DNA from: Candidatus Calescibacterium sp.
GTDB taxonomy: Bacteria > Calescibacteriota > Calescibacteriia > Calescibacteriales > Calescibacteriaceae
Direction: 5' to 3'
Length of the DNA stretch: 64,000 nt
Assembly: GCA_025060505.1 (NCBI GenBank)
Contig: JANXBU010000003.1
Span: 124,001-188,000, forward strand
Part shown: positions 1-64,000 of the stretch, piece after piece
Layout of the letters: each line of letters starts with the position of its first letter
Position numbering within the stretch: the first letter of the stretch is position 1
Translations under genes and position numbers: made by a program
Notes under the pieces: model-generated
What the model saw: the letters and a program-made list of their open reading frames with translations, nothing else
Databases searched by the model: none
What the model was told of the DNA's origin: nothing

Positions 1-11
1 GTTCTTTTGTT

Positions 12-31
12 CATTCGTATCGGTTCGAATG
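12..31. promoter_or_regulatory. Inverted repeat upstream of peroxiredoxin gene
   Basis: CATTCG and CGAATG form a perfect 6-bp inverted repeat around an 8-nt centre, about 120 bp before the peroxiredoxin start. It could be an operator for a redox regulator or the end of a terminator from the preceding gene, which lies outside the window. There is no T-tract, so a terminator is less likely. Position and symmetry are the only evidence. Confidence 0.25.
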
Positions 32-150
32 TATATATGCACTATTTTAAAAGATATTTTTATTTGAAAAAAATTTCTGTTATTTGTGAATTGAAAAACA
101 TAAAATCTAAGATACATATGATAAAATAAAACAAAGGAGGTAAAAAAGTC

Positions 151-759
151 ATGGCTGAGGTAAAGGAAGTAAAAATAGGACAGAAGGTTCCAGACTTTAA
201 GATGACTTATTATGATCCAACAACAAAGGGTTTTGGTAGTATAAATCTTTATGATCTTCTTCAGCAAGGAAAATGGGTAGTTTTTTTCTTCTATCCTGCT
301 GATTATACTTTTGTGTGCCCAACCGAACTCGCCGATGTTGGAGATAAGTACGACATTCTCAAAAAAATGAATGTGGAAGTTATATCTGTGAGTACAGACA
401 CCCATTATGTTCATTTGGCTTGGACGAAAGATGAGCCACTTTTGAAAAACTTTAAGTGGAAGATGGCTGCCGATCCAACTGGCTTTATATCAAGAACCTT
501 TGGAGTGTATGATGAAGCAACTGGTTTGGCTCTTCGTGGATCATTCATAATAAATCCAGATGGTATATTGGTAAGCTCTGAAATAAATCACTACGCTGTT
601 GGGAGAGACTCAGATGAGCTCGTAAGAAAAATAGAGGCATTCCAGTATGTGAGAGAACATCCGGATGAAGCCTGCCCTGCAAAATGGGAGAAGGGTAAGA
701 AAACACTCAAGCCCGGTCCTGATATAGTTGGAAGAGTTGGGGAAGTTCTTGCAAAATGA
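151..759 (+). CDS. 2-Cys peroxiredoxin (AhpC/Prx1 type)
   Basis: Thiol peroxidase of 202 residues that reduces hydrogen and alkyl peroxides in the cytoplasm. The peroxidatic cysteine lies in PADYTFVCPTEL (about residue 56). A second, resolving cysteine lies in EACPAKW near residue 175, so this is a typical 2-Cys enzyme. The length fits the AhpC/Prx1 family. The ATG is set by a strong AAAGGAGGT site ending 9 nt upstream. The gene stands alone and is followed by an intrinsic terminator, so it is probably monocistronic and well expressed. A partner reductase (AhpF or a thioredoxin system) is not encoded nearby. Family identity is certain; the physiological electron donor cannot be inferred. Confidence 0.95.
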   Translation: MAEVKEVKIGQKVPDFKMTYYDPTTKGFGSINLYDLLQQGKWVVFFFYPADYTFVCPTELADVGDKYDILKKMNVEVISVSTDTHYVHLAWTKDEPLLKNFKWKMAADPTGFISRTFGVYDEATGLALRGSFIINPDGILVSSEINHYAVGRDSDELVRKIEAFQYVREHPDEACPAKWEKGKKTLKPGPDIVGRVGEVLAK

Positions 760-834
760 TAAACTTTTGCGTAAACGATATAAACTAAAAAGATTATTTA
801 TTAACAACCCTCAATCCCCTTCTTACACCCCCTG

Positions 835-861
835 GGGAGGGGCCTCGTCCCCTCCCTTTTT
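835..861 (+). terminator. Rho-independent terminator after peroxiredoxin
   Basis: GGGAGGGG and CCCCTCCC form a perfect 8-bp stem with a 6-nt loop (CCTCGT), followed directly by TTTTT. It is one of the few very GC-rich spots in an AT-rich window and the clearest intrinsic terminator seen here. It lies 75 bp after the peroxiredoxin stop codon. Confidence 0.88.
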
Positions 862-892
862 CAACTTAAAACAACATAACCAAACAACTTAC

Positions 893-898
893 TAAAAT
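893..898 (+). promoter_or_regulatory. -10 box, leaderless promoter of the NurA-like gene
   Basis: TAAAAT lies 8 nt before the GTG start at 907. Transcription should start at or within a few bases of the GTG. There is no Shine-Dalgarno sequence, and no convincing -35 box was identified. Confidence 0.6.
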
Positions 899-906
899 AA
901 AACAGA

Positions 907-1857
907 GTGGAGATAAACCTGATTGAGAACAAGAGTAAGTTCAAAGAAGAGGAATACGAATACGATGAGAAAAATTTTGATTTACCTTTTTATACACTTC
1001 AGAAGATAGATGGCGTAGTACAAAAAAAATTCAATTACAATTTCATATTTGTAGATGGTGTTCTTGAAGAAATTCCGGCGAGATTATACTTCAAAGACGA
1101 AGGTGGAGAGTTTATTGCTCAGATTTTTGTCGCTAATGTTGGAGCTGGATTTGAGAGTGGAAGGATAGCAAAATATAAAAACCAGATCATTGTAACATTA
1201 CCACAAAATTTGTCACAAAACAGTGATGTCTTGAAATTAATACAAGAAGAGTTGAAGAAATTTGTTCACAATTTTAATAGTGAAACATTTGAGCCGTATA
1301 TTCTGCCGACTCCGGAAGATCCGAGAACAAAAAGAAGTTTGATTCTTGAATATTTGAGAAAAGAGGAGTTTGTATTAGCAAAGGAATTTGTTAAAAATTC
1401 AGTTGATTCATTGGTTATATTTGACGGAAATCTTTCACAAGACGTTTTTGAGATTTTGCAAGATGTTGATATAAAAAGTCCCATAGTGGGAATAGTTAAA
1501 AATTTTTCTTGGCCAAAGGATTTTATATCTCAGTTCAATTTGGATGGATCGAAGACAGGTATTATATATACAAATCTTCGTAGCAGACACAGATACTCTT
1601 TCTTTCTGCAACTTAAGTCAAACATGAAGGACTCTTTGGTTCGTGTAGATTTTCTATATCCGTCTTCTGATCTGAGTGAGATTTCAGGTTTTGCAGATTA
1701 CATCTCTGAAAGGATTTTGGGATGGGCTCAAAGCATAGGAGGCAGAGCGCCGAAGAATATAACACCAATAAAAGTTCTTGAAAATCGCCTTAGATCTCTC
1801 GTGGGAGATTTAAAGCTTTACATCAGAGTTCTGAGAAAATGCTTTGGTATCAAGTAG
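907..1857 (+). CDS. Hypothetical protein, possibly NurA-like nuclease fold
   Basis: A 316-residue soluble protein with no signal peptide or membrane segment. Three stretches recall the NurA 5'-3' nuclease domain: a VDG element near residue 50 (NurA has a catalytic VDGS), PIVGIVKNFSWP near residue 200, and RVDFLYP followed by a GGRAPKNITPIKVLE stretch near the C-terminus. NurA normally works with the HerA translocase in DNA end resection, and no herA lies nearby. The resemblance is by eye and weak, so the function should be treated as unknown. The GTG start is chosen because a TAAAAT box ends 8 nt before it. The gene converges on asnB with only 5 bp between the two stop codons. Confidence 0.5.
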   Translation: MEINLIENKSKFKEEEYEYDEKNFDLPFYTLQKIDGVVQKKFNYNFIFVDGVLEEIPARLYFKDEGGEFIAQIFVANVGAGFESGRIAKYKNQIIVTLPQNLSQNSDVLKLIQEELKKFVHNFNSETFEPYILPTPEDPRTKRSLILEYLRKEEFVLAKEFVKNSVDSLVIFDGNLSQDVFEILQDVDIKSPIVGIVKNFSWPKDFISQFNLDGSKTGIIYTNLRSRHRYSFFLQLKSNMKDSLVRVDFLYPSSDLSEISGFADYISERILGWAQSIGGRAPKNITPIKVLENRLRSLVGDLKLYIRVLRKCFGIK

Positions 1858-1862
1858 CTCAC

Positions 1863-3701
1863 TCATTCACATTTGTAATTTTCTTTCCACAAAAGAAATA
1901 CAAAGACGCTCCATATCTTTTTTCTGTTATCTTTTTTCATCAAGATATGTTCTTTTAATATTTCCTTTAACATTTCTGTGTTCAGAATGTTATTTGGACC
2001 AGAAAAGTAATGATATATTGTTTCTTTTAATTCTCTGTTTATCCATTTTGCCACGGGTATGCCGAAACCTTTTTTGGGTCTGTTTATTATCTCCCTCGGA
2101 AAATTTTTCACAGTCATAAGTTTTCTCAGTACATATTTTGTTTTGAATCCTTTTACTTTTAGTTCTTCCGGTAAGCTGTATCCGAAGTCTATTATTTCTG
2201 GGTCCAGAAACGGAGCTCTAACTTCAAGAGAATTTGCCATACTAGCTCTATCTAATTTCACAAGTACGTTTTCGGAAAGATAGGTTTTGAAATCTAGAAC
2301 AAAAAAATTATTTATATCTTCCTCAGGTATAATCTCCTTTATAAAATCGCTCAGGGAGATTTCTGATTCTTTGTATGGAACAATTAAACGTTTCTTTTCT
2401 TCTTCGGAAAATGATCCCATCCAGGCTATGTGTCTTTCCCATCCCTTCAATTCTTCTCCTTCAAGAAACTTTTTTATTTTGAAATCAAGACTGAAATTTG
2501 AATGAGATACCGGAATTTTAGATGCTAATTTGTGGATTTTACTCCTTATGGTTTTTGGTATCATCTGGTATATATTCATGATTTTGTGAGAGAAGTATGT
2601 AGGATAACCACCGAATATTTCGTCTCCGCCGTCCCCTCCGAGTACTACTTTTAAATGTTTTCTTGCAATTTTTGAAACAAGATATGTTGGGATAAAAGAT
2701 GCATCTCCTATTGGTTCATCTATGAATTTTGATACATCTGGGAAGATCTCAAGCATCTTTTTTTCATCAAAGTTTTCTTCTATGTGCTCTGTTCCTAAGA
2801 AATCAGAAACTTTCTTTGCGAACTTTGATTCATCAAATGAAGGGTCGGTAAAAGATATGTTGAATGTTTTTATTTTACCTTGATTTTTTGAAGCATAGTA
2901 TGTAACTAATGAAGAATCAATTCCGCCAGAAAGAAATACTCCAACTGGAACATCGCTTCTCAATCTTATCTTTACAGATTTATCAAGTAGTTTATCAAGT
3001 CTTTCAAGAACCTCGCTTTTAGGTATGAATATTTTTTTCATTGAGAAGTATTTTTTTATCTTGTACTGACCTTTGCTGTAAATCAAGGTATGGCCGGGTT
3101 TTAACTTATGGATACCATCTATTATTGAGAACGGTGATGGAACATAGTCAAACGTGAGATACAAGTTCAGAGCTTTCAGGTTTATTTTTCTTTTTACTTT
3201 TGGATTTTTTAGTATTGATTTGAGTTCAGAGGAGAAGATAAAAAAATCCGGAAAATCTCCAAAGTAAAGCGGTTTTTCCCCGGCTCTATCTCTTGTGAGA
3301 ACAAGCATATTGCGGTTTTGGTCATAAAGAGCTATTGCAAACATTCCGTTTAGATATTCAGGAAAATATTCTCCTTTTTCTTCATAAAGGTGAACTATGA
3401 CTTCCGTATCACTTCTAGTTCTGAATTTGTGTCCCTTTTTTTCTAAAAGTTCCCTTAGTTCAATATAGTTGTATATTTCTCCGTTGAATACTACCACAAT
3501 GCTTTCGTCTTCGTTTTTAATAGGTTGCTTCCCACCCTGAATGTCTATTATAGATAGTCTGCGTGAAGCTAATCCTATGTTGTTGTTTATATAAAATCCT
3601 TCATCATCTGGACCTCTGTGGTATAGAGCATCATTCATTACTTTGAGAATTTCTGGATCAACGCGAGTTTTTTTCTCAATTATGCCGCATATTCCGCACA
3701 T
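1863..3701 (-). CDS. asnB: Asparagine synthetase, glutamine-hydrolysing
   Basis: 612 residues, full length for AsnB. The N-terminal Ntn glutaminase domain begins MCGICGII, so Cys2 becomes the catalytic nucleophile after Met removal. The C-terminal synthetase domain has the ATP-pyrophosphatase P-loop FLSGGIDSS near residue 260 and a GGDGGDEIFGGY stretch. It would convert aspartate plus glutamine and ATP to asparagine and glutamate. It sits 8 bp downstream of a GT2 glycosyltransferase in the same direction. AsnB-like amidotransferases next to glycosyltransferases are often involved in surface polysaccharide modification, so an envelope role is a real alternative to plain asparagine synthesis. 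Confidence 0.92.
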   Translation of the reverse strand: MCGICGIIEKKTRVDPEILKVMNDALYHRGPDDEGFYINNNIGLASRRLSIIDIQGGKQPIKNEDESIVVVFNGEIYNYIELRELLEKKGHKFRTRSDTEVIVHLYEEKGEYFPEYLNGMFAIALYDQNRNMLVLTRDRAGEKPLYFGDFPDFFIFSSELKSILKNPKVKRKINLKALNLYLTFDYVPSPFSIIDGIHKLKPGHTLIYSKGQYKIKKYFSMKKIFIPKSEVLERLDKLLDKSVKIRLRSDVPVGVFLSGGIDSSLVTYYASKNQGKIKTFNISFTDPSFDESKFAKKVSDFLGTEHIEENFDEKKMLEIFPDVSKFIDEPIGDASFIPTYLVSKIARKHLKVVLGGDGGDEIFGGYPTYFSHKIMNIYQMIPKTIRSKIHKLASKIPVSHSNFSLDFKIKKFLEGEELKGWERHIAWMGSFSEEEKKRLIVPYKESEISLSDFIKEIIPEEDINNFFVLDFKTYLSENVLVKLDRASMANSLEVRAPFLDPEIIDFGYSLPEELKVKGFKTKYVLRKLMTVKNFPREIINRPKKGFGIPVAKWINRELKETIYHYFSGPNNILNTEMLKEILKEHILMKKDNRKKIWSVFVFLLWKENYKCE

Positions 3702-3709
3702 TATTAATT

Positions 3710-4810
3710 CTATTCTCCTCCGTATTTTTCTTTTATGTTGTATGGAAGTTTGTTCTGGGATTCAAAATAGTTTCTTACGAGAACTTCCATAATTAGCCCC
3801 ATTAAGATGAATTGAACTCCCATCGGAAGAAACGTAAAAGCTATGAGAATTTTTGGATTTCTGTGAACAAACACATCAAGAAAAACTTTGTCGTACAGAG
3901 TCCAGAAAGTAAATACTACACCGAGAAACAGCAGTATTAATCCTATTCCTCCGAAGAAATATATGGGTTTAAGAAAATAGCTCCCCATAAATTTTACAGT
4001 AAAGAGATCTAGAATCACTTTGAACGTTCTTTTTAATCCATATTTGCTCTTTCCGTGTTTTCTTTTGTGGTGCTTTACTGGGAGTTCTGATATTTTCGCT
4101 CCTTCAAAGTAGCAGAGAGCAGGAAGGAATCTATGCATCTCTCCATATAATCTTATTTTTTTGATGATCTCAGCTCTGTAAGCTTTTAAAGTGCAACCGT
4201 AATCTCTGAGCTTTACCCCAGTTATCAGCGATATAAGAAAGTTAGCTATTGTAGACGGTATAATTTTAGTGATCAGAGGATCGCGTCTATTTTTTCTCCA
4301 ACCACTTACCACATCGTATCCTTTTCTCATCTCTTCAAGCAGATTTTCTATATCGTCCGGATCATTTTGTAGATCTGCATCTAAGGTTATTATTATTTGA
4401 CCTTTCGCTTCTTGAAAACCAGCGTACATTGCAAGTGTCTGACCGTAATTTCTGGAAAATTTTATTCCTTTGACCTTAGGATCATTTTTAGCTATACTCT
4501 TTATTATTTCCCAAGATTTATCGGTGCTTCCATCATCAACAAGTATTATTTCATAGTCATATTTGCTTAGTGAGTTTTTAAGCTTTGAATAAAGTTCTTC
4601 AATGTTTTCTTCTTCGTTGTATATGGGTATGACTACTGAGATTTTCTCATCAGAAGAGTTTTTAACATCTTTATTTTCTATTTCCTCTGACTCCATTAGT
4701 TTTAAATTATTAGCAATTTGTTTCTCTTTTGTTTTGTTTCTTGTTTTTATTTTATTTTCTCTTTGTTTTGACGAAAATTTTGTATTGCTGTAATCTTTTT
4801 GGTTTTCCAT
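3710..4810 (-). CDS. GT2 glycosyltransferase, dolichol-phosphate-mannosyltransferase/GtrB type
   Basis: Family 2 transferase of about 366 residues. The GT-A domain shows VVIPIYNEEENIEELY, the DDGSTD nucleotide-binding element and DADLQNDPDD with the metal-binding aspartates. Two hydrophobic helices near the C-terminus match the GtrB/DPM membrane anchor. It probably moves a sugar from a nucleotide donor to polyprenyl phosphate at the inner membrane. The first 45 residues or so are a Lys/Asn/Glu-rich, likely disordered extension absent from most relatives. An in-frame TTG five codons upstream (4825) is the alternative start. ATG is preferred because a TATATT box lies at 4825-4830. It is co-directional with asnB and divergent from hemW. 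Confidence 0.85.
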   Translation of the reverse strand: MENQKDYSNTKFSSKQRENKIKTRNKTKEKQIANNLKLMESEEIENKDVKNSSDEKISVVIPIYNEEENIEELYSKLKNSLSKYDYEIILVDDGSTDKSWEIIKSIAKNDPKVKGIKFSRNYGQTLAMYAGFQEAKGQIIITLDADLQNDPDDIENLLEEMRKGYDVVSGWRKNRRDPLITKIIPSTIANFLISLITGVKLRDYGCTLKAYRAEIIKKIRLYGEMHRFLPALCYFEGAKISELPVKHHKRKHGKSKYGLKRTFKVILDLFTVKFMGSYFLKPIYFFGGIGLILLFLGVVFTFWTLYDKVFLDVFVHRNPKILIAFTFLPMGVQFILMGLIMEVLVRNYFESQNKLPYNIKEKYGGE

Positions 4811-4975
4811 GCGGTGATTTTCCAAATATAAACTCTAAAGTTACAAGATTTCTGTGATATAGATTATTTATAATAATTTTTATCTCTCGATTGTTTGTAA
4901 TTGTCTTATCTGAGTGTTGATTTTTAAACTTTTGAAAAAAAACTAATAAATGATTATCTGTTTGTTTGTCTGCTG

Positions 4976-6133
4976 ATGTTGAAGGGCTTATATGTTCATG
5001 TTCCTTTTTGTTTCAGAAAATGCTATTACTGTGATTTTGTATCAGGTATAAGTCCAAAATCTGATTACGTTCAGGAATATTTTGAAGCTCTGAACAATGA
5101 GCTGAAAATTTACTCATATTTATATGATTTTTCCACAATAAAAACTCTGTATTTTGGTGGTGGAACCCCAAGTCTTTTTCCAAAAGAGATTGCAAAGATC
5201 TCAGAATTTATTTCAAGATTCAGTAGTATAGAAGAGATTACAGTTGAAGCAAATCCATATTATAACTTCTCACCTTATGACTTTGAATTTGCAACAAGAA
5301 TATCATTTGGTGTTCAAACATTTTCGGAGAAGTATTTGAAAATTCTTGGAAGAGACCATAGCTCCAAAGATTCTGTAAGATCCATACAGAAAGCAACAGA
5401 TTTTTTCTCTGTTAATGCTGATCTTATTTTTGGAATGCCTAAACAGAGTCCTGCGGAGTATCTTGAAGACATAAAAAAGCTTCTCTCTCTTGGAGTAGAT
5501 CATATATCCTGTTATCTTCTTGAGATTCATGAAGGAACTCTACTGTGGAAAATGATGAGCAGTGGGCTATCTTTGGACTTACCAGAGAACATAGAAGATT
5601 TCTTTGATGTACAGGAGTATATTGAGGAAGCCGGCTTTGTAAGATACGAGGTCTCAAATTTTGCAAAACCGTCATCTGAATGCAAACATAATCTTTTGTA
5701 CTGGAACAGGGAAGATTTCTTGGGCGTGGGAGTTTCAGCTTGGTCAAAAATAGAAAACGTAAGATTTTGTAACACAAAAAATATCAGAGAATACATAAAT
5801 AATCTGCGAGAAGGAAAACTTCCTATTGAGGTGTTTGATAAAATAGAAGGATTCAGAGTTGTAGAGGAGATTATATTTTTGGGGCTCAGAAAGATTCAGG
5901 ATGGTATAAGCTTGGGAGAACTTTATAAAGAAGGTTTAGATGTATCGGGTTTTCTTGATACTTTGAAATCAATGTACTCAGATTTCCTCATTTTTGATGA
6001 GAACAGAATAAGAATAAACAAGCAGCATATACCAGTTATAGATGAAATAACAGCAAGGCTGATCGTTGTTGCCGAGAGGTTTTATAAGTTTAAAGATGGG
6101 TTAAACAAGATAGAGCTTTCAAGAAATTACTGA
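4976..6133 (+). CDS. hemW: HemW-like radical SAM protein (heme chaperone family)
   Basis: 385 residues. The radical-SAM cluster motif CFRKCYYC (CxxxCxxC) lies at residues 12-19, followed by the SAM-binding LYFGGGTPSLF. The HemN-type C-terminal region (HNLLYWNREDFLGVGVSAWS) is present, and the length fits HemW rather than the longer true HemN. HemW proteins bind heme and are thought to insert it into respiratory proteins; many were misannotated as oxygen-independent coproporphyrinogen oxidase. The gene is divergent from the glycosyltransferase and ends 30 bp before the convergent ilvC. Confidence 0.82.
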   Translation: MLKGLYVHVPFCFRKCYYCDFVSGISPKSDYVQEYFEALNNELKIYSYLYDFSTIKTLYFGGGTPSLFPKEIAKISEFISRFSSIEEITVEANPYYNFSPYDFEFATRISFGVQTFSEKYLKILGRDHSSKDSVRSIQKATDFFSVNADLIFGMPKQSPAEYLEDIKKLLSLGVDHISCYLLEIHEGTLLWKMMSSGLSLDLPENIEDFFDVQEYIEEAGFVRYEVSNFAKPSSECKHNLLYWNREDFLGVGVSAWSKIENVRFCNTKNIREYINNLREGKLPIEVFDKIEGFRVVEEIIFLGLRKIQDGISLGELYKEGLDVSGFLDTLKSMYSDFLIFDENRIRINKQHIPVIDEITARLIVVAERFYKFKDGLNKIELSRNY

Positions 6134-6163
6134 CTTTTGTAGATTCTTTTTCCTTATTCATGT

Positions 6164-7165
6164 TTAATCTTTTTTGAGCCAAGGCATCATTTTTCTTAGT
6201 TTTTCACCAACTTCTTCTGCTTTTGTGTTATCCCATTCTCTCAGTAGTGAGTAGAAAACGGGTCTTCCAGCTGAGTTTTCAAGTATCCACTCTTTTGCGA
6301 ATTTTCCAGATTTTATCTCTTCAAGTATCTCTTTCATTCTCTTTTTAGTGTTTTCGTCAATTACTCTTGGACCGCGTGTTAGATCTCCATATTTTGCGGT
6401 GTTTGAGATGAACTTTCTCATCATCTTGAAACCACCTTCGTATATGAGGTCAACTATGAGTTTCATCTCGTGTATGCACTCAAAGTATGCAAGCTCTGGA
6501 GGATAGCCAGCCTCGACGAGTGTTTCAAATCCAGCTCTCATAAGAGATGTCAGCCCTCCGCACAAAACAGATTGTTCTCCAAAAAGGTCTGTTTCTGTTT
6601 CATCTTTGAATGTTGTTTCTATAACTCCTGCTCTTGTTGCTCCAATACCTTTTGCGTAAGCTAAGGCTACATCTTTTGTATCTTTTGAGTAGTCTTGATA
6701 CAAAGCGAGTAGAGCAGGAACACCTCTTCCCTTTGTAAATTCATCTCTGACGAGTTTCCCTGGTCCTTTTGGTGCAACCATAAATACATTTACGTAATCT
6801 GGAGGAACAATCTGCTTGAAATGTATATTGAAGCCGTGAGCAAAAGCAAGATATTTACCTTTTGTAAGATGTTTACTTATCTTTTCTTTGTATATAGCTG
6901 GTTGTTCTTCGTCTGGAATAAGTATCATAATTATATCTGCCCACTGTGCTAAATCGTCTACTTCCATGGGTTCTATCCCTAACTTTTTGACAATGTCCCA
7001 AGATTGACTTGATTTTCTCAATCCAACAGAAACTTTTATTCCAGAATCTTTCAAGTTCAGAGCATGTGCATGACCCTGACTTCCAAAACCAACAATTCCT
7101 ACTTTTTTATCTTTTATCCAAGAAAGATCTGCATCTTTTTCATAGTATATTTTGACCTCATTCAT
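6164..7165 (-). CDS. ilvC: Ketol-acid reductoisomerase, class I
   Basis: Second step of valine, leucine and isoleucine synthesis: isomerises and reduces acetolactate or acetohydroxybutyrate. 333 residues, normal for class I. The Rossmann motif [17 protein letters not shown] lies near residue 25. The following GLRKSSQSW loop has the Arg/Ser residues expected for NADPH use. The C-terminal knotted domain holds the Mg-binding acidic residues ([16 protein letters not shown]). ATG at 7165 is chosen over an in-frame TTG at 7174 because an AGGAGG site fits the ATG. No other ilv or leu gene is adjacent. Confidence 0.96.
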
Positions 7166-7173
7166 TCTGTTCA

Positions 7174-7182
7174 ACCTCCTTT
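7174..7182 (-). promoter_or_regulatory. Shine-Dalgarno site deciding the ilvC start
   Basis: AAAGGAGGT on the minus strand ends 8-9 nt before ATG 7165. The TTG start at 7174 would overlap this site and is rejected. A TATAAAAT box lies about 20 bp further upstream, giving a short leadered mRNA, unlike most units in this window. Confidence 0.75.
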
Positions 7183-7395
7183 TGTCTGTATTTTATAACC
7201 ATATATGATCATTTGTATTTTTTCTGTTTTACTAAGTGCAAGGATCTTCACTTACATAGTTTTTGCTTAATTTGGATTGTCTGTATTTTTTATATTTTCG
7301 TATTCGGATATCAAATCAAGCATACTGGATGCTTCTTTAACAGATATAAACGGTGTGTGAAATATTAATTTTTTATTTTCTTGTAATTTATTAGA

Positions 7396-8088
7396 TCAGA
7401 CAAGCTTATCCTTTATTGCATATATTTGTTCATCGGCTTTTACAACAGACCTAAGTTCTGTTATTATTTTCTGTAAAACAGAGCTGTGTATTGCGACGAA
7501 AAGATCTTCAACCAAATAAGGGGTTCTTATTCTACTTGGGGTACATCCAAGTCCTATAACAACTGCTCTAAGATTGTATGCGTCAGCTAAAATTGCACAT
7601 GTTGGTCTTGTTCTGATCTTATAATTTACTCCCGCTCTCTCAGATGCTGTTGCAACCAACATAGCTTGTTCGGCATTGCAGAAGAATGTTAGAATATCTA
7701 TGTTACTTTCATTTTCTTTGAGCTGGTCAACAGGAATATATCTTATGATTTTGCTTTTTGGAAGTCTAGGAATTTTGCTTAACTCATCAATTGTAATCTG
7801 GTTTATTGATATCAGAAGTTTTATATCATAGTTATCTTTAACTTGATCAGAATCACTATCCATGCGTTATTTTATCTATGCTGCAGTTGTGATCCTGGTA
7901 CACTGTATGGAAGGCACAATCTATTTATAGTTTCCAGAAGGAACAGCTTGCTGGTGCATGACCTGCGAAAGCTTTTTCAACAGAGGGTTCTTCTTCAAGT
8001 CTCATAGCAACTGGAGTTTGCCTAAGCTTTAAAAGTTTTTTATCTCTGATATATCTTTAAGTTCAACTATGGTTGTTTTATTTTTAAG
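7396..8088 (-). pseudogene. Broken DUF169 family gene
   Basis: The C-terminal part (7396-7863) is still open for 155 codons. It matches the second half of DUF169 proteins: a DILTFFCNAEQAMLVA segment, RPTCAILADA and a conserved GCTPSRIRTPYL stretch. The missing first half lies directly upstream in other frames. From about 8080 it reads TIVELKDISEIKNF, then shifts frame to KLLKLRQTPVAMRLEEEP and SCSFWKL, hits TAA near 7939, continues with a YQDHNCSI element, and reaches TAG at about 7863 where the frame changes again. These are DUF169 landmarks in the correct order, so this is one gene broken by two frameshifts and a nonsense codon. The remaining ORF could still be translated from ATG 7863. DUF169 has no firmly assigned function. 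Confidence 0.72.
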
Positions 8089-8194
8089 AATATTTTATTA
8101 ATTAATAAAAATTTTTATATGAAATTTATACAAAAGAAAATTATTACTATTTGTTTGAAAATTCTGAATAATTTTGAAATCAATTTATTAATAA

Positions 8195-9385
8195 ATGAAT
8201 TTTGTTGTATTTCTCGTTATTCTTGTGCTATTTTTTCATCCAAGTTGTTCAGATAGTAGCAGAGTTGAAAATGATAAAAAAGATATACAGATTGAGATAA
8301 AGGATTATATTCAGCTCGTTCCATCAGATTATATACCTTTAGATGTAAATAATTCGAATAATAATCTTGATGTTATAGAATATAAGGGGAGATTTTATCT
8401 TGCTTTTCGTACAGCTCCTTCTCATTTTGCCTCAGATAAAACCGAGTTGTATGTTGTCAGCAGAGAAAAGAATGAAAACATCAGAGAAGAATGGGTTTTT
8501 GAAAAAAGGATAACTATGGGAACTGATTTAAGGGAGCCAAGGTTTTTTGTTATAGGAGATAGACTTTTTCTTCTCTTTGCTCAACTTGGGAATGATCCCA
8601 CAAGATTTGAACCAAGCGGAACATATTATATATACAAAGATAACAACGCCTGGTCTGAACCTGAAAGATCTACACTTCCAGTGGATTTTATACCATGGAG
8701 AGTTAGATTTACTGATTACAGATCTGATTCTTTTGTTTTGCTTTCAGGGTATTCGGGAGGAGAAAACATATATGACATAGACCATAGTGCAGGTGTAGAT
8801 CTTATGTTTTTGAAAACCTACGATGGTATAAACTGGGAGAAATTATTTTCTCTAAGAAGTGGATGCTCAGAAACTGATTTTGCAAAAATATCTGATAACG
8901 GTTTTGTTTTTGTTTGTAGAAATGAACTCGGAGATCAAGATGGATTTGGTTCAAAGATATGTCTTGTTGAGGATTGGAAAATAAAAAGGTGTGAGATCGA
9001 TAAAAGAAAATATGATTCTCCTTTACTTTTTACTTTTAAAGATAGAGTTTATCTCGTAGGCAGAAGAAATGTTTCTGAAAATGGATATTATGACCTTGCT
9101 GAGGGAAATTCACATCAGGAGAGATTTTTGAAGAATCAACTTGATTACTGGCAGAAGCCAAAAAGATGCTCTTTTTGGGAGGTAAACAAAGATTCACTAA
9201 CTGTACAGTTCATAAAAGATCTACCATCAAATGGCGATACCTGTTTCCCATCTATTCTCTGGATAAAAAACAATCTGATATGGCTTTTTAATTATTCTTC
9301 TGACATAAATGCGGAAGACCTATCTTGGATTCAGGGACAAACTGGTAAAACATATATATACCTTTTCAGCATCTTACTTCAATAA
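8195..9385 (+). CDS. Predicted lipoprotein with beta-propeller-like repeats
   Basis: 396 residues. A hydrophobic signal (residues 2-16) precedes a cysteine in FHPSC, a lipobox-like site that would make it an envelope lipoprotein. The rest is aromatic-rich beta-strand repeats (for example YKGRFYLAFRTAPSHF, GDRLFLLFAQLG, FKDRVYLVGRRNV, KNNLIWLFNY), the rhythm of a five- or six-bladed sialidase/GH43-type propeller. No catalytic residues could be assigned, so it may be a binding protein rather than an enzyme. It stands alone, preceded by a very AT-rich spacer with no Shine-Dalgarno site. Function unknown. Confidence 0.7.
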   Translation: MNFVVFLVILVLFFHPSCSDSSRVENDKKDIQIEIKDYIQLVPSDYIPLDVNNSNNNLDVIEYKGRFYLAFRTAPSHFASDKTELYVVSREKNENIREEWVFEKRITMGTDLREPRFFVIGDRLFLLFAQLGNDPTRFEPSGTYYIYKDNNAWSEPERSTLPVDFIPWRVRFTDYRSDSFVLLSGYSGGENIYDIDHSAGVDLMFLKTYDGINWEKLFSLRSGCSETDFAKISDNGFVFVCRNELGDQDGFGSKICLVEDWKIKRCEIDKRKYDSPLLFTFKDRVYLVGRRNVSENGYYDLAEGNSHQERFLKNQLDYWQKPKRCSFWEVNKDSLTVQFIKDLPSNGDTCFPSILWIKNNLIWLFNYSSDINAEDLSWIQGQTGKTYIYLFSILLQ

Positions 9386-9438
9386 TTCTTTTCCTTGTAT
9401 GTTGTTATTTACTATTTCATGTCTTATCAGATGAAATT

Positions 9439-10107
9439 TCAGAAGGCTATTGAATAGAAATCTTTTACAACTTTGTGTTTAGATTTTTCAGATTGGTATC
9501 TTTCAACCTTCATTGTTTGAATTCCTGCTATTTTGGCTGAATCAAGTTCTTCTTCAACATCAGAAAGGAAAAGTATATTGGATGTTTCAATACCTATTTG
9601 TTCTGATATTTTTTTGTATGAGTTGTGATCTTTTTTACTTCCTATTTTCGTATCAAAGAATCCAGAAAAAAGTGGGGTGAGGTCGCCGTACTCTGTATGT
9701 CCGAAAAAAAGTTTCTGTGCTTTTACAGAACCAGATGAGAAAACATAAAGAAGTAGTCCTTTGTTCTTCCACTCTATAAGTTTTTCATAAGCATCCTTAT
9801 ATATGTGCCCTTTGAGCTCGCCTTTCAGAAATCCTTCTTCCCAAATATATCCTTGTAGCTCTTTCAGGAGTGGTTCTTTCATATCTTGATCAATCCAAGA
9901 TTCAAATATCTTTATAGCTTCTTCTTTTTCTATCTTTTTGCCGAACTTTTCAGAAAGTCCTTGCAATATTTTCTTGATTGGCTCATCATCTGCATGTTTG
10001 AGTATGAAGTTTTTTAGTTTTGCTTTTGAATACGGGAACATCACTTCTTTCACATATTCAAGGGAAGATGTTGTTCCTTCAATGTCTGTTAGAATAGCTT
10101 TTATCAT
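9439..10107 (-). CDS. mtnC: Enolase-phosphatase E1 (methionine salvage)
   Basis: HAD-superfamily protein of 222 residues. The signature DIEGTTSSLEYVKEVMFPY at the N-terminus carries the first catalytic aspartate and the family's EGTT element. FVFSSGS-type motif II and a LFLSDVEEEL motif IV follow. It enolises and dephosphorylates 2,3-diketo-5-methylthiopentyl-1-phosphate to the acireductone used by MtnD, whose gene is just upstream. It is the last gene of mtnB-mtnD-mtnC, 39 bp after mtnD. mtnA and mtnK are not in the window. Confidence 0.93.
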   Translation of the reverse strand: MIKAILTDIEGTTSSLEYVKEVMFPYSKAKLKNFILKHADDEPIKKILQGLSEKFGKKIEKEEAIKIFESWIDQDMKEPLLKELQGYIWEEGFLKGELKGHIYKDAYEKLIEWKNKGLLLYVFSSGSVKAQKLFFGHTEYGDLTPLFSGFFDTKIGSKKDHNSYKKISEQIGIETSNILFLSDVEEELDSAKIAGIQTMKVERYQSEKSKHKVVKDFYSIAF

Positions 10108-10146
10108 TTTTCTACTCTTTCGTCTACGGAATTTTTCATTTAATTT

Positions 10147-10911
10147 TCACTTTTTCTTTTTGGATTTTTTGATTTTAGTTTTTTGCTTTATTTGGATTTT
10201 CCTTTTCGTTTTTTCCTGTTTTAGAGAATTTTTCATTTTTCTGTTTTTGATTGATTTTTTGGCTGATTTTGCTTTTTTGGTTTCTGATTTTTTGACTGAT
10301 TTTGCTTTGTTAATTTTTGTTTTTTTGGTGTGTTCTTTTATTTCGGTAGTATCTTCCTTTGTCATCTTGACTATCTCATCGTGTGAAGGTATTTTTTGAG
10401 ATATGTCTGAACCAGTGAAGTTTGCGACCCATCCATCTGGTGTTGAGAAAAACCTTATTGCTTTGAAGAAGGGTTCGTTTCCCATATCAAACCAGTGTTT
10501 TGTGTTAGCTGGAACACTTATAAAATCTCCCTTTTCGCACAAAACAACATAAACTTTGTCATCTGGATGAAGATAGAAAGTACCGCTTCCATCAACAAAG
10601 AATCTGACTTCAAAATCAGTATGTATATGTTCGGAGAGAAACATGTTTCTGAGTTCAACCTTCTTTGGGTTATCGGGTGTCAGGCTTACAACATCTATTG
10701 ATTTGAATCCAAATTCTGAGTTTATTCTGTCTATGTCATTTTTGTATGTCTGAATAACCTCGTTCTGGTCTGCTGACCAGGGAAGTTCTTTTTCGGTTTG
10801 CCATTTCTCAAATCTTATACCTATTGATTTAAGTTTTTCCGCTATTTTGTTGTGTTCTTTTATCTTTTCTAGGATTCTTCCTTGTTCGTCAAATATAATA
10901 AGTGCGCTCAT
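10147..10911 (-). CDS. mtnD: Acireductone dioxygenase with lysine-rich C-terminal tail
   Basis: Cupin enzyme of 254 residues that oxidises acireductone to the methionine precursor 2-keto-4-methylthiobutyrate (Fe form). The metal-binding set is present: HIHTDFE (two His and a Glu, near residue 90) and the later His in VPANTKHWFD. Normal family members are about 180 residues. Here the cupin ends near residue 175 and is followed by about 75 residues dominated by Lys with Ser, Thr, Ala and Ile, resembling a histone-H1-like tail. The start ATG 10911 overlaps the mtnB stop (ATGA) and has an AAAGGAGGT site inside mtnB. The tail is in frame with no sign of a shift. Its role is unknown; nucleic-acid binding is possible. 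Confidence 0.93.
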   Translation of the reverse strand: MSALIIFDEQGRILEKIKEHNKIAEKLKSIGIRFEKWQTEKELPWSADQNEVIQTYKNDIDRINSEFGFKSIDVVSLTPDNPKKVELRNMFLSEHIHTDFEVRFFVDGSGTFYLHPDDKVYVVLCEKGDFISVPANTKHWFDMGNEPFFKAIRFFSTPDGWVANFTGSDISQKIPSHDEIVKMTKEDTTEIKEHTKKTKINKAKSVKKSETKKAKSAKKSIKNRKMKNSLKQEKTKRKIQIKQKTKIKKSKKKK

Positions 10912-11516
10912 GCTTGTAAACCTCCTTTCTGTAATTTTAATTCGCAATCAAAAAGAAAATCAAAAGCTTCAAGATTTATTGCCGCTTCCCTTATGCTCTT
11001 GCCCCATGTATAGATACCATGGGCTTTAAGTAAAAAACCGTATGTTTTTTTCTTTGTCAGGTAGTCTTTTACGGTTTCAGAAAGTTCGTTCATGTCTTGC
11101 GAATTTTCAAATATTGGTACTTCGATGGAAGTCTCGTGGGTGTTTATTCCAGCAAAAGCCTTCAGAATTTCGTATCCTTCAAGTCTTATTTCTTTGTTTT
11201 TTTTGAGTATTGATATTACTGTTGAGTTTGGTGAGTGAACATGTAGAACTGACCTTACTTCTGGTAGAGCCTTGTATATAGTGAGATGTAACAAAGTTTC
11301 TGCGGAAGGTTTTTTAGATCCTTCTATAAGGTTTCCATCTATATCAATTAATATGAAATCATCTTTTGTGAGATAACCTTTGTGAGCTCCAGATGCAGTG
11401 ATGCATATTGTTTTTTCATCGAGTTTTGCTGAAAGATTACCGGATGTTGCTGGAACCCAGTTTCGTCTTTGAAATTCTTTTCCAAGTTCAATAAGCTCAA
11501 GTATTTCACTATACAT
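10908..11516 (-). CDS. mtnB: Methylthioribulose-1-phosphate dehydratase
   Basis: Class II aldolase-fold zinc enzyme of 202 residues. The zinc-site motif HVHSPNSTV lies near residue 95 and a third histidine lies in KAHGIYTWG near residue 165. SGNLSAK is the family's substrate-loop motif. It dehydrates 5-methylthioribulose-1-phosphate in methionine salvage. Being first in an operon with mtnD and mtnC separates it from sugar-phosphate aldolases of the same fold. A TATAAT box lies 13 nt before the ATG, giving a leader of only a few bases. Confidence 0.92.
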   Translation of the reverse strand: MYSEILELIELGKEFQRRNWVPATSGNLSAKLDEKTICITASGAHKGYLTKDDFILIDIDGNLIEGSKKPSAETLLHLTIYKALPEVRSVLHVHSPNSTVISILKKNKEIRLEGYEILKAFAGINTHETSIEVPIFENSQDMNELSETVKDYLTKKKTYGFLLKAHGIYTWGKSIREAAINLEAFDFLFDCELKLQKGGLQA

Positions 11517-11577
11517 AATATTTAATTGAATTATACTTATTAGGGTTCAGTTGATAATTTTTGGGATTGTGTTTGAT

Positions 11578-11605
11578 TGTTTGAGATTTTTTTGTTTGAG
11601 ATTTT
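11578..11605. repeat. Two-copy short tandem duplication
   Basis: TGTTTGAGATTTT occurs twice with a 15-bp period in the spacer between mtnB and the outer-membrane gene. No gene or structure is evident in this spacer. Confidence 0.6.
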
Positions 11606-11652
11606 GTAGTTAGACCGTGAGCAGACTTTTTTCAGGTTATAGTGAAAAAATG

Positions 11653-12366
11653 TTATTTTATCTCAGAGCCCCCACCACCTAGAACAACGGAGAAATAAAA
11701 ACCAGATAGGTTCAGATCTGGTCCTTTGTTGAGATCAGTTCCTTCAATAGACCATCTGCTATTTACAACGGGAAGAATGTATCCAATCCGAAATCCGGTT
11801 ATAAAACCTGCTGCTCCTTTTTCGTCTGTTTTACCAAGAAGGTAGTCTCCTCCGATTGCGATGTTGAGAACGAGGCTTCCTCTTGAGAGCTCTGTTTTTC
11901 TTGGAAGGTTTTCTAATTTTACAGCTTCATCAATTGATGATGGAATTCTTTTTTTCTCTTCTATACTTACAGAGATAGCTCCTCCTCCTATTCCAACCGT
12001 GGGATATAGATTTATTTGTTTTGTTGAAAATATGTTGTATCCTATATTTATGTAACCATATCCCAGAGAAAACGAGGTTTTGTAATTTTGATTTTCACCT
12101 GTTCCTCCTGTTATAACGCCTCTTCCTTCACCACCTATTATGATTCTACCGATTATTGCATACCCTCCGCCCCCTATTGATAATGGAAGTGCTTCAAGTT
12201 GCGGGTATCCTTTTCTTTTGAGAAATGAGTTGATATCACCAAAAGGAACAATGTGCCCACTGAAAAGAAAATATCCGTTTCCTCCGTATTTTTCAAAAGC
12301 GTAGAGATTGCCTATGCATAAACCGAAAATCAAAATAAATGATAAGGCAAGTGCCTTTTTAATCAT
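11653..12366 (-). CDS. Predicted outer-membrane beta-barrel protein
   Basis: 237 residues. A Sec signal peptide (Lys-rich start, hydrophobic core, LYAFEKYG at the predicted cleavage region near residue 23) is followed by glycine-rich alternating strands such as LGYGYINIGYNIF and YPTVGIGGGAISVSI. The last strand is FYFSVVLGGGG. This is typical of small porin-like or OmpA-barrel-like proteins, but no specific family was recognised. It is a single gene with its own TATAGT box 9 nt before the ATG. It supports a diderm envelope. Confidence 0.75.
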   Translation of the reverse strand: MIKKALALSFILIFGLCIGNLYAFEKYGGNGYFLFSGHIVPFGDINSFLKRKGYPQLEALPLSIGGGGYAIIGRIIIGGEGRGVITGGTGENQNYKTSFSLGYGYINIGYNIFSTKQINLYPTVGIGGGAISVSIEEKKRIPSSIDEAVKLENLPRKTELSRGSLVLNIAIGGDYLLGKTDEKGAAGFITGFRIGYILPVVNSRWSIEGTDLNKGPDLNLSGFYFSVVLGGGGSEIK

Positions 12367-12375
12367 AATAATCGG

Positions 12376-12381
12376 ACTATA
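12376..12381 (-). promoter_or_regulatory. -10 box, leaderless promoter of the outer-membrane protein gene
   Basis: TATAGT on the minus strand, 9 nt before ATG 12366. No ribosome-binding site lies in between. Confidence 0.6.
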
Positions 12382-12590
12382 TATAAAATCATAGATTTCA
12401 AATTTTTCAAAAAATTTTGGTTTTCTGGAGCCTATATGTATGCAGTATGCGGTAAATGAAGCAATAGGTGAATTTTTACAGTATTTTGGTCTTTGCAGTT
12501 AGATGTTTTTTGCTTTATTTATGGAATTCTCATTCGGATTTATGTTCAGGTTTAAGATAAATGTAAGGTCGGAGCTTAAATATTTGATTT

Positions 12591-13181
12591 ATGAAGAAAA
12601 TTGTTTATCTTACAGGGGGAATAGCGACAGGGAAATCCACTGTGGCAAAGATTTTTGAGGAGCTTGGTGCAAAAGTTATAGATGCCGACAAAATAGTTCA
12701 TAAGCTCCTTGAAGAGGATGAAGCTGTAAAATCTGAGATAGTTAAAATTTTTGGTCAGGATATACTTGAGAATGGGAAGATTAATAGAAGAAAGCTTGGT
12801 GCTATAGTTTTTGCGGATAGATCAAAACTCAGCGTTCTTGAAAAGATTACTCATCCAAAGGTTCTTGAAATTATGTCGAAGCAGATCTCAGAATCTGATG
12901 AGGAATTAGTAGTTCTTGAAATCCCACTCTTGTTTGAAAAGCAGATGAATTTGAAACCTTCTGTTGTTGTGTACTGTCCAGCGCATATTCAGATAAAGAG
13001 AATGAAAGAAAGGGATAATTTATCTGACGAGGAGATACGGAACAGGCTAAATTCTCAGATAGATATTGAGAAGAAAAAAGAAATGGCAGATTATGTAGTA
13101 GATAATTCAGGTAGTTTGGAGGAAACTCGGGAGCAGGTTAGAAAACTAATAGATAAACTTTTGACCCAGTGGAGTTTTTGA
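12591..13181 (+). CDS. coaE: Dephospho-CoA kinase
   Basis: Last step of coenzyme A synthesis: phosphorylates the 3'-OH of dephospho-CoA. 196 residues, normal length. The P-loop GGIATGKST starts at residue 8, with DADKIVHKL after it and the family's HPKVLE element near residue 90. It overlaps yidD by 13 bp, so the two are co-transcribed. TAAATA lies 8 nt before the ATG, giving a leaderless start. Confidence 0.95.
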   Translation: MKKIVYLTGGIATGKSTVAKIFEELGAKVIDADKIVHKLLEEDEAVKSEIVKIFGQDILENGKINRRKLGAIVFADRSKLSVLEKITHPKVLEIMSKQISESDEELVVLEIPLLFEKQMNLKPSVVVYCPAHIQIKRMKERDNLSDEEIRNRLNSQIDIEKKKEMADYVVDNSGSLEETREQVRKLIDKLLTQWSF

Positions 13182-13402
13182 AACAAATTCTGATCAAAAT
13201 TCAATTTTTTGTTGTAAGTATCTTGGTTTGGATTTGGAGAGCCATAAAATTTTGGGGGCCTTCTTGTAGGTTTTATCCATCTTGTTCCGAGTATGCTTTG
13301 ATGTGTGCAAAAAAGTATCCACCTTATTTAGCCATACCAAAAATTATTTGGAGAATTTTAAGATGCAATCCTTTCTCAGGAGGAGGAGTTGATTTTCCAT
13401 AA
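13169..13402 (+). CDS. yidD: Membrane protein insertion efficiency factor YidD
   Basis: 77-residue protein with the diagnostic CRFYPSCSEYA and a C-terminal RCNPFSGGGVDFP stretch. YidD is a small inner-face membrane-associated protein that helps YidC/Sec insertion, normally encoded in the rnpA-yidC region. Here it overlaps the 3' end of coaE instead, and no rpmH, rnpA or yidC is nearby. The N-terminal residues 5-22 are an amphipathic or hydrophobic helix. The ATG inside coaE is the only start that keeps the helix. Confidence 0.92.
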   Translation: MEFLKQILIKIQFFVVSILVWIWRAIKFWGPSCRFYPSCSEYALMCAKKYPPYLAIPKIIWRILRCNPFSGGGVDFP

Positions 13403-13482
13403 TTTTTGTGCTATAATTTCTTTGGTTTCCTATATCTTTTCATACTCATATTTGAAATTATAAACTTTGGACTTAGGTTATG

Positions 13483-13488
13483 TAAAAT
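13483..13488 (+). promoter_or_regulatory. -10 box deciding the glucan phosphorylase start
   Basis: TAAAAT lies 8 nt before ATG 13497. It falls inside the reading frame extended to TTG 13467, so it argues for the ATG as the true, leaderless start. Confidence 0.6.
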
Positions 13489-13496
13489 TTAAAAGG

Positions 13497-15566
13497 ATGG
13501 AGTACGGAGAAGAGTATAAAGATATGTTATGGGAGCTCGCTTACAATCTGTGGTGGTCTTGGAACCCTTATGCTAAAAAGCTTTTTCAGCAGATAGATCC
13601 CGTTTTGTGGATAGAAACAGAAGCGAACCCGATTGAACTTCTCAGAAAAACCAAATTGCTTGATGAGAGATTAAGAGAACAAAAATTTGTCTCTCAGATA
13701 AGATATGTTTATACTATCTATAAAAATTACCTGAACAAACCTTCTATATATCAAGAAGTTTTCAAAAAGCCATTGATATTTGTATCTCCAGAATATGGTC
13801 TTCACCACACATTACTTATATATGCTGGTGGCCTTGGATTTCTTGCCGGGGATATACTTAAAGAAGCTTCTGACATGTGTTTTCCGTTGATTGGTATTGG
13901 ATTTATGTATCCTCTTGGTTATGTGAAGCAAAGAATAAGACCTGATGGATGGCAGGAGGAAATAGAATTTACCAACTCGAAGATGAGCATGCCTGCGAGA
14001 AAAATTCAGAACGGGGACGGAAGCTGGATGAAGTGTTCGGTAAAGATAGCAGATCAGGATACATACTATGGTATCTGGAAAGTTGAGGTAGGTAGAACTA
14101 ATCTCTATCTTATAGATACAGATGTTGAGGAAAATAGTCCTTCATCAAGGAGAATTTCATATCAGCTTTATGATAAAGATAAAGATATAAGACTCAGACA
14201 GAAGATACTTTTGGGTTTTGGAGCAGTTGAGCTTCTTGATAAGCTAAAAATTGATCCGCTTGGTTTTCATATAAATGAGGATTATCCTGTTTTTATTCTT
14301 GTAGCTTATCTTGTCAAGAAAATAAAGGAAGGTCTGAGTTTCGAGGAAGCTCTTTTTGATGTTTCAAGGAAATCTCTTTTCACCACACACACACCGTTGA
14401 GAGCTGGTGTGAATATATACCCTGAGGATTTAGTAAGAAAATACCTTTCTTTCTTGGATAAAGAGCTGGGTTTTGGTTTTTCTCAAAGAATAATAGATTT
14501 GGCGAGAAACCCACAGGCTCCGGATGAGGGTTTTAATGCCACTGTTCTTGCTATTCGTCTTTCAAATTATATAAATGCTGTCAGTAGAGTTCATAGGGAA
14601 GTCTCTTCAAAGATCTGGGCATTTGTTTCAAGGGAAAATAAATACATCGATTATGTTACGAATGGGGTTCATCTGCCAACATGGATGTGTGATAAATTAA
14701 GGGGACTTCTTGATAGATACCTTGGTGAGGAGTGGATTGAAGTTTATGACAGACCTTCTGTTTTTGATCTGATTGACTATATTTCGGATAAAGAAATCTG
14801 GGATATTCATATGGAGAACAAGCGCAGGTTAATAGAGCATATTATAGATAGAGCTCGTGTCAAGTGGATGAATGAAAAAGTAGATGCCTCATCAATTATG
14901 GCTCAGGGAGTTCTTCTTGATCCGAACTTTCTGACAATAGGATTTGCAAGAAGGATGACAGGATACAAAAGAGCAGATCTGATTTTATATGATCTTGAAA
15001 GGTTGAAGAAGATATTGCTTGATCCAGTGAGGCCTGTTCAGATAATATTTGCTGGTAAATCTCATCCAGAAGATATAGAAGGTAAAAGAATTATTCAGAA
15101 GATTTTCAATATATGTAAAAATCCGGATTTTGGTGGGAGGATAGCTTTTGTTGAAGATTACGATGAGAGACTTGCTCAATTCCTTGTTAAAGGAGTAGAT
15201 GTTTGGCTAAACAATCCGATACCTTACCTTGAAGCCTGTGGAACAAGTGGGATGAAGGCTTCCTTAAACGGAATTCTGCATCTATCTATACTTGATGGTT
15301 GGTGGGTTGAAGGTTTCAATGGAAGGAATGGCTGGGCTTTTGGAGACGAGATTTACGATGAAGATAGAACTAAAAAAGATGCGGAATCAATATACAAAAT
15401 ACTTGAAGAAGAGGTTGTTCCTTTGTACTACCAGAGAAATGAAGAGGGAATTCCTGTTAATTGGTGTAAGAAGATGCGTGAGGCTATAAAGTCTGTTGCA
15501 CCAAGTTTCTGTGCAAGAAGAATGTTCAAAGACTATATTTCCAAATTCTACTCAAAGTTCAAATAG
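13497..15566 (+). CDS. glgP: Alpha-glucan (glycogen/maltodextrin) phosphorylase, short form
   Basis: GT35 family, about 689 residues. It phosphorolyses alpha-1,4-glucans to glucose-1-phosphate. The N-terminus (MLWELAYNLWWSWNPYAKKLF) is that of the short phosphorylases of Thermus, Thermotoga and archaea, not the 800-residue GlgP/MalP type. HTPLRAGVNIYP, FARRMTGYKRADL and the PLP region EACGTSGMKASLNG are present; the lysine after SGM is the usual PLP site. It lies downstream of coaE-yidD but has its own -10 box. No glgA, glgB or glgC is in the window, although a GH31 alpha-glucosidase-like lipoprotein lies 10 kb away. Confidence 0.93.
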   Translation: MEYGEEYKDMLWELAYNLWWSWNPYAKKLFQQIDPVLWIETEANPIELLRKTKLLDERLREQKFVSQIRYVYTIYKNYLNKPSIYQEVFKKPLIFVSPEYGLHHTLLIYAGGLGFLAGDILKEASDMCFPLIGIGFMYPLGYVKQRIRPDGWQEEIEFTNSKMSMPARKIQNGDGSWMKCSVKIADQDTYYGIWKVEVGRTNLYLIDTDVEENSPSSRRISYQLYDKDKDIRLRQKILLGFGAVELLDKLKIDPLGFHINEDYPVFILVAYLVKKIKEGLSFEEALFDVSRKSLFTTHTPLRAGVNIYPEDLVRKYLSFLDKELGFGFSQRIIDLARNPQAPDEGFNATVLAIRLSNYINAVSRVHREVSSKIWAFVSRENKYIDYVTNGVHLPTWMCDKLRGLLDRYLGEEWIEVYDRPSVFDLIDYISDKEIWDIHMENKRRLIEHIIDRARVKWMNEKVDASSIMAQGVLLDPNFLTIGFARRMTGYKRADLILYDLERLKKILLDPVRPVQIIFAGKSHPEDIEGKRIIQKIFNICKNPDFGGRIAFVEDYDERLAQFLVKGVDVWLNNPIPYLEACGTSGMKASLNGILHLSILDGWWVEGFNGRNGWAFGDEIYDEDRTKKDAESIYKILEEEVVPLYYQRNEEGIPVNWCKKMREAIKSVAPSFCARRMFKDYISKFYSKFK

Positions 15567-15768
15567 TGAGTTTAGAAGATATTTTGAGCAAGTTAGAATA
15601 AATTTTTGAAGTCCAGAATATAATTCAAAAGATCAGAACAAAGCTTCCAAAGTTGTTTTGGATTGCGGAATCTGAGTTAGCTCTCTCCGGAAAAAATGTA
15701 TAAAAATTCTCTGAAAGATAAAAATGTCCAGTATGTCAGGAAAAATATTTTCCCTGAAAATATGATAA

Positions 15769-16218
15769 AGAATTATTAACGAGTCAACTGAAAGCATGTA
15801 AGAAATTCCTGATAGCAGTGTGCATATTGTATTAGTGTTTCCACTGCAGTTTGGGGGAGCTGGTGTCCTCCAAAAAATCAGGTTTTAAGAGATCAGCATG
15901 AATGTATTCCTATTCTCAAAAGATAAATTTAGTCTTGAAAATCTGTATAATAGAGAAGTAAATTTGAAAAAAGAGGAGTTTCTTGAACTCACAAAAAGAG
16001 TATGTTTTTTTCGTCTGAAATTAAAGGTTGGACATCCGTGTCATTTTCCTATTGAGTTTCCTTATAGACTATAAATCTTTATATATATTGAGATAAAGGT
16101 AGTTCTTGATCCATTTATGGGAAGTGGAATAACTGATATTGCATCTATAATGAGCCATAGATTTTATCTCGGATATGAGATAAATGAAAATACGTTAGGA
16201 TTTCTGAGAAGAGAATAA
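15769..16218 (+). pseudogene. Decayed DNA methyltransferase (N4-cytosine/N6-adenine type)
   Basis: One reading frame carries methyltransferase landmarks in order but is interrupted by TAA at 15799, 15886 and 16072. It reads RIINESTESM, stop, EIPDSSVHIVLVFPLQF (motif IV region, where working enzymes have SVHLVVTSPPY), then HPCHFPIEFPYRL, stop, VVLDPFMGSGITDIASIM (motif I, DPFMGSGT in intact enzymes), then FYLGYEINENTLGFLRRE, stop. Order and spacing are those of permuted beta-class enzymes, with the middle shortened. The SPPY catalytic site is destroyed. No restriction endonuclease remnant was recognised nearby. The block explains most of the 850-bp gap after glgP; 15567-15768 shows nothing further. 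Confidence 0.82.
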
Positions 16219-16398
16219 AGGATTTCTGTCTGAGTTACAAGTTCAAACTATTCTTGGTTGAATACGTATGTCTTGATTTGTCATAATCATATCTGTAAGA
16301 TATTTTCATCGGAAGATTATGCTTTCCGCAGAAATTTTATTCGTGTAATTTTTTAGTAATTTGGGTTTATTTGAAAATCTGTTGTTTTTGTATTAATA

Positions 16399-16404
16399 TA
16401 TAAT
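16399..16404 (+). promoter_or_regulatory. -10 box, near-leaderless promoter of the CNNM/CBS gene
   Basis: Consensus TATAAT 10 nt before GTG 16415, leaving a leader of about 3-4 nt. No Shine-Dalgarno sequence. Confidence 0.6.
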
Positions 16405-16414
16405 TTCCTAAAAA

Positions 16415-17620
16415 GTGTTAGAAGGACTTTATATCCTTATATCTCTTACTTTGTTTTTGGTCTTCGCGTCAGCCTTTCTTTCCGCCTCGGAGGTAGTGTA
16501 TTCTGCGTCAAGGGATGACCTTCTAAAGAATATATCAAAGAACGATGTAATATATGATATAATTCAACATCCAGAAAAATTTTTCTCAGTCATTCTCATT
16601 CTTGATAATTTTTCAAACATAGTTGTAACTGCTCTAATAACATACAAAACTATGGAGATTTTCGGTGGCTGGGCTGTTCCAATTTCAACGATACTGATTT
16701 CTGCTGTTGTCATATTGTTCGGAGAAATATTCCCAAAGACTCTTGCTGTGAGGTACAGGGGTGAGCTTTCAAGGTTTATACTTGTTGTTTCTGCCTATCT
16801 CGTAAAGATTTTAGGATTATTTTCATCTCCTATCTCAAAATTATTCAGTAAGGTTGCTGAGGAAGAAATCAGAAGACAATCTTATTACAGCTATGTACTT
16901 CCTGAGCAGGCCAAGATGGTTCAGGGAATAATGAGGCTAAAGGAACTAGAGCTTAGAGATATTCTTGTTCCGAGGCATTTGGCTGTTGTTCTTGATGCGG
17001 AAATGAATATATCTGAAGTTATTTCAATAATAGAGAAAACAAAACACACGAGGTATCCAGTAATTCATGAGGGTAGAGTGATAGGCATACTTCTTTCAAA
17101 AAATCTGTTATGTAATCTATACGGATTTATCGTTGCAAGGGATGGGAGTGTCAAGCTGAAAGATATAATTGAATCGAATCCGGAAGTTATGAAACCAGCA
17201 AAATTTGCTTCACCGAGCAAGTCCCTGCTTGAACAACTTATTGATTTCAAAAAATGGAGAACTCATATGGTATGTGTTATTGATGATTTTGGCGAGTTTT
17301 TGGGAATTGTCACACTTGAAGATATAATGGAGGAGATAACAGGAGATCTATACGATGAATTTATTGTTCCTACAAAAAATTTCTGGAAGGAAAACGAATA
17401 TATATATGCAAGAGGTTCTACTCCTATAAGAGATATAAACAGAGAGTTTGAAACGAATATGGACGAAAGGTTTGAAACAATTGCTTCAACTATTATCTCT
17501 GTTCTCGGAAGAATTCCGGAAAAAGGCGAGAAAGTAAATTTTGATGGCTGGGAAATAGAATTACTTGATACTTCAAAAAACAAAATAAATCTGGTAAGAA
17601 TGAAAAAAATACTGCTATGA
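16415..17620 (+). CDS. CNNM/CorC-type membrane protein with CBS pair
   Basis: 401 residues in the usual order. A CNNM transmembrane domain with hydrophobic segments at about 5-25, 55-75 and 85-125 carries the family's FGEIFPKTLAVRY motif. Two CBS domains follow at about 185-310 (HTRYPVIHEGRVIGIL, HMVCVIDDFGEFLGIVTLEDI), and a CorC/HlyC-associated domain closes the protein. Relatives are magnesium (or cobalt) efflux transporters, often misnamed hemolysins; the CBS pair binds adenine nucleotides and gates transport. GTG start with TATAAT 10 nt upstream. Its stop overlaps the start of a small unknown gene (ATGA). Confidence 0.88.
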   Translation: MLEGLYILISLTLFLVFASAFLSASEVVYSASRDDLLKNISKNDVIYDIIQHPEKFFSVILILDNFSNIVVTALITYKTMEIFGGWAVPISTILISAVVILFGEIFPKTLAVRYRGELSRFILVVSAYLVKILGLFSSPISKLFSKVAEEEIRRQSYYSYVLPEQAKMVQGIMRLKELELRDILVPRHLAVVLDAEMNISEVISIIEKTKHTRYPVIHEGRVIGILLSKNLLCNLYGFIVARDGSVKLKDIIESNPEVMKPAKFASPSKSLLEQLIDFKKWRTHMVCVIDDFGEFLGIVTLEDIMEEITGDLYDEFIVPTKNFWKENEYIYARGSTPIRDINREFETNMDERFETIASTIISVLGRIPEKGEKVNFDGWEIELLDTSKNKINLVRMKKILL

Positions 17621-17835
17621 AGTTCTTTCACATTGTTTTTGATAAAAAAGGCTATGAACTCATGAAAAAATTTCTGGAAAATAATAAGGAATTGTATCAT
17701 ATTGTAATGGCAACATCTCAATCACTTTATCAGCAGATTAAAAAAGAAATCTCTCCGATAAATGTTGAAGTGATATTCGATTTTGATACTGGTGCTGAAA
17801 AAATGCTTTCAGCTGATAAAGTTGTAGTTTGGTAA
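17617..17835 (+). CDS. Small hypothetical protein overlapping the CNNM gene
   Basis: 72 residues, not recognised. The start overlaps the CNNM stop by 4 bp, the typical mark of translational coupling, so it is probably real. The sequence is soluble and alpha/beta-like (FHIVFDKKGYELMKKFL, NVEVIFDFDTGAEKML) and ends abruptly at VVVW. The stop lies in a 23-bp imperfect tandem duplication. About 50 nt further on, another open stretch (SEDVLLSLRQLLNYQISQKH, 17882 to about 17962) looks like a lost C-terminus. The gene may therefore be truncated by a duplication-driven frame change. Confidence 0.5.
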   Translation: MKFFHIVFDKKGYELMKKFLENNKELYHIVMATSQSLYQQIKKEISPINVEVIFDFDTGAEKMLSADKVVVW

Positions 17836-17870
17836 TTTTGTTATTCTGCTTTTGGTGATTTTGTTACACT
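17828..17870. repeat. Imperfect tandem duplication over a stop codon
   Basis: TTTGGTAATTTTGTTATTCT and TTTGGTGATTTTGTTACACT repeat with a 23-bp period. The TAA of the preceding small gene lies in the first copy. Confidence 0.55.
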
Positions 17871-17993
17871 GTGGTTTTTAGGTCTGAAGATGTGCTGCTT
17901 TCGTTAAGACAGCTTCTAAATTATCAGATCTCTCAAAAACATAGGAAACCAAAAGTAAATTAATTTTGAATTTCCAGCAAAAAATTTGATTTT

Positions 17994-19424
17994 ATGGGTG
18001 CGAAGGTTTTACAACTACTTGGAACAGAATCTGATTCCGGAAAGACACAGATTCTTTCTGGATTAATAAGTATTTTTAGAGAGCATAGACCGTTTCCTTT
18101 CAAGGCTCAAAATATGTCTTTGAACTCCTATGTGAGTTCTGATAATGGTGAAATGGCTTTTGCACAGGCGTATCAGTCTATGGTTGCGGGTATTGAGCCG
18201 GTTTCTATTTCGAATCCAGTTTTGTTGAAACCTGTTGCCAGAAGTAGAACAGAAGTTATATTCTTGGGAAAAAGTTCCGGAATATTTGATGCCAAAAACT
18301 ACTGGTTTGAGATAAAGCCAGATCTCAAGGAAAGGGTTTTTTCAATTTTTGGTGATCTCGTTGCCCAAAAAGATTTGGTTTTTGTGGAGGGAGCTGGTAG
18401 TTGCTCTGAAGTAAATCTCAGGAAGAACGATTTTTCTAACTTATCCTTGGCTCGCAAATTTAATATACCATTCATACTTATAACAGATATAGAAAGGGGA
18501 GGAGTTTTTGCGAAGTTGATCGGAAGCTATGAGCTTATGACAAAGAAAGAGAGAGAACTTTTCTTGGGAATAATTATAAACAAAATGTCAGGTGATCCAG
18601 AAATTCTTAGAGAAGGTATAAAGTTCATACAAAAGAAAACCGGGAAAAAAGTTATAGGAGTTGTGCCTTATGATTTCAGTATAACTCTACCGGAGGAAGA
18701 TTCTATGGGGTTTTATAGGATCAAGAATCTTGAAAAGAGAAGAACTCAGAAAAAGGGAGTTTCTATAAAAGTTATTATGACAAGGTACATTTCAAATTTT
18801 TTTGATTTTTACCCGCTTGAAATTGATTCAAAATATAACGATCAGATAAATTTCTCTTTTGCGAGGTTTCCGGAGGAAATAGATGGGGCAGATGTAGTAA
18901 TACTTGCTGGTTCAAGAAATGTTTTCTACGATATTTACTTTCTTAGAGAATCAGGATTTTATGATAAGATAGTACAGGCTGTTAATAAAGGAAAATTTTT
19001 AATTGGTATATGTGGGGGATATGAGATGATGTTTGAAAAAATTCAAGATATATATGGAATTGAATCAAATGGTGAAACGGAGGGTTTTGGATTTTTCAAG
19101 GGAACCATAAGTTTTGAGAAAAACAAAAAGATTTTTTGGGAAAAGATCCATATTGATTCTCCTTGGTTTTCAGGGGAGATCAAAGGTTTTAATATAAGGC
19201 ATGGAACAGGAGAGTGGAATTTTCTTTCAAGAGATAATATTTTTGGAACATTTTTACATGGTATATTCTGGAATGATGTTTTCAGGGAAGGTTTATATAA
19301 TTATTTCGGAGTGGATTATACAAACAAATTTCCTCAGATGTTTGATATAGAGATCAAAAGGTGGAGTAATTTGATTTCAAACAATGTTGATATTGATTTT
19401 ATAAGAAAGGAGATTGGCTTGTAG
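17994..19424 (+). CDS. cobQ: Cobyric acid synthase
   Basis: Amidates cobyrinic acid a,c-diamide (adenosylated form) at four positions using glutamine and ATP. 476 residues, normal. The N-terminal dethiobiotin-synthetase-like domain has the modified P-loop GTESDSGKTQ at residue 9, FKAQNMSLNSYV and the EGAGSCSEVNL stretch. The C-terminal type-I glutamine amidotransferase has its nucleophile in GICGGYEM and a histidine in FLHGIFW. cobB lies 31 kb away, so the cobalamin genes are dispersed. No cobalamin riboswitch was seen upstream. Confidence 0.95.
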   Translation: MGAKVLQLLGTESDSGKTQILSGLISIFREHRPFPFKAQNMSLNSYVSSDNGEMAFAQAYQSMVAGIEPVSISNPVLLKPVARSRTEVIFLGKSSGIFDAKNYWFEIKPDLKERVFSIFGDLVAQKDLVFVEGAGSCSEVNLRKNDFSNLSLARKFNIPFILITDIERGGVFAKLIGSYELMTKKERELFLGIIINKMSGDPEILREGIKFIQKKTGKKVIGVVPYDFSITLPEEDSMGFYRIKNLEKRRTQKKGVSIKVIMTRYISNFFDFYPLEIDSKYNDQINFSFARFPEEIDGADVVILAGSRNVFYDIYFLRESGFYDKIVQAVNKGKFLIGICGGYEMMFEKIQDIYGIESNGETEGFGFFKGTISFEKNKKIFWEKIHIDSPWFSGEIKGFNIRHGTGEWNFLSRDNIFGTFLHGIFWNDVFREGLYNYFGVDYTNKFPQMFDIEIKRWSNLISNNVDIDFIRKEIGL

Positions 19425-19775
19425 AACTTGATCAATTCGGAACATTTTTCTTAATTATCGTTTTGGTTATGTCTTGAGCAATCTTGATTTGTTTTTCGGG
19501 GGATTTATGAAAACATGAAAATATGGTTCTACACTCTGTTACAAACATCAGGTAATTTTCAAAGATATTATATCATTCAAAAGCTAATTCAGGATGGGTT
19601 TATATACGGGATAATAAATTACTATAAAATACATTACTACGATGCGATATATTTGCACTATTTTAAAATCTGTCTTTTTACTCTGTTGAGAAGGTGTAGT
19701 ATTATCAGAGAGGAATATTAGATATATAATACAATATAACTCTGTGATTACAGAGATCTAATTTTTCTTGCGGAT
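19425..19775. other. Intergenic spacer, no recognisable gene
   Basis: 350 bp between convergent cobQ and the acyl-CoA dehydrogenase gene. A 68-codon open stretch exists, but it is rich in Tyr, Ile and Phe as expected from AT-rich noise, has no ribosome site and resembles nothing. No hairpin with a T-tract was found. Confidence 0.5.
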
Positions 19776-20963
19776 TTAGTATGATCTTGGAAGACCGAGT
19801 ATGTGCTCTGCTGTAAGGTTCAGTATCATTTCGTTTGATAGCGGTGCTGTTTTGAGAAGTCTTGCAGATTCCATAAGTAATATCAGATGATTGTCTTCGA
19901 GAAAACCTGCTCCTCCGAGGGTTTGTATTGCTCTATCAACGGCGGACATAAAAAGTTCGGCTGCAAGATATTTTGAAGAATTAGCGAGGAACATGACTTC
20001 CTGAGGAGGAACTTCGTTATCATAAGCCCAAGCTGCTTTGTATACTATAAGTCTTGTTGATTCTTGTCTTATTTTTATATCTGCCAGTGGATGCTGAATT
20101 GCTTGATATGCACCTATTGGTTTTGTTCCAAATACGACTCTTTCTTTTGCGTAATCAATTGCTTTTCTCAGGCAGTATTCACTTAGTCCAACTGCTGATG
20201 CACCAGCGAGTATTCTTTCCGGGTTTAGTCCGTTGAATAAAACCCATACTCCCTGATCTTCTTGTCCTATTATGTTCTCTGCGGGGACTTCAACATTTTC
20301 AAAATTCACAACACACTGGTTCATTCCTTCTATTCCACGTGTGTTCATTTTGGTTATAGTTATGCCTTTTGATTTCAGATCAACCAGAAATACGGAGAGT
20401 CCAAACATTTTAGGTAATCCTTTTTTCTCTACTTCTTGGTAAGGTGTTGTTCTTGTTATGAGCATTATATAGTCTGCCACATCTGCACCTGTTATCCATA
20501 CCTTTTCGCCATTTATTACATAGTATCCATTTTTCTTTGAAGCTATGGTTTTTATTCTGAAAGTATTTGATCCGGCTTCTGCTTCGGTTACGCCAAGAGC
20601 ACATTTTATTTTTCCTTCAACGGTGGCTGATAGGAATCTTCTTTTAAGTTCTTCGCTTCCATTTCTTATAACACAAGATTGAGCACATATAGTTAGAATA
20701 AAAAGTGCGTTACCTATCGCGTTTTTCGCAAGCTCCTCTGTTATTATTGTTGCTCCAAGTAGCCCAAGACCGCTACCCCCATACTGAGTTGGGACTATTG
20801 CACCAAGAAGTCCAGCAGCTGTTAATTCATCCCATATTTCATAAACGAACTCTCTTTTCTTTATTTTCTCAAAAATATAGTTTCTTTTGCCTTCAAGATT
20901 TTTTCTTATTTTATCTGCTGTTTCTTTTACCATCTGAATTTCCGGCCCGATAGAGAAATCCAT
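19776..20963 (-). CDS. Acyl-CoA dehydrogenase
   Basis: FAD flavoenzyme of 395 residues catalysing alpha-beta dehydrogenation of acyl-CoA; electrons go to an electron-transfer flavoprotein. Family blocks are present: GGSGLGLLGATII, CALGVTEAEAGS, the flavin-binding WITGAD, and the C-terminal QTLGGAGFLEDNHL. Chain-length specificity cannot be read. The start has a strong AGGAGGT site. A 12-bp perfect palindrome lies 66 bp upstream. Other acyl-CoA-related genes (enoyl-CoA hydratase at 48 kb, MFE-2-like SDR at 62 kb) are elsewhere in the window, suggesting fatty-acid or branched-acid breakdown by dispersed genes. Confidence 0.9.
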   Translation of the reverse strand: MDFSIGPEIQMVKETADKIRKNLEGKRNYIFEKIKKREFVYEIWDELTAAGLLGAIVPTQYGGSGLGLLGATIITEELAKNAIGNALFILTICAQSCVIRNGSEELKRRFLSATVEGKIKCALGVTEAEAGSNTFRIKTIASKKNGYYVINGEKVWITGADVADYIMLITRTTPYQEVEKKGLPKMFGLSVFLVDLKSKGITITKMNTRGIEGMNQCVVNFENVEVPAENIIGQEDQGVWVLFNGLNPERILAGASAVGLSEYCLRKAIDYAKERVVFGTKPIGAYQAIQHPLADIKIRQESTRLIVYKAAWAYDNEVPPQEVMFLANSSKYLAAELFMSAVDRAIQTLGGAGFLEDNHLILLMESARLLKTAPLSNEMILNLTAEHILGLPRSY

Positions 20964-21028
20964 TTTTTTACCTCCTTTTATATAAATCTTATTGAATAAA
21001 GTTGTCGGATAAAAAACTCAAAAAAATT

Positions 21029-21040
21029 GAACAATTGTTC
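21029..21040. promoter_or_regulatory. Perfect palindrome upstream of acyl-CoA dehydrogenase
   Basis: GAACAATTGTTC is a 12-bp perfect palindrome between the divergent acyl-CoA dehydrogenase and small CPYC genes, 66 bp from the former. TetR-type regulators of acyl-CoA genes bind comparable palindromes, so an operator is plausible. Confidence 0.4.
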
Positions 21041-21139
21041 GAAAAAAGTTTTCTTCCAAGACTGTGTTTATCAAAATGGAAAAAAGTTTGAAATTTGAAA
21101 AAGTACTGCAATGCAAAAATTGAATTAAATTTGTAATAG

Positions 21140-21346
21140 ATGAAATTTGTATATAATTTATTTGAATATCTTATTGGTCATTTAGATTTTTTTGCTTGTC
21201 CGTACTGTGCAGCTGATAATGCTGCCAGAAGTAATTCATCTATAACAGAGACTATTTTAACTGGTGCAGGTGTTCTTGTTCTTTTTCTATTTGCGGGAGG
21301 TTTTATTCTCTTCTATACTGTTGGTATGGTAAGAAAAAAATCTTGA
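21140..21346 (+). CDS. Small single-pass membrane protein with CPYC motif
   Basis: 68 residues. An N-terminal hydrophobic or amphipathic stretch leads to FFACPYCAADNAARSN near residue 20. A strong transmembrane helix (about 38-60, TGAGVLVLFLFAGGFILFY) and a basic end (RKKS) follow. The layout (short leader, ACPxC, one helix, positive C-terminus) recalls tiny proteins found beside cytochrome oxidase or cytochrome c biogenesis genes, but no such genes are adjacent. The CPYC could be a redox-active or metal/heme-linked site facing the periplasm. TAAATT ends 8 nt before the ATG, matching the leaderless pattern and supporting expression. Two large membrane coiled-coil genes follow 100 bp downstream. 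Confidence 0.6.
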   Translation: MKFVYNLFEYLIGHLDFFACPYCAADNAARSNSSITETILTGAGVLVLFLFAGGFILFYTVGMVRKKS

Positions 21347-21431
21347 TATAAGAAAAAATAGATGTATGTGTTATATTTGTGTTATGTAAAGTTTTTCTTG
21401 ATTAACATACTAATAACTCTTTTCAGATGAT

Positions 21432-21437
21432 TATAAT
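21432..21437 (+). promoter_or_regulatory. -10 box, leaderless promoter of the membrane coiled-coil pair
   Basis: Consensus TATAAT 9 nt before ATG 21447; no Shine-Dalgarno sequence in between. Confidence 0.62.
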
Positions 21438-21446
21438 TTACTTTAT

Positions 21447-23192
21447 ATGAAATATATTCAGTATTTTTCCTTACCTTTTGCAAGATTTTTATCAAAATCT
21501 CTCGCTATTCTTCTGTTTGGTATAATATCTCCGGATAATTTTATTTATGTTCTTTACCTTTTCATCTTGTTTTTAATTGAGGGTTTCCTGATGCTAAGGT
21601 TCAGGATGCAGTGGGGGGTTGTACTTATTATTTTGTTTTCTTCTATATTCTCATATTTAGTTCCATTGTCTGTGAAAACTTTTTCTATTTTTATTGTTTT
21701 CTTAGCGTCTGATATACCTTCTGTTTTAGCTTACTTTAACAGAGTGGTATTTGTTGCAGTTTTAACTCCGGGTTTTTTATTCTTCTTTCTAAATCTTCCT
21801 TCAGTACTTTTCACTATGGATGTTGTAAGCGGGAAGATCAAACCTTATCCTGATACTGATGAAAGGATCGATTTTATAAAACTTGATAAATTAGGTGATC
21901 CAACAGATCTTGGTAAAATAACTTTTCAGGATTCGGAGTTTATTGCAAAGTTTGCATACGGTAAAGATTTCTTTATGTTCAGGGCCGTTCCTATTGATGA
22001 TACAAACATTGTAGTTATATCTATACTATCTGCTATTTCGGTTTTTTTTCTGGGAATATATATTTCTCGTTATATAGCGGAAAGGAAAAAAGTAAAAGCA
22101 GAGTTTCAGAAAAATTTTGGTATTTCTCAGGAGAGAATTTCAGATTTTGGAGATATAGATAGTAAATCAGCTTATGTTGATTATCTCAGGGAATCTCTCA
22201 TAAGAGTAAGAGAAAATTTGAAGAAGGAAATAGATGAAATAGAGAAATATGAGAAAATTTTTTCTAAATTTGGATCATCGAAGACAAAGATAGTTGATCA
22301 TTCTGAAAGATATGTATCGGAGATAAATAATTTTTTTAGGGAAGCTCTTAACAAAATAAGAATTAAGAGAGATTATTCAAACTTGCCGTACAAAATTTTG
22401 GAAGTCATATCTTTACTCGAAGATATTCTGTTGCTTTCAAAGACAATTCTATTTAATATTTCTAGTTTTAAAGAGAGAATTGTTTACTATGACAGAACTA
22501 TATCTCAGAACTTTCGTGAATTTGAAAATTTTTTCCATGAAATTTTTTCTCCTCTTGGAGGTATAGAGAATCAGGTATTATCTTTGAAATCTTTTATAGG
22601 CGGTAAAGTTTCAGATCATTATGATGAGATCTTTAAAAAGTGCGATGAAGTTATACTAAATCTCAGGGATTTTTTGAAAAATCTTGGTGAAATATATGAA
22701 AGTTTTCATATACTGCACCTGAATTCACAGGTTAGAGCCCATAAGATAAGAGATAAGGTCCCAAGTTTTGAGGTTGTCCCACATGCTATATATATGATGC
22801 TTGATAAAATGAAAGAACTTATGTCAAACATAGAATCTGAACTAAATTCGTTCGAAGCCTTGGTTCAGGAACTTAAAAAACCTTATATGGAAGCCTCTTC
22901 CTTGAATTTCAATGAAGTTTCATTGGCTATATCTGATGTGAAGTCTTCTTTGGAAAATATAATTTCTTCTCTAAGTTCTATCAGATCTTCTTTTGTAAGC
23001 AATATCAAATCTACTGTTGCTGTTCTTATTGAGTTCGAGAATTCTATATTCGCTCTCTCTAATTTATTTTCTTCTATGCTTTATGAAATGAGGAGTATCT
23101 ACAACTCTGTTTCGTATGCTGTATCACAGGTATATTCCGAGAAGGAAAAAATTAGTAAGTATCTTACCAAAGTGGAGGAGGAAAGCACATGA
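21447..23192 (+). CDS. Membrane protein with long coiled coil, chemoreceptor-like topology
   Basis: 581 residues, no family recognised with certainty. About five hydrophobic helices occupy residues 10-122. A roughly 65-residue loop domain (about 123-188) and a final transmembrane helix (about 188-210) follow, then a basic stop-transfer and 370 residues of helical heptads. At 414-450 the heptads are interrupted by IYESFHILHLNSQVRAHKI and a SFEVVPHAI element. These align by eye with the tip of methyl-accepting chemoreceptors (NLLALNAAIEAARAGE, then GFAVVADEV). The usual E/R contacts for CheA/CheW are not conserved. The stop overlaps the next gene by 4 bp. A degenerate receptor or scaffold is the best guess. 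Confidence 0.6.
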   Translation: MKYIQYFSLPFARFLSKSLAILLFGIISPDNFIYVLYLFILFLIEGFLMLRFRMQWGVVLIILFSSIFSYLVPLSVKTFSIFIVFLASDIPSVLAYFNRVVFVAVLTPGFLFFFLNLPSVLFTMDVVSGKIKPYPDTDERIDFIKLDKLGDPTDLGKITFQDSEFIAKFAYGKDFFMFRAVPIDDTNIVVISILSAISVFFLGIYISRYIAERKKVKAEFQKNFGISQERISDFGDIDSKSAYVDYLRESLIRVRENLKKEIDEIEKYEKIFSKFGSSKTKIVDHSERYVSEINNFFREALNKIRIKRDYSNLPYKILEVISLLEDILLLSKTILFNISSFKERIVYYDRTISQNFREFENFFHEIFSPLGGIENQVLSLKSFIGGKVSDHYDEIFKKCDEVILNLRDFLKNLGEIYESFHILHLNSQVRAHKIRDKVPSFEVVPHAIYMMLDKMKELMSNIESELNSFEALVQELKKPYMEASSLNFNEVSLAISDVKSSLENIISSLSSIRSSFVSNIKSTVAVLIEFENSIFALSNLFSSMLYEMRSIYNSVSYAVSQVYSEKEKISKYLTKVEEEST

Positions 23193-24763
23193 TGGAAGAA
23201 AGGACAAGCAGATTATATAGTTATTTTATCAGAAGTATTGTTCCAGTTCTACCAATTATACCTATGATCTTTCTCCCAAAGGTTGATAATCTTTTGTACT
23301 ATATATCTATTACATTTTTGCTTTTTTTATTCTTTGCTGTTTCCTTTATTTTGATAAGATTTGATAATCTGTTGCTTTTCGGAATTTTTATATTTTTGTA
23401 TTTCTTCGTTTTAGGTCTGATATTTTTGAGTTTTTGGATCACAAAAATGCATTTAACTTTTATAGTTATTCTTATGATTTCTCTTCTGGTTCTATCTATT
23501 TTAGCTTCATTTTTTGTTTGTATCTATGTTTATCCTCCTTTAGGTAGGATGCGAACCTCGAATCAAACAGAAGTCTACTCAAGATTTGAACAAGATCAAC
23601 AAGAAGAAAAAAGTAGTTTGGATTCAGAAATATCATATTTGAAAAGCAACTTTTCTATAATATCAGATGATATAAGTGGTTCAGTTGAACCAAGATTGAA
23701 ATCTCTTCTGGACTCTCTGGATCAGGCTAAGAAAGACATAGAGAATGCGTATCATAAATATATCAATCTATCTATGCATATTTCAGAATTATATGATATT
23801 TTAAATTTTATGAAGAATAAGCTTAGCTACTCCTTAAATCCTATAAAGAGAACTATATCTATACTTGCGAAATACTCTGATAGTTTTTCAAATTTCAATT
23901 TATCTGTAGATAAAATAAAATACTTCTCTTTCTCTCCAAGCTACATTGAAATGTATAAAAGTAATATAGAGGAACTTCGTGAAAGGACTAAAAGATTGGA
24001 ATCTGTATTGGAATATATATCTAGTTTTGCAAAAGATTCAAATTCTGAGACCAAAGATCTAAATCTATATTTTCTTATCTTTTCGATAAAGCCTTCTATT
24101 TTAGAATTTCTAAGAATTCACTATAGCTCTTATGTTGTTTCTCTCAAAACGGTTCAGATAGCAAGTACATCTGGAAGTAGTTTTGTGAGGAAATCCCTTC
24201 TTGCAATAATACAAGATATAGATAGTCTATCTTTTAAGTTGAACGTACAGCTAACCAATGTTCTTCAAGCTTTCTCTGAGTTTGAACCTTACTTATCTTT
24301 GTTTGAGTTAAGATTGGGAGAAAATCTCAAAAGATCTACTTGGCTTAAATCGAGTATACGCCGTTTGAGAGATATATATTATGGTTCTATTTCAAAAAGA
24401 TTACCGGTTTTCGAAGACAAATTCTTGAACATTTCAGAAATGTTTATTTCCGGAGGCTCATTTCAGGATATAGAGCAGATAAAGTCAGAAGCAGAAGGAT
24501 TTGTAGATAGGTTTGAAAAGCTAAAAATTTTCGTTTCATCAATGCTTTCTGACTTCGTTGAAATGGAAAAAGAATTTGAGAATATTCCAAAAGAGATAGA
24601 TATTGTTATTTCTGGTTTGCAAAAATACAAAGTCATAGTTGATGACACAATTTCAAAAATTGATAAATTAAGAAAAGATATCCCCCGTGTTCCACAAGAA
24701 ATTCTAACTTCAAAAAGAGTGCTTTCTGATATAAATAAGTTCCTTTCAGAAACAATGATTTGA
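23189..24763 (+). CDS. Membrane protein with long coiled coil, partner of the preceding gene
   Basis: 524 residues, not recognised. Four hydrophobic helices lie in residues 10-115 (for example ITFLLFLFFAVSFILI, LTFIVILMISLLVLS), then a long Ser/Lys/Glu-rich helical region. Around residues 308-350 the stretch SYVVSLKTVQIASTSGSSFV, followed by LLAIIQDIDSLS, sits where a helical hairpin tip would be and faintly recalls a chemoreceptor tip, more degenerate than in its neighbour. The start overlaps the preceding stop (ATGA), with GGAGGAGG just upstream inside that gene, so the two are translationally coupled and probably form a heteromer. Topology predicts a cytoplasmic coiled coil. Function unknown. 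Confidence 0.6.
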   Translation: MMEERTSRLYSYFIRSIVPVLPIIPMIFLPKVDNLLYYISITFLLFLFFAVSFILIRFDNLLLFGIFIFLYFFVLGLIFLSFWITKMHLTFIVILMISLLVLSILASFFVCIYVYPPLGRMRTSNQTEVYSRFEQDQQEEKSSLDSEISYLKSNFSIISDDISGSVEPRLKSLLDSLDQAKKDIENAYHKYINLSMHISELYDILNFMKNKLSYSLNPIKRTISILAKYSDSFSNFNLSVDKIKYFSFSPSYIEMYKSNIEELRERTKRLESVLEYISSFAKDSNSETKDLNLYFLIFSIKPSILEFLRIHYSSYVVSLKTVQIASTSGSSFVRKSLLAIIQDIDSLSFKLNVQLTNVLQAFSEFEPYLSLFELRLGENLKRSTWLKSSIRRLRDIYYGSISKRLPVFEDKFLNISEMFISGGSFQDIEQIKSEAEGFVDRFEKLKIFVSSMLSDFVEMEKEFENIPKEIDIVISGLQKYKVIVDDTISKIDKLRKDIPRVPQEILTSKRVLSDINKFLSETMI

Positions 24764-24830
24764 TCGCAAGTTACGAGGGATTTGATTCAAATTTATACTT
24801 GTGATAGAACAAAATCAAATTAGTAATTCA

Positions 24831-24836
24831 TAAAAT
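24831..24836 (+). promoter_or_regulatory. -10 box, leaderless promoter of the GH31 gene
   Basis: TAAAAT 7 nt before ATG 24844, with no ribosome site. Confidence 0.6.
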
Positions 24837-24843
24837 TTTTCGT

Positions 24844-26943
24844 ATGAGAAATGTATTCAAATTATTTTTAATTCATCTGATTTCTGCTTCAATATTTATT
24901 TCTTGTAGTAAGGAATCAAGTACAGAAAATGAAGTAATTCAAAGGTTCAAAGAGATCTCATATGGTAAATCTAAGTTGAGCTTTACAGAATTTGCTAGAA
25001 TGGGAGGATATCAGGATATTCAGGAGACAGAACTTGAAAGATTCACATCTAAGTTTTCAGATTTTCCTTTTGAAAGAGATGATGAGAAAAATTATATAAG
25101 GTTTAGAGTTAAACTCAAAGATATTTCTTTTGACTATAGAAACGACGTTCTGCCATTTGCTGAAATATCTGCTGTTTGTGAAGATGGAGAGAGATTCTTT
25201 GGTTTTGGTGAATGGGCTGATTATGCAGATGCAACGGGATTGAAAAGGGAAATTTGGACACAAGAACAGCACGCTGGAAGAGGAGATGATCAGCTGACAC
25301 CATTTCCTTTTGACAGAATAACAACTTACTTTCCCGTACCATTTTTTATATCCTCTGAAAATTATGCTTTCTTCGTTTCAGGATATTCAAGAATGGAGTT
25401 TTCCATGTGCCAAAATGAAAAAATATGGAAGGTTAAAGTTTTTTCAGATGATTTTGAGTTCTTTATATTCACGTGGGATAAACAACCAACAGAAGCAATA
25501 GAGAAATTTACCTCAATTGTTGGAAGACAAAAAACTCCTCCTATATGGGTTTTTGGTAATTGGACTGATCAGGTTCTCGGACAACAGGAAGTTTATAATA
25601 CTGCTGTTTGGTTCAGGCAAAATAAAATCCCTGTTTCTGTGATATGGACAGAAGATTGGGCAGGAGGAGTTTGGAGGATTCCAGATACCATATACTCAAT
25701 AGCTGGTTGGGATATAGAGGAGGATAAAAATTTATATCCAGATATAAAACAGCTTTCCTCAGATCTAAGAAATCTCGGTTTCAAGTTTCTTGGTTATTTT
25801 CATACTTTTTTGGCGGTTGACAAAAAGTTTTATCCACAGGCTCTGACTTATGGGATACTTTTGAAAGATAAAAATGGTAATGTAAGGAAATATTTCCATC
25901 CTGTTGAGGGCGAAACAACGCTTCTTGATCTACTTAATCCAAGAACATATGAAGTTATGAATGACATTATGAAAATGAAAGCGGGTTTGGGTTTTTCTGG
26001 ATGGATGGCGGACTTTGGTGAGTGGGTGACACCGGATCTTGTATCCTACGATGGAAAGACCGGATGGGAATTTCATAATTTATATCCTTACCTGTGGGCT
26101 AAGCTCAATAGAGAATTCTGGGAAAAATATCAGCCAGATGGAGATTTCGTTTTCTTTTCCCGTTCTGGTTTTACTGGCTCTTGGGTTTTTTCTCCGGTTG
26201 TTTGGCAGGGGGATCAAAATACTTCTTTTGAAAGGTTTGACGGTCTTGGTTCAATAATCCCTTCAATGACATCTATTGGTATCGCAGGGGTAGCAAATGT
26301 TGGACCAGATATAGCAGGTTATACAACTCTTCTTGGGAGTCCTGCTAGCAAAGAACTTTACATAAGATGGACATCGATATGTGCTTTTGTTCCGGTTTTT
26401 AGAACTCATCATGGAACAACTCCTCTTCTGAACTGGCGATTTGATAAAGATAGTGAAACAACAGAGCTATTTCGTTTTTATGCAACAGAACATATGAAAA
26501 TTGTTCCCTATATCTACAAGTTATCAAAGCTCGCTGAGGAAAAAGGATTACCCGCCGTAAGACACCTGTTTTTGGAATATCCAGATGTGGTAAGATATCT
26601 ACCGGAGAAAATAGAAGTTATAGAGCAGCAGTTTTTACTTGGCGATTCTATTTTAGTTATACCAATAGTTGAGAAGGGTAAAGATACTCGTGAAGCTTTC
26701 TTACCACCAGGAAAATGGGTTGATTACTTTTCACCTCAACAGGAATACGATGGAGGATCTGATGGTAAGTTTTTAGAGTTCAAGATTCCTCTTGGAAAAA
26801 TTGTAGTTCTTGTCAAAAAGGGTAGTTGTATTGAAATTTTCGAACCTGTGCCTCATACTCTTGTTCGAATTTCACAGGATATAAAGAATCAATATGGCAT
26901 TTTGGATATTGATGATGTATCTGTGAAGCGGCTTTGTTTTTGA
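24844..26943 (+). CDS. GH31 glycoside hydrolase, predicted lipoprotein
   Basis: 699 residues. A signal peptide ends in FISCSK, a lipobox-like cysteine near residue 21, so it is probably an envelope-anchored enzyme. The beta-sandwich and TIM-barrel show GH31 features: the nucleophile region SGWMADFGEW near residue 385 and an acid/base region VWQGDQNTSFERFDGLGS near residue 460. ADFGEW with a GDQ acid/base resembles the YihQ (sulfoquinovosidase) and related alpha-glucosidase subgroup. However, the residues that read the sulfonate could not be confirmed, so substrate is open among alpha-glucosides, xylosides and sulfoquinovosides. It may supply maltodextrin-type sugars, fitting the phosphorylase at 13.5 kb. 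Confidence 0.85.
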   Translation: MRNVFKLFLIHLISASIFISCSKESSTENEVIQRFKEISYGKSKLSFTEFARMGGYQDIQETELERFTSKFSDFPFERDDEKNYIRFRVKLKDISFDYRNDVLPFAEISAVCEDGERFFGFGEWADYADATGLKREIWTQEQHAGRGDDQLTPFPFDRITTYFPVPFFISSENYAFFVSGYSRMEFSMCQNEKIWKVKVFSDDFEFFIFTWDKQPTEAIEKFTSIVGRQKTPPIWVFGNWTDQVLGQQEVYNTAVWFRQNKIPVSVIWTEDWAGGVWRIPDTIYSIAGWDIEEDKNLYPDIKQLSSDLRNLGFKFLGYFHTFLAVDKKFYPQALTYGILLKDKNGNVRKYFHPVEGETTLLDLLNPRTYEVMNDIMKMKAGLGFSGWMADFGEWVTPDLVSYDGKTGWEFHNLYPYLWAKLNREFWEKYQPDGDFVFFSRSGFTGSWVFSPVVWQGDQNTSFERFDGLGSIIPSMTSIGIAGVANVGPDIAGYTTLLGSPASKELYIRWTSICAFVPVFRTHHGTTPLLNWRFDKDSETTELFRFYATEHMKIVPYIYKLSKLAEEKGLPAVRHLFLEYPDVVRYLPEKIEVIEQQFLLGDSILVIPIVEKGKDTREAFLPPGKWVDYFSPQQEYDGGSDGKFLEFKIPLGKIVVLVKKGSCIEIFEPVPHTLVRISQDIKNQYGILDIDDVSVKRLCF

Positions 26944-26985
26944 TTTTAAGCTGTTGTATGTATTTCAGGTTTGTTTTGAGCTGTT

Positions 26986-28146
26986 TCATATAATTCCATC
27001 CCAAGCTTTTTCAAGAATTTCTATGATCGCTTCTTCCATTATTGCGAATCTTGGATTTGATATTATTGAGGGATCACCAATAGAGAGTTCGGCAATTTTT
27101 TTGAAATCTTCCTTCTTTACTATTTTTGTTTCTTTCAGAGTTGTTGGTAATCCGATTTTCTTTATGAACTCAACGATTTTCTCAATGAGTTTTTTTCCTG
27201 CTTTTTCCGGATCTGATTCATTTATTCCGATGGATTGGGCAATGAGTTTATATCTTGGACATTCAGGTAGGTTAAAGCTCATACCGTAGGGTAGCATTAA
27301 GGAGTTCGCAAGTCCGTGTGGTATTCCGTATATTGCTCCAAGAGAGTGAGCTATTGCGTGAACTACGCCAACTTGAGCGTTTGTAAAAGCTGCACCTCCC
27401 ATCATTGCTGCAACTTGCATGTTCTGCCGGGCTTCTATATCTGATGGATTTTCAAGAACTCTTGGAAGATTTTCAAAAATTATTTTTATTCCATGAAGAG
27501 CAAATGCATCTGATACTGGATTATTCACTGTTGAGTGTATGGATTCTATGCAGTGTGTTAGGGCATCCATGCCTGTGTGTGCAGTAACACTATGAGGCAT
27601 TGAAATGGTCAAAGTTGGATCAAGTATAGCCACTGATGGCATAAGATAGAAATCTGCATAGACGAGTTTTCTCTTTTCTTCTTCATCTTTTATGACAGCA
27701 ACATGTGAAACTTCGGATCCAGTTCCAGCTGTTGTTGGAACTGCAATGTGTGGAACTGTTTCCTTTGAAAGTAAATATACTCCGGGATGATCTTTTATTT
27801 TTCCACCTTTTTCGTAAAGTATGCATACTGCTTTTGCTGTGTCTATTGATGAGCCTCCTCCAACACTTATGATGCTATCAACACCGTTTTCCTTTGCTAT
27901 TCTGTAAGCTTTATCTACAATAGAACACTCAGAGTCTGGTTTTACCTCGTCAAATATTATATACTCTCTTCCATCTAAAACCTCTTCAACTTTTGATATT
28001 ACATTTGTTTTTTCTTTCAGTATCTTATCTGTTACTATCATGGGTTTTTTACTCTTTGTTCTTTCAAGTTCAAGGGGTATTTCTCTTACCATGTCTTTGC
28101 CAGAGATTATTTTTGTTCTCAGGAAGAATACAAAAGACTTTTCCAT
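26986..28146 (-). CDS. Iron-containing alcohol dehydrogenase
   Basis: Group III dehydrogenase of 386 residues. The cofactor-binding GGGSSIDTAKA lies near residue 97. The metal ligands come from the DALTHCIES region and from HAIAHSLGAIYGIPHGLANS. It interconverts an alcohol and an aldehyde with NAD(P)H; the substrate cannot be read. A GAAGGAGG site precedes the ATG, so this is one of the leadered genes. It converges on the GH31 gene with a 42-bp gap. Confidence 0.92.
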   Translation of the reverse strand: MEKSFVFFLRTKIISGKDMVREIPLELERTKSKKPMIVTDKILKEKTNVISKVEEVLDGREYIIFDEVKPDSECSIVDKAYRIAKENGVDSIISVGGGSSIDTAKAVCILYEKGGKIKDHPGVYLLSKETVPHIAVPTTAGTGSEVSHVAVIKDEEEKRKLVYADFYLMPSVAILDPTLTISMPHSVTAHTGMDALTHCIESIHSTVNNPVSDAFALHGIKIIFENLPRVLENPSDIEARQNMQVAAMMGGAAFTNAQVGVVHAIAHSLGAIYGIPHGLANSLMLPYGMSFNLPECPRYKLIAQSIGINESDPEKAGKKLIEKIVEFIKKIGLPTTLKETKIVKKEDFKKIAELSIGDPSIISNPRFAIMEEAIIEILEKAWDGII

Positions 28147-28325
28147 ATCTGAACCTCCTTCTTGTTTTTATTTATATTATTTCTTGGATGAAATCATTAG
28201 GAATTTTTGACTTAAAATTTATAGTATTGTTTAAATTCTTGGAAACTTTTAAGTTCGGGATATAAGATTCAATAAGATTCAAATTTTAAGGTTCATGTTT
28301 CAATTTAAGATTCACTACAAAATAT

Positions 28326-28709
28326 TTACTTCCAAATACTTTCTATTTTGTCTTTTAGTGTAGAAGGTTTGAAGGGTTTTACTATATAGTCTGAGACTCC
28401 TTCTTTTATTGCTGTTATAACTTTCTCTTTTTCTGCTTCTGCTGTTACCATTATTACTGGCGTGTTTTTATATACATCTGTTTTTCTTATTTCTCTTAAT
28501 ACATCAATACCCTGCATTCCGGGCATGTTCCAGTCAAGAAATACTAGATCAAATTTTTCTTCGCGCAATTTTTGAAGAGCATGTATTCCATTTTCAGCAT
28601 CTTTGATATTATTGTATCCAAGTTTCATAAGTATGTCCTTTATGATGTTTCTTATCATAGGAGTATCATCTACTACCAGGATCTTAATATCTTTTGGAGG
28701 CATTGGCAT
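28326..28709 (-). CDS. CheY-like response regulator (single receiver domain)
   Basis: About 127 residues, receiver domain only. The acidic pair VVDDTP, phospho-acceptor Asp in LVFLDWNMPGMQG, Thr in VMVTAEAEKE-type position and Lys in YIVKPFKP are all present, so it should be phosphorylatable. WNMPGMQGI is the CheY-type pattern, so it may act on the flagellar switch, in line with the FliA sigma factor at 56 kb. No cheA or other che gene is adjacent. A TTG at 28724 is an alternative start; ATG 28709 starts close to the domain edge. Confidence 0.88.
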   Translation of the reverse strand: MPMPPKDIKILVVDDTPMIRNIIKDILMKLGYNNIKDAENGIHALQKLREEKFDLVFLDWNMPGMQGIDVLREIRKTDVYKNTPVIMVTAEAEKEKVITAIKEGVSDYIVKPFKPSTLKDKIESIWK

Positions 28710-28817
28710 ATATTCATTAAACAAATTAAATTTTAATTATCTTTGCAGGCTGAAATTTTTTATCAGATTCATTTAATCGTCTTTTAACTAATTATTCTTT
28801 ATATTCTTAATTTCGTT

Positions 28818-28823
28818 TATATT
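28818..28823 (+). promoter_or_regulatory. -10 box, near-leaderless promoter of polA
   Basis: TATATT 10 nt before ATG 28834; the predicted leader is 2-4 nt. No Shine-Dalgarno sequence. Confidence 0.5.
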
Positions 28824-28833
28824 TCTTTTATTT

Positions 28834-31524
28834 ATGCTTTTTAGGAAGAACTTTGATCTTGTTCTTGTTGATGGTTCATCTCAGTTTTATAGAGCTTTTC
28901 ATCAGCTCAGGACACTTATGAATTCACTGGGTATCCCAACCGGTGCTGTTTTTGGTTTTTCAAACATAATACGCAAGATTCTAAGAGAATTTTCCCCGAG
29001 ATATATTGCAATAGCTTGGGACTCTCACGAGAAGGTAAGAAAGGAGAAGTTTGCTGAGTACAAGGCAAAAAGACACCAGATGCCAGACGATCTGAAGGTT
29101 CAGATACCATATTTAAGAAGGCTAATAGATGCTTATGGGATCCCGAATTTTGAACTTGAAGGTCTTGAAGCAGATGATGTTATAGCTTCTTTGCTCTACA
29201 AAATGAAAAGCTTAAAGCCAGATATCAGGACTGTTATTGTTACTTCTGATAAAGACTTGATGCAGCTTGTAGATGAAAATACATTTTGCTATGATCCGAG
29301 AGCAGATGAGAAGAGTAATCCATTTTATGGAGTTAAAGAAGTAAAAGAAAAGTTCTTTGTTGAACCATATCAGATTCCAGATTATCTCGCTCTCGTTGGA
29401 GATACATCAGACAATATTCCCGGAGCAAAGGGTGTGGGACCAGAGATTGCTAAAAATCTTCTGAGCAGATTCAGAACTGTTGAGGAAATATTCGATTCTC
29501 TTGAAAAAATTGAGCCAAAATACAGAAGGATACTTATTGGGCAGAAAGAGTCAGTTCTTATGTACAAGTCCTTAACAAAACTCAAAGTTTTTGATATGGA
29601 TATAAATCCGGAGAATCTTGAACTCAAAAAGATTGATTACGACACGATCATTGAGATTTTCAGGGAGCTTGAATTCTCTTCATATCTGAAAGAGATTTTT
29701 GAGGAAAAACCAGAGAAGTTCTCAAAGATAGATAAAACTAAGTTCTATTTTGTAGATAGTCAGGAAAGATTTGAGGAACTAAAAAGTAAAATTGAAAAAT
29801 ACAAATTGTTTGCTATTGATACGGAGACAACATCTACTAATCCAGTTGCTGCTGAACTTGTTGGTGTATCTATTGCCTTTGAAGATGGGAGCGCATACTA
29901 TTTTGATCTTAGAAACTCTAAAGATTATCTCCTTGGTCTGAAGGATTATTTTTTGAATCCGGAATACAAGAAAGTCGGGCAGAATATAAAGTATGATATA
30001 GTTGTTCTGAAAAATTTCGGGCTTGAGCTTTTAGGAGTAAGTGATGATTCAATGATTCTGGCTTGGATTATCAATCCGGATAGAACGAAATTGAATCTTG
30101 GGGAGCTAACACTTATTTATCTCGGGCACAAATCAACTGAATACGATGAGATTACTGCTGGTGGAAAGATACCTTTTCAGAATGTACCGAGAGAAAAAGC
30201 AAAAGATTACTCTTGTGAGGATGCCTTAACTTCTTTGAAACTTGTGCAAAATCTTAAACCAATTGCCAACCAGAAAGGGCTTATCTTACCGTATGAGAAA
30301 ATTGAGATGGAAATTGTGCCAGTTCTTGCAGATATGGAACTTTCTGGTGTGAAGGTTTCAAAAGAAGTTCTGCATAGTTTTGGTGAAACTCTGAAGAAAA
30401 TTATAAACGAGATTTCTCAGGAGATATATAGTACTGCTGGTGTGAGATTCAATATAGATTCTCCTCAGCAGCTTTCAGCTGTTCTTTTTGAAAAGCTTAA
30501 GATACAGCTTGAAGAAGTCAAAAGAACAAAAAAAACAAAGTCTTACTCAACAGATAATGAAGTTCTGCAAGATATAGCGGATCGTGGCTACAAGATTGGA
30601 GAACTTCTTCTGAAGTACAGAACGTTGAAGAAATTACTGAGTACATATATTATGCCTATTCCAGCTATTATAAACCCCAGAACAGGAAGGGTTCATCCAT
30701 CTTTCAACCAAACTAAAACAGCGACTGGTAGAATATCATGTTCTGATCCGAATCTTCAGAATATTCCGGCAAAGGGAGAGGAGGGCTCAAAAATAAGAGA
30801 AGCTTTCTGTTCAGATGAGGGGAATATTCTTGTTTCTGCGGATTATTCTCAAATAGAGCTCAGGGTTATGGCTCATTTTTCTGGCGATACTCTTTTGAAG
30901 AAAGCTTTTGAAGAAGATCTTGATATTCACACAGAAGTTGCATCTGCAATATTGAAGGTTCCAAGAGAGAAAGTTGGCAAAGATGAAAGGAGGCTTGCAA
31001 AAACCGTGAACTTCGGTATAATATATGGAATAAGCGCTCACGGCCTTAAAACTCAAGCAAAGCTTGATTCCAGAGAAACAGCTCAGAAAATAATAGACTT
31101 ATACTTTGAAAGATTTCAGGCTGTAAGAGAATGGAGAAATAAAACAATAGCCGAGGCTGAGAGAAACGGATTTGTCAGAACCATATCTGGAAGGATAAGA
31201 TATGTTCCGGAACTTAGATCTGAAGATAAAAATATCAGGGGCGAGGGTGAAAGGAAAGCTGTAAATACTCCTATTCAGGGAACATCTGCTGATATAATGA
31301 AAGTTGCTATGATCAATATATGGAATAGATTGAAAAGAGAAGAACCGAAAGCAAAGATTGTTATGCAAATTCATGATCAGATAATAGTTGAGTGTCCGGA
31401 AGACAAAGCAGATTCGGTTTCAAAAATACTCCAAGAAGAAATGAGAGTTGAGAGTTTTTTTGGCTTCTCTGTTCCTCTGAAGGTCAAAGTAAGTATAGGC
31501 AGAAACTGGGCTGAATTTGAATGA
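28834..31524 (+). CDS. polA: DNA polymerase I
   Basis: 896 residues, three domains. The 5' nuclease (1-290) has LVDGSSQFYRAF and GLEADDVIA. The 3'-5' exonuclease (about 305-480) keeps DTETT, the KYDIVVL region and YSCEDALTS, so proofreading looks intact. The family A polymerase has motif A SADYSQIELRVMAHFSGD, the O-helix RRLAKTVNFGIIYGI and motif C MQIHDQIIVE. Motif C has HDQ where nearly all family members have HDE, replacing the third carboxylate. It acts in Okazaki fragment processing and repair. Single gene with its own promoter. Confidence 0.97.
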   Translation: MLFRKNFDLVLVDGSSQFYRAFHQLRTLMNSLGIPTGAVFGFSNIIRKILREFSPRYIAIAWDSHEKVRKEKFAEYKAKRHQMPDDLKVQIPYLRRLIDAYGIPNFELEGLEADDVIASLLYKMKSLKPDIRTVIVTSDKDLMQLVDENTFCYDPRADEKSNPFYGVKEVKEKFFVEPYQIPDYLALVGDTSDNIPGAKGVGPEIAKNLLSRFRTVEEIFDSLEKIEPKYRRILIGQKESVLMYKSLTKLKVFDMDINPENLELKKIDYDTIIEIFRELEFSSYLKEIFEEKPEKFSKIDKTKFYFVDSQERFEELKSKIEKYKLFAIDTETTSTNPVAAELVGVSIAFEDGSAYYFDLRNSKDYLLGLKDYFLNPEYKKVGQNIKYDIVVLKNFGLELLGVSDDSMILAWIINPDRTKLNLGELTLIYLGHKSTEYDEITAGGKIPFQNVPREKAKDYSCEDALTSLKLVQNLKPIANQKGLILPYEKIEMEIVPVLADMELSGVKVSKEVLHSFGETLKKIINEISQEIYSTAGVRFNIDSPQQLSAVLFEKLKIQLEEVKRTKKTKSYSTDNEVLQDIADRGYKIGELLLKYRTLKKLLSTYIMPIPAIINPRTGRVHPSFNQTKTATGRISCSDPNLQNIPAKGEEGSKIREAFCSDEGNILVSADYSQIELRVMAHFSGDTLLKKAFEEDLDIHTEVASAILKVPREKVGKDERRLAKTVNFGIIYGISAHGLKTQAKLDSRETAQKIIDLYFERFQAVREWRNKTIAEAERNGFVRTISGRIRYVPELRSEDKNIRGEGERKAVNTPIQGTSADIMKVAMINIWNRLKREEPKAKIVMQIHDQIIVECPEDKADSVSKILQEEMRVESFFGFSVPLKVKVSIGRNWAEFE

Positions 31525-31579
31525 TGGATTTGTGGAATAAATTTGATGATGAATTTTTGCTCGTGCTTTCTTGTTTATC

Positions 31580-32203
31580 TTAAATGATTAAGGAATTGAA
31601 TACACTCATTGCTTTCTCAACGCTTTCGTTTATAATTGTCTCAACAGCTTGGTATGCGGCTTCAAGTATTCTTGGAATTTTTTCCATTTCGTTTTTTGAG
31701 AATTTTGAAAGAACATAATCAACCGTATCTGTTTTTCTTACATTTTTTTGTTCTCCTATGCCAAGTCTTATTCTTATGTTTTCTTTGCCTATATTTTCTA
31801 TTATTGATTTAACTCCATTATGTCCGCCAGAGCCCCCGTTTCTGTATATCTTTATTCTTCCAAAGGGTATGTCCAGATCATCGTGGCATATCAAAGTTTC
31901 TAGCTTTGATTCCGGATTTTTTCTCATCAGAAGATCTAGGAACTTTTTAGCTGTTTCTCCTGATAGATTCATAAAGGTTTTTCCCTTGAAAACATATAGT
32001 TCTTCTTTGAGTTTATTCGTGTGCAGATATTCTCCGAACTGAATGCTTATAAATCTCTCAGATAATTTTTGACATATGTGATCTGCAAGCAAAAAACCAA
32101 AGTTGTGTCTTGTGTATTTGTAGTTTTCTCCCCAGTTCCCAAGGCATATTAGTACGAATGCTTTTTTGTTTGGTTTATTGTTTTGATTTTGAGGGTTTTC
32201 CAC
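31580..32203 (-). CDS. pth: Peptidyl-tRNA hydrolase
   Basis: Releases peptide from prematurely dropped peptidyl-tRNA. 207 residues, typical. The catalytic His is in YTRHNFGFLLADH, the substrate Asn in FMNLSGE, the Asp in CHDDLDIPFG and the second Asn in GGSGGHNGVKSI. The usual GLGNPG entry is GNWGE here. It is last in a three-gene unit, starting 4 bp from the end of the preceding ZnuA-like gene. Confidence 0.95.
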   Translation of the reverse strand: MENPQNQNNKPNKKAFVLICLGNWGENYKYTRHNFGFLLADHICQKLSERFISIQFGEYLHTNKLKEELYVFKGKTFMNLSGETAKKFLDLLMRKNPESKLETLICHDDLDIPFGRIKIYRNGGSGGHNGVKSIIENIGKENIRIRLGIGEQKNVRKTDTVDYVLSKFSKNEMEKIPRILEAAYQAVETIINESVEKAMSVFNSLII

Positions 32204-32206
32204 TAC

Positions 32207-33325
32207 TTACTGAGTCATTCCATTTTGTTCTATGTTCACAACACTTGATCTAAGCCATCCGATATTTTTGCCATCTGTTACCTTGACCCATTCGTTTTGT
32301 TTTTCAAGTATCAATACTCTCTGACCGCCGGAAATTCTTCCTGCCTGAGCAGCTGTTGAGGAGGGTCTATCTCTCAGAACAACAGATGTATATCTTGATG
32401 TTATATATCCATAAACTTGTATTTCTGCTCTTGGTCTTTCTGGTGGAATCTGTGTTATCATTTCTTCTTCCTTTGGTGGTTCAGGTTTTCTTCTACCTGT
32501 TGTTCCGTTCATTGCTTTTGGAATATCTCCTATTATTGTGATTCCAGCTACTATTGATTGGAAGTCTTTGAACCTTTTTCCAAGATGCGTTGGAATTTTT
32601 ATCATTGGTATCTCTGCTGATATAAAACCTATTTCCGCGCTTCTTTCTATATCATACGGAGTTATGAGTAATCTTGATTTTATTCTTTTCATTATCTCAG
32701 AGGAATCTCTTGCTGCCCTGTATGAAAACTCTTCTGTATCTGATTTTTTTATCATAAGCTTGTATTTTATGCCAAACTCATCTGTAAAATATTTCAGGCA
32801 CGGAGAGTATATAGATGAGTCCGGTGGTATGATTGATACAAAGGTGCTCAAATCAGTAAAGAACCTATCTACCTCTGCAAAAAAGTCTGAAAGACGTTTT
32901 TCGTAAAATTGTTCTGAGAAATCCGGAGATAGTTTTCTCAGGAGTCCAGACAAAACAGTAGCTGTTCTTCTCACATATTCTTTGTTCAGAATAAAGCAGT
33001 TTGAGCTGTTGTGTAGCTGTATGTACTTTGATATATCAATGTGTCCTTGCTGTCCCTCTAATATTTTGGGATTTGTTGCCTCCCATAGAGCTTGAGAGAG
33101 CCATTTTCTTTCAAAGGTTCCTGTGTGTATAAATACATCTGCTCTATTGATAAGTCTTATGTGGAAATCCTGAGGGCGAAAATCTGTTCCTTTTGTTTCT
33201 GTTTCATCTACAAGATAATATATCTCGTGCGAGGGATCAGCAACAGCCTTTGTTATATAGTAGAGATCATAATTTGATGTGACTATTACAGCTGATAGTA
33301 TTGTATTTGTAATCAACCAAATCAT
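32207..33325 (-). CDS. ZnuA/TroA-like binding protein fused to an SH3 domain
   Basis: 372 residues. Residues 10-275 follow the metal-binding cluster A-1 fold: VIVTSNYDLYYITKAV, a RLINRADVFIHTGTFE element matching the ADLVIYNG-type strand of ZnuA, and ITPYDIERSAEIGFI. The histidines that bind zinc in ZnuA are not found at the expected places (the first is replaced around TDFRPQD), so metal binding may be lost or altered. After a Pro/Lys/Glu linker, residues 305-365 are a bacterial SH3 domain (VVLRDRPSS, VLILEKQNEWVKV, GWLRSSVV). N-terminal residues 1-15 could be a signal. It lies between porin and pth, with no ABC permease nearby. The fusion suggests a periplasmic wall-binding role. Confidence 0.6.
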   Translation of the reverse strand: MIWLITNTILSAVIVTSNYDLYYITKAVADPSHEIYYLVDETETKGTDFRPQDFHIRLINRADVFIHTGTFERKWLSQALWEATNPKILEGQQGHIDISKYIQLHNSSNCFILNKEYVRRTATVLSGLLRKLSPDFSEQFYEKRLSDFFAEVDRFFTDLSTFVSIIPPDSSIYSPCLKYFTDEFGIKYKLMIKKSDTEEFSYRAARDSSEIMKRIKSRLLITPYDIERSAEIGFISAEIPMIKIPTHLGKRFKDFQSIVAGITIIGDIPKAMNGTTGRRKPEPPKEEEMITQIPPERPRAEIQVYGYITSRYTSVVLRDRPSSTAAQAGRISGGQRVLILEKQNEWVKVTDGKNIGWLRSSVVNIEQNGMTQ

Positions 33326-33330
33326 AGCTT

Positions 33331-34494
33331 CTAATCTATATTAAACATAGCTTGTAAATAAAAGATGTTCTGGGGCAATCTTTTTTCTCCGAAATTTCCA
33401 GTCCACTGTATTCTGAGCTTTGTAAAATACACGGGTATGAAATCGAAGGAGATTGAAAGTTCAATTACTTGTGGTTGGCTTGTCATAATTCCTCCTTCTT
33501 CTCTATTTCTTGGTATTCCGAATATTTCTGGTCTTATGTTTGCTCTGAAAAACTCAATTGGTCTTACTGAGAATTCTGTGAAAAGTCCTCCTTCGATATC
33601 AAGTATTGTGGGTCTCATAATTCTTCCTAATATGTATCCAATTTTAACGGAGAAAAATGGATTGAAGTTGAAGAACGCATCTCCTCCGAAGAATTCTGAA
33701 TTGTTATCAGAAACGATGGAGTTCCCTTTTAGAGATAATCTTTGTGATGTATTGTTTTTACCAACAGACCAAAAAAGCCCAAATCCTCCATTTGTTCTAT
33801 CGTCTCCAAATTGATTTCTTATGGATATAAGTCCAACTACGTCTGCTGAGCCCTTTGAGTTCCAAGGTTTTTCTGAACCATCAAATATCTGTCCAATTAT
33901 TTCAAGCGTCCAGGGCAGAGGTGGAGTGAAAGAGAATTCAAACCCTTCGTCCAAAAATCCATCGTATCCAAAGAACCTGCGTATTGTCAGGGGTCTTTCT
34001 GTGAAATTTCTTTCCCAAAAGCTTTCAGAATTTGAGTTCCCTATTTTCGCAAATATTCTTCCAAGAGTCAGTCTTATAAGAGGCAGACCTCTTGTTGACA
34101 CAAATGTTTCTCTTATTCTTATAATTCCTTGGTCTTGCGGGGTTTCGGAGTTGAGGAATTCTGGCATTGCGGAATTTTCTTCTTCTATTCTTTCTGTTAA
34201 TAGTGATATGTTGTAGGGGTTTATGTCGAGTTCTCCCTTAGCATAAAAAAAGCCTCTACCAAATTCTCCTCTTGTAATCAGGTTTCTTACGGAAAATCCT
34301 GTTAAGTTGTTTTTTCCTATGAACGAAAAGAAGAAAGCATTTCCAAGGAAAGATACCCTTATATCTTGTGCTTCTGCTTTTTTGGTGTTTTGCGATGTTA
34401 TCAGCAATGCGATTATTGTTGAAAACAGAATTTTCGCTAGACTTTTGAACTTTTTATTCACTATATCGTATTTTAAAAATTTTTGTGAATTCAT
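33331..34494 (-). CDS. Predicted outer-membrane porin-like barrel
   Basis: 387 residues. After a basic N-terminus, a signal helix (about 20-36) ends at KKAEAQDIRV, an A-x-A cleavage site. The mature part has alternating amphipathic strands with aromatic girdles (FFFSFIGKNNLTGFSV, FFGGDAFFNFNPFFSVKIGY, FSVRPIEFFRANI), as in 14-18-stranded porins. No specific family recognised. It heads the operon porin/ZnuA-like-SH3/pth, with 5-bp gaps. GATAAT lies 10 nt before the ATG. Confidence 0.72.
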   Translation of the reverse strand: MNSQKFLKYDIVNKKFKSLAKILFSTIIALLITSQNTKKAEAQDIRVSFLGNAFFFSFIGKNNLTGFSVRNLITRGEFGRGFFYAKGELDINPYNISLLTERIEEENSAMPEFLNSETPQDQGIIRIRETFVSTRGLPLIRLTLGRIFAKIGNSNSESFWERNFTERPLTIRRFFGYDGFLDEGFEFSFTPPLPWTLEIIGQIFDGSEKPWNSKGSADVVGLISIRNQFGDDRTNGGFGLFWSVGKNNTSQRLSLKGNSIVSDNNSEFFGGDAFFNFNPFFSVKIGYILGRIMRPTILDIEGGLFTEFSVRPIEFFRANIRPEIFGIPRNREEGGIMTSQPQVIELSISFDFIPVYFTKLRIQWTGNFGEKRLPQNIFYLQAMFNID

Positions 34495-34504
34495 TTTGTT
34501 TGAA

Positions 34505-34510
34505 ATTATC
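34505..34510 (-). promoter_or_regulatory. -10 box of the porin operon
   Basis: GATAAT on the minus strand, 10 nt before ATG 34494. It lies 55 bp from the divergent cysC box, so the two promoters are nearly back to back. Confidence 0.5.
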
Positions 34511-34565
34511 GGAAATTGTTTTCTAATTTTTTATTCACATATTTGTTTTTTACGTCAAGAATTTT

Positions 34566-34571
34566 TATGAT
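34566..34571 (+). promoter_or_regulatory. -10 box, leaderless promoter of cysC
   Basis: TATGAT 8 nt before ATG 34580; no ribosome site. Confidence 0.58.
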
Positions 34572-34579
34572 TTCTGTAA

Positions 34580-35113
34580 ATGTCTTTTGTAATATGGCTT
34601 ACTGGCCTTCCGTGTTCTGGAAAAACTACAATAGCTCAGAATTTGTATAGATATTTTAAATCTAAGAATCGGAAGGTTGAAGTTATAGATGGAGATGTTA
34701 TAAGACAGTATATATCAAAGGGTTTGGGTTTTTCGCGAGAGGATAGGTTTGAAAACATAAGGCGAGTAAGTTTTCTTGCAAATATACTTTCAAGAAATGA
34801 TGTTATTGCCATAGTCGCTGTTATATCTCCGTATAGAGAGATGCGCAAGATGGCAAGAGATATGGTGGAGTCTCCATTTGTTGAGGTTTTTGTCAATGCT
34901 CCGATTGAAGTATGTAAGCAGAGAGATGTAAAGGGTATGTATAAAAAAGCAGAGATGGGTCAGATCAAGGGATTTACAGGTGTGGATGATCCATACGAGC
35001 CACCGGAGAATCCAGAAGTTGAATGCAGAACGTATATCGAAACTGTTGAACAAAGCACAAATAAAATAATAGATTTTGTCAAGAGGATGGGATACTATAA
35101 GGAAGATGTATGA
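34580..35113 (+). CDS. cysC: Adenylylsulfate (APS) kinase
   Basis: Phosphorylates APS to PAPS. 177 residues. The P-loop WLTGLPCSGKTTIAQ begins near residue 5, VIDGDVIRQ follows, and the FVNAPIEVCKQRDVKGMYKKA stretch (split here as FVNAPIEVCKQRD and VKGMYKKA) is family-typical. GFTGVDDPYEPPENPEV matches the C-terminal substrate lid. No sulfate adenylyltransferase or PAPS reductase is in the window, so the product could also feed sulfotransferases. Confidence 0.94.
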   Translation: MSFVIWLTGLPCSGKTTIAQNLYRYFKSKNRKVEVIDGDVIRQYISKGLGFSREDRFENIRRVSFLANILSRNDVIAIVAVISPYREMRKMARDMVESPFVEVFVNAPIEVCKQRDVKGMYKKAEMGQIKGFTGVDDPYEPPENPEVECRTYIETVEQSTNKIIDFVKRMGYYKEDV

Positions 35114-35157
35114 GATATCAAGTACGGTATATTATAAAATATCTCTGATTTTTCACC

Positions 35158-35193
35158 GTTGTTTCAAATTTCATAGTTGTTTCAAATTTCATA
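35158..35193. repeat. Perfect 18-bp tandem duplication
   Basis: GTTGTTTCAAATTTCATA occurs twice in direct succession without mismatch, in the spacer after cysC. Perfect identity suggests a recent slippage event. Confidence 0.85.
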
Positions 35194-35277
35194 AGTTTTT
35201 CTAAAATATTGCTGGATTTGTGGATTATTGTTATTTTTTAATCAAGCATCGTAATTTTAGTTTTTGCATGGGGTGGT

Positions 35278-35784
35278 ATGCATAAACAGAAAATGATTTC
35301 TGTTATAGAAAAAATTATAGAGTTTCTTTCCTCATCGGATGAACTTAATAACAACAAATTTAAGAACATTTTACGGAGCAGGGTATCTGAAAATTTAACG
35401 AAGATTTTATATCTTTCTTTATCTTTGGTTCATACTTTGCCTGTTGGTATTTCTGTAAAGTTGATTTCTCTTCCAGCTGATGTTATTGTTTCCCTTATTC
35501 TTGTTTGCTATCAGGTTGTTTATTTTGCAAAGAAGAACAACATTGATATAAAGAAAGACAAACGAAAGATAGCCGAAATAGTATTTGAGTATATGCTTCC
35601 GCATATTTTGAAAAATTCATTGAGTTTAAAGAAGATATGGAGAAGAAAGTTAAAAATGAGAAACTTACCATTTATTGTCAAGGATATTTTTAACAGATTA
35701 AAGTTTATGGAAGAATTTGAGCAAATGCTTCTTGAAGCATATCATGGTAAACGCGAAAAACATGGTTCATCTGAAAATATCTGA
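35278..35784 (+). CDS. Hypothetical protein with a hydrophobic helix pair
   Basis: 168 residues, not recognised. A helical N-terminus is followed by a hydrophobic stretch (about 45-82: ILYLSLSLVHTLPVGISVKL, then PADVIVSLILVCYQVVYFA) and a strongly basic C-terminal half. The hydrophobic pair recalls DUF697-type segments, but weakly. GGGGTGGT just before the ATG may serve as a ribosome site. Its 3' end overlaps rimI by 23 bp, which supports it being a real, co-transcribed gene. Location is probably the inner membrane. Confidence 0.55.
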   Translation: MHKQKMISVIEKIIEFLSSSDELNNNKFKNILRSRVSENLTKILYLSLSLVHTLPVGISVKLISLPADVIVSLILVCYQVVYFAKKNNIDIKKDKRKIAEIVFEYMLPHILKNSLSLKKIWRRKLKMRNLPFIVKDIFNRLKFMEEFEQMLLEAYHGKREKHGSSENI

Positions 35785-36196
35785 GGCTGTTGAGATAAGG
35801 AAGGCAGAATTCAAAGATATACCTTGTGTTATTGAGATCGAGAGGGAATCGTTTGATGATCCATGGCCGGAGCAAGCTTTCTTCTCTTGCATTGAAAATA
35901 CTTTCGTTGCACAAATCAACGGTAAAATAGTTGGATACATCATTATATCAAAAGTTCTTGATGAAGTCAATATAGACAATATAGCTGTAAAGAAAGAATA
36001 CAGGAGGAACAAGATTGGTTCTTTGCTTATGAATTTTGTTTTGCAAAATAATCCTGGTTGTTCCTTTTTCCTTGAAGTAAGACCATCTAATGTTTCTGCC
36101 ATAAGCTTCTATAAAAAGTTTGGTTTCAGAGAGATATACAGAAGAAAGAATTACTACCGGAATGAGGACGCAATAGTTATGGCAAGATATAGCTGA
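35762..36196 (+). CDS. rimI: GNAT N-acetyltransferase, RimI-like
   Basis: About 144 residues. The N-terminal IRKAEFKDIPCVIEIE with ESFDDPWPEQAFF is the RimI pattern. The acetyl-CoA-binding segment is NIAVKKEYRRNKIGSLLMN (R/Q-x-x-G-x-G/S type), and FYKKFGFREIYRRKNYYRN closes the fold. RimI acetylates the N-terminus of ribosomal protein S18 and related targets. ATG 35762 is chosen since the fold begins there; an ATG at 35717 would overlap the previous gene much more. TsaB/TsaD partners often linked to rimI are absent. Confidence 0.85.
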   Translation: MVHLKISEAVEIRKAEFKDIPCVIEIERESFDDPWPEQAFFSCIENTFVAQINGKIVGYIIISKVLDEVNIDNIAVKKEYRRNKIGSLLMNFVLQNNPGCSFFLEVRPSNVSAISFYKKFGFREIYRRKNYYRNEDAIVMARYS

Positions 36197-36266
36197 ACAA
36201 TTTTTTGAGTTGCTTCTGAGTTTTTTCGTTACTATAGTTTTTGTTAGAGTTTTTCTGAGATTCTTT

Positions 36267-36304
36267 TTGTTCTATATTTTATCTATTGTTCTATATTTTA
36301 TCTA
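36267..36304. repeat. Perfect 19-bp tandem duplication spanning the ferredoxin stop codon
   Basis: TTGTTCTATATTTTATCTA occurs twice back to back. The second copy contains the ferredoxin stop codon (36298-36300, minus strand), so the event copied the gene's last bases and stop outward. Confidence 0.85.
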
Positions 36305-36579
36305 GCTACTTCTTGTTTCTTTCTCTTGTAGTATTCTGCGTTCTTTTCTATAAAACTTCTCCATTTTTCGGGTAGAGATGACTCAGGAAATATAGCATTT
36401 ACGGGACATACAGGTTCGCAAGCTCCGCAGTCTATACATTCTTGCGGATCTATATAAAGTTGCTCCTCTTTTTCAAATTCTGCTTCATCCTTTTTCGGAT
36501 GAATACAATCAACAGGACATACCTCGGTACATGCTGTATCCTTTACTCCAATGCATGGTTCCGCGATTATGTAAGCCAT
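36298..36579 (-). CDS. fdxA: 7Fe ferredoxin ([3Fe-4S][4Fe-4S], Azotobacter/Thermus type)
   Basis: 93 residues. The first half CIGVKDTACTEVCPVDC and second half CIDCGACEPVCP give the cysteine spacing of seven-iron ferredoxins: C-x7-C-x3-CP for the 3Fe site and CxxCxxCxxxCP for the 4Fe site. The C-terminal helix (PEKWRSFIEKNAEYY) also matches the Thermus-like group. It carries low-potential electrons in the cytoplasm. GAAGGAGG lies 12 nt before the ATG. Monocistronic, convergent with rimI. Confidence 0.94.
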   Translation of the reverse strand: MAYIIAEPCIGVKDTACTEVCPVDCIHPKKDEAEFEKEEQLYIDPQECIDCGACEPVCPVNAIFPESSLPEKWRSFIEKNAEYYKRKKQEVAR

Positions 36580-36731
36580 CTGCTCTAATTACCTCCTTCA
36601 ATGAATTATTATTTGATATGTATTTTTATGTTTTTTTTACAGAAATTCTCTTATTTGATTTATAGTTTGCAAAAACTTTGATTTTTTGGATTGTTTTGAA
36701 TATTTTGTAAAATTTTAATTTTGCAAAATTC

Positions 36732-36737
36732 TAATCT
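36732..36737 (+). promoter_or_regulatory. -10 box, leaderless promoter of the serine hydrolase gene
   Basis: TAATCT 9 nt before GTG 36747; no ribosome site. It supports GTG as the start. Confidence 0.5.
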
Positions 36738-36746
36738 TCCTGAATT

Positions 36747-37709
36747 GTGTCTTCTCTGAAGAAAATGTTTCAAGAAGCTCTTGATATATCAAGGGAAGGA
36801 CTTGGAAAGTTCTATCCAGCTTGTGCTGTTGGTATTGGAGATTTTTATGGTCTATATGAGAAATATTTTGAGTGCGCTGATAATTCATTTTTTGATGTTG
36901 CATCTATAACAAAGCCTATTGTTGGGAGTAATTTGGTACTTAAATTAGATCTATTGAACAATGAAGTTGCTGAACTCTTACCAGAACCAAAGTTTGATTA
37001 TGACAGAAAAATGAAAATAAAAGTTGCAGATATACTGAAGCATAGCGCAGGTTTTGTTGCTCACTATCCTTTGTTTGAATCTGTTGAGAATATGGAACCG
37101 AGTTATCAAACACGTAGTATTATTATGAACGAAGCTTGGAATCTGCAACTTGGAGAAGGAAACACAATAGTGTACAGCGATATTGGCTTTATAGTTCTTA
37201 CATATTACATCGAGAACAAAGCAAAAAAGAGAGTAGATGAACTTTTTTACAGCTATATGAATTTCAGAGATATGTTTTATCTCAAAGACATATCAGATAA
37301 ATCAAAAGTTGTTCCAACATCTTATACAACAAGAGTTCATGATGAAAATTCTTACTACATGATGGGAGTTTCACTTCATGCTGGACTTTTTTCTAATATC
37401 ACAGGATTAGCAGAAGCTATAAGGTATATAATACAGAATTTCAAGGAGATGTTTTTGGAAAAGGGTATGAATGAGATACATGGAGGAGAAAGATTCTTTT
37501 TGGGTTTTGATTCATTTGTACATAATGGTAAGATACTCTTTGGACACCTTGGTTTTACAGGTTGTGGATTTTGGATTGATTTTCAGAGTGAAACTTATGC
37601 TATATTTCTTTCAAATAGAGTTTTTCCTTCAACAGGTAGAAACCCATCTCAGGCACCAGAGGGTTTTATGAAAATAAGAAAGAGAATATGGCAACTTTTG
37701 TGTGAGTAG
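36747..37709 (+). CDS. Beta-lactamase-fold serine hydrolase
   Basis: 320 residues, related to class C beta-lactamases, D-peptidases and esterases. The SxxK nucleophile motif is FDVASITKPIVGS near residue 53. The YxN-like motif appears as VYSDIGFIVL near residue 143, and HLGFTGCGFWID replaces the KTG box. No signal peptide, so it is likely cytoplasmic. Substrate unknown; an esterase or peptidase is more likely than antibiotic resistance. Confidence 0.82.
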   Translation: MSSLKKMFQEALDISREGLGKFYPACAVGIGDFYGLYEKYFECADNSFFDVASITKPIVGSNLVLKLDLLNNEVAELLPEPKFDYDRKMKIKVADILKHSAGFVAHYPLFESVENMEPSYQTRSIIMNEAWNLQLGEGNTIVYSDIGFIVLTYYIENKAKKRVDELFYSYMNFRDMFYLKDISDKSKVVPTSYTTRVHDENSYYMMGVSLHAGLFSNITGLAEAIRYIIQNFKEMFLEKGMNEIHGGERFFLGFDSFVHNGKILFGHLGFTGCGFWIDFQSETYAIFLSNRVFPSTGRNPSQAPEGFMKIRKRIWQLLCE

Positions 37710-37755
37710 AAAATCTCTTAATTTCTTCATGTGATTTTAGAGAAGCAGTTTGAGA

Positions 37756-38322
37756 TTAATTTTTTGAAATTGCTTCTTTTATTACTCTTTTTATCTCTTC
37801 AAAGGCTTTTTCAAGATTATCATTTACTATAACATAATCAAACATGTGCGCTTTGCTGATTTCATCAATAGCTCTTTGAAGTCTCTTTTCGGCATCTTTT
37901 GTATCTTTTCTCATAATTATTCTTCTTTTGAGTTCTTCTATACTTGGAGGTTTTATGAATATAAGAAAAGATTCTTTGCCAAGTTTTTCTTTTATAGATT
38001 GAGCCCCTTGTACGTCTACATCAAGCAGAAGGATCTTTTTATCTTCAGTGGCTTTTTGGATATTTGATTTTGGCGTTCCATAAAAATTTCCGTGTACCAA
38101 AGCCCATTCAAGAAATTCGTCGTTTTTTATCATATTCTCAAACTTCTCTCTTGATACGAAAAAGTAATCCTTACCTTCAATTTCGTTCTTTCTTTTTTCT
38201 CTTGTTGTAAAAGATACGGAAAACATAAGTTTATCTTTCAGATCAGCGTCAGATAATATCTTGTTTATCAGGGTTGTTTTGCCAACGCCAGATGGTCCAG
38301 ATACAACAATAGCTTTGAGCAT
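37756..38322 (-). CDS. gmk: Guanylate kinase
   Basis: Phosphorylates GMP to GDP. 188 residues. The P-loop VSGPSGVGKTTLINK lies at residue 7, the GMP-binding FSVSFTTREKRKNEIEGKDY region at about 35-54, and LLLDVDVQGAQSI near residue 100. It begins 6 bp after thrC ends and is co-transcribed with it. The usual rpoZ/gmk pairing is absent: rpoZ is at 57.7 kb. Confidence 0.96.
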   Translation of the reverse strand: MLKAIVVSGPSGVGKTTLINKILSDADLKDKLMFSVSFTTREKRKNEIEGKDYFFVSREKFENMIKNDEFLEWALVHGNFYGTPKSNIQKATEDKKILLLDVDVQGAQSIKEKLGKESFLIFIKPPSIEELKRRIIMRKDTKDAEKRLQRAIDEISKAHMFDYVIVNDNLEKAFEEIKRVIKEAISKN

Positions 38323-38328
38323 GTTTTT

Positions 38329-39504
38329 TTATGTTGATAAGAAATCAGATGAAAAATCCTGTGTCATAATTTCGTTCTTAAGACTTCTTTTTTCTTGTGA
38401 TTTTTTTACTTCTTCTTCTATGATCTTTTTTATTGAGTGGAAGTTTGGTTCAACAATTATCTCTTTTGTTTTGATGAAATCAAGTACTGCTTGTGGATCT
38501 TTCAGTCCGTTTCCTGTTAGCGTGCATACCACAACGCAATCTTTTGATAATCTTCTGTTTTTTGCAAGTTTTATCAATCCCGCAACAGATGCAGATGAAG
38601 AGAGCTCGCAAAATATACCTTCACATTGACTAAGTATTCTGTAAGATTTTATAATTTCATCATCTTCGACTGAATCAATTACTCCATCTGATTCTTCCTT
38701 TGCAAGCTTAGCTTTTTCCCAGTTTACTGGATTCCCTATTCTTATTGCTGAAGCTACAGTTTTTGGATCTTTGATAGGATGTCCTTTAACTATTGGAGAT
38801 GCTCCGGCTGCTTGAATTCCGCACATTTTGGGAAGGTTTTTTATCTTTTTGATTTCAAAGTATTCTTTGTATCCTAACCAGTATGCATATATGTTTGCTG
38901 CGTTTCCAACCGGAAGAAAGTGGTAGTCTGGGGCATATCCTAGAAAATCGCATATTTCAAACGATGCAGTTTTTTGTCCCTGGATTCTCCAAGGATTTAT
39001 GGAATTTACGATAAACAATCCAAAATCATCGGCTATTTTTTTAACTATGTTCATAGCATCGTCAAAGTTTCCTTTTATTTTTATGATTTTTGCACCATAG
39101 GCTATTGCTTGAACTAACTTCCCGAGAGTTATCCCTTTTTCTGGAACGACAACGAAGACAGGGATTCCAGCTCTTGCCCCGTATGCGGCCGCGGAGGCTG
39201 AGGTATTACCTGTTGAAGCACATATTAGTGCCTTTGAATTTATATCTCTTGCACGGGTAACTGCGACTGTCATCCCCCTGTCTTTGAATGATGCTGTTGG
39301 ATTGAGTCCCTCATACTTAAAGTATATTTTTCCGGAAAATCCAATTTCACGCAACTCTCTCTGTAAAAATACGGATTCTATAAGTGGTGTGTTGCCTTCA
39401 TGTAGGGTAATATAAGGAGCTTTAAGACTATCGGAGCCTACTTTTATAAAATCCCTATATCTTTGAATAACTCCCTTCCAAGCTAGATTATTACTATCGT
39501 CCAC
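38329..39504 (-). CDS. thrC: Threonine synthase
   Basis: PLP enzyme converting O-phosphohomoserine to threonine. 391 residues. The PLP lysine is in NPTASFKDRGMT near residue 76. The phosphate-binding STGNTSASAAAYGA and the C-terminal CTLTGNGLKDP are present; the GNGLKDP ending separates threonine synthase from threonine dehydratase. GTG start, with TATATT 9 nt upstream. An unusual GC-rich hairpin lies about 95 bp upstream. Confidence 0.94.
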   Translation of the reverse strand: MDDSNNLAWKGVIQRYRDFIKVGSDSLKAPYITLHEGNTPLIESVFLQRELREIGFSGKIYFKYEGLNPTASFKDRGMTVAVTRARDINSKALICASTGNTSASAAAYGARAGIPVFVVVPEKGITLGKLVQAIAYGAKIIKIKGNFDDAMNIVKKIADDFGLFIVNSINPWRIQGQKTASFEICDFLGYAPDYHFLPVGNAANIYAYWLGYKEYFEIKKIKNLPKMCGIQAAGASPIVKGHPIKDPKTVASAIRIGNPVNWEKAKLAKEESDGVIDSVEDDEIIKSYRILSQCEGIFCELSSSASVAGLIKLAKNRRLSKDCVVVCTLTGNGLKDPQAVLDFIKTKEIIVEPNFHSIKKIIEEEVKKSQEKRSLKNEIMTQDFSSDFLST

Positions 39505-39513
39505 GGAGTGTCA

Positions 39514-39519
39514 AATATA
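39514..39519 (-). promoter_or_regulatory. -10 box, leaderless promoter of thrC
   Basis: TATATT on the minus strand, 9 nt before GTG 39504; no ribosome site. Confidence 0.55.
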
Positions 39520-39597
39520 ATATTCCTTTACACTAAAGAAAATTTCAAATATTCCGAAAAAGTTTATATACATACACGGAAGGTCACCTTTCTTGCA

Positions 39598-39627
39598 GAA
39601 GCGGTTTGGGTTCCTGCCCACCGCTTC
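39598..39627. other. Strong GC-rich hairpin in the thrC/alcohol dehydrogenase spacer
   Basis: GAAGCGGT pairs perfectly with ACCGCTTC over 8 bp, with inner GGG/CCC pairing possible. A weaker inverted repeat (GGAAGGT/ACCTTTC type) lies about 10 bp to the left. There is no T-tract on either strand, so it is not an intrinsic terminator. It could be part of a thrC leader if a more distal promoter exists, a small RNA, or a protein-binding site. No known riboswitch class was matched. Confidence 0.45.
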
Positions 39628-39730
39628 AAAATCTACAAAAATATAGAAAAATATTCAAAGCTACGAAAAAAGATTCAGGTTCATAATTTTTGAGATTCTA
39701 GTTGTATTTTTCTTGTTGATTTACTTGAAT

Positions 39731-40675
39731 TTACATAACTATTCCTATTTTACCGTCTTTTGTATTCATACTTTCTATTGCTTTGTGTATTTCTTCAAGT
39801 TTGAACTTCCGCCAGACTTTGACTTTTAGTTTTCTAGCGATTGAAATAAGTTCAATCATCTCTTTGCGAGACCCACCTGTTGCACCTAAAATACTAAGCT
39901 CTTTTGAATAAAGTTCAAAAATGTCGAAAGAAACCGTTCTTCCTGTAAGAACTCCAAAGGTTATGAATCTTCCTCCTTTTTTTAGAAGTTTTATAGAATG
40001 TTCAAAGGTTTTCTCTCCAAGTGGATCTACGACCACATCAAAGTATCCTTTAAATCTGCTGATTTGCTCAAATGGAATTAGCTCATCTGCACCGAGTTCT
40101 TTGAGCCAATCTGCTTTTCTTCTGGAAAATGCAAAGACCTCTGCACCTTTGAGTTTTGCTATTTGAACAGAGAACATACCTGTGTTTCCTGTTGCACCAA
40201 TCACAGCAACTCTGCTACCGAGATTTACATTTTTCAGAGCGTGATACGCAGTCAGAGCTCCAACAGGTAAGCTTGATGCAAGCTCTTGAGAAATATCTGA
40301 GTCAATTTGGAAAATATTTTTCTCCGGAACCAAACAGAATTCGCAAAATCCACCGTTAGTTGAGACTCCGAATATCTCCCCGGTACACAACATTTCTCTT
40401 TCAGAAAAACAGTGTTCGCAATTACCGCAGAAGAGGCGAGGATAAACTATAACTCTTTTGCCTTTATGAGTTCCTTCAATAACTTCTCCGTATATTTCAA
40501 CTCCGGGTATGTGTGGAATTGGTTTTACATCTCTTTTCCCCATTATGGTGAATATATCTATTGGATTTAGTGTAGCTTCTATTACTCTTACAATGGAGAA
40601 TCCTTCTTTTGGTCTGGGTTCTTCAATATTTACTACTTCAATTTTGCCGAAGTTCTCAAAAACTACCGACTTCAT
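39731..40675 (-). CDS. Zinc-type (MDR) alcohol dehydrogenase family protein
   Basis: 314 residues, medium-chain dehydrogenase/reductase. The N-terminal GroES-like domain carries the structural-zinc cluster CGNCEHCFSEREMLC near residue 85. The Rossmann segment VAVIGATGNTGMFSVQ lies near residue 158. The usual catalytic zinc Cys near residue 38 is not evident (LNPIDIFTIMGKRD), and the GATGNTG nucleotide motif fits quinone-oxidoreductase-type members better. NADPH-dependent reductase activity is therefore as likely as alcohol oxidation. Leaderless start. Monocistronic. Confidence 0.85.
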   Translation of the reverse strand: MKSVVFENFGKIEVVNIEEPRPKEGFSIVRVIEATLNPIDIFTIMGKRDVKPIPHIPGVEIYGEVIEGTHKGKRVIVYPRLFCGNCEHCFSEREMLCTGEIFGVSTNGGFCEFCLVPEKNIFQIDSDISQELASSLPVGALTAYHALKNVNLGSRVAVIGATGNTGMFSVQIAKLKGAEVFAFSRRKADWLKELGADELIPFEQISRFKGYFDVVVDPLGEKTFEHSIKLLKKGGRFITFGVLTGRTVSFDIFELYSKELSILGATGGSRKEMIELISIARKLKVKVWRKFKLEEIHKAIESMNTKDGKIGIVM

Positions 40676-40683
40676 AGTAAGAA

Positions 40684-40689
40684 ATTTTA
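40684..40689 (-). promoter_or_regulatory. -10 box, leaderless promoter of the MDR dehydrogenase gene
   Basis: TAAAAT on the minus strand, 8 nt before ATG 40675; no ribosome site. Confidence 0.6.
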
Positions 40690-40821
40690 TTCATTATGAT
40701 TGTTTTGGGCTCGTTAGTGTAAGTATGTGTCATTTTTTGGAAGAAATTGCAACTTTGGTCATAACAAAAAATTTAAGATACATAACTGATTGTAATCGGC
40801 GAATGCTTTGAGACAAAGTAG

Positions 40822-41619
40822 CTACAAAGAAGATATACTTGGCTGAGATATTCTTCCTTGTAATTTGAATTTCTGCGCTGGTAGGTTTATTATCTTCGTT
40901 TTTACATCCAAGACTAAATCTAATTCTGAGTTCATAAGTTCTTTTTTGAGATTAATTTTCCCCGTTATTGTACCTTCTATATCTCCTCCTTTGCTTTGGA
41001 ATTTTATTATACGCAGAACTCCGGATTCGATATTTCCTATGAATTCTGTTTCACCTAAGGTTATTTCACCTTCAAATAATTGCCATCCGCTTATTTCAAA
41101 GGTCAGCTTATTTGAGAAAATCTCTATTTTACCGAATGATTTTTCTATTTCTGAAATTTGGTCTAGATCTATGTTCAAGAAAACTTCTCCTTTGCCTCTG
41201 AATTTATCAAGAGGTATTTCATATAGCTCTATTTTTCCTTTTATATTTATTGAGTCTATGTTGAAGTTTTGCTCCTTTTTGATTAGGCTGAGCCAAGTTT
41301 TCAGATCAGTTCCAGATGATACTGCAGAAATTTTTAGGTCAGCTTTCCCGAAGGGAAATGTGAATGGAAGAAGTAATGAGGGATATAATTGCACATATGA
41401 GAATTTTGCTGTTTTGTTATCTGTAATTTTAAGATCTACGCCGGAGAAATAAAGTCCGAATGGAAAAATCAGATCTATTTTATCAATCCTGACTATATCT
41501 TGGTTTACATTTATGAGTTTCTTTACGAGATCTGATGGAAAGAAGAAATATATTCCGGCAAATACTCCAAGAAAAAAAAGGGAGACATAGAAAAGAATTT
41601 TTTTGAATTTTTTGAGCAT
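40822..41619 (-). CDS. GspN-type (type II secretion/AsmA-like) protein
   Basis: 265 residues with a single N-terminal transmembrane helix (about 7-27) and a periplasmic beta-rich domain. The FPFGLYFSGVDLKI and LLPFTFPFGKADLKI segments, with repeated short amphipathic strands later (GDIEGTITGKINLKKEL), match GspN/PilN-like and AsmA-like proteins. GspN is an accessory inner-membrane component in some type II secretion systems. No other gsp gene is in the window, so assignment to secretion is by similarity only. It is divergent from the dciA-like gene. Confidence 0.6.
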   Translation of the reverse strand: MLKKFKKILFYVSLFFLGVFAGIYFFFPSDLVKKLINVNQDIVRIDKIDLIFPFGLYFSGVDLKITDNKTAKFSYVQLYPSLLLPFTFPFGKADLKISAVSSGTDLKTWLSLIKKEQNFNIDSINIKGKIELYEIPLDKFRGKGEVFLNIDLDQISEIEKSFGKIEIFSNKLTFEISGWQLFEGEITLGETEFIGNIESGVLRIIKFQSKGGDIEGTITGKINLKKELMNSELDLVLDVKTKIINLPAQKFKLQGRISQPSISSL

Positions 41620-41742
41620 CTCTAATTTCTTATCAAGTTTAATTTCCTGTCAGTATATTACAATAAGTTTAATTTTCTGGTTCAATCAGAGCCAAAAATG
41701 CAGGGCAATTCTTTAAAATTGCAAAAGCTTCAAAATGATATA

Positions 41743-41748
41743 TAAAAT
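41743..41748 (+). promoter_or_regulatory. -10 box, leaderless promoter of the dciA-like gene
   Basis: TAAAAT (within TATAAAAT) 9 nt before ATG 41758. Confidence 0.58.
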
Positions 41749-41757
41749 TTAAAAAAG

Positions 41758-42084
41758 ATGTCAAAAAAGATAGAAGATATATCTTCATCTGTTTCATTTG
41801 TTCTTAAAGAATATGATAGGGATATATGGGCTTGTGTTGAGATTATGAAAAATTGGAGGATGATAGGAGGAAAGACTAAGCCGAAGAGTTTGACTCTGAA
41901 AAACGGAGTTTTGAGAATAAGCACTTATGACTCTGCTTTGAGAAATTTTATAAGTATCAGTGAGCAGAAGATAATTCACAAAATAAACAAAGAAATTCTG
42001 AAAGAAGATATTGTAAAGAAGTTAGAGGTTTTTGGAGTTCAGGTTCCAATATACAAAAGATTTTCTACGAAGCTGAATAAATAA
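41758..42084 (+). CDS. DUF721/DciA-like protein
   Basis: 108 residues. The pattern of a Trp and Gly (WRMIGGKTKPKSLTL), then GVLRISTYDSALRNFI and a helix IIHKINKEI, is the DUF721 layout (W-x-x-vG, kP-x-x-l-x-dGvL-x-v-x-v-x-s-x-A-w, il-x-x-lN). DciA proteins of this family load or assist the replicative helicase in most bacteria that lack DnaC. The protein is shorter than many DciA members. It lies upstream of the GldG-like/DUF4340 pair but has no obvious link to them. Confidence 0.6.
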   Translation: MSKKIEDISSSVSFVLKEYDRDIWACVEIMKNWRMIGGKTKPKSLTLKNGVLRISTYDSALRNFISISEQKIIHKINKEILKEDIVKKLEVFGVQVPIYKRFSTKLNK

Positions 42085-42189
42085 CTAGATGCAAATAATT
42101 TGAAAAATATATAATCTGAACTATATAAATTATTTGGTAGTTATTATATTTTTTTAATACTGAGGTTATTACACAAATAAATTAGGATT

Positions 42190-43617
42190 ATGAAAATAAC
42201 ATTGAGAACGTTTTCATTTTGGACAAACTTTCTTGTTTCAACGGCTGTGTTGGTAGGAATATTGGTTATAGTGAACCTGGTTTCTTACAGATACTATTAT
42301 ATAAGAGATCTTACAGAGGAGAAGGTCTATTCCCTTTCGGAGCAGACGAAAAACATTTTGAAGGAGCTTGAGAAAAAAGTCAAGGAGGAAGGGAAGGAAT
42401 TCAAAGTTCTTGCTTTTATGAGGGAGGATAGTCCGGAGACAAAAAAGTTTCAAGATATAATGCAGATTTACAAATATGAATCTCCTGCTTTCAAGTGGGA
42501 GATAGTTGATCCGGAAAAGAAACCACAGATTGCTGCTAATTACGATATAAGAGAACTTGGAACTTTCGTTTTTCAGTTGGGAGAAAGAAAATTGAAAGTA
42601 AGCCTTGATTTTGATGATCCTACGAAAACTCCGGAATCAGAGATTACAAATTCAATTTTGAAGCTTGTTAGAGTTGATGAACCGCAGGTTTGTTTTGTTG
42701 AAGGACATGGAGAGAAGGATCCAAACGATACCGGCCAACTTGGGCTCTCTGAGTTAGCATTAGCTCTGAAAGATGAAGGTTTCAGAACAATAAAGATAAG
42801 GGCTTGGGAAGAAGGAGCTTTGCAGCAGTGCAATGTTTTGTTTGTAGCAGGTCCGGTTGTAGGTTTTTCTGACGCGGAGATTAAAGCTATATCAGAATAT
42901 TTACTTCTGGGTGGCAGAGCTGTGTTTCTATCTGATCCGGATTCAAAAGATAATATACAAAGTATTCTTGAACCTTGGGGTATAGGTCTTGATAATGTTA
43001 TAATAGTTGATCCAAATTCTCGAGCTCTGGGAGTTTCGCCTGCGATGCCGATTGTTATTCAGTATGATGAAACTCATCCTATAACTCGTGGTTTCAAAAT
43101 TGGGGTTATAACAAGACTAACTCGCAGAGTTTTCATAAAGGGTAGAGTTCAGGGGATTGATGCAACAGAAATCGCAAGGACTTCTGAATCCTCATGGGCG
43201 GAGAATGACTGGGCATCTGGAACTGTTTCTTTTGAGATGGGAAAAGATATAAGAGGTCCAGTTCCGGTTGCAGTCGCTGTTTCCGGTATTCCGGGAACCG
43301 CTGGTGGCGAAGTTGTATATGGTACTATGCAAAACCCAGCAACTACGCAAGCGAGAATCGTTGTAATTGGAGATTCAGATCTTGTGGCAAATGGATTTAT
43401 ATCATTGCTTGGGAACAAAAACTTTATTCTTAATGTTGTAAACTGGGTTGCAGAAAGGGGAGAACTTATAGCTATAAGACCAAAAGAAAGGAAAAGAAGA
43501 ACCCTGGTTCTTACGCCAAGTCAAATAGGCACGATAAGAAATATATTTTTATTTGGCATACCTATTTTCTTCATAGCACTTTCTGCTTTAACCTATCTGA
43601 GAAAGAGAAGATTGTGA
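42190..43617 (+). CDS. GldG-like ABC-transport auxiliary membrane protein
   Basis: 475 residues. An N-terminal transmembrane helix (about 12-35) precedes a large periplasmic domain starting RDLTEEKVYSLSEQTKNIL, the hallmark of GldG/ABC_transp_aux proteins. VCFVEGHGEKD and an ALKDEGFRTIKI stretch match the glutamine-amidotransferase-like fold. A second transmembrane helix (about 450-470) and RKRRL close the protein. GldG normally works with the GldA ATPase and GldF permease, encoded just upstream, but these are absent here. TAAATT lies 6 nt before the ATG. It is followed 9 bp later by a DUF4340 gene, the usual partner. Confidence 0.8.
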   Translation: MKITLRTFSFWTNFLVSTAVLVGILVIVNLVSYRYYYIRDLTEEKVYSLSEQTKNILKELEKKVKEEGKEFKVLAFMREDSPETKKFQDIMQIYKYESPAFKWEIVDPEKKPQIAANYDIRELGTFVFQLGERKLKVSLDFDDPTKTPESEITNSILKLVRVDEPQVCFVEGHGEKDPNDTGQLGLSELALALKDEGFRTIKIRAWEEGALQQCNVLFVAGPVVGFSDAEIKAISEYLLLGGRAVFLSDPDSKDNIQSILEPWGIGLDNVIIVDPNSRALGVSPAMPIVIQYDETHPITRGFKIGVITRLTRRVFIKGRVQGIDATEIARTSESSWAENDWASGTVSFEMGKDIRGPVPVAVAVSGIPGTAGGEVVYGTMQNPATTQARIVVIGDSDLVANGFISLLGNKNFILNVVNWVAERGELIAIRPKERKRRTLVLTPSQIGTIRNIFLFGIPIFFIALSALTYLRKRRL

Positions 43618-43626
43618 TTTTTCGCT

Positions 43627-45012
43627 ATGAGGATTTTTAAACAAACTTTGATTTTACTTGTTATTTTTGCCGGAGTTTTAGGATTTTATTTCTTGTATCT
43701 CAAACCTTCGGAAGAAAAGAAGAAGAAAGAGCAGGAAGCAGAAAAAAAACTGATAAACATTGAACAAGAAAAAATTCAGGAGATATGGATAACAAAGCAG
43801 AACGGAGAAAAAATTGGCTTTCGTAGAGAAGGTAAATCGCGCTGGAATATCATCTTCCCAATCGTTGCAGATGCAGATAGATTTGCTGTCAACCCAATAG
43901 CTTCAAGGTTCTCTTCTGTTGATATAGATAGGCTTATAGATGATACTGGTAATTTCTCTCCATACGGACTTGACAATCCACGGTTCATTGTGGAAATAAA
44001 AACTCAGGATCAAGTATTTACGCTCAACATAGGAAATAAGTCGCAGGTAGGTTACAATGTTTATGCATACCTTCAGGGAGACAAAAAAGTTTATCTTGTG
44101 AGCGCAGCTCTTGAGTCGGTAATAGATAAAACTCTATATGACTTCAGAGAAAAAAGACCAATGGACTTTATAGTATCTGATGTGAAAAAATTTACAGTCG
44201 TTCAGGGTGATAAAGAATTCCTGTTTGAAAAAGAGGAAGAAGGTTCAGAATGGAAGATACTATTTCCTGGCATGACAACATTTGTTGAAGGAGATGAATC
44301 CAAGATAAGAGATTTGCTATATAAGATAAGTGGTATTAAGGTCAAGGAATTCGTTTCAGATCTTACAGAACCCGTAAACAGTTATGGTCTTGATTCTCCG
44401 GATACAAAAGTAAGTGTATTTACAAAGGGAGAAGATGGGTATGATGAATTTTCTGTTATTTTGAAGTTCACCAAAGATTCGATTTATGGAAAGAGACCAG
44501 ATAAACCCAACATATTTTCTGTTGATGTGGATAGATCTTTGCAGGAACAGATTCTGGCGGAGAATTTCAGAAACAGACAAGTTATAAAATATTACGTTTG
44601 GCGTGTCAAAGAGATCTCAGTTGAAACTACACATGGATCTAGAATAATTCAGCGGGATCAAGTTGATACTGAAAAATGGTACCTTGTTGAAGGAAATACA
44701 AAGAAAACTCTTGAAACCTCAAAGGTTAAAGATGTATTGAGAAAACTTTCAGAGATGTCTGTTTTGAAGTTTGTTGGAGACAGTGTTGATGTATCTGAGT
44801 TTATAAAAGATCCGAAAGCGAGAATTAGAATAGATGTGGAAGGCAAGGCTGAACCATATTATCTGATTGTTGGAGATAGAAGGTCGGTGGATGGAGTTTC
44901 TGGAATATTGGCAGGCCTTATGGATAAAAAATCCGTATACATTTTTCCAGACCAATTAACATCAATCATAAACGAGATACAAAATCTACAACCAGTTCAG
45001 CAGCAACAATAG
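43627..45012 (+). CDS. DUF4340 domain protein
   Basis: 461 residues. An N-terminal transmembrane helix (about 6-24) and a charged segment are followed by repeated DUF4340 units: WITKQNGEKIGFRREGKSRW, NFSPYGLDNPRFIVEI, PVNSYGLDSPDTKVSV. The YGLD-x-P element occurs twice. It probably lies on the outer face of the inner membrane and acts with the GldG-like protein 9 bp upstream. The exact function of this pair outside gliding bacteria is not established. Confidence 0.82.
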   Translation: MRIFKQTLILLVIFAGVLGFYFLYLKPSEEKKKKEQEAEKKLINIEQEKIQEIWITKQNGEKIGFRREGKSRWNIIFPIVADADRFAVNPIASRFSSVDIDRLIDDTGNFSPYGLDNPRFIVEIKTQDQVFTLNIGNKSQVGYNVYAYLQGDKKVYLVSAALESVIDKTLYDFREKRPMDFIVSDVKKFTVVQGDKEFLFEKEEEGSEWKILFPGMTTFVEGDESKIRDLLYKISGIKVKEFVSDLTEPVNSYGLDSPDTKVSVFTKGEDGYDEFSVILKFTKDSIYGKRPDKPNIFSVDVDRSLQEQILAENFRNRQVIKYYVWRVKEISVETTHGSRIIQRDQVDTEKWYLVEGNTKKTLETSKVKDVLRKLSEMSVLKFVGDSVDVSEFIKDPKARIRIDVEGKAEPYYLIVGDRRSVDGVSGILAGLMDKKSVYIFPDQLTSIINEIQNLQPVQQQQ

Positions 45013-45022
45013 GGACTGAACA

Positions 45023-45058
45023 GACGAAAAATTGTCTCAGGACGAAAAATTATCTTGA
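45023..45058. repeat. 18-bp tandem duplication after the DUF4340 gene
   Basis: GACGAAAAATTGTCTCAG is followed directly by GACGAAAAATTATCTTGA, 11 bp after the DUF4340 stop. Confidence 0.6.
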
Positions 45059-45112
45059 CAGCTATAAATGAAGATGATGATAGAGAAAATTTTGGTGGTT
45101 TGTATGAACTAA

Positions 45113-46081
45113 TTATATAAATAGTTCTGAGACGCTTCTTCCTTGATATATTCTCAAGATTGCTTCTCCAAGCAGTTCCGCGATAGATACAACCTTTATT
45201 TTACCGTTGGATCTTTTATCTTTTCCATCAATAGGTATTGTATCGGTGACAACAAGCTCTTCAAGGCAAGATGAAGCAATTTTTTCCGGGGCGTCTTTGG
45301 AGAGAACCGGATGAGTACATACAGCGGATGCGCTTTTGGCTCCTTTATCAATAAGTGCTTGTGCTGCTTTTATCATTGTTCCGCCCGTGTCAACTATATC
45401 ATCCACTATTATTGCATGCTTACCTTTTACTTCACCTATTACGAAAACTACTTCTGATTCATTCGGAGCTGGTCTCCTTTTATCTATGATGGCGAAACCA
45501 CAGGAGAGTCGTTTTGCGTATCCGCGAGCTCTGGCTGCTCCTCCTGTGTCTGGTGAAACAATCACGATGTCATCACCTTCTCCCCATCTTTTTTTTATAT
45601 AGTCTATGTGTATGGGCATAGCATATAGGTTATCGACTGGAACATCAAAAAAACCCTGAATTTGTCCAGCGTGAAGGTCGACTGTAACGACTCTATCAAC
45701 TCCTGCCACTTGAAGAAGGTTTGCTACAAGCTTGGCGCTTATTGGGGCTCGTGGTTCAACTTTTCTATCTTGACGAGCGTATCCATAGTAAGGAATTATT
45801 GCTGTCACTTCTTTCGCAGAGGCTCTTCTGAGTGCGTCCATCATTATAAGAAGTTCCATAAGATTGTCATTGGTAGGTGGACATGTTGGTTGTACAATAA
45901 AGACCTCTGCACCTCTTACATTTTCTTTTATTTCTATCCAAATTTCTCCGTCGGAAAATCTCTTTATCTCAGCTTTTCCAAGAGGTATTTCTACATACTT
46001 TGATATTTTGAAAGCAAGTTCATAGTTTGCTGAACCCGAAAATATTTTTATCTCTCCTTTCTGTCCGGGGGAATTTAACAT
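45113..46081 (-). CDS. prs: Ribose-phosphate pyrophosphokinase
   Basis: Makes PRPP from ribose-5-phosphate and ATP. 322 residues from ATG 46081. The start of the fold is [37 protein letters not shown] and the ATP flexible-loop region [17 protein letters not shown] are present, as is the PRPP signature [16 protein letters not shown] reading frame extended upstream would run through tRNA-Gln and is rejected. The ATG is only 9 nt from the tRNA 3' end and no separate promoter fits in between, so prs appears to be read from the tRNA promoter. Confidence 0.96.
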
Positions 46082-46090
46082 CAGGAAGGT

Positions 46091-46162
46091 TTGGGGTGGG
46101 AGGACTCGAACCTCCACGCCGGGATCCAAAGTCCCGTGTCCTGCCAATTAGACGACACCCCA
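46091..46162 (-). tRNA. tRNA-Gln (anticodon UUG)
   Basis: A complete cloverleaf can be drawn. Acceptor TGGGGTG/CACCCCA has the weak U1-A72 pair typical of glutamine tRNAs, with discriminator A at 46091. The anticodon stem is CGGGA/TCCCG around loop CTTTGGA (anticodon TTG), and the T arm is GAGG-TTCGAGT-CCTC. CCA is not encoded. It sits directly upstream of prs. Confidence 0.95.
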
Positions 46163-46169
46163 GACCTAC

Positions 46170-46175
46170 TGTATA
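46170..46175 (-). promoter_or_regulatory. -10 box of the tRNA-Gln/prs unit
   Basis: TATACA on the minus strand lies 7 nt before the first base of the tRNA. Transcription would start at or next to the mature tRNA 5' end, leaving almost no 5' leader. Confidence 0.45.
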
Positions 46176-46261
46176 TTAAAACGAAAAATAAAAAAATATG
46201 ATAAATTCAGAATGCTTAATATGGTATAAGAACTTTTATTTTTATTTCTTTCTTTATGCTT

Positions 46262-47266
46262 TTATTTCTTTACTTCATCAAATAATTTCTTCCTTTTGAC
46301 CCATTCTGGAATTATTTTTATATCAGCTCTCTCAACTGCAAGGGAGTAGGAAGGTACATTTTTGTTTATAGATGAACCTGCTCCTATATAGCTATAACTA
46401 TCCAATTTGATCGGAGCTATAAGCATACTTCCTGAACCAACGAAAACATTGTCTCCTATTATTGTTTTGTTTTTGTTTTTACCATCAAAATTGCAGGTTA
46501 CAGTTCCAGCTCCTATATTTACATTTCTACCCAAAACAGAATCTCCTATATATGAGAAATGTTGAACTTTTGTATCTTCTCCTATCTCGGAGTTCTTTAT
46601 TTCTGCAAAATTGCCTATGCGTGCTCCTTTTTTGACCTTAACCTGTGGTCTCATTCTTGCAAAAGGACCAACCTTAACATCCGTTTCTATGTATGCCCCT
46701 TCAATATAGCAATACGGAAAGATCTCAACTCCATCTTCTATTTCACAGTTTGATATGGTGTTACCCTGATGTATTTTTACATCTTTGCCAATCTTTGATG
46801 AGATTATATATGTGTATGGATACAAAACAGTATCTTGGCCAATTTCTGAATCAAGTGATACATACGTTTCCTCGGGTGAATACAGAAAAGCTTTTTTACT
46901 GATCTCTTTATTTTTTATATCCTGAAGTATTTTGATTGCTTTTGAAAATTTATCTCCATCCGATATTCTGAATACGGTGCTTGGAACGGATGAAAATGTA
47001 TATTTTTGATCACCTTGTCTATTGATATAAAATACATTATCAAAATTTATTGACTTATTCTTTGAGTCAATGTATTCTGTGATCATTTGGACAAGATTTT
47101 GGTCTGGAGGTACAAATGAATCCTGAAACACGATAAATTCTATATCTTCAATGTTTCTTCTTATATTTTCCTTTACTCTGCTCAGAGTTATTTTGAATAT
47201 GTCAATTGTATCGAGTCCAATAATTTTTGGTATTTTTTTGCCTTGTTCTTTTAATATGATTTTCAT
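46262..47266 (-). CDS. GlmU-like left-handed beta-helix acetyltransferase without a normal uridylyltransferase domain
   Basis: 334 residues. The C-terminal 190 are hexapeptide repeats closely matching the GlmU acetyltransferase domain: FARMRPQVKVKKGARIGNF, catalytic-His region KVQHFSYIGDSVLGRNVNIG, and AGTVTCNFDGKNKNKTIIGD. It should acetylate glucosamine-1-phosphate. The N-terminal 140 residues lack the LAAGxGTRM signature and key residues of the pyrophosphorylase domain, and look like a degenerate or different domain. A separate UDP-GlcNAc pyrophosphorylase would be needed. TAAAAT 7 nt before the ATG supports an own start in addition to read-through from pgsA. Confidence 0.82.
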   Translation of the reverse strand: MKIILKEQGKKIPKIIGLDTIDIFKITLSRVKENIRRNIEDIEFIVFQDSFVPPDQNLVQMITEYIDSKNKSINFDNVFYINRQGDQKYTFSSVPSTVFRISDGDKFSKAIKILQDIKNKEISKKAFLYSPEETYVSLDSEIGQDTVLYPYTYIISSKIGKDVKIHQGNTISNCEIEDGVEIFPYCYIEGAYIETDVKVGPFARMRPQVKVKKGARIGNFAEIKNSEIGEDTKVQHFSYIGDSVLGRNVNIGAGTVTCNFDGKNKNKTIIGDNVFVGSGSMLIAPIKLDSYSYIGAGSSINKNVPSYSLAVERADIKIIPEWVKRKKLFDEVKK

Positions 47267-47273
47267 AAATTTT

Positions 47274-47279
47274 ATTTTA
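47274..47279 (-). promoter_or_regulatory. -10 box, leaderless promoter of the GlmU-like gene
   Basis: TAAAAT on the minus strand, 7 nt before ATG 47266, inside the 18-bp gap after pgsA. Confidence 0.5.
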
Positions 47280-47284
47280 CCATT

Positions 47285-47854
47285 TTAAGTGGAGGTATTT
47301 TTTAAAGAGGTATTTTTTATTTTCTGTATTTCTTTTATATATGTGGTTATATACTGAGCTCCGGAAACAACAGCAAGAGCGAAGCACAGAACAAAAGATA
47401 CATCTCCAACGAATTGAGCAGATATTCCGAAATATTCGTCTTTTAGTATGTATGCTGATACTGCTACGTTTCCTGCCAGAGTTTTTAGTTTTGCTGAAAT
47501 AGAGCTTTTTATTTGGAAACCGTGTCTTTCTGCAGATGCTCTGAGGCCAAGAACCATAATTTCTCTAAGAACAATTATTGAGGAGGCTAAATTTGGAATA
47601 TCTTGAACTCCGATAAGTACTATCAATGTACATATGAAAAGTGCTTTATCTGCAACAGGATCGAAAATATCTCCGTCTGTTTCTTTTGGTTTATCTTTCC
47701 TGAGTCTTGATATAAAACCATCTAGAACATCGGTCAGGGCAAAGGTTATGTATAAGAAAAATGTGTATATTCTTGGTATTTCAAGTATTAGTAAAGCGGG
47801 TATGAGTAATGCTCCGAGTATTCTTGAAAAGGTTATATAGTTTGCTATTTTCAT
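47285..47854 (-). CDS. pgsA: CDP-alcohol phosphatidyltransferase (PgsA-like)
   Basis: 189-residue integral membrane enzyme. MKIANYITFSRILGALLIP is the typical PgsA start. The CDP-alcohol motif reads DVLDGFISRLRKDKPKETDG followed by DIFDPVADK (DxxDG, then G-x3-D-x3-D). It likely joins glycerol-3-phosphate to CDP-diacylglycerol. An in-frame start further upstream would overlap the enoyl-CoA hydratase gene by over 100 bp and is rejected; ATG 47854 lies 7 bp after that gene's stop. The C-terminus KNTSLKNTST is a visible product of a 15-bp tandem duplication. A second paralog is at 59.3 kb. Confidence 0.88.
   Translation of the reverse strand: MKIANYITFSRILGALLIPALLILEIPRIYTFFLYITFALTDVLDGFISRLRKDKPKETDGDIFDPVADKALFICTLIVLIGVQDIPNLASSIIVLREIMVLGLRASAERHGFQIKSSISAKLKTLAGNVAVSAYILKDEYFGISAQFVGDVSFVLCFALAVVSGAQYITTYIKEIQKIKNTSLKNTST
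47292..47321. repeat. 15-bp tandem duplication in the 3' end of pgsA
   Basis: GAGGTATTTTTTAAA and GAGGTATTTTTTATT are adjacent. Read on the minus strand they encode the repeated KNTS of the PgsA C-terminus. Confidence 0.75.
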
Positions 47855-47861
47855 TCCATTT

Positions 47862-48653
47862 TTACTTTTTGCGTTTTTCAAGGAATTCTGAAATTTTAGA
47901 TTTTGCAAATTGTGTGGAAAGAGCGGAGGCACAAAAGAGAGCTTCTGTCTTGAAATTCTGATCTGTCCCACCGATCATAGATATATTGCAGAGCTCGTTT
48001 ATGTATCTCAAAGCTGTTTGATTCTTTCCTCTAAACTTTTTAAGGAGCTCAAAGGATGTTTTGATAAGAGATTCTTTGTTTTCACATGTTTGGTCTGCTA
48101 TTCCTATTTCCAGAGCTTCTTGAGAATCTATAAATCTTCCTTCCATTATGATCTTCTTAGCTTTCTGAACTCCTATGAGTCTTGATAATCTTTGAGTCCC
48201 ACCGTATCCGGGGAGTATTCCAAGGTTTATCTCTGGGAGGCCGACCTTTGCCGATTTTGTCATAACTCTGAAAGTGCAAGAAAGAGCGAGTTCAAATCCT
48301 CCACCAAGTGCCCAACCATCTATTGCTGCAACGGTCAGGTATTTTAAATTCTCTATCTTTGAAAAAATTTTCTGTCCTCTACGAAGATATTCAAAAGCTT
48401 GATGAATGTTCGGGAGAGCGTAAAGTTCATTTACGTCTGCTCCAGCCGAAAAGGCTTTTCCTTCACCAATAAAAATGACTCCTGATTTGTTTTCCAAATA
48501 CCATATCATATCTATTACTTCGTTGAGTTCTTCAAGCATCTTTGAGGATATGGCATTCAGATTTTCTGGGGAGTTAAGCTTTATTACAACTACGTCTTCT
48601 ATTTCTTCAACCTTTATTTTCTGGCTTCTTGCGTTGAAATCTTCCCAAGACAT
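47862..48653 (-). CDS. Enoyl-CoA hydratase/isomerase family protein
   Basis: Crotonase-fold protein of 263 residues. Oxyanion-hole segments are FSAGADVNEL and ALGGGFELAL, the latter with the first catalytic Glu. The second Glu is in LPEINLGILPGYGGTQRL. Both catalytic glutamates are present, favouring hydratase activity on enoyl-CoA. Likely part of beta-oxidation with the dispersed acyl-CoA dehydrogenase and SDR genes. It begins a run with pgsA, the GlmU-like gene, tRNA-Gln and prs. Confidence 0.88.
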   Translation of the reverse strand: MSWEDFNARSQKIKVEEIEDVVVIKLNSPENLNAISSKMLEELNEVIDMIWYLENKSGVIFIGEGKAFSAGADVNELYALPNIHQAFEYLRRGQKIFSKIENLKYLTVAAIDGWALGGGFELALSCTFRVMTKSAKVGLPEINLGILPGYGGTQRLSRLIGVQKAKKIIMEGRFIDSQEALEIGIADQTCENKESLIKTSFELLKKFRGKNQTALRYINELCNISMIGGTDQNFKTEALFCASALSTQFAKSKISEFLEKRKK

Positions 48654-48661
48654 AACTGGAA

Positions 48662-48667
48662 ATTATC
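48662..48667 (-). promoter_or_regulatory. -10 box, leaderless promoter of the enoyl-CoA hydratase gene
   Basis: GATAAT on the minus strand, 8 nt before ATG 48653. Confidence 0.55.
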
Positions 48668-48703
48668 AGTATATCAATAAACTTTTCATTATTCTGAAAT
48701 TTC

Positions 48704-49945
48704 TTATATTTTTTTAAGCACAATTGATGCATTTGTTCCACCGAATCCGAAAGAGTTATTCATTGCGTAATTTACTTTTTTCTCTCGTGGTGCCCAGGGG
48801 ACGTAGTCAAGATCGCACTCTGGATCTGGTTCTTCAAGGTTTATGGTTGGTGGTAAGATGTCTTTGTGTACGGCAAGAGCTGTGAATATTGTTTCAACTG
48901 CTCCAGCTGCTCCTATCATATGCCCAGTCATTGATTTAGTTGAGGAGACAGGAATTGATTTAGCTTCTTCTCCAAAGATGAGCTTTATTGCTTTTGTTTC
49001 AATTTCATCATTGTATTTTGTTGATGTTCCGTGAGCATTTATGTAATCTATTTTCGGGAATCCGGCTTCCTCAAGAGCTTTTCTCATTGTAAGTGCGTAT
49101 CCTGTTCCATCCTGTATTGGAGTAGTTATATGATGTGCATCAGCGCTTATTCCACAACCGACAATTTCCGCATATATTTTTGCACCTCTTTTTTTTGCGT
49201 TCTCATATTCTTCAAGTATGACTATACCGGCGCCCTCTGCCATAACAAAGCCATCTCGGTTTTTATCAAAAGGTCTTGATGCTTTCTGTGGTTCTTCGTT
49301 TCTTGTTGAAAGAGCACGCATTGATGAAAAGCCAGCGATTCCAATTGGTGTAATAGATGATTCTGTTCCACCTGCTATGACCATGTCAGATATTCCAAGT
49401 TTTATGAGGTTGTATCCTTCAATTATGGCATGAAGTCCGGCTGCGCAAGCAGTCGCAGGTGCCAGAGCGCAACCTCGGGCTCCTGTTTTTATTGATACAA
49501 GACCAGCTGCCATATTAATTATCGCTACAGGAATGGCAAGAGGGGAAACTCTTCTCGGTCCCTTTTCAAGAAGTATTTTGGTAGAATCCTCTATAATTTT
49601 CAGTCCACCTATTCCGCATCCTATTATTACTCCAACTTTTTCAGGTGAGTAGCTTATTGAAACTTTTGAGTTTGTTATGAACCCGCAATCTTCAAGTGCT
49701 TCATAAGTTGCAGAAAGAGCGAACAACTCGAACCTTTCATACCTCTGTAATTCCTTTTCATCAACTAACCTTGGTGTAAAGCTTTTTACCTCACCTGCTA
49801 TTTTTACAGGAAAATCTTTTGCATCAAAAAGAGTTATATTACCTATGCCAGATTTGCCGTTCAAGATGTTCTCAAATGTTTCTTTTGTGCTTTGACCAAT
49901 AGGCGTTACGCATCCGAGACCTGTTATCACTACTCTCCTTGACAT
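48704..49945 (-). CDS. fabF: 3-oxoacyl-ACP synthase II
   Basis: Elongating condensing enzyme of fatty-acid synthesis. 413 residues, full length. N-terminal RRVVITGLGCVTPIGQST, nucleophile Cys in LAPATACAAGLHAI, and the two histidines in NAHGTSTKYND and SMTGHMIGAAGA. The ending NNSFGFGGTNASIVL is standard. No acpP, fabG or fabD is adjacent, which is unusual since these are normally clustered. TAAAAT lies 8 nt before the ATG. Confidence 0.97.
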   Translation of the reverse strand: MSRRVVITGLGCVTPIGQSTKETFENILNGKSGIGNITLFDAKDFPVKIAGEVKSFTPRLVDEKELQRYERFELFALSATYEALEDCGFITNSKVSISYSPEKVGVIIGCGIGGLKIIEDSTKILLEKGPRRVSPLAIPVAIINMAAGLVSIKTGARGCALAPATACAAGLHAIIEGYNLIKLGISDMVIAGGTESSITPIGIAGFSSMRALSTRNEEPQKASRPFDKNRDGFVMAEGAGIVILEEYENAKKRGAKIYAEIVGCGISADAHHITTPIQDGTGYALTMRKALEEAGFPKIDYINAHGTSTKYNDEIETKAIKLIFGEEAKSIPVSSTKSMTGHMIGAAGAVETIFTALAVHKDILPPTINLEEPDPECDLDYVPWAPREKKVNYAMNNSFGFGGTNASIVLKKI

Positions 49946-49953
49946 AATATCAC

Positions 49954-49959
49954 ATTTTA
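49954..49959 (-). promoter_or_regulatory. -10 box, leaderless promoter of fabF
   Basis: TAAAAT on the minus strand, 8 nt before ATG 49945. Confidence 0.62.
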
Positions 49960-50047
49960 GTTTGCAAAATATCTTTTATGTAATAAAGAAAAATTTAAAA
50001 AATTTTTTGGTTTGTGTATTTTGATTTCAGCGTGTAAAGGATCTTGC

Positions 50048-50073
50048 TTTTTCTGATTACTTTTTCTGATTAT
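50048..50073. repeat. 13-bp tandem duplication after the HIT gene
   Basis: TTTTTCTGATTAC and TTTTTCTGATTAT are adjacent, directly beyond the HIT gene's stop codon. Confidence 0.65.
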
Positions 50074-50074
50074 T

Positions 50075-50620
50075 TTACTTTTTTCTGCTGTATTCTTTGT
50101 TTTTAATTTTTTCTTCAATTATAGCATATAATTTTTCTTTTATTTTTCTTGTGGTGTTGAGTATGTCTTCTACTATTACTTTTGAGTTACCGGTAACGAA
50201 CATAAAATTTGTATCTCCGGCCCATCTTGGGACAACATGTATATGTATGTGATCTTCAAGCCCAGCACCTGCTATTTTGCCAAGATTTATTCCTATATTA
50301 AATCCGTGGGGCTTTATAGCTTCACGTAGAGCTTCTATTGAGAGTTCAAGGAGTTCAAATATCTCTATTCTTTCTTCAAGGGAGATTTCGCTGATTTCTG
50401 CCGTGTGGGTTTTAGGACATATCATAACATGTCCGGAGTTATACGGGTACTTATTCATTATTATCATCGATTGTTTGCCACGGTAAACAACAAGTTTGTC
50501 TTTGTCTATACCGTTCCAAGATTCGCAGAGAAAGCATGGTTCCTTTTCACCAGATTTTGCCTTTTCTATGTAATCAATACGCCAAGGTGCCCAAAGTATT
50601 CTCAAAACCTTTTCCCACAT
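50075..50620 (-). CDS. HIT family nucleotide hydrolase/transferase
   Basis: About 181 residues. The N-terminal LWAPWRIDYI with CFLCES is the diadenosine tetraphosphate phosphorylase-like HIT branch. The histidine triad is HIHIHVVPRW near residue 112. It acts on nucleotide phosphoanhydrides such as Ap4A; the exact substrate is uncertain. Two in-frame TTG codons precede the ATG. GATTAT (50631-50636) lies 10 nt before the ATG and 7 nt before the nearer TTG at 50623, so either may be used. Confidence 0.85.
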   Translation of the reverse strand: MWEKVLRILWAPWRIDYIEKAKSGEKEPCFLCESWNGIDKDKLVVYRGKQSMIIMNKYPYNSGHVMICPKTHTAEISEISLEERIEIFELLELSIEALREAIKPHGFNIGINLGKIAGAGLEDHIHIHVVPRWAGDTNFMFVTGNSKVIVEDILNTTRKIKEKLYAIIEEKIKNKEYSRKK

Positions 50621-50683
50621 CAACAAAAAAATAATCAGATATACTAAAAATAAACTTTTTGAGAAATTATGGATTTATAGGTT

Positions 50684-51997
50684 ATGAAAACTGTTTTGAT
50701 TTCCGGAATATCTTCAAACAGTGGTAAGACAGTTGTTTCTTTGTGTATAGAAAGCGGTCTTCAGAAGCTTGGGAAAAAATTTACAGCTTTCAAGTTCGGA
50801 CCGGATTTTATAGATCCTTCATACCACAGACTGTTTGCAGAATGCTACAATCTTGATCCTGTGATGAGCTCTCCTGATTTTGTAAAGTATCTTTTTGCAA
50901 CCAAATCTTCTGAGTACAACTTGATTGAGGGAGCAATGGGTATATTTGATGGGGAAACATATGGTTCAAGTACATATGATCTATCTAAGATTCTTGGTGC
51001 AAAAATAATTCTCTGTATAGATGTCTTTGCAATGGGTGAGAGCATCAGAGCTATTGCCAAAGGACTAAAAGATGTAATATCTGGAATTGTGGCAGTAAAA
51101 GTTGGTTCTGAGCATCATCTTGAAATAATAACAAAAGCTCTCGAAAAAGAAAATGTCAAACTTCTTGGATACTTACCGAAATCTGAAAAGTTTGAGATAC
51201 CTTCAAGACACCTTGGATTGTACCTTGCAGATGAGGTAAAGCAGAAGATAAAAAAGGATGAACTTCAAGATATATTTTTCAAATTCTTTGATGTTGATCA
51301 GATAATGAAGATATTTGATCAATCAGACGTAAGATTTGAATATTCGCAAGACATAGAAAACAAAATTTTTGGATCTGTTAATTACGAATCCTTGAAAAAA
51401 AGAAAGGTAGCTATTCTATCAGGTAGTTATTTTCCTTTTATTTATCCTGAGAACATTTTTATTCTGAGAAGACTTGGATTTGATGTCTATGAGATTGAAC
51501 TTGATCAAAAACCATTGGATTTTGATGTCTTGTTCATTCCGGGTGGATACCCAGAGAATTTTGCAGATGAGATGGAAGAGATTGTTGCTAAACTGATGGA
51601 ATTTTTAAAGATACCAAAACTCGTTGTAGCAGAGTGCGGAGGACTTGAAATACTTTCAAGCAAAATCTTATATAACGGAAGAGAGATAAAGTGTGCAGGT
51701 GTATTTCCATTTGAGATAAAGATAGAAGAAAAACTGCAAGCTCTTGGATGGAGGAAACTTGAGAACAAAAATAAAGAAGTATGGCAAAAAGGTCATGAAT
51801 TTCATTATGGAAAGATATCGAATATTAATCCAGAAGGAATATTTTTGAAATATGATTCAAAGGGCAGATTGCTTGGATCGGATGGTTTTGTAAAAGAAAA
51901 GTTTATTGCATTATGGACACATCTTTATTTTGGATCAAATCCGAAATCTATCGCTGAGCTTATATCAAGCTGTTCTGTTGGTGGGATTTCAAATTAG
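50684..51997 (+). CDS. cobB: Cobyrinate a,c-diamide synthase
   Basis: 437 residues. Uses glutamine and ATP to amidate cobyrinic acid at the a and c side chains. The P-loop ISGISSNSGKTVVSL lies at residue 6 and FKFGPDFIDPSYH near residue 38. A C-terminal type-I amidotransferase has its Cys in VVAECGGLEIL and a late His in GHEFHYGKI. Comparable NifH-type CfbB enzymes of methanogens are alternatives, but with cobQ in the same window cobalamin synthesis is the likely pathway. dxr follows 59 bp later with its own -10 box. Confidence 0.93.
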   Translation: MKTVLISGISSNSGKTVVSLCIESGLQKLGKKFTAFKFGPDFIDPSYHRLFAECYNLDPVMSSPDFVKYLFATKSSEYNLIEGAMGIFDGETYGSSTYDLSKILGAKIILCIDVFAMGESIRAIAKGLKDVISGIVAVKVGSEHHLEIITKALEKENVKLLGYLPKSEKFEIPSRHLGLYLADEVKQKIKKDELQDIFFKFFDVDQIMKIFDQSDVRFEYSQDIENKIFGSVNYESLKKRKVAILSGSYFPFIYPENIFILRRLGFDVYEIELDQKPLDFDVLFIPGGYPENFADEMEEIVAKLMEFLKIPKLVVAECGGLEILSSKILYNGREIKCAGVFPFEIKIEEKLQALGWRKLENKNKEVWQKGHEFHYGKISNINPEGIFLKYDSKGRLLGSDGFVKEKFIALWTHLYFGSNPKSIAELISSCSVGGISN

Positions 51998-52042
51998 GTA
52001 AGTCTTCATTCTAAAAATTTGCAACAATCTTTTGATGTAGTA

Positions 52043-52048
52043 TAAAAT
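52043..52048 (+). promoter_or_regulatory. -10 box deciding the dxr start
   Basis: TAAAAT (within TATAAAAT) lies 8 nt before TTG 52057, the modal spacing in this window. The next ATG is 20 nt away with no ribosome site, so the TTG is preferred. Confidence 0.55.
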
Positions 52049-52056
52049 ATATCGGT

Positions 52057-53217
52057 TTGGTTTTGTTTATGAACAGGAGAAAGAAAGGTGTAGCAATACT
52101 TGGGTCAACGGGATCAATAGGAAGACAGACTCTTGAAGTTATAGAAAGCTTCAAAGATATATTTGAAGTCGTTGCTCTAACTGCTAACAGAAATATAGAT
52201 TTGATCTATGAGCAGATAAAAAAATACAGACCAAAGTATTTTTATGTAGCATCTGAGGAATTCAGATATGAGATAGAGGTAGATGGTGTAGAGTTCAGGA
52301 CTCAGAAAGAGATAATAATGTCAGATGAAGTAGATCTGGTTGTTGTTGGAATTCCGGGATTTGATTCTCTCGAACCTGTGTATGAATCTGTGAGATGTGG
52401 TAAGAAAGTTGCTGTAGCATCAAAAGAAGCTATACTTTGTGGTGGGAAAGTTATTTTCTCGATTGCGGAGTCAACTAAAGCAAAGATTTTGCCAATAGAT
52501 AGCGAGCATTCATCTTTATGGAGGATAATTGATAAATATGGGAAAGATAACATAAAGAAAGTTTATATAACTGCATCTGGGGGACCATTTCTTAATTTGC
52601 CAAAAGAGGAGCTTGAAAAGGTGAAGATTGAGGATGCTCTGAAGCATCCTGTGTGGAGCATGGGGAAGAAGATAACAATAGATAGTGCAAGTTTGATGAA
52701 CAAAGCATTTGAGGTTATAGAAGCCAGCTACCTTTTTGGTATACCATCTGACATAGTTTCGGTAAAGATCCATCCGGAGGCAATAGTTCATTCTGCTGTT
52801 GAATACAAAGATGGAACCACCATAATGTCAGCTCATTTTCCAGATATGAGAATCCCCATTCTTTATTCTATGCTTTATGGTGATGACTTTGAGATACCGT
52901 TTCAAACTCCACCAATATGGGATAAACCTCTGAGGTTTTATGATCCAGATGTGGAAAAGTTTCCGGCGATTTTGTTTGGATGGAGATGTGCTGAATACCC
53001 GATGCCAGTTGTACTCGTTTCAGCGGATGATGTTGCAGTGGAGCTTTTCCTTGAAAACAGAATAAAATTTACAGATATAACAAAGATTATAGATGAAACT
53101 CTTTCTTACTTTGAAAATTATTCCAGAAGTATAAATGTAGACACTATTGAGGATGTTTTCGATCTATCAAAGGAGGCAAAGAATAGGGCTCTGAATATAG
53201 CTCAGAAATTCTTCTGA
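52057..53217 (+). CDS. dxr: 1-deoxy-D-xylulose 5-phosphate reductoisomerase
   Basis: Second step of the MEP isoprenoid pathway. 386 residues. NADPH-binding ILGSTGSIGRQTLEVI near residue 14, VAVASKEAILCGG near residue 120, the metal/substrate PIDSEHSSLWR near residue 145, and TASGGPFLNLP. The conserved HPVWSMGKKITIDSASLMNK stretch is present as HPVWSMG and ITIDSASLMNK. It begins at TTG 52057 or ATG 52069 (see the -10 box). The pathway is used here instead of mevalonate; other MEP genes are not in the window. Confidence 0.96.
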   Translation: MVLFMNRRKKGVAILGSTGSIGRQTLEVIESFKDIFEVVALTANRNIDLIYEQIKKYRPKYFYVASEEFRYEIEVDGVEFRTQKEIIMSDEVDLVVVGIPGFDSLEPVYESVRCGKKVAVASKEAILCGGKVIFSIAESTKAKILPIDSEHSSLWRIIDKYGKDNIKKVYITASGGPFLNLPKEELEKVKIEDALKHPVWSMGKKITIDSASLMNKAFEVIEASYLFGIPSDIVSVKIHPEAIVHSAVEYKDGTTIMSAHFPDMRIPILYSMLYGDDFEIPFQTPPIWDKPLRFYDPDVEKFPAILFGWRCAEYPMPVVLVSADDVAVELFLENRIKFTDITKIIDETLSYFENYSRSINVDTIEDVFDLSKEAKNRALNIAQKFF

Positions 53218-53250
53218 ATTTTTAGTTGGAGCCTTTTTATTTTATGAAAT

Positions 53251-53952
53251 TCACATACCACCTGAGATTTTTATCAGCTGTCCTGTTATATAATCATTCT
53301 CTATTATGAATTTCAAAGCAGATAATATCTCTTCCATTTTACCTTCTCTTTTCATTGGAACTTTTTCTGAAAGTTTCTTTATATAGGTTTCGTCTTTTCC
53401 TTCAGGTGGTAGTATAACCCCAAGTGCTAAACAGTTTATTGTTAGATGCGGAGCAAACATTTTTGCCATTTCTTGTGTTGTATATTCAAGTAGTTTTTTA
53501 CCAAGATGATAAGGTATGAATTTCGTACGAAATGCTGTTGCATCAGATATCGTTATAACTTTTGATAGACTGTTTTTTTTCTTTGATTTTATCCAAAGAT
53601 TTTTTATCAGAATAAAATGGGAAAGAAACTCCGTTTTTATTCCTCTGAGTATTTCTCTCTCATTTAGTTTTTCCGGTTCTATTTTTCGGAAATCACTTGC
53701 GTTGCATATAAGTATATCTGTTTCCTTTATTAAGTTTGATAGTTTTGATATTGAGTTCAGGAAGTTAGCTCTTACTGTTTTGACATTGGATCCAGTTTTT
53801 TCGCATTCTTCTTTCAGCCGTTTCGCTTCTTTTTCTGACGAGTTATAGTGTATAATTAGATTTGCACCGAGTTTTGAAAGTTCAATTGAAAGGAAGGCGC
53901 CTAATCTTTTTGCTCCTCCAGTTATAAGTACTGTTTTTCCTTTTATATCCAT
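53251..53952 (-). CDS. Short-chain dehydrogenase/reductase, pteridine-reductase-like
   Basis: 233 residues. The cofactor motif is GGAKRLGAFLSIEL; the GxxxRLG form is typical of FolM/pteridine reductases rather than FabG (GxxxGIG). The active site is YHLGKKLLEY with an upstream Ser/Thr in VITISDATAF. Substrate uncertain: a pterin or an acyl carrier substrate. It starts 4 bp after the diacylglycerol-kinase-like gene, so the two form an operon. Confidence 0.82.
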   Translation of the reverse strand: MDIKGKTVLITGGAKRLGAFLSIELSKLGANLIIHYNSSEKEAKRLKEECEKTGSNVKTVRANFLNSISKLSNLIKETDILICNASDFRKIEPEKLNEREILRGIKTEFLSHFILIKNLWIKSKKKNSLSKVITISDATAFRTKFIPYHLGKKLLEYTTQEMAKMFAPHLTINCLALGVILPPEGKDETYIKKLSEKVPMKREGKMEEILSALKFIIENDYITGQLIKISGGM

Positions 53953-53956
53953 TACA

Positions 53957-54913
53957 TTAAACTTTTATCAGATTTACTATTGGACCGCACTCTGCTTTTA
54001 TTTCTATGTCTTCAGATCTAATAAGTTCTCCATCGAAATTGATACCGCTTTTGGCTTTTATAAAAGCTTCTTGAATAACGTCGTTGAAAGAGTGGGGGGG
54101 TCTCTTCTCTCCTCTCGCATAGGTTCTGAAATTTTTCAGAGCTGTCCATACATCTCCGGAATAAACAAGAAAATAAAATCCATCTTTATATTTTTCCGGT
54201 TCAGCAAATGGTCTGAAAAACAAAGCAGGTTCTCTGAAAATGGAACCTATTATAACGTAATGTGATTTGTATGGATACGGAGTTCCCTCAGTTATTATCT
54301 CAGCTTCAATTTGTCTGATCAGTCTTTCGTCATCTTGACCAAACACAAATTTTGCAATAGATGAATATATTGTTTGAATTATCGAGCTTTTTGAAGAAAT
54401 TCTTGACTCAATTACTTTTTGCGAAATTAGATAAGGAGTTCCCAGAAAAAAAGAAAAACATATTCTTTCTCCAAGAGGTGGTTTTATAAAGTTTAATTTT
54501 ATTGTGTTGAACTTCCTTATGTTATCTCTGGGTATTACTGGCACATTTCCCAAAGATGATAGGGTTTCGTAAAATCTGATCATAATATCGTCAAGATCGC
54601 CTTTCAGAGGTATTTTTTCTGCTACTGCGTTCAATGTTCCAGCTTTTCCAACCATTACAGGTATTTCTAGCTCTTTTTTTCTCCCGGTTTTTTCCCAAAG
54701 CAGATTTATTCCAGAATTTAATGTTCCGTCTCCTCCTACAAAACACCAAACATCGACTTTATCTATATTTTCTGATATTATTCTTTCAAGATCTTGAATT
54801 CTTTCAGTTTCTTCAAATATGTATGCGTGGTCTTTGAGTATGGCGCGTATTCTTCTGGCTATACCTTTCCTGTTTCTTCGAGCATTTATGTTGCATACTA
54901 TACCGACTTTCAT
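53957..54913 (-). CDS. Diacylglycerol/sphingosine-kinase-like lipid kinase
   Basis: 318 residues. The DAGK catalytic domain starts VGIVCNINARRNRKGIA. The GGDGTLNSGINLL motif (GGDGT) near residue 82 and GKAGTLNAVAEKI replace the standard GTAND-type block. It probably phosphorylates a lipid acceptor. Compared with YegS/DgkB, the substrate is open. TATTAT lies 12 nt before the ATG. It heads a two-gene unit with the SDR. Confidence 0.85.
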   Translation of the reverse strand: MKVGIVCNINARRNRKGIARRIRAILKDHAYIFEETERIQDLERIISENIDKVDVWCFVGGDGTLNSGINLLWEKTGRKKELEIPVMVGKAGTLNAVAEKIPLKGDLDDIMIRFYETLSSLGNVPVIPRDNIRKFNTIKLNFIKPPLGERICFSFFLGTPYLISQKVIESRISSKSSIIQTIYSSIAKFVFGQDDERLIRQIEAEIITEGTPYPYKSHYVIIGSIFREPALFFRPFAEPEKYKDGFYFLVYSGDVWTALKNFRTYARGEKRPPHSFNDVIQEAFIKAKSGINFDGELIRSEDIEIKAECGPIVNLIKV

Positions 54914-55015
54914 ATGGAGACTCTAATAATATGATAAGTTATTTATAGGTTGTAGAGTTTTTCAATCTCTTATTAATTTTTGTTTTACTTTTTCCTATCG
55001 TGTTCTTTTTGTGGA

Positions 55016-55040
55016 TTGACGATGTATTTTTATTCGTCAA
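55016..55040. repeat. Inverted repeat in a 250-bp spacer
   Basis: TTGACGA and TCGTCAA form a perfect 7-bp inverted repeat around an 11-nt centre, about 100 bp upstream of the lipid kinase gene. Possible operator or mRNA hairpin. The rest of 54914-55166 shows nothing else. Confidence 0.4.
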
Positions 55041-55166
55041 GATTATATATAGATTCTCGTTTTAAATTTTTCTTAAGATCAATGAATTTTTAAAGATTTT
55101 TCCTATATCTGCGGCAAATTTTCAATAAATTGCAAGGTTTTCGCGACGTAATTTTTTAAAAGATTT

Positions 55167-55697
55167 CTAAGTTCTTTTTATCTTTGTGGAGACAATATCG
55201 AGCACCATATGTATTGTGTCTCCGGATGATATTCCAATTAAGAAGGCGATGAGGAATTTTAGATCAATATCAAGCAGAATATGTACTGTTGAGAAAAAAG
55301 ATTCTCTGAGAACCAGAAGAAAATTTTTGGTTTTCATTTCAACTCCAAGAAATACGAATATTGCCGTAAGGAAATAAATTATCAGGGCTGATATGAAGGC
55401 GATTGATAAAGTAAGATAAATGGATCTGATAATTGAGGAAACTACGGGAAAATGAGATAGAAATGATCTGTGTTTTACTAGCTTCATGTATGGTATCCAG
55501 ATGAACCTTAGAAACGACCATCTTCTATAAGCTTTTGATTTTGTGTCAAGGTCTGGGGAGAGAAAGAATACTCCAAAGATTATAGATATGAAAAATACAG
55601 CAGAAGCTCCTAAATCTCTTGTAATTTTGTAGTAAAGATATGTCAAAGGAATAGTGAATAGGGAAGCAAAAACTTCGTGGGTATGGTATCTTGGCAT
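55167..55697 (-). CDS. YdjM/DUF2227-like metal-binding membrane protein
   Basis: 176 residues with three or four transmembrane helices (about 28-48, 88-118, 150-168). It has a conserved polar set: HTHEVFASLF, FLSPDLDTKSKAYRRW, and a KHRSFLSHFPVVSS motif. H/D-rich patterns of this kind (H..H, SPDLD, H-R-x-x-x-H) define the putative metal-dependent membrane hydrolases of the YdjM/DUF457/DUF2227 group. Biochemical role unknown. It lies 2 bp downstream of the sigma factor gene. Confidence 0.72.
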   Translation of the reverse strand: MPRYHTHEVFASLFTIPLTYLYYKITRDLGASAVFFISIIFGVFFLSPDLDTKSKAYRRWSFLRFIWIPYMKLVKHRSFLSHFPVVSSIIRSIYLTLSIAFISALIIYFLTAIFVFLGVEMKTKNFLLVLRESFFSTVHILLDIDLKFLIAFLIGISSGDTIHMVLDIVSTKIKRT

Positions 55698-55699
55698 TT

Positions 55700-56443
55700 T
55701 TAGACCATAACTTTACCCTCAAGTTCCTTTCGGAGTTTCAGCAGAGCTTTTGAATGTATTTGGGAGATTCTTGATTCGCTTACGTTTAACTTCCTGGAAA
55801 TCTCCTTCATATGAAATCCATCAAGATAGTACAATTTTATTATTTCTCTTTCTCTTTCATCTAGTTTTTCCAATGCTTTTTCTATTATCTTTCGCAAGTT
55901 GGAGTTTTCTGCAAATTTGAAAGGATCCTTTACATTCTCATCATTTATAAGTTCATAGAGTAACTTTCCTTCCGACGAATTCTGATCAAATACAACTTCA
56001 TCAAGAGAGATAATTGACAGATTTGTTATTCTTTCAAGTTCAATATGATATTCTTCAAGTGTTATTCCGAGTTCTTTTGCAACTTCCTCATCGGTAGGTT
56101 CTCTACCGAGTTTGTTTTGTAGTTCTTTTATGGTGTTTGCAATTTGTTTGACCATAAGTCTTGATGATCTTGAAAGTACATCTGTTTTGCGCAGGTAGTC
56201 TATGATTGCTCCTCTTATTCTTATTTCTGCCCAGTTTTCAAACCTTCCTTTTGATTGATCAAATTTTTGTGCAGCTTCTATGAGTCCCAGGATACCTTCG
56301 GAAACGAGTTCTTCTCTTGCCATGCTATCTGGAAGTCTTGGAGCAACCTTGCGTACAACCATCTCGACCAAGTGTATGTTTTCCTCTACGATCTTTCTTA
56401 TATCTTTATTTACAATCTTTGGTTCTTTACTCTTCCTTCCCAT
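55700..56443 (-). CDS. fliA: FliA/WhiG-type sigma factor (sigma-28 family)
   Basis: 247 residues. Region 2 spans about 18-90 (VEMVVRKVAPRLPDSM, LVSEGILGLIEAAQKFD, FENWAEIRIRGAIIDYLR). Region 3 lies at about 110-150 and region 4 at about 195-240 (LDEREREIIKLYYLDGFHMK, ISRKLNVSESRISQIHSKAL). The compact order and DxLSRSSR element match FliA/WhiG rather than RpoD. It would direct RNA polymerase to flagellar and motility promoters. TATAAT lies 11 nt before the ATG, with AGGAG between, so initiation may use either mode. Confidence 0.9.
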   Translation of the reverse strand: MGRKSKEPKIVNKDIRKIVEENIHLVEMVVRKVAPRLPDSMAREELVSEGILGLIEAAQKFDQSKGRFENWAEIRIRGAIIDYLRKTDVLSRSSRLMVKQIANTIKELQNKLGREPTDEEVAKELGITLEEYHIELERITNLSIISLDEVVFDQNSSEGKLLYELINDENVKDPFKFAENSNLRKIIEKALEKLDEREREIIKLYYLDGFHMKEISRKLNVSESRISQIHSKALLKLRKELEGKVMV

Positions 56444-56455
56444 CTCCTGAATAAA

Positions 56456-57592
56456 TTATAAAATTTTTTTATATGTGTTTTTATATCGCTTAATGTTGAG
56501 ATTTTCTGTTATTTCTGTATTTCCTATTACTCCGAAAAATTCATATTTGCAGACTTTGCATCTGCTGCTGGTTTTATCAAGATTTTCGAATGATGAAGTG
56601 AAACCATATCTTGAAATCAGAATGTTTCCACAAGAAGGACAGTATGTGTTTTCTCCTTTATCTCCCCAGACGTTTCCGACATAAACAAATTTGAGTTTCG
56701 CACGAGCTATATCATAGGCTTTTTTTAGCACATCTAGTGGAGTTGGAGGTTTGTCTCTCATAAGAAAATGCGGAAAGAATCTTGATATATGAAGCGGTAT
56801 TCTATTGTCTATTTCGGAAATGAAATCTACAACTTGTTTAAAATCCTCTTCTTTATCATTTACTCCGGGTATAATGAGGTAGGTAAGCTCTATGAAAGGT
56901 TTCCCATTTTTTTTGAATTTTTCAAAAGATCTTCTTATTGAGGTCAAGACTGGTTTCAGATGTGCATCACTTACTTCTTTGTAGAGTTCTTCTTTTGCGA
57001 ATTTCAGATCTATGTTCATCGCATCCACAAAATCAGAAAGTTCCTCAAATGGTTGGACGCTTATGTATCCGTTTGTCACAAGAACAACTTTCATGTCTGG
57101 TGCCGATTTTTTGAGGAGATTTGCTGTGTCAATTATGAATTCAAACCATATTGTGGGCTCATTGTATGTGAATGCAATACCGATATTCCTGCTAGATTTA
57201 CTTTCAACTATTAAAGATACAAGCTCCTTGGGTGTAATAGATCTTACGGGAACAACTCCTTCTACGAGTTCCCAGTTCTGACAAAACTTGCAAGAGAAAT
57301 TGCAACCTACACCTCCTATTGATAAGATGTTGTATGTTGGATAAAAATGAAAGAGAGGTTTTTTCTCTATTGGATCAAGACATATTGAGGCGTACTTTCC
57401 ATAAGATCCTGCATAAAGTTTCCCTCCCTTGTTTATTCTAACAAGACATTTCCCAGCTTCTCCATCTGGTATATCACATCCTTGCGGACACAAAACACAC
57501 TTTACATAACCCCCTTCTTTTTTTAGGTAGTATTTTGCCTCATAATCCCCTCCTTTTATAGGGAAAGTATCTTTATAGAACCCGATGGACAT
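56456..57592 (-). CDS. amrS: AmmeMemoRadiSam-type radical SAM enzyme
   Basis: 378 residues. GVGCNFSCKFCQNW near residue 93 is the CxxxCxxC cluster site. N-terminal CVLCPQGCDIPDGEAGKC adds a second cysteine group, and ENTYCPSCGNILISRYGF near the C-terminus forms a zinc-ribbon-like site. This architecture is the AmmeMemoRadiSam (PflA-like) family, usually encoded with AMMECR1 and Memo homologs. Those partners are absent here. Its substrate is not established. It ends 12 bp before fliA. Confidence 0.9.
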   Translation of the reverse strand: MSIGFYKDTFPIKGGDYEAKYYLKKEGGYVKCVLCPQGCDIPDGEAGKCLVRINKGGKLYAGSYGKYASICLDPIEKKPLFHFYPTYNILSIGGVGCNFSCKFCQNWELVEGVVPVRSITPKELVSLIVESKSSRNIGIAFTYNEPTIWFEFIIDTANLLKKSAPDMKVVLVTNGYISVQPFEELSDFVDAMNIDLKFAKEELYKEVSDAHLKPVLTSIRRSFEKFKKNGKPFIELTYLIIPGVNDKEEDFKQVVDFISEIDNRIPLHISRFFPHFLMRDKPPTPLDVLKKAYDIARAKLKFVYVGNVWGDKGENTYCPSCGNILISRYGFTSSFENLDKTSSRCKVCKYEFFGVIGNTEITENLNIKRYKNTYKKIL

Positions 57593-57712
57593 AATTAAAA
57601 CTTACTCATAAAACGCAATCTGTAGGTAATTGCTGAATACATCAAAACGAATCAAGACATTTTTGTTTCTCGTTTGTAAGAGGGAAGCTGGTTTGGATAT
57701 TTTCTGTAATTT

Positions 57713-57946
57713 TCAGAAGAGTATTTTTTCGTCGTACTTTTTGCTCTCTTCTGATACCTCTTTGTATAGGACTTTGCCGTCTGCTATTTCTCTTAATGCT
57801 ACGACTATTTCTTTGTTTCCTTCAAGGTTATCAACCAAAGGTCTTGCATTTCTGACAAGCTGATAAGCCCTTATTATAGCCATGCGAACCAAAACAAATT
57901 TATTTGGTACCTTTTCAAGGCAATCTTCAATGGTTATTCTTGCCAT
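57713..57946 (-). CDS. rpoZ: RNA polymerase omega subunit
   Basis: 77 residues. CLEKVPNKFVLVRMAIIRAYQ with LVRNARPLVDNLEGNKEIV is the omega core, and VVALREIADGKV is the conserved C-terminal helix. Omega supports assembly of the beta' subunit. It lies 120 bp upstream of amrS in the same direction. In many genomes rpoZ follows gmk; here they are 20 kb apart. Confidence 0.9.
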   Translation of the reverse strand: MARITIEDCLEKVPNKFVLVRMAIIRAYQLVRNARPLVDNLEGNKEIVVALREIADGKVLYKEVSEESKKYDEKILF

Positions 57947-58113
57947 ATTTTCTTACCTTATTCCGAAATATTAAACCTTTATGTTTTTTCAAGAATTTTT
58001 GTTTTGCCACAATCATCTGGAAATTGCTTGCCTAGTGAGATTTGATCGTGGAGATAGTTTTTACTTCAAAAAAGATCATTTAAATTGAATATGCCTTGAA
58101 TTGAGCTGAGAAT

Positions 58114-59007
58114 TTAGCTACTGTGATTTACAGATTTAATTTTCTTCTCAAATTCTTTCAGAGTTCTTGCCTTTATTACTTCCTTCTTCAAGAGCCTAAG
58201 TTTATCTACATCGTCAATATGGATTATCTCCTTCTTGATTGATCTGGATATTTTACCAAACTTGATGCGTATAGCGAACAGCAATGCTTCCTTCAATCCT
58301 TCCTTTCTTCCTTTTTGTATACCTTCTTCAAGTCCCTTCTGTTTTCCTTCCTGATATAGCCATGTTTTAGTTATATCTATATCTATCACCGCTTTTTCTA
58401 CCTCCTTCCTCAAATCTTCTCTTATGTCTCTGAGCTCCGCAAATACTCCTAATCTATTTATATATTCTAACATATCGTGTTTGCTTATCTCTCTTTTCTC
58501 AAAACTTTGCCTGAGCCTTGATATTATGTTTCTTATAACTTCTGAAATATTATCTGTTCTACCAAGTATCCCAAGCAGATACACGTCCGGATTATCTGAT
58601 TCTAAAAATTTGTCAGCTTCAACTTTCTTCAAGTCTATTATCTCATACTCATACAAAATAGATGTCCCATCTGTTCTCATCTCTATCCTGTTGCTCATTT
58701 TAAGTTCATCCTTTCCTAAGTAGATTACTATCTGTTTTACTGGAAGATTGTGTTTTGAAATGACGACATAAAAATAACCAAGCATCCTTTTTGGCATATC
58801 TGGATCGTTTTTAGCCTGAAACTCTATGTGTAAAATCAACTCTGTTCCATCTTTAAGTTTCACAATCGCTAAAAAATCTGCCACAAGCTTACCGACTTGC
58901 ATCTCCTGCGATATCGGCCTTATCTCTACAAACTCGTATCCAAGAATCCTCAGAACCCCAAGCGCTACCTTCTCGAAAGTTGCTTTTATTGAAGAGTCAT
59001 ATTTCAT
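58114..59007 (-). CDS. Rpn/PD-(D/E)XK nuclease family putative transposase
   Basis: 297 residues. The nuclease core is VADFLAIVKLKDGTELILH followed by IEFQAKNDPDMPKRML (D, then E-x-Q/K of the PD-(D/E)XK fold). The typical Rpn/YhgA tail follows, with a Lys/Gly/Glu-rich QKGLEEGIQKGRKEGLKEAL stretch. Rpn proteins promote RecA-independent recombination or act as mobile nucleases or defence proteins. Many AT-rich thermophile genomes carry many copies. No terminal inverted repeats or target duplication were seen at its ends, so mobility is inferred only from the family. Confidence 0.82.
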   Translation of the reverse strand: MKYDSSIKATFEKVALGVLRILGYEFVEIRPISQEMQVGKLVADFLAIVKLKDGTELILHIEFQAKNDPDMPKRMLGYFYVVISKHNLPVKQIVIYLGKDELKMSNRIEMRTDGTSILYEYEIIDLKKVEADKFLESDNPDVYLLGILGRTDNISEVIRNIISRLRQSFEKREISKHDMLEYINRLGVFAELRDIREDLRKEVEKAVIDIDITKTWLYQEGKQKGLEEGIQKGRKEGLKEALLFAIRIKFGKISRSIKKEIIHIDDVDKLRLLKKEVIKARTLKEFEKKIKSVNHSS

Positions 59008-59347
59008 CCCTTTGAATTTGAGAATTTTCAGGGAAGTAATCGGAAATCTGAAAAGAGTTGGAGGTATTCATCTGAGCTTTGGTTCGGATAAAAAATTACT
59101 AAATCTACATATGTATTGTCCCTATTCTGTATGGCAAAATCCGAAACAAAATTTTCTTGCGTAGTATTTGGGTTCTTTGAAATTTTGATCTCTTATAAAA
59201 AATTATTCTATTCGGGATTGCTGAGAATTTTCTCATTTGGTTCTTGGATCATCTATCTTTCTTTTGGATGTTTTTTTGACATTGTAAGATTTTTCTGATA
59301 AAACTTGAATATCATCAAATTTTAAATATAATTTACACATTTCAATT
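59008..59347. other. Spacer between divergent Rpn and second pgsA genes
   Basis: 340 bp. A TATAAT box at 59327-59332 lies 15 nt before the GTG of the second pgsA gene. Open stretches on the plus strand (one overlapping the Rpn gene) look like AT-rich noise and match no family. No repeat or RNA was recognised. Confidence 0.5.
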
Positions 59348-59911
59348 GTGTCAGAGATACTGTATATTCCAAATATAATAACTGCTTTTCGGTTAGTTCT
59401 CACTCCTTTCATTTTGTATCATATGTATTTTGAGAATTGGCAGATAGCTTTTTTTGTTGGGTTTGTTGCGGTGGTTTCTGATTTTCTTGATGGAACAATA
59501 GCGAGAAGATTGAACATGGTTTCCGATTTTGGTAGGAAATTTGATCCAACGGTTGATAAGATTGTTTTGCTTTCTATATTTTTTGTGATATACCAGAAAA
59601 AACTTGCACCAGATTGGTTTTCTTTGATGGTTATAGTAAAGGATGTTTCTATTCCTGTTGTTCTTCTGATAGGCAAGATGAGGGGGGTGAAATTGAATTT
59701 TTCTCCGACAAAGATGGGTAAAGCTGCTGTTGCTTTGCAGTTTTTATATGTTATACTTCTTGTGTCGGAAAAGGCACTGGATATAAAAACATATTACGCT
59801 TATCTTATGTTTCCGATGGTCGTTTTCTGTTTTCTTTCATTGGCAAGCTATGTGGTGCTGATATATAAGCTTGTAAGTAGAGCAAAGGTGGAGGATAAAA
59901 TTGATATTTGA
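59348..59911 (+). CDS. CDP-alcohol phosphatidyltransferase (second PgsA paralog)
   Basis: 187 residues. IPNIITAFRLVLTPFILYH and the motif DFLDGTIARRLNMVSDFG, followed by RKFDPTVDK, give the full DG-AR-G-D-D signature. About five transmembrane helices. It either makes phosphatidylglycerophosphate or another phospholipid head group (for example cardiolipin or inositol lipid); the division of labour with the 47.3 kb gene cannot be read. GTG start; a TATAAT box 15 nt upstream gives a short leader without a Shine-Dalgarno site. Confidence 0.86.
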   Translation: MSEILYIPNIITAFRLVLTPFILYHMYFENWQIAFFVGFVAVVSDFLDGTIARRLNMVSDFGRKFDPTVDKIVLLSIFFVIYQKKLAPDWFSLMVIVKDVSIPVVLLIGKMRGVKLNFSPTKMGKAAVALQFLYVILLVSEKALDIKTYYAYLMFPMVVFCFLSLASYVVLIYKLVSRAKVEDKIDI

Positions 59912-59957
59912 ATTTTTTGTTTATTCTGTATTTGTCTGTTCATACTTTCTTTGCTTA

Positions 59958-60443
59958 TCAGTAGCTGATTTGTGGTGGAGTTATTTGTTTTCTTTCTTTT
60001 ATCTCTCCAATATACTGAGGAGGTTGAATATAGTATGAGCCATTTTCCTTCACAAAGACTATGTTGTTATATATTCTGATGTCCTCAACTGGATATTTTC
60101 TTCTTAACTTTATTTCGACTTCAAATTCGCAAGCATTTTCAGCGATTTTTGAAGAGAGAATTCTAAATGATTCAAATGTACCATAAAAAGCTTCTTGTTC
60201 TCTGATTTTGTATATTACCGAGGAAATGAATATTTCTGCTTGTTCTGTATCTTTGAAGAATTTCGTTATCAGATCTTTCGTTCTTACATCTCTTATATCA
60301 TATCTGCTAAGTGTATTCATCAGTTCATTTAAAGCTGAAAGTTCTTCTGAACACTCCTGTGGAACATAAGCAATCTTATGGGAAGAACAGTATATTGGTA
60401 TAAGAATTAAGATTGAGAATATTGTTATCTTTATAAATCTCAT
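59958..60443 (-). CDS. Predicted lipoprotein, unknown function
   Basis: 161 residues. A hydrophobic signal of 18 residues ends with PIYCSS, a plausible lipobox cysteine. The rest is one small alpha/beta domain (IRDVRTKDLITKFF, AENACEFEVEIKLRRKYPV, ENGSYYIQPPQYIGEI), similar in feel to NTF2- or DUF4878-like lipoproteins, but not recognised. GAAAG before the ATG may be a weak ribosome site. It is convergent with pgsA2 and divergent from hisB. Confidence 0.65.
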   Translation of the reverse strand: MRFIKITIFSILILIPIYCSSHKIAYVPQECSEELSALNELMNTLSRYDIRDVRTKDLITKFFKDTEQAEIFISSVIYKIREQEAFYGTFESFRILSSKIAENACEFEVEIKLRRKYPVEDIRIYNNIVFVKENGSYYIQPPQYIGEIKERKQITPPQISY

Positions 60444-60482
60444 CTTTCTTCCGAAATTAGTTTTATTTGCTTGAGGTATTTA

Positions 60483-60488
60483 TAAAAT
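60483..60488 (+). promoter_or_regulatory. -10 box deciding the hisB start
   Basis: TAAAAT (within TATAAAAT) lies 8 nt before ATG 60497 and inside the frame extended to TTG 60467, favouring the ATG as a leaderless start. Confidence 0.58.
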
Positions 60489-60496
60489 CAGATATT

Positions 60497-61072
60497 ATGG
60501 AAGAAAGAGCGTACAAGTTGAGCAAGAAAACGAAGGAAGCAGATATAGATTTGAAGATAAACATAGACGGAACGGGAAAAAGCAAAGTAGAAACTACTGT
60601 TGGATTTTTAGATCATATGCTTACAATATTTTCTGAATTTTCTCTATTTGATATTGAACTTTCTGCCAAAGGCGACACTCATATAGATAATCACCATCTT
60701 GTTGAGGAGATTGGTTTGTGTATGGGGGAGGCTATAATGTCGAGTTGTGGTAAAGACATAAGAAGGTTTGGGAGCGAAAAAGTTCCTCTTGACGAAGCTC
60801 TGTGCGAATTTGTTGTTGATATATCTGGAAGACCTTATTTTTTTCTGCACGGAGCAGAGCTTATAAGGGAGCCGTTTTACCTCAACATACTGTACATATT
60901 TTTTGATGGTCTGGCTCGGGGTGGGAAATTTACTACACATTGTTCAGTATACTACGGAATGAACTCTCATCACATAGTTGAAGCATCTTTTAAAGCTTCA
61001 GCTCTCGCGTTCCACCAAGCAACGAGAAAAAGAGGCGTAGAAAGAATACCTTCAACAAAGGGATATATATAA
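60497..61072 (+). CDS. hisB: Imidazoleglycerol-phosphate dehydratase
   Basis: Histidine synthesis, dehydrating imidazole-glycerol phosphate. 191 residues, monofunctional (no fused phosphatase). The metal-binding HDHHLVEE-type segment appears as DTHIDNHHLVEEIGLCMGEA. Paired FLDHMLT, YGMNSHHIVEASFKA and AFHQATRKR are present. Isolated from other his genes. Confidence 0.95.
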   Translation: MEERAYKLSKKTKEADIDLKINIDGTGKSKVETTVGFLDHMLTIFSEFSLFDIELSAKGDTHIDNHHLVEEIGLCMGEAIMSSCGKDIRRFGSEKVPLDEALCEFVVDISGRPYFFLHGAELIREPFYLNILYIFFDGLARGGKFTTHCSVYYGMNSHHIVEASFKASALAFHQATRKRGVERIPSTKGYI

Positions 61073-61682
61073 CTCTCCTGAATCAGAAGATTTCTTGTCA
61101 AAGTAGATCATTAAATTAGATTTATCAAAAATGAGATGCTCAAATATAATATCTCAGACAACGATATCTCAAATATATCAGATCTATATGGTGGTAATGC
61201 GGATTAATATAAAATTATGGTAGATGGAGAAATATGATATATCTTTTAAGAATTTGATTTATTTCATTTCAGCAGCCGGAAAAAGAGCTTTTGAAAATAA
61301 TAGGTCTTGATGTATCTGATCTACGTGTTCTTAATGTAAATTCTAAGTTAATCAATCTCTTTTTCATCTATAATGTTTGAATTCCGGAAAAACACATTTG
61401 TAATCAAGGAGTATTCTTAATTTTCTAATTGAGCATCTGATGCATTCAAATGATTTGGATCACAATGGAAACAGACCAGCTCTGTTGGAATTGATTGACG
61501 GTTTTTGTCCGAATTTCTTACAAATTATTTAAAAACAAGCTCTTAAAGAGTAAGGTTGCGGATGCTGTGAGATTTACATAACAATGATATATATTTAGAT
61601 AACAATGATATATTAATTTGTAGTCTCGATGGACTGAAAATGTTAATTGACACTTGTTTTTGTATTTCTGGAGTAATAGAAT
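61073..61682. other. 610-bp gene-free stretch with coding-like debris
   Basis: The largest truly gene-free interval. Fragments look formerly coding: one frame from about 61415 reads ILNFLIEHLMHSND, then HNGNRPALLELIDGFCPNFL before a stop, and an earlier fragment reads QPEKELLKIIGLDVSDLRVL. Neither matches a family I can name. A 15-bp direct repeat lies at the right end. Probably a decayed gene, but the evidence is only codon-like texture. Confidence 0.35.
61578..61613. repeat. 15-bp direct repeat, 21-bp period
   Basis: ATAACAATGATATAT occurs at 61578-61592 and 61599-61613, in the gene-free stretch before efp. Confidence 0.65.
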
Positions 61683-62237
61683 TTAAGCTCTTCCGACGTA
61701 TTCGTTGGTTTCTGTATTAACTTTGATTTTATCACCTTTTTTGATGTGTAGCGGAACATTTATGGTCATACCATTTGACAAAGTTGCCGGTTTTATCCCC
61801 CCAGATTCAGTATCTCCTCTGACACCGGGGGGAGTTTCAATTACTTCGAACTCCATAACCTTTGGTATTCTTACCGTTAGTGCTATTTCATCGCCTAAGA
61901 TTACATCAAAGTCAACACCTTCTGTGAACCATTGTATCTTATCTTCAAGGATTTTTTCGTCGAACCTGTATTCTTCGTAAGTTTCAGAATCAAGAAATAC
62001 ATATTGGTTAGCATCTTTATATACGAACTTAGCTGGTCTGATTGATATGTCGGGAGCTTCTATTTTATCTGACGACACAAATGTTCTATCTATAACTTTA
62101 CCTGATACAATATCTTTGAGTTTTACTTTAACATGTGGTTGCCTTTGGGCTATTTTTTGTTTTTCAAAATTAACAACTTCATATATTCTCCCTTCCAATC
62201 TTACGAATGTTCCAACTCTTAGGTCTCCGGCTTCCAT
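61683..62237 (-). CDS. efp: Elongation factor P with altered loop
   Basis: 184 residues, three beta-domains: EAGDLRVGTFVRLEGRIYEV at the start, an OB domain, and the C-terminal signature GVRGDTESGGIKPATLSNG. EF-P relieves ribosome stalling at polyproline. The loop that normally reads KPGKG, with the modified Lys34 or Arg32, here reads KIAQRQPHVKVKLKD. The PGKG glycines are gone and a Gln/Arg takes the tip. Either a different or no modification is used. No epmA/epmB or earP/ymfI-type gene is nearby. Confidence 0.93.
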   Translation of the reverse strand: MEAGDLRVGTFVRLEGRIYEVVNFEKQKIAQRQPHVKVKLKDIVSGKVIDRTFVSSDKIEAPDISIRPAKFVYKDANQYVFLDSETYEEYRFDEKILEDKIQWFTEGVDFDVILGDEIALTVRIPKVMEFEVIETPPGVRGDTESGGIKPATLSNGMTINVPLHIKKGDKIKVNTETNEYVGRA

Positions 62238-62337
62238 AAACTAAAATGTGTAAAACTCATGTAACATTGTGTAAAAAAGCTGAAAAAATGGAAAATTAAA
62301 TATTTAAATCAAAGTTTGTTTTTGGAGGTATTTGAAT

Positions 62338-63291
62338 ATGGGAAAACTTCTTGAAGGAAAAGTAGCGGTTGTTACTGGTGCAGGAAGAGGTATAGGAAGA
62401 GAGGAGGCTCTTTTGCTTGCAAAATATGGTGCAAAAGTTGTTGTAAATGATCCGGGTGTTTCATATACTGGGGAGGGTCAGGAGTCAAGAGTTGCTGATG
62501 AGGTTGTTGCGGAGATAAAAAAGATGGGTGGAGAAGCTGTTCCGAACTATGATTTTGTTGATAGTTTTGAAGGAGCAAAAAGAATAATCTACACTGCAAT
62601 AGAGAAGTTCGGAAAAATAGATATACTTGTCAACAACGCCGGAATTCTTAGAGATAAGATGATATTTAACATGTTGGAGGAGGACTGGGATAAAATAATG
62701 GCTGTGCACTTGAAAGGAACTTTCAATTGTTCTCACCACGCTTGTGTTTGGTGGAGACAGCAGGCAAAAGAAGGGAAACCAGTTTCGGGAAGGATTATAA
62801 ACACAACATCAGATGCTGGTCTTCTTGGAAACATAGGGCAATCTAACTACGGTTCAGCAAAGGCTGCAATAGCGGCTTTCACTATAATTCTCGCAGAGGA
62901 AATGGCAAAATATAATGTCACTGTCAATGCAATAGCTCCAATTGCGAGAACAAGACTCACAACAGATGCAACACCTCAGCTTGCCGCTATATTCCAGATG
63001 GTTGAAAATGCTCCTTTTGATGCGCTGAATCCAAAATCTATCGCTCCACTTGTAGTTTATCTGGCATCTGATAAATCTGCCGGTGTAACTGGTCAGGTAT
63101 TCAGAATAGCTGGAAATATAATTTGGCTGATGGGGGGTTGGAGATCTGTTGCTATGAAAAAGAAGAGCAAAAAAGAATACTGGATGCCAGAAGAGCTTGA
63201 TGATGTTGTAAGAGATATGCTCAAAAATGCTCCACCAAAAGAAAGTATGACAGAGGTAATGCAAGAAGTTCTAAAAGAAGTTCAAGGTTAA
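62338..63291 (+). CDS. Short-chain dehydrogenase, MFE-2/(3R)-hydroxyacyl-CoA type
   Basis: 317 residues. The cofactor motif VVTGAGRGIGREEALLLAK with VVVNDPG after it, the active site YGSAKAAIAAF with an upstream Ser, and the extended C-terminus are typical of the hydroxyacyl-CoA dehydrogenase part of peroxisomal MFE-2 and its bacterial relatives. It likely oxidises (3R)-hydroxyacyl-CoA with NAD. GGAGGT ends 8 nt before ATG 62338, so that ATG is chosen over TTG 62332. Together with the acyl-CoA dehydrogenase and enoyl-CoA hydratase it would complete much of beta-oxidation. Confidence 0.88.
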   Translation: MGKLLEGKVAVVTGAGRGIGREEALLLAKYGAKVVVNDPGVSYTGEGQESRVADEVVAEIKKMGGEAVPNYDFVDSFEGAKRIIYTAIEKFGKIDILVNNAGILRDKMIFNMLEEDWDKIMAVHLKGTFNCSHHACVWWRQQAKEGKPVSGRIINTTSDAGLLGNIGQSNYGSAKAAIAAFTIILAEEMAKYNVTVNAIAPIARTRLTTDATPQLAAIFQMVENAPFDALNPKSIAPLVVYLASDKSAGVTGQVFRIAGNIIWLMGGWRSVAMKKKSKKEYWMPEELDDVVRDMLKNAPPKESMTEVMQEVLKEVQG

Positions 63292-63500
63292 TGGGTAGAT
63301 TCTGAAAGTATCTACTCTGATTTGGAGATATCTTGATTTAGAGTCTCCATTCTGTACACTGATCCTCCAATCATTTTCAGCTCGTTCAGAATTTATCTTC
63401 TGATTTTACTTTTCTGGAATTGATTTATGGACGAAATCTGAATTTGACCTGTTTGGTATGAAATAATATATTTTTCTCCTATCTATATTTCTATGACATT

Positions 63501-63599
63501 TTATGTAGTTTTATTTGAATATTATTCTTAATTTGAAATATTACTCTTGATTATGTGGTTTTATTTGAACATTATTCTTATTTGAAGTATTACTCTTGA
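63501..63599. repeat. 50-bp tandem duplication reaching over a stop codon
   Basis: Two adjacent units (63501-63550 and 63551-63599) differ by a few substitutions and one deleted base; each begins TTATGTRGTTTTATTTGAA. The right unit contains the last codons and stop (63590-63592) of the zinc-ribbon gene on the minus strand. The remaining part of the 298-bp spacer after the SDR gene (63292-63500) shows nothing. Confidence 0.85.
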
Positions 63600-64000
63600 G
63601 CAGTTTCTCGTGGTTGTTCCTCTTCATCTATCTCCACATAGAGTATGGCCCCGCAGTTTGGGCATATCTCATAGGAAGAATTTGTGTAAAGTCTAACTTC
63701 TATTTCTGGTGAAAGAACAAGATAGCAGGAAGTGCAGGTTGATCTTTCAACTTTTGCTATTGGCTTTTTTATTCTTTTGTCTCTCGATACCTCTAAATAG
63801 TGAATGAATATTTCTGGGAAATTCGACTCCAATTCTTTAACTAAAATCTGTATTTTACTTGTTATTTCACTATATTCATTTTCTGAGTTTGTGATTTCAT
63901 TTTGAAGCTCATTTAATTTCTGCTGATAGCTTTCAATTTTTTTCTCAGATTCTTCTTTTAGTTTTTTCAGTTCGTTTTCAATCTCATCTCTTTTAAAAAT
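63590..64000 (-). CDS. Coiled-coil C4 zinc-ribbon protein (zf-RING_7 type), partial
   Basis: The gene enters from beyond the window end. At least 136 C-terminal residues are visible. A coiled coil rich in Glu, Lys and Gln (ELKKLKEESEKKIESYQQKL and on) leads to a zinc ribbon with CTSCYLVLSPEIEV and the second pair CPNCGAIL. This is the CT398/CdsZ-like family: long helical hairpin plus four-Cys ribbon. Exact function is not established; links to secretion, flagella and nucleic acids have been proposed. The N-terminus is missing. An internal TTG near 63832 is not the real start because the frame is open to the window edge. Confidence 0.85.
   Translation of the reverse strand: MFKRDEIENELKKLKEESEKKIESYQQKLNELQNEITNSENEYSEITSKIQILVKELESNFPEIFIHYLEVSRDKRIKKPIAKVERSTCTSCYLVLSPEIEVRLYTNSSYEICPNCGAILYVEIDEEEQPRETAQE

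Follow-up and report, generated by a model that had tools for sequence, protein, structure and literature searches.

TANNNT hexamers next to start codons as probable -10 boxes of leaderless transcripts in a Calescibacterota genome

Introduction

Many genes in a 64,000-nucleotide stretch of Candidatus Calescibacterium DNA (contig JANXBU010000003.1, positions 124,001 to 188,000; hereafter the window) are preceded at close range by hexamers that resemble bacterial -10 boxes, and this raises the question of whether they are promoters whose transcripts begin at or next to the start codon. An earlier note on this DNA had taken leaderless transcription of this kind to be the default. Here we argue that, for a large share of first genes, the hexamers are very probably -10 boxes of leaderless transcripts.

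The window comes from a 2.28-Mb draft genome that is 86% complete. The genus Candidatus Calescibacterium is placed under Candidatus Calescibacteriota (NCBI taxonomy), a lineage with the older names EM19 and Calescamantes that inhabits springs near 80 °C (PMC4791363). The FabF protein encoded in the window is 68% identical to that of Ca. Calescibacterium nevadense, the nearest named relative.

Materials and methods

Genes were called with a purpose-written program that takes codon statistics and start-codon type as its inputs and never uses upstream DNA, which avoids circularity. Tested on an annotated 50-kb stretch of E. coli, it hit the exact start in 29 of 42 cases (~69%), so miscalled starts should dilute a TANNNT signal rather than create one. 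Genome-level counts refer to 963 kb of the window's genome (G000), in which 793 genes were called; the phylum was sampled by five genomes, all from one family. A gene was treated as first in its unit if its upstream neighbour was divergent, or lay on the same strand at a distance of at least 25 nt, and as internal if that distance was below 25 nt. Dinucleotide-preserving shuffles were applied to the 30 bases upstream of each gene. The final unsupervised mixture model used an order-2 background and genes filtered for Shine-Dalgarno (SD) sites; it replaced a version with a single-base background, which had drifted to A-runs and SD sites.

Results

TANNNT hexamers before genes of the window

A TANNNT-type hexamer 6–10 nt before the start is present at every site given in the earlier note (most are in Table 1), and two of the starts themselves differ in independent gene calls. 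Unit 36747, which begins with GTG, is called from ATG 36765, and for Dxr the calls prefer ATG 52069, in which case, if this is the true start, the leader would be longer. The ORF at 21140–21346 has a weak coding score, and the same-strand gene upstream of 47266 ends 18 nt from it. Among same-strand first genes at least 80 nt from the upstream neighbour, 12 of 20 carry TANNNT where 4.2 are expected, a count matched in none of 500 shuffles; for divergent first genes the corresponding figures are 10 of 25, 4.8 expected and 8 shuffles of 500. Altogether 24 first genes in the window bear the motif, ~10 of which would be expected by chance at such AT-richness.

Table 1. Candidate -10-type hexamers and Shine-Dalgarno sites in the window, with the genes that they precede. 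Gap is the distance between hexamer and start codon or tRNA gene.
Element	Sequence	Position	Strand	Downstream start	Gap (nt)	Gene or remark
-10-type hexamer	TAAAAT	893..898	+	GTG 907	8	
-10-type hexamer	TATAGT	12376..12381	-	ATG 12366	9	
-10-type hexamer	TAAAAT	13483..13488	+	ATG 13497	8	alpha-glucan phosphorylase
-10-type hexamer	TATAAT	16399..16404	+	GTG 16415	10	CorC/GldE-like
-10-type hexamer	TATAAT	21432..21437	+	ATG 21447	9	
-10-type hexamer	TAAAAT	24831..24836	+	ATG 24844	7	alpha-glucosidase-like
-10-type hexamer	TATATT	28818..28823	+	ATG 28834	10	DNA polymerase I
-10-type hexamer	TAATTT	34503..34508	-	ATG 34494	8	
-10-type hexamer	TATGAT	34566..34571	+	ATG 34580	8	adenylyl-sulfate kinase
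-10-type hexamer	TATATT	39514..39519	-	GTG 39504	9	threonine synthase
-10-type hexamer	TAAAAT	40684..40689	-	ATG 40675	8	alcohol dehydrogenase family; G001 ortholog likewise TANNNT
-10-type hexamer	TAAAAT	41743..41748	+	ATG 41758	9	
-10-type hexamer	TAAATT	42178..42183	+	ATG 42190	6	
-10-type hexamer	TAAAAT	47274..47279	-	ATG 47266	7	GlmU C-terminal-like
-10-type hexamer	TAATTT	48660..48665	-	ATG 48653	6	enoyl-CoA hydratase family
-10-type hexamer	TAAAAT	49954..49959	-	ATG 49945	8	FabF; G001 ortholog likewise TANNNT
-10-type hexamer	TAAAAT	52042..52047	+	TTG 52057	9	Dxr
-10-type hexamer	TAAAAT	60483..60488	+	ATG 60497	8	HisB
-10-type hexamer	TAATAT	46173..46178	-	tRNA-Gln (46091-46162)	10	untranslated gene
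Shine-Dalgarno	GGAGGT	136..141	+	ATG 151		SD-led class
Shine-Dalgarno	GGAGGT	20970..20975	-	ATG 20963		SD-led class
Shine-Dalgarno	GGAGGT	28153..28158	-	ATG 28146		SD-led class

The signal across the genome

Over the 963 kb, TANNNT with a gap of 6–10 nt to the start occurs in 38% of the 613 first genes, compared with 16% at control offsets, and in 18% of the 142 internal genes over a background of 10% (first versus internal, Fisher p 3.6e-6). In absolute terms 234 first genes carry the hexamer against 117.5 ± 9.1 in shuffled sequence (z 12.9), and 26 internal genes against 16.4 ± 3.6. When the 64 patterns of the form XYNNNZ were scored on first genes lacking an SD, TANNNT was the only one with a strong peak (z 17, with the runner-up at 4.8), so base composition is not the cause. 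The commonest gap between hexamer and start is 7–8 nt genome-wide, which corrects the mode of 8 nt given in the earlier note.

The mixture model recovered the motif T72-A78-(A/T)-A65-N-T85, at gaps mostly of 6–9 nt, with a log-likelihood gain of 228 at the motif as against 27–30 at control offsets. Of the 499 first genes without an SD it assigns 72% to this class, equal to ~58% of all first genes, which is an upper figure; the strict excess of TANNNT is 26% of first genes and 30% of divergent first genes. With these estimates (26–30% by strict excess, ~58% by the model), and with 15–20% of first genes led by an SD, to call leaderless expression the default is an overstatement.

A promoter element rather than a translation signal

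Three lines of evidence lead us to read the hexamer as a promoter element rather than a translation signal, and in our view they support this reading well. First, TANNNT lies within 5–14 nt of 16 of the 20 tRNA genes, as against 6–9 of 20 in control windows. Second, an AT-rich block is found 24–28 nt upstream of the hexamer, at ~-40 to -36 (GC 17.6% versus 29.7%, p 5e-11), and it keeps register with the hexamer: when upstream profiles of short-gap and long-gap genes from three genomes are compared, the correlation is r 0.66 in the hexamer alignment and r 0.01 in the ATG alignment, a difference reached in none of 300 permutations. Third, the -10 element is displaced in SD-led first genes, where TANNNT is enriched at 20–24 nt (~0.3 versus ~0.17), as expected for short leaders; at gaps of 6–10 nt it occurs in 0 of 83 such genes, in part for the mechanical reason that the SD fills the same place. 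Position -1 favours T (77% at gap 6), which fits a transcription start at the A of the ATG, but a weaker preference of this kind is present in other genes too. As to a -35 element, TTGACA, TTGAAA and TTTGAA at canonical spacing were barely commoner than they are before control hexamers, and a TTTGAAA element noticed by eye before many genes proved to be a weak enrichment near -45 with no strong motif.

These observations bear directly on an alternative in which the motif works as an A/U-rich translation enhancer, bound by S1 or the 30S subunit as proposed in Bacteroidota, on an mRNA that starts further upstream. On this view the motif would look like a -10 box only because the DNA is AT-rich. 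We think this improbable: upstream regions are indeed ~75% A+T, most genes lack an SD and S1-domain proteins are present, but TANNNT alone peaks among composition-matched patterns, the element also precedes tRNA genes, the upstream AT block tracks the hexamer instead of the ATG, and internal genes have much less TANNNT. No better are the prospects of a model in which the hexamers are real but secondary promoters and the main transcripts are leadered, arising from -10 boxes further upstream. Further -10-like hexamers do exist upstream, at background frequency; non-SD genes, however, show no additional offset at which TANNNT exceeds background, and the leadered forms would have to be without an SD.

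Relatives and controls

The reading of the hexamers as leaderless promoters also draws on relatives and controls run through the same pipeline. In two other genera of the phylum the TANNNT excess is 18% (G001) and 28% (G003) of first genes. The positive controls come from a phylum with established promoters of this type; a plasmid of Deinococcus deserti shows an excess of 14%, and pTT27 of Thermus thermophilus one of 23%. E. coli had no excess, the three Aquificota plasmids had none either, and on an AT-rich Priestia plasmid (a small sample of 40 first genes) none was clear. Orthologs in different genera did not significantly share the exact TANNNT state when compared one gene at a time, in a small set of 43 and 44 pairs. 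Chance, with TANNNT common in DNA of 34–36% GC and favourable cases picked from it, accounts for individual sites, as the random expectation for the window implies, but as a full explanation it is refuted by the shuffles (z 13 over 613 genes). The two further genera and the AT-rich Priestia plasmid, with little or no excess in its small sample, also speak against it, and its probability is negligible.

An SD-led class and an ordinary-looking translation apparatus

The earlier note had found no SD site at the units it listed. This needs correction to the extent that several genes of the window have a textbook SD (AAGGAGGT or GGAGG), namely those starting at 151, 7165, 10911, 20963, 28146, 36579 and 62338; gene 3701 also has GGAGG upstream. 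Genome-wide, the mixture model finds a GGAGG motif before ~16–23% of first genes and 34% of internal genes, and exact words give 12–15% in divergent and far genes and 26% in internal genes; ~15–20% of first genes are clearly SD-led. The SD-led state is kept in 13 of 15 orthologs between G000 and G003. First genes with neither TANNNT nor SD are numerous.

The translation apparatus itself looks ordinary. The 16S 3' end reads GGATCACCTCCTTTC, with an intact anti-SD that coexists with the SD-led class, and both IF3 and S1-domain proteins are present; loss or alteration of the anti-SD, and a missing S1 or IF3, are thereby ruled out as causes of the leaderless class.

A diverged primary sigma factor

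Four of the five Calescibacterota genomes have three sigma-70 genes and the remaining one has two. These are an RpoD linked to dnaG, which lies outside the window, an RpoH-like gene and, in G000, a FliA-type gene within the window. The RpoD gene follows a primase-like ORF, the order of dnaG-rpoD in E. coli and the neighbourhood of a primary sigma, and its RpoD_Cterm score of 213 bits is the best of the three genes; it is below the curated cut-off of 354, as are the scores across genomes (208–229 bits). A PF00140 match was rejected as the primary sigma, being RpoH-like, and this RpoH-like gene is the one with the sole region 1.2 match.

Aligned to E. coli, the dnaG-linked RpoD keeps W434, Q437, H455 and E458 together with E585 and R588 of the -35 helix, and has a diverged region 1.2. 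In all five genomes, however, R397 is replaced by Q, K or P, W433 by P and V454 by G (E. coli numbering). An alignment of 1002 primary sigmas is reported to show 100% conservation of the equivalent residues R220, W256 and V277 (Taq numbering; PMC4593229, Table 3), and by this measure the protein departs from primary (group 1) sigmas. Alanine in place of the tryptophan causes severe melting defects and cold phenotypes, as cited in PMC4593229. One might speculate that a primary sigma without the W433 wedge of promoter melting, acting on AT-rich promoters adjacent to the ATG, represents a distinct mode of promoter opening at high temperature that is coupled to leaderless translation; we regard this as rather unlikely. 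The reference structure of that study is of sigma from Thermus aquaticus, so leaderless-rich Thermus has an ordinary sigma. An altered primary sigma is directly testable, and it would contradict the universal conservation that has been ascribed to one of its residues.

Discussion

The position of the hexamers, the specificity of the pattern, the contrast between first and internal genes, the tRNA genes, the register of the AT block, the recurrence in three genera and the controls all point to leaderless transcription, and the claim of the earlier note that these are -10 boxes of transcripts with leaders of ~0–3 nt is well supported by the sequence evidence. We envisage a housekeeping-type -10 element (consensus TATAAT/TAAAAT), accompanied by a weak AT-rich block at ~-40 to -36 and with no clear TTGACA, that would be placed so that transcription begins at the start codon or within ~3 nt of it, the exact site being our inference. 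The 5'-terminal AUG or GUG of such an mRNA would be recognised without an SD, ribosome entry presumably involving 70S ribosomes or IF2. The share of first genes expressed in this way may range from about one quarter by the strict count to slightly more than half by the model. The remaining genes include the distinct SD-led class, whose -10 element would lie ~20–24 nt upstream, and operon-internal genes are SD-led more often.

If this is correct, a deep-branching hot-spring phylum joins those groups whose ordinary genes are to a large extent expressed without a leader, and does so with AT-rich DNA, in which a TANNNT signal is easily dismissed as composition. This would matter for the question of whether leaderless initiation is an ancestral trait or arose several times, and gene callers that expect an SD will misplace starts in Calescibacterota. 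The organisation is known elsewhere and apparently has not been reported before for this phylum; a search of one literature collection found no paper mentioning Calescamantes together with leaderless genes.

The earlier note set the signal beside that of Actinobacteria and Deinococcus-Thermus and stressed that the genome is unrelated to them. The genome does belong to Calescibacterota and to neither of those groups, but such signals have already been surveyed in many phyla. In the sections of their survey drawn on here, Zheng et al., 2011 (PMC3160421) describe leaderless (TA-led) organisation in 207 of 953 bacterial genomes from many phyla, reading a TA-like signal ~10 bp upstream as leaderless, and Calescibacterota is not among the leaderless phyla named in those sections. 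The same sections give a fuller motif, TAtAAT, for AT-rich genomes, as we find in Calescibacterota, and report some leaderless genes for Aquificae, whereas the three Aquificota plasmids were negative here. A more recent survey (Zhong et al., 2025; PMC12340547) used complete reference genomes, and phyla known only from drafts were therefore probably not covered.

Mycobacterium tuberculosis and other Actinobacteria (PMC3898074) resemble Calescibacterota in that many of their first genes have a TANNNT -10 element and are transcribed from the start codon, while others have an SD. They belong, however, to a high-GC, unrelated phylum, in which start sites have been mapped. In Deinococcus-Thermus, TANNNT precedes roughly one ORF in three by 6–7 nt, beside an SD class (PMC12340547), and promoter function of the -10 motif was established by reporter tests and transcriptome data (Zhong et al., 2025). 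Calescibacterota differ from that group in GC content (34–37% versus 60–70%), in the fuller TATAAT/TAAAAT motif, in the mode of 7–8 nt and in the diverged primary sigma; common to both is an ORF-adjacent TANNNT signal that coexists with an SD-led class.

Promoter architecture and start signals

Upstream of the leaderless-type -10 boxes, an AT-rich block is evident at about -40 to -36, in a fixed register to the hexamer. The block contains no clear TTGACA and may represent an UP-like or altered -35 element. Among 20 tRNA genes in sampled stretches of G000, the genome containing the window, the mature 5' end often lies just 9-10 nt past a -10-type box, and because of this spacing the 5' leaders of the tRNA precursors may be very short.

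In a genome-wide sample of 963 kb, a large group of first-in-unit genes carries neither a Shine-Dalgarno (SD) site nor a TANNNT hexamer; some of these genes probably have degenerate -10 boxes or wrongly assigned starts. A recognisable SD site was found in just one third or so of the internal operon genes of the same sample, and those without one may be initiated via coupling or another signal.

Sigma factors

Sigma factor genes of G000 (L141, L175, loci in G000; L172-L174 and L176, loci in other Calescibacterota genomes)
Gene	Location	Strand	Orthologs
dnaG-linked RpoD	L175:895-2292 (G000:C29)		L172, L173, L174, L176
RpoH-like sigma, N-terminal extension	L141 / G000:C60:78969-80183		5/5 Calescibacterota genomes
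FliA/WhiG-type sigma	window 55700-56443	-	

The only match in G000 to PF00140, the profile for sigma region 1.2, is the extended RpoH-like sigma. Region 1.2 of the dnaG-linked RpoD is diverged and gave no match to this profile. In all five Calescibacterota genomes, the residues of this RpoD corresponding to E. coli W433 and V454 are replaced by P and G, respectively, and R397 by Q, K or P; all three positions are reported to be 100% conserved among 1002 primary sigmas (PMC4593229).

Follow-up and report, generated by a model that had tools for sequence, protein, structure and literature searches.

Results and Discussion

Organization of the tRNA-Gln/prs locus

In the window, i.e., the whole 64,000-nucleotide stretch of DNA that was analysed, a tRNA-Gln gene lies directly ahead of prs, the gene for ribose-phosphate pyrophosphokinase (Table 1). 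The gene preceding both, which encodes a GlmU-like protein, stops 100 nt short of the tRNA. The 3' end of the tRNA reads CACCCCA-A, with the discriminator A at 46091. A genome-wide tRNA search found tRNA-Gln(UUG) as a single copy in the window's genome, the other tRNA-Gln being CUG. An earlier note on this DNA had placed the prs ATG 9 nt past the discriminator and had held that no promoter fits between the two. ARAGORN, the Rfam match and the sequence itself confirm this spacing, and inspection of the spacer revealed no Shine-Dalgarno (SD) motif, no promoter-like hexamer and no CCA. A sigma70-like −10 element is also missing from the tRNA end.

Table 1. Features around the tRNA-Gln/prs junction, in window coordinates.
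Feature	Position	Strand	Basis
GlmU-like protein, hexapeptide type, 334 aa, upstream of tRNA-Gln	46262-47266	minus	Pfam
−10-like hexamer TAATAT before tRNA-Gln	46173-46178	minus	Sequence; −16 from tRNA; predicted promoter element
tRNA-Gln, anticodon UUG, CCA not encoded	46091-46162	minus	ARAGORN; Rfam RF00005, 61.3 bits
Spacer ACCTTCCTG, 9 nt, from tRNA discriminator to prs start	46082-46090	minus	Sequence
prs, ribose-phosphate pyrophosphokinase, 322 aa, ATG at 46081-46079	45113-46081	minus	Pfam PF13793 (6e-54), PF14572, PF00156

Upstream of the tRNA, the picture differs in part from what had been proposed. A −10-like hexamer is indeed present there, but TATACA, claimed as the −10 box with its end 7 nt short of the tRNA, shares bases with a better match, TAATAT. 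The latter predicts a transcription start near 46166 and a tRNA-Gln leader of about 4 nt, and it sits where TANNNT is enriched before the tRNA genes of the window's genome (−17 to −14 relative to the tRNA 5' ends). The −35 region is weak. A scan of positions 44900-47300 around the junction found no terminator-like sites, and a search for a special RNA fold at the junction gave nothing better than shuffled sequences (z = 0.14).

The GlmU-like protein itself is somewhat unusual. Above the cut-off it matches solely hexapeptide-repeat/left-handed beta-helix families in Pfam, and its N-terminal part, where GlmU has its nucleotidyltransferase domain, gave no significant Pfam match.

Conservation of the junction

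We compared the locus in the window's genome (G000) with four relatives from the same family (G001-G004, of which G002 and G003 represent two other genera). Their prs orthologues share 80-82% identity, and in 4/4 the gene is directly preceded by tRNA-Gln. The start codons ATG, ATG, GTG and TTG follow the discriminator at 9, 9, 10 and 10 nt, respectively, and the spacers, CAAAATCAA in two genomes, CCACTGATTT and CTTAAAAAGT, are all devoid of an SD. In G004 an in-frame TGA stands just before the GTG, which identifies this GTG, the sole usual start codon in the interval, as the start. The codons after the start vary synonymously around 10 conserved residues, which indicates that the prs N-terminus is real coding sequence.

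Two other start sites for prs were considered and rejected. Initiation inside the tRNA, at the TTG or GTG of a 344-aa ORF, is incompatible with the in-frame TGA that closes that frame in G004. A non-standard internal start (ATA or ATT behind AAAGGAG) conflicts with the preservation of the upstream codons as protein, with synonymous changes, and again with the TGA right before the GTG in G004.

Beyond the family, tRNA-Gln(UUG) was found ahead of prs in the same orientation at about 25 loci, with gaps ranging from about 11 nt to more than 300 nt. In these lineages the gap is usually longer and an SD is often present before the prs start. Judged from the sequences compared, the tRNA-Gln/prs linkage is old, being found in many distant bacteria, and its tight SD-free form belongs to the window's family.

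Fusion of tRNA and protein genes across the genomes

A tRNA was scored as fused if the first start codon of a same-strand ORF of at least 80 aa lay 3-14 nt past the discriminator. With ORF starts picked mechanically as the first start codon, so that some may be wrong, 25 of the 46 tRNA genes in the window's genome qualified, and in G002 and G003 an ORF start within 14 nt was found for 25/45 and 25/44 tRNAs (draft genomes, 82-86% complete). The same procedure gave 2/30, 2/30, 5/22 and 0/13 in four control genomes outside the family. The difference between the three genera (75/135) and the four controls (9/95) is highly significant (Fisher p = 1e-13). The five close starts came from a compact control genome; several of the control matches resemble chance ORFs and one has AGGGG ahead of its start. 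With a slight adjustment for double starts, the distance from tRNA to start codon was 9-10 nt in 44/77 cases and 8-12 nt in 62/77, and the spacers of the fused pairs are poor in G (5-7%). Across the genome, tRNA genes adjoin coding genes, which is one feature of tRNA punctuation of the mitochondrial type.

Sixteen tRNA-gene pairs are common to all three genera, and about 10 more occur in two. According to Pfam, the shared pairs include Val-UAC with a PfkB kinase, Asp-GUC with hslV, Ser-CGA with dnaX, Pro-GGG with trxA, Cys-GCA with a release factor of the prfA type, Lys-UUU with an SPFH protein and Gln-UUG with prs; mreB and gapA are also among the genes fused to tRNAs in the window's genome. 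The spacer sequences of the shared pairs have diverged but remained SD-free, and the start codons switch among ATG, GTG and TTG.

These pairs bear on the proposal in the earlier note that PRPP synthesis is specifically coupled to the output of tRNA-Gln. The pairing is old, as tRNA-Gln precedes prs in many bacteria far from this family, and this would fit such control. However, the same kind of junction links about 25 different tRNAs to unrelated genes, with no functional logic shared by the pairs, and in other lineages the tRNA-prs gap reaches hundreds of nucleotides and prs often has an SD. Dedicated control can hence be set aside as very improbable. Since hslV, dnaX, mreB, trxA, gapA, prfA and others are fused likewise, prs appears to be one case of a general arrangement.

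Promoter layout and translation signals

The fused tRNAs of the window's genome are spaced asymmetrically. On the upstream side, the nearest same-strand gene ends at least 62 nt away or the neighbor is divergent, and on the downstream side the protein gene starts within 3-14 nt. A small number of the fused tRNAs in G002 and G003 lie shortly behind the end of an ORF on the same strand. The upstream space or divergent gene, together with the −10-like enrichment before tRNA genes, suggests that the tRNA is the first cistron of its transcript.

Translation signals of the usual kind are rare in this lineage. The 3' end of the 16S rRNA carries a normal anti-SD. With a test covering positions −18 to −5, no SD was detected in any of the fused genes (0/25 in each of three genomes, i.e., absent in 75/75). 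Of the ATG-first genes, only 13-20% carry an SD-like motif in the three family genomes, compared to 40-74% in controls. In addition, a −10-like TANNNT lies 12-15 nt before the start codon in excess of expectation in the window's genome (31 against 11 in a shifted interval), with a weaker excess in G003 and G002. The low SD share and the excess of −10-like motifs near start codons indicate that SD-free starts are common in the lineage, and the window's genome probably makes many leaderless mRNAs.

This raises the question whether prs is transcribed from a promoter of its own that overlaps the 3' portion of the tRNA gene and yields a primary leaderless mRNA, with the tRNA as a mere neighbor. The many genes with TANNNT 12-15 nt ahead of the start codon make primary transcripts of the leaderless type likely in the lineage, which speaks in favor of such a promoter. 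At prs, however, the acceptor stem of the tRNA (CACCCCAA) occupies the −10 position, and TANNNT is missing there. The same applies to nearly all fused genes: the motif occurs there in 0/25, 2/25 and 0/25 cases, i.e., it is missing from 25/25, 23/25 and 25/25 (73/75 together), as opposed to its presence in 40 of 95 well-spaced genes of the window's genome. A promoter inside the tRNA was rejected on this basis. An own promoter would moreover leave the tight spacing to the tRNA unexplained, and we consider it improbable, if less so than dedicated control.

An ordinary compact operon, for example glmU-tRNA-prs, would account for short gaps as in any operon, with prs translated from uncut or randomly cut RNA. 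Gaps of this size are not rare in the window's genome, where 25 of 80 sampled codirectional coding pairs are at most 16 nt apart, and the lack of a terminator-like site around the junction is in line with read-through. Yet such an operon does not predict the asymmetric spacing in this genome or the TANNNT just upstream of the tRNAs. The spacers also lack an SD, and a tRNA folded 9 nt ahead of the start codon would presumably keep ribosomes from loading. By the same reasoning, translation may depend on processing. We rate the operon as unlikely, while giving it somewhat more weight than an own promoter.

Candidate processing enzymes

RNase P RNA is present in 5/5 family genomes, which rules against an absence of RNase P as considered for leaderless tRNAs of the kind found in Nanoarchaeum. 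RNase E/G was also found in all five, with three matches exceeding the curated cut-off and two falling slightly short of it. For RNase Z, no model match above the cut-off was obtained in the five family genomes, though many of their tRNA genes lack CCA. The best matches are weak (36-50 bits, where the cut-off is 293) and the protein resembles a class-II cAMP phosphodiesterase, so RNase Z was discarded as the 3' enzyme.

C occupies position 74 in 130/135 tRNA genes of G000, G002 and G003, although no more than 56/135 encode the full CCA. All five tRNA genes with another base at this position are fused tRNAs of the window's genome. Propionibacterium (Cutibacterium) acnes is described as having no obvious RNase Z, abundant leaderless mRNAs and tRNA cleavage between the two Cs of CCA (PMC3848588). 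This description makes a cut after C74 worth considering here as well. It would not be the sole rule, since the window's tRNA-Gln lacks C74.

Proposed expression of prs from a tRNA-headed transcript

The explanation that we prefer, with a probability of roughly 0.7, is that tRNA-Gln and prs form a dicistronic unit headed by the tRNA, in which a single RNA is cut at the tRNA 3' end and prs is translated without an SD. RNA polymerase would start a few bases before tRNA-Gln and continue into prs, and the short 5' leader of the tRNA would be trimmed by RNase P. Endonucleolytic cleavage at the 3' end of the tRNA would then free a prs mRNA with a leader of at most 9 nt. Because RNase Z was not found in the five family genomes, this cut would probably be made by RNase E/G or by another enzyme. 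The mRNA would be translated in a leaderless or short-leader manner, which is seemingly widespread in the lineage. The lack of room for a separate promoter or a usual ribosome site before the protein gene makes it probable that cutting out the tRNA is what creates the mRNA. For tRNA-Gln/prs, we infer co-transcription, the cleavage site and its enzyme, and the mode of translation from the gene layout. The same arrangement would serve about 25 of the 46 tRNA genes in the window's genome and appears conserved across the family. Two further suggestions of the earlier note, that tRNA-Gln heads the transcript with a short 5' leader and that 3' processing would release prs, agree with both the local anatomy and the comparison with relatives.

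A wider reading is that punctuation by tRNAs operates throughout the family. More than half of the tRNA genes would then provide protein genes, often housekeeping ones, with a 5' leader that can be removed, and tRNA maturation would set mRNA 5' ends without RNase Z, perhaps by cutting after C74. SD-free initiation on short-leader mRNAs with a 5'-monophosphate would link tRNA maturation to gene expression. We put this forward tentatively, at a little short of even odds.

Relation to known systems

In mitochondrial tRNA punctuation, RNase P and RNase Z cut a common precursor of tRNA and mRNA at the ends of the tRNAs. The present system is similar in that tRNAs abut coding sequences genome-wide and cuts at their ends would free mRNAs with no or very short leaders. 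It differs in being located on a bacterial chromosome of about 2.3 Mb, in many separate units whose processing is predicted. Furthermore, each tRNA apparently has its own promoter and is the first cistron, spacers of 6-16 nt are kept, and RNase Z was not found.

Bacteria also have mixed tRNA-mRNA operons, such as tRNA-tufB in E. coli, but these are few per genome and their coding genes have normal leaders and SD motifs. The E. coli secG-leuU operon, cited as such in PMC3985628, is another. In these operons, tRNA and mRNA share a transcript, an arrangement with which the anatomy described here is compatible, and cuts of the RNase P and RNase E type set the two apart. In contrast, more than half of the tRNA genes are involved in the window's family, with SD-free spacing of 9-10 nt.

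Bacterial leaderless mRNAs lack an SD, and their 5' ends are usually transcription starts (PMC3160421, PMC4633059, PMC3848588). The putative processed mRNAs resemble them in the absence of an SD, in a start codon at or near the 5' end that may be AUG, GUG or UUG, and in belonging to a lineage rich in leaderless-type promoters. The difference is that the 5' end would come from tRNA processing, with a leader of several nucleotides retained. The similarity to P. acnes lies in RNase Z, not found here, in the probable abundance of leaderless mRNAs, and in the prevalence of C74 where the full CCA is often not encoded, which would fit a cut after C74. The available parts of that report make no mention of tRNA genes joined to protein genes (PMC3848588). 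A search of open-access papers found no report of bacterial tRNA punctuation.

If the proposal holds, about 25 mRNAs of one bacterium, among them the transcripts of prs, dnaX, hslV, prfA, mreB and trxA, would owe their 5' ends to tRNA maturation, a kind of punctuation known from mitochondria. Translation capacity would be tied to housekeeping gene expression via RNA processing, and the system would offer a natural test of ribosome start on processed, short-leader, SD-free mRNAs. It would also raise the question which nuclease replaces RNase Z.

Start codon assignment and the hslV locus

The spacing suggests a rule for annotation, namely to place the start codon about nine bases past the tRNA. 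An independent check on start choice is provided by hslV. The catalytic threonine of HslV must directly follow the initiator, and in 3/3 genomes a TTG at +12 is followed right away by Thr-Thr, which fixes the hslV start at +12. On the minus strand of contig C49 of the window's genome, the RNase P RNA gene (100047-100506) lies about 58 nt upstream of tRNA-Asp (99915-99988), which in turn stands 12 nt before hslV, so that the row runs from a processing RNA through its substrate to a protease gene.
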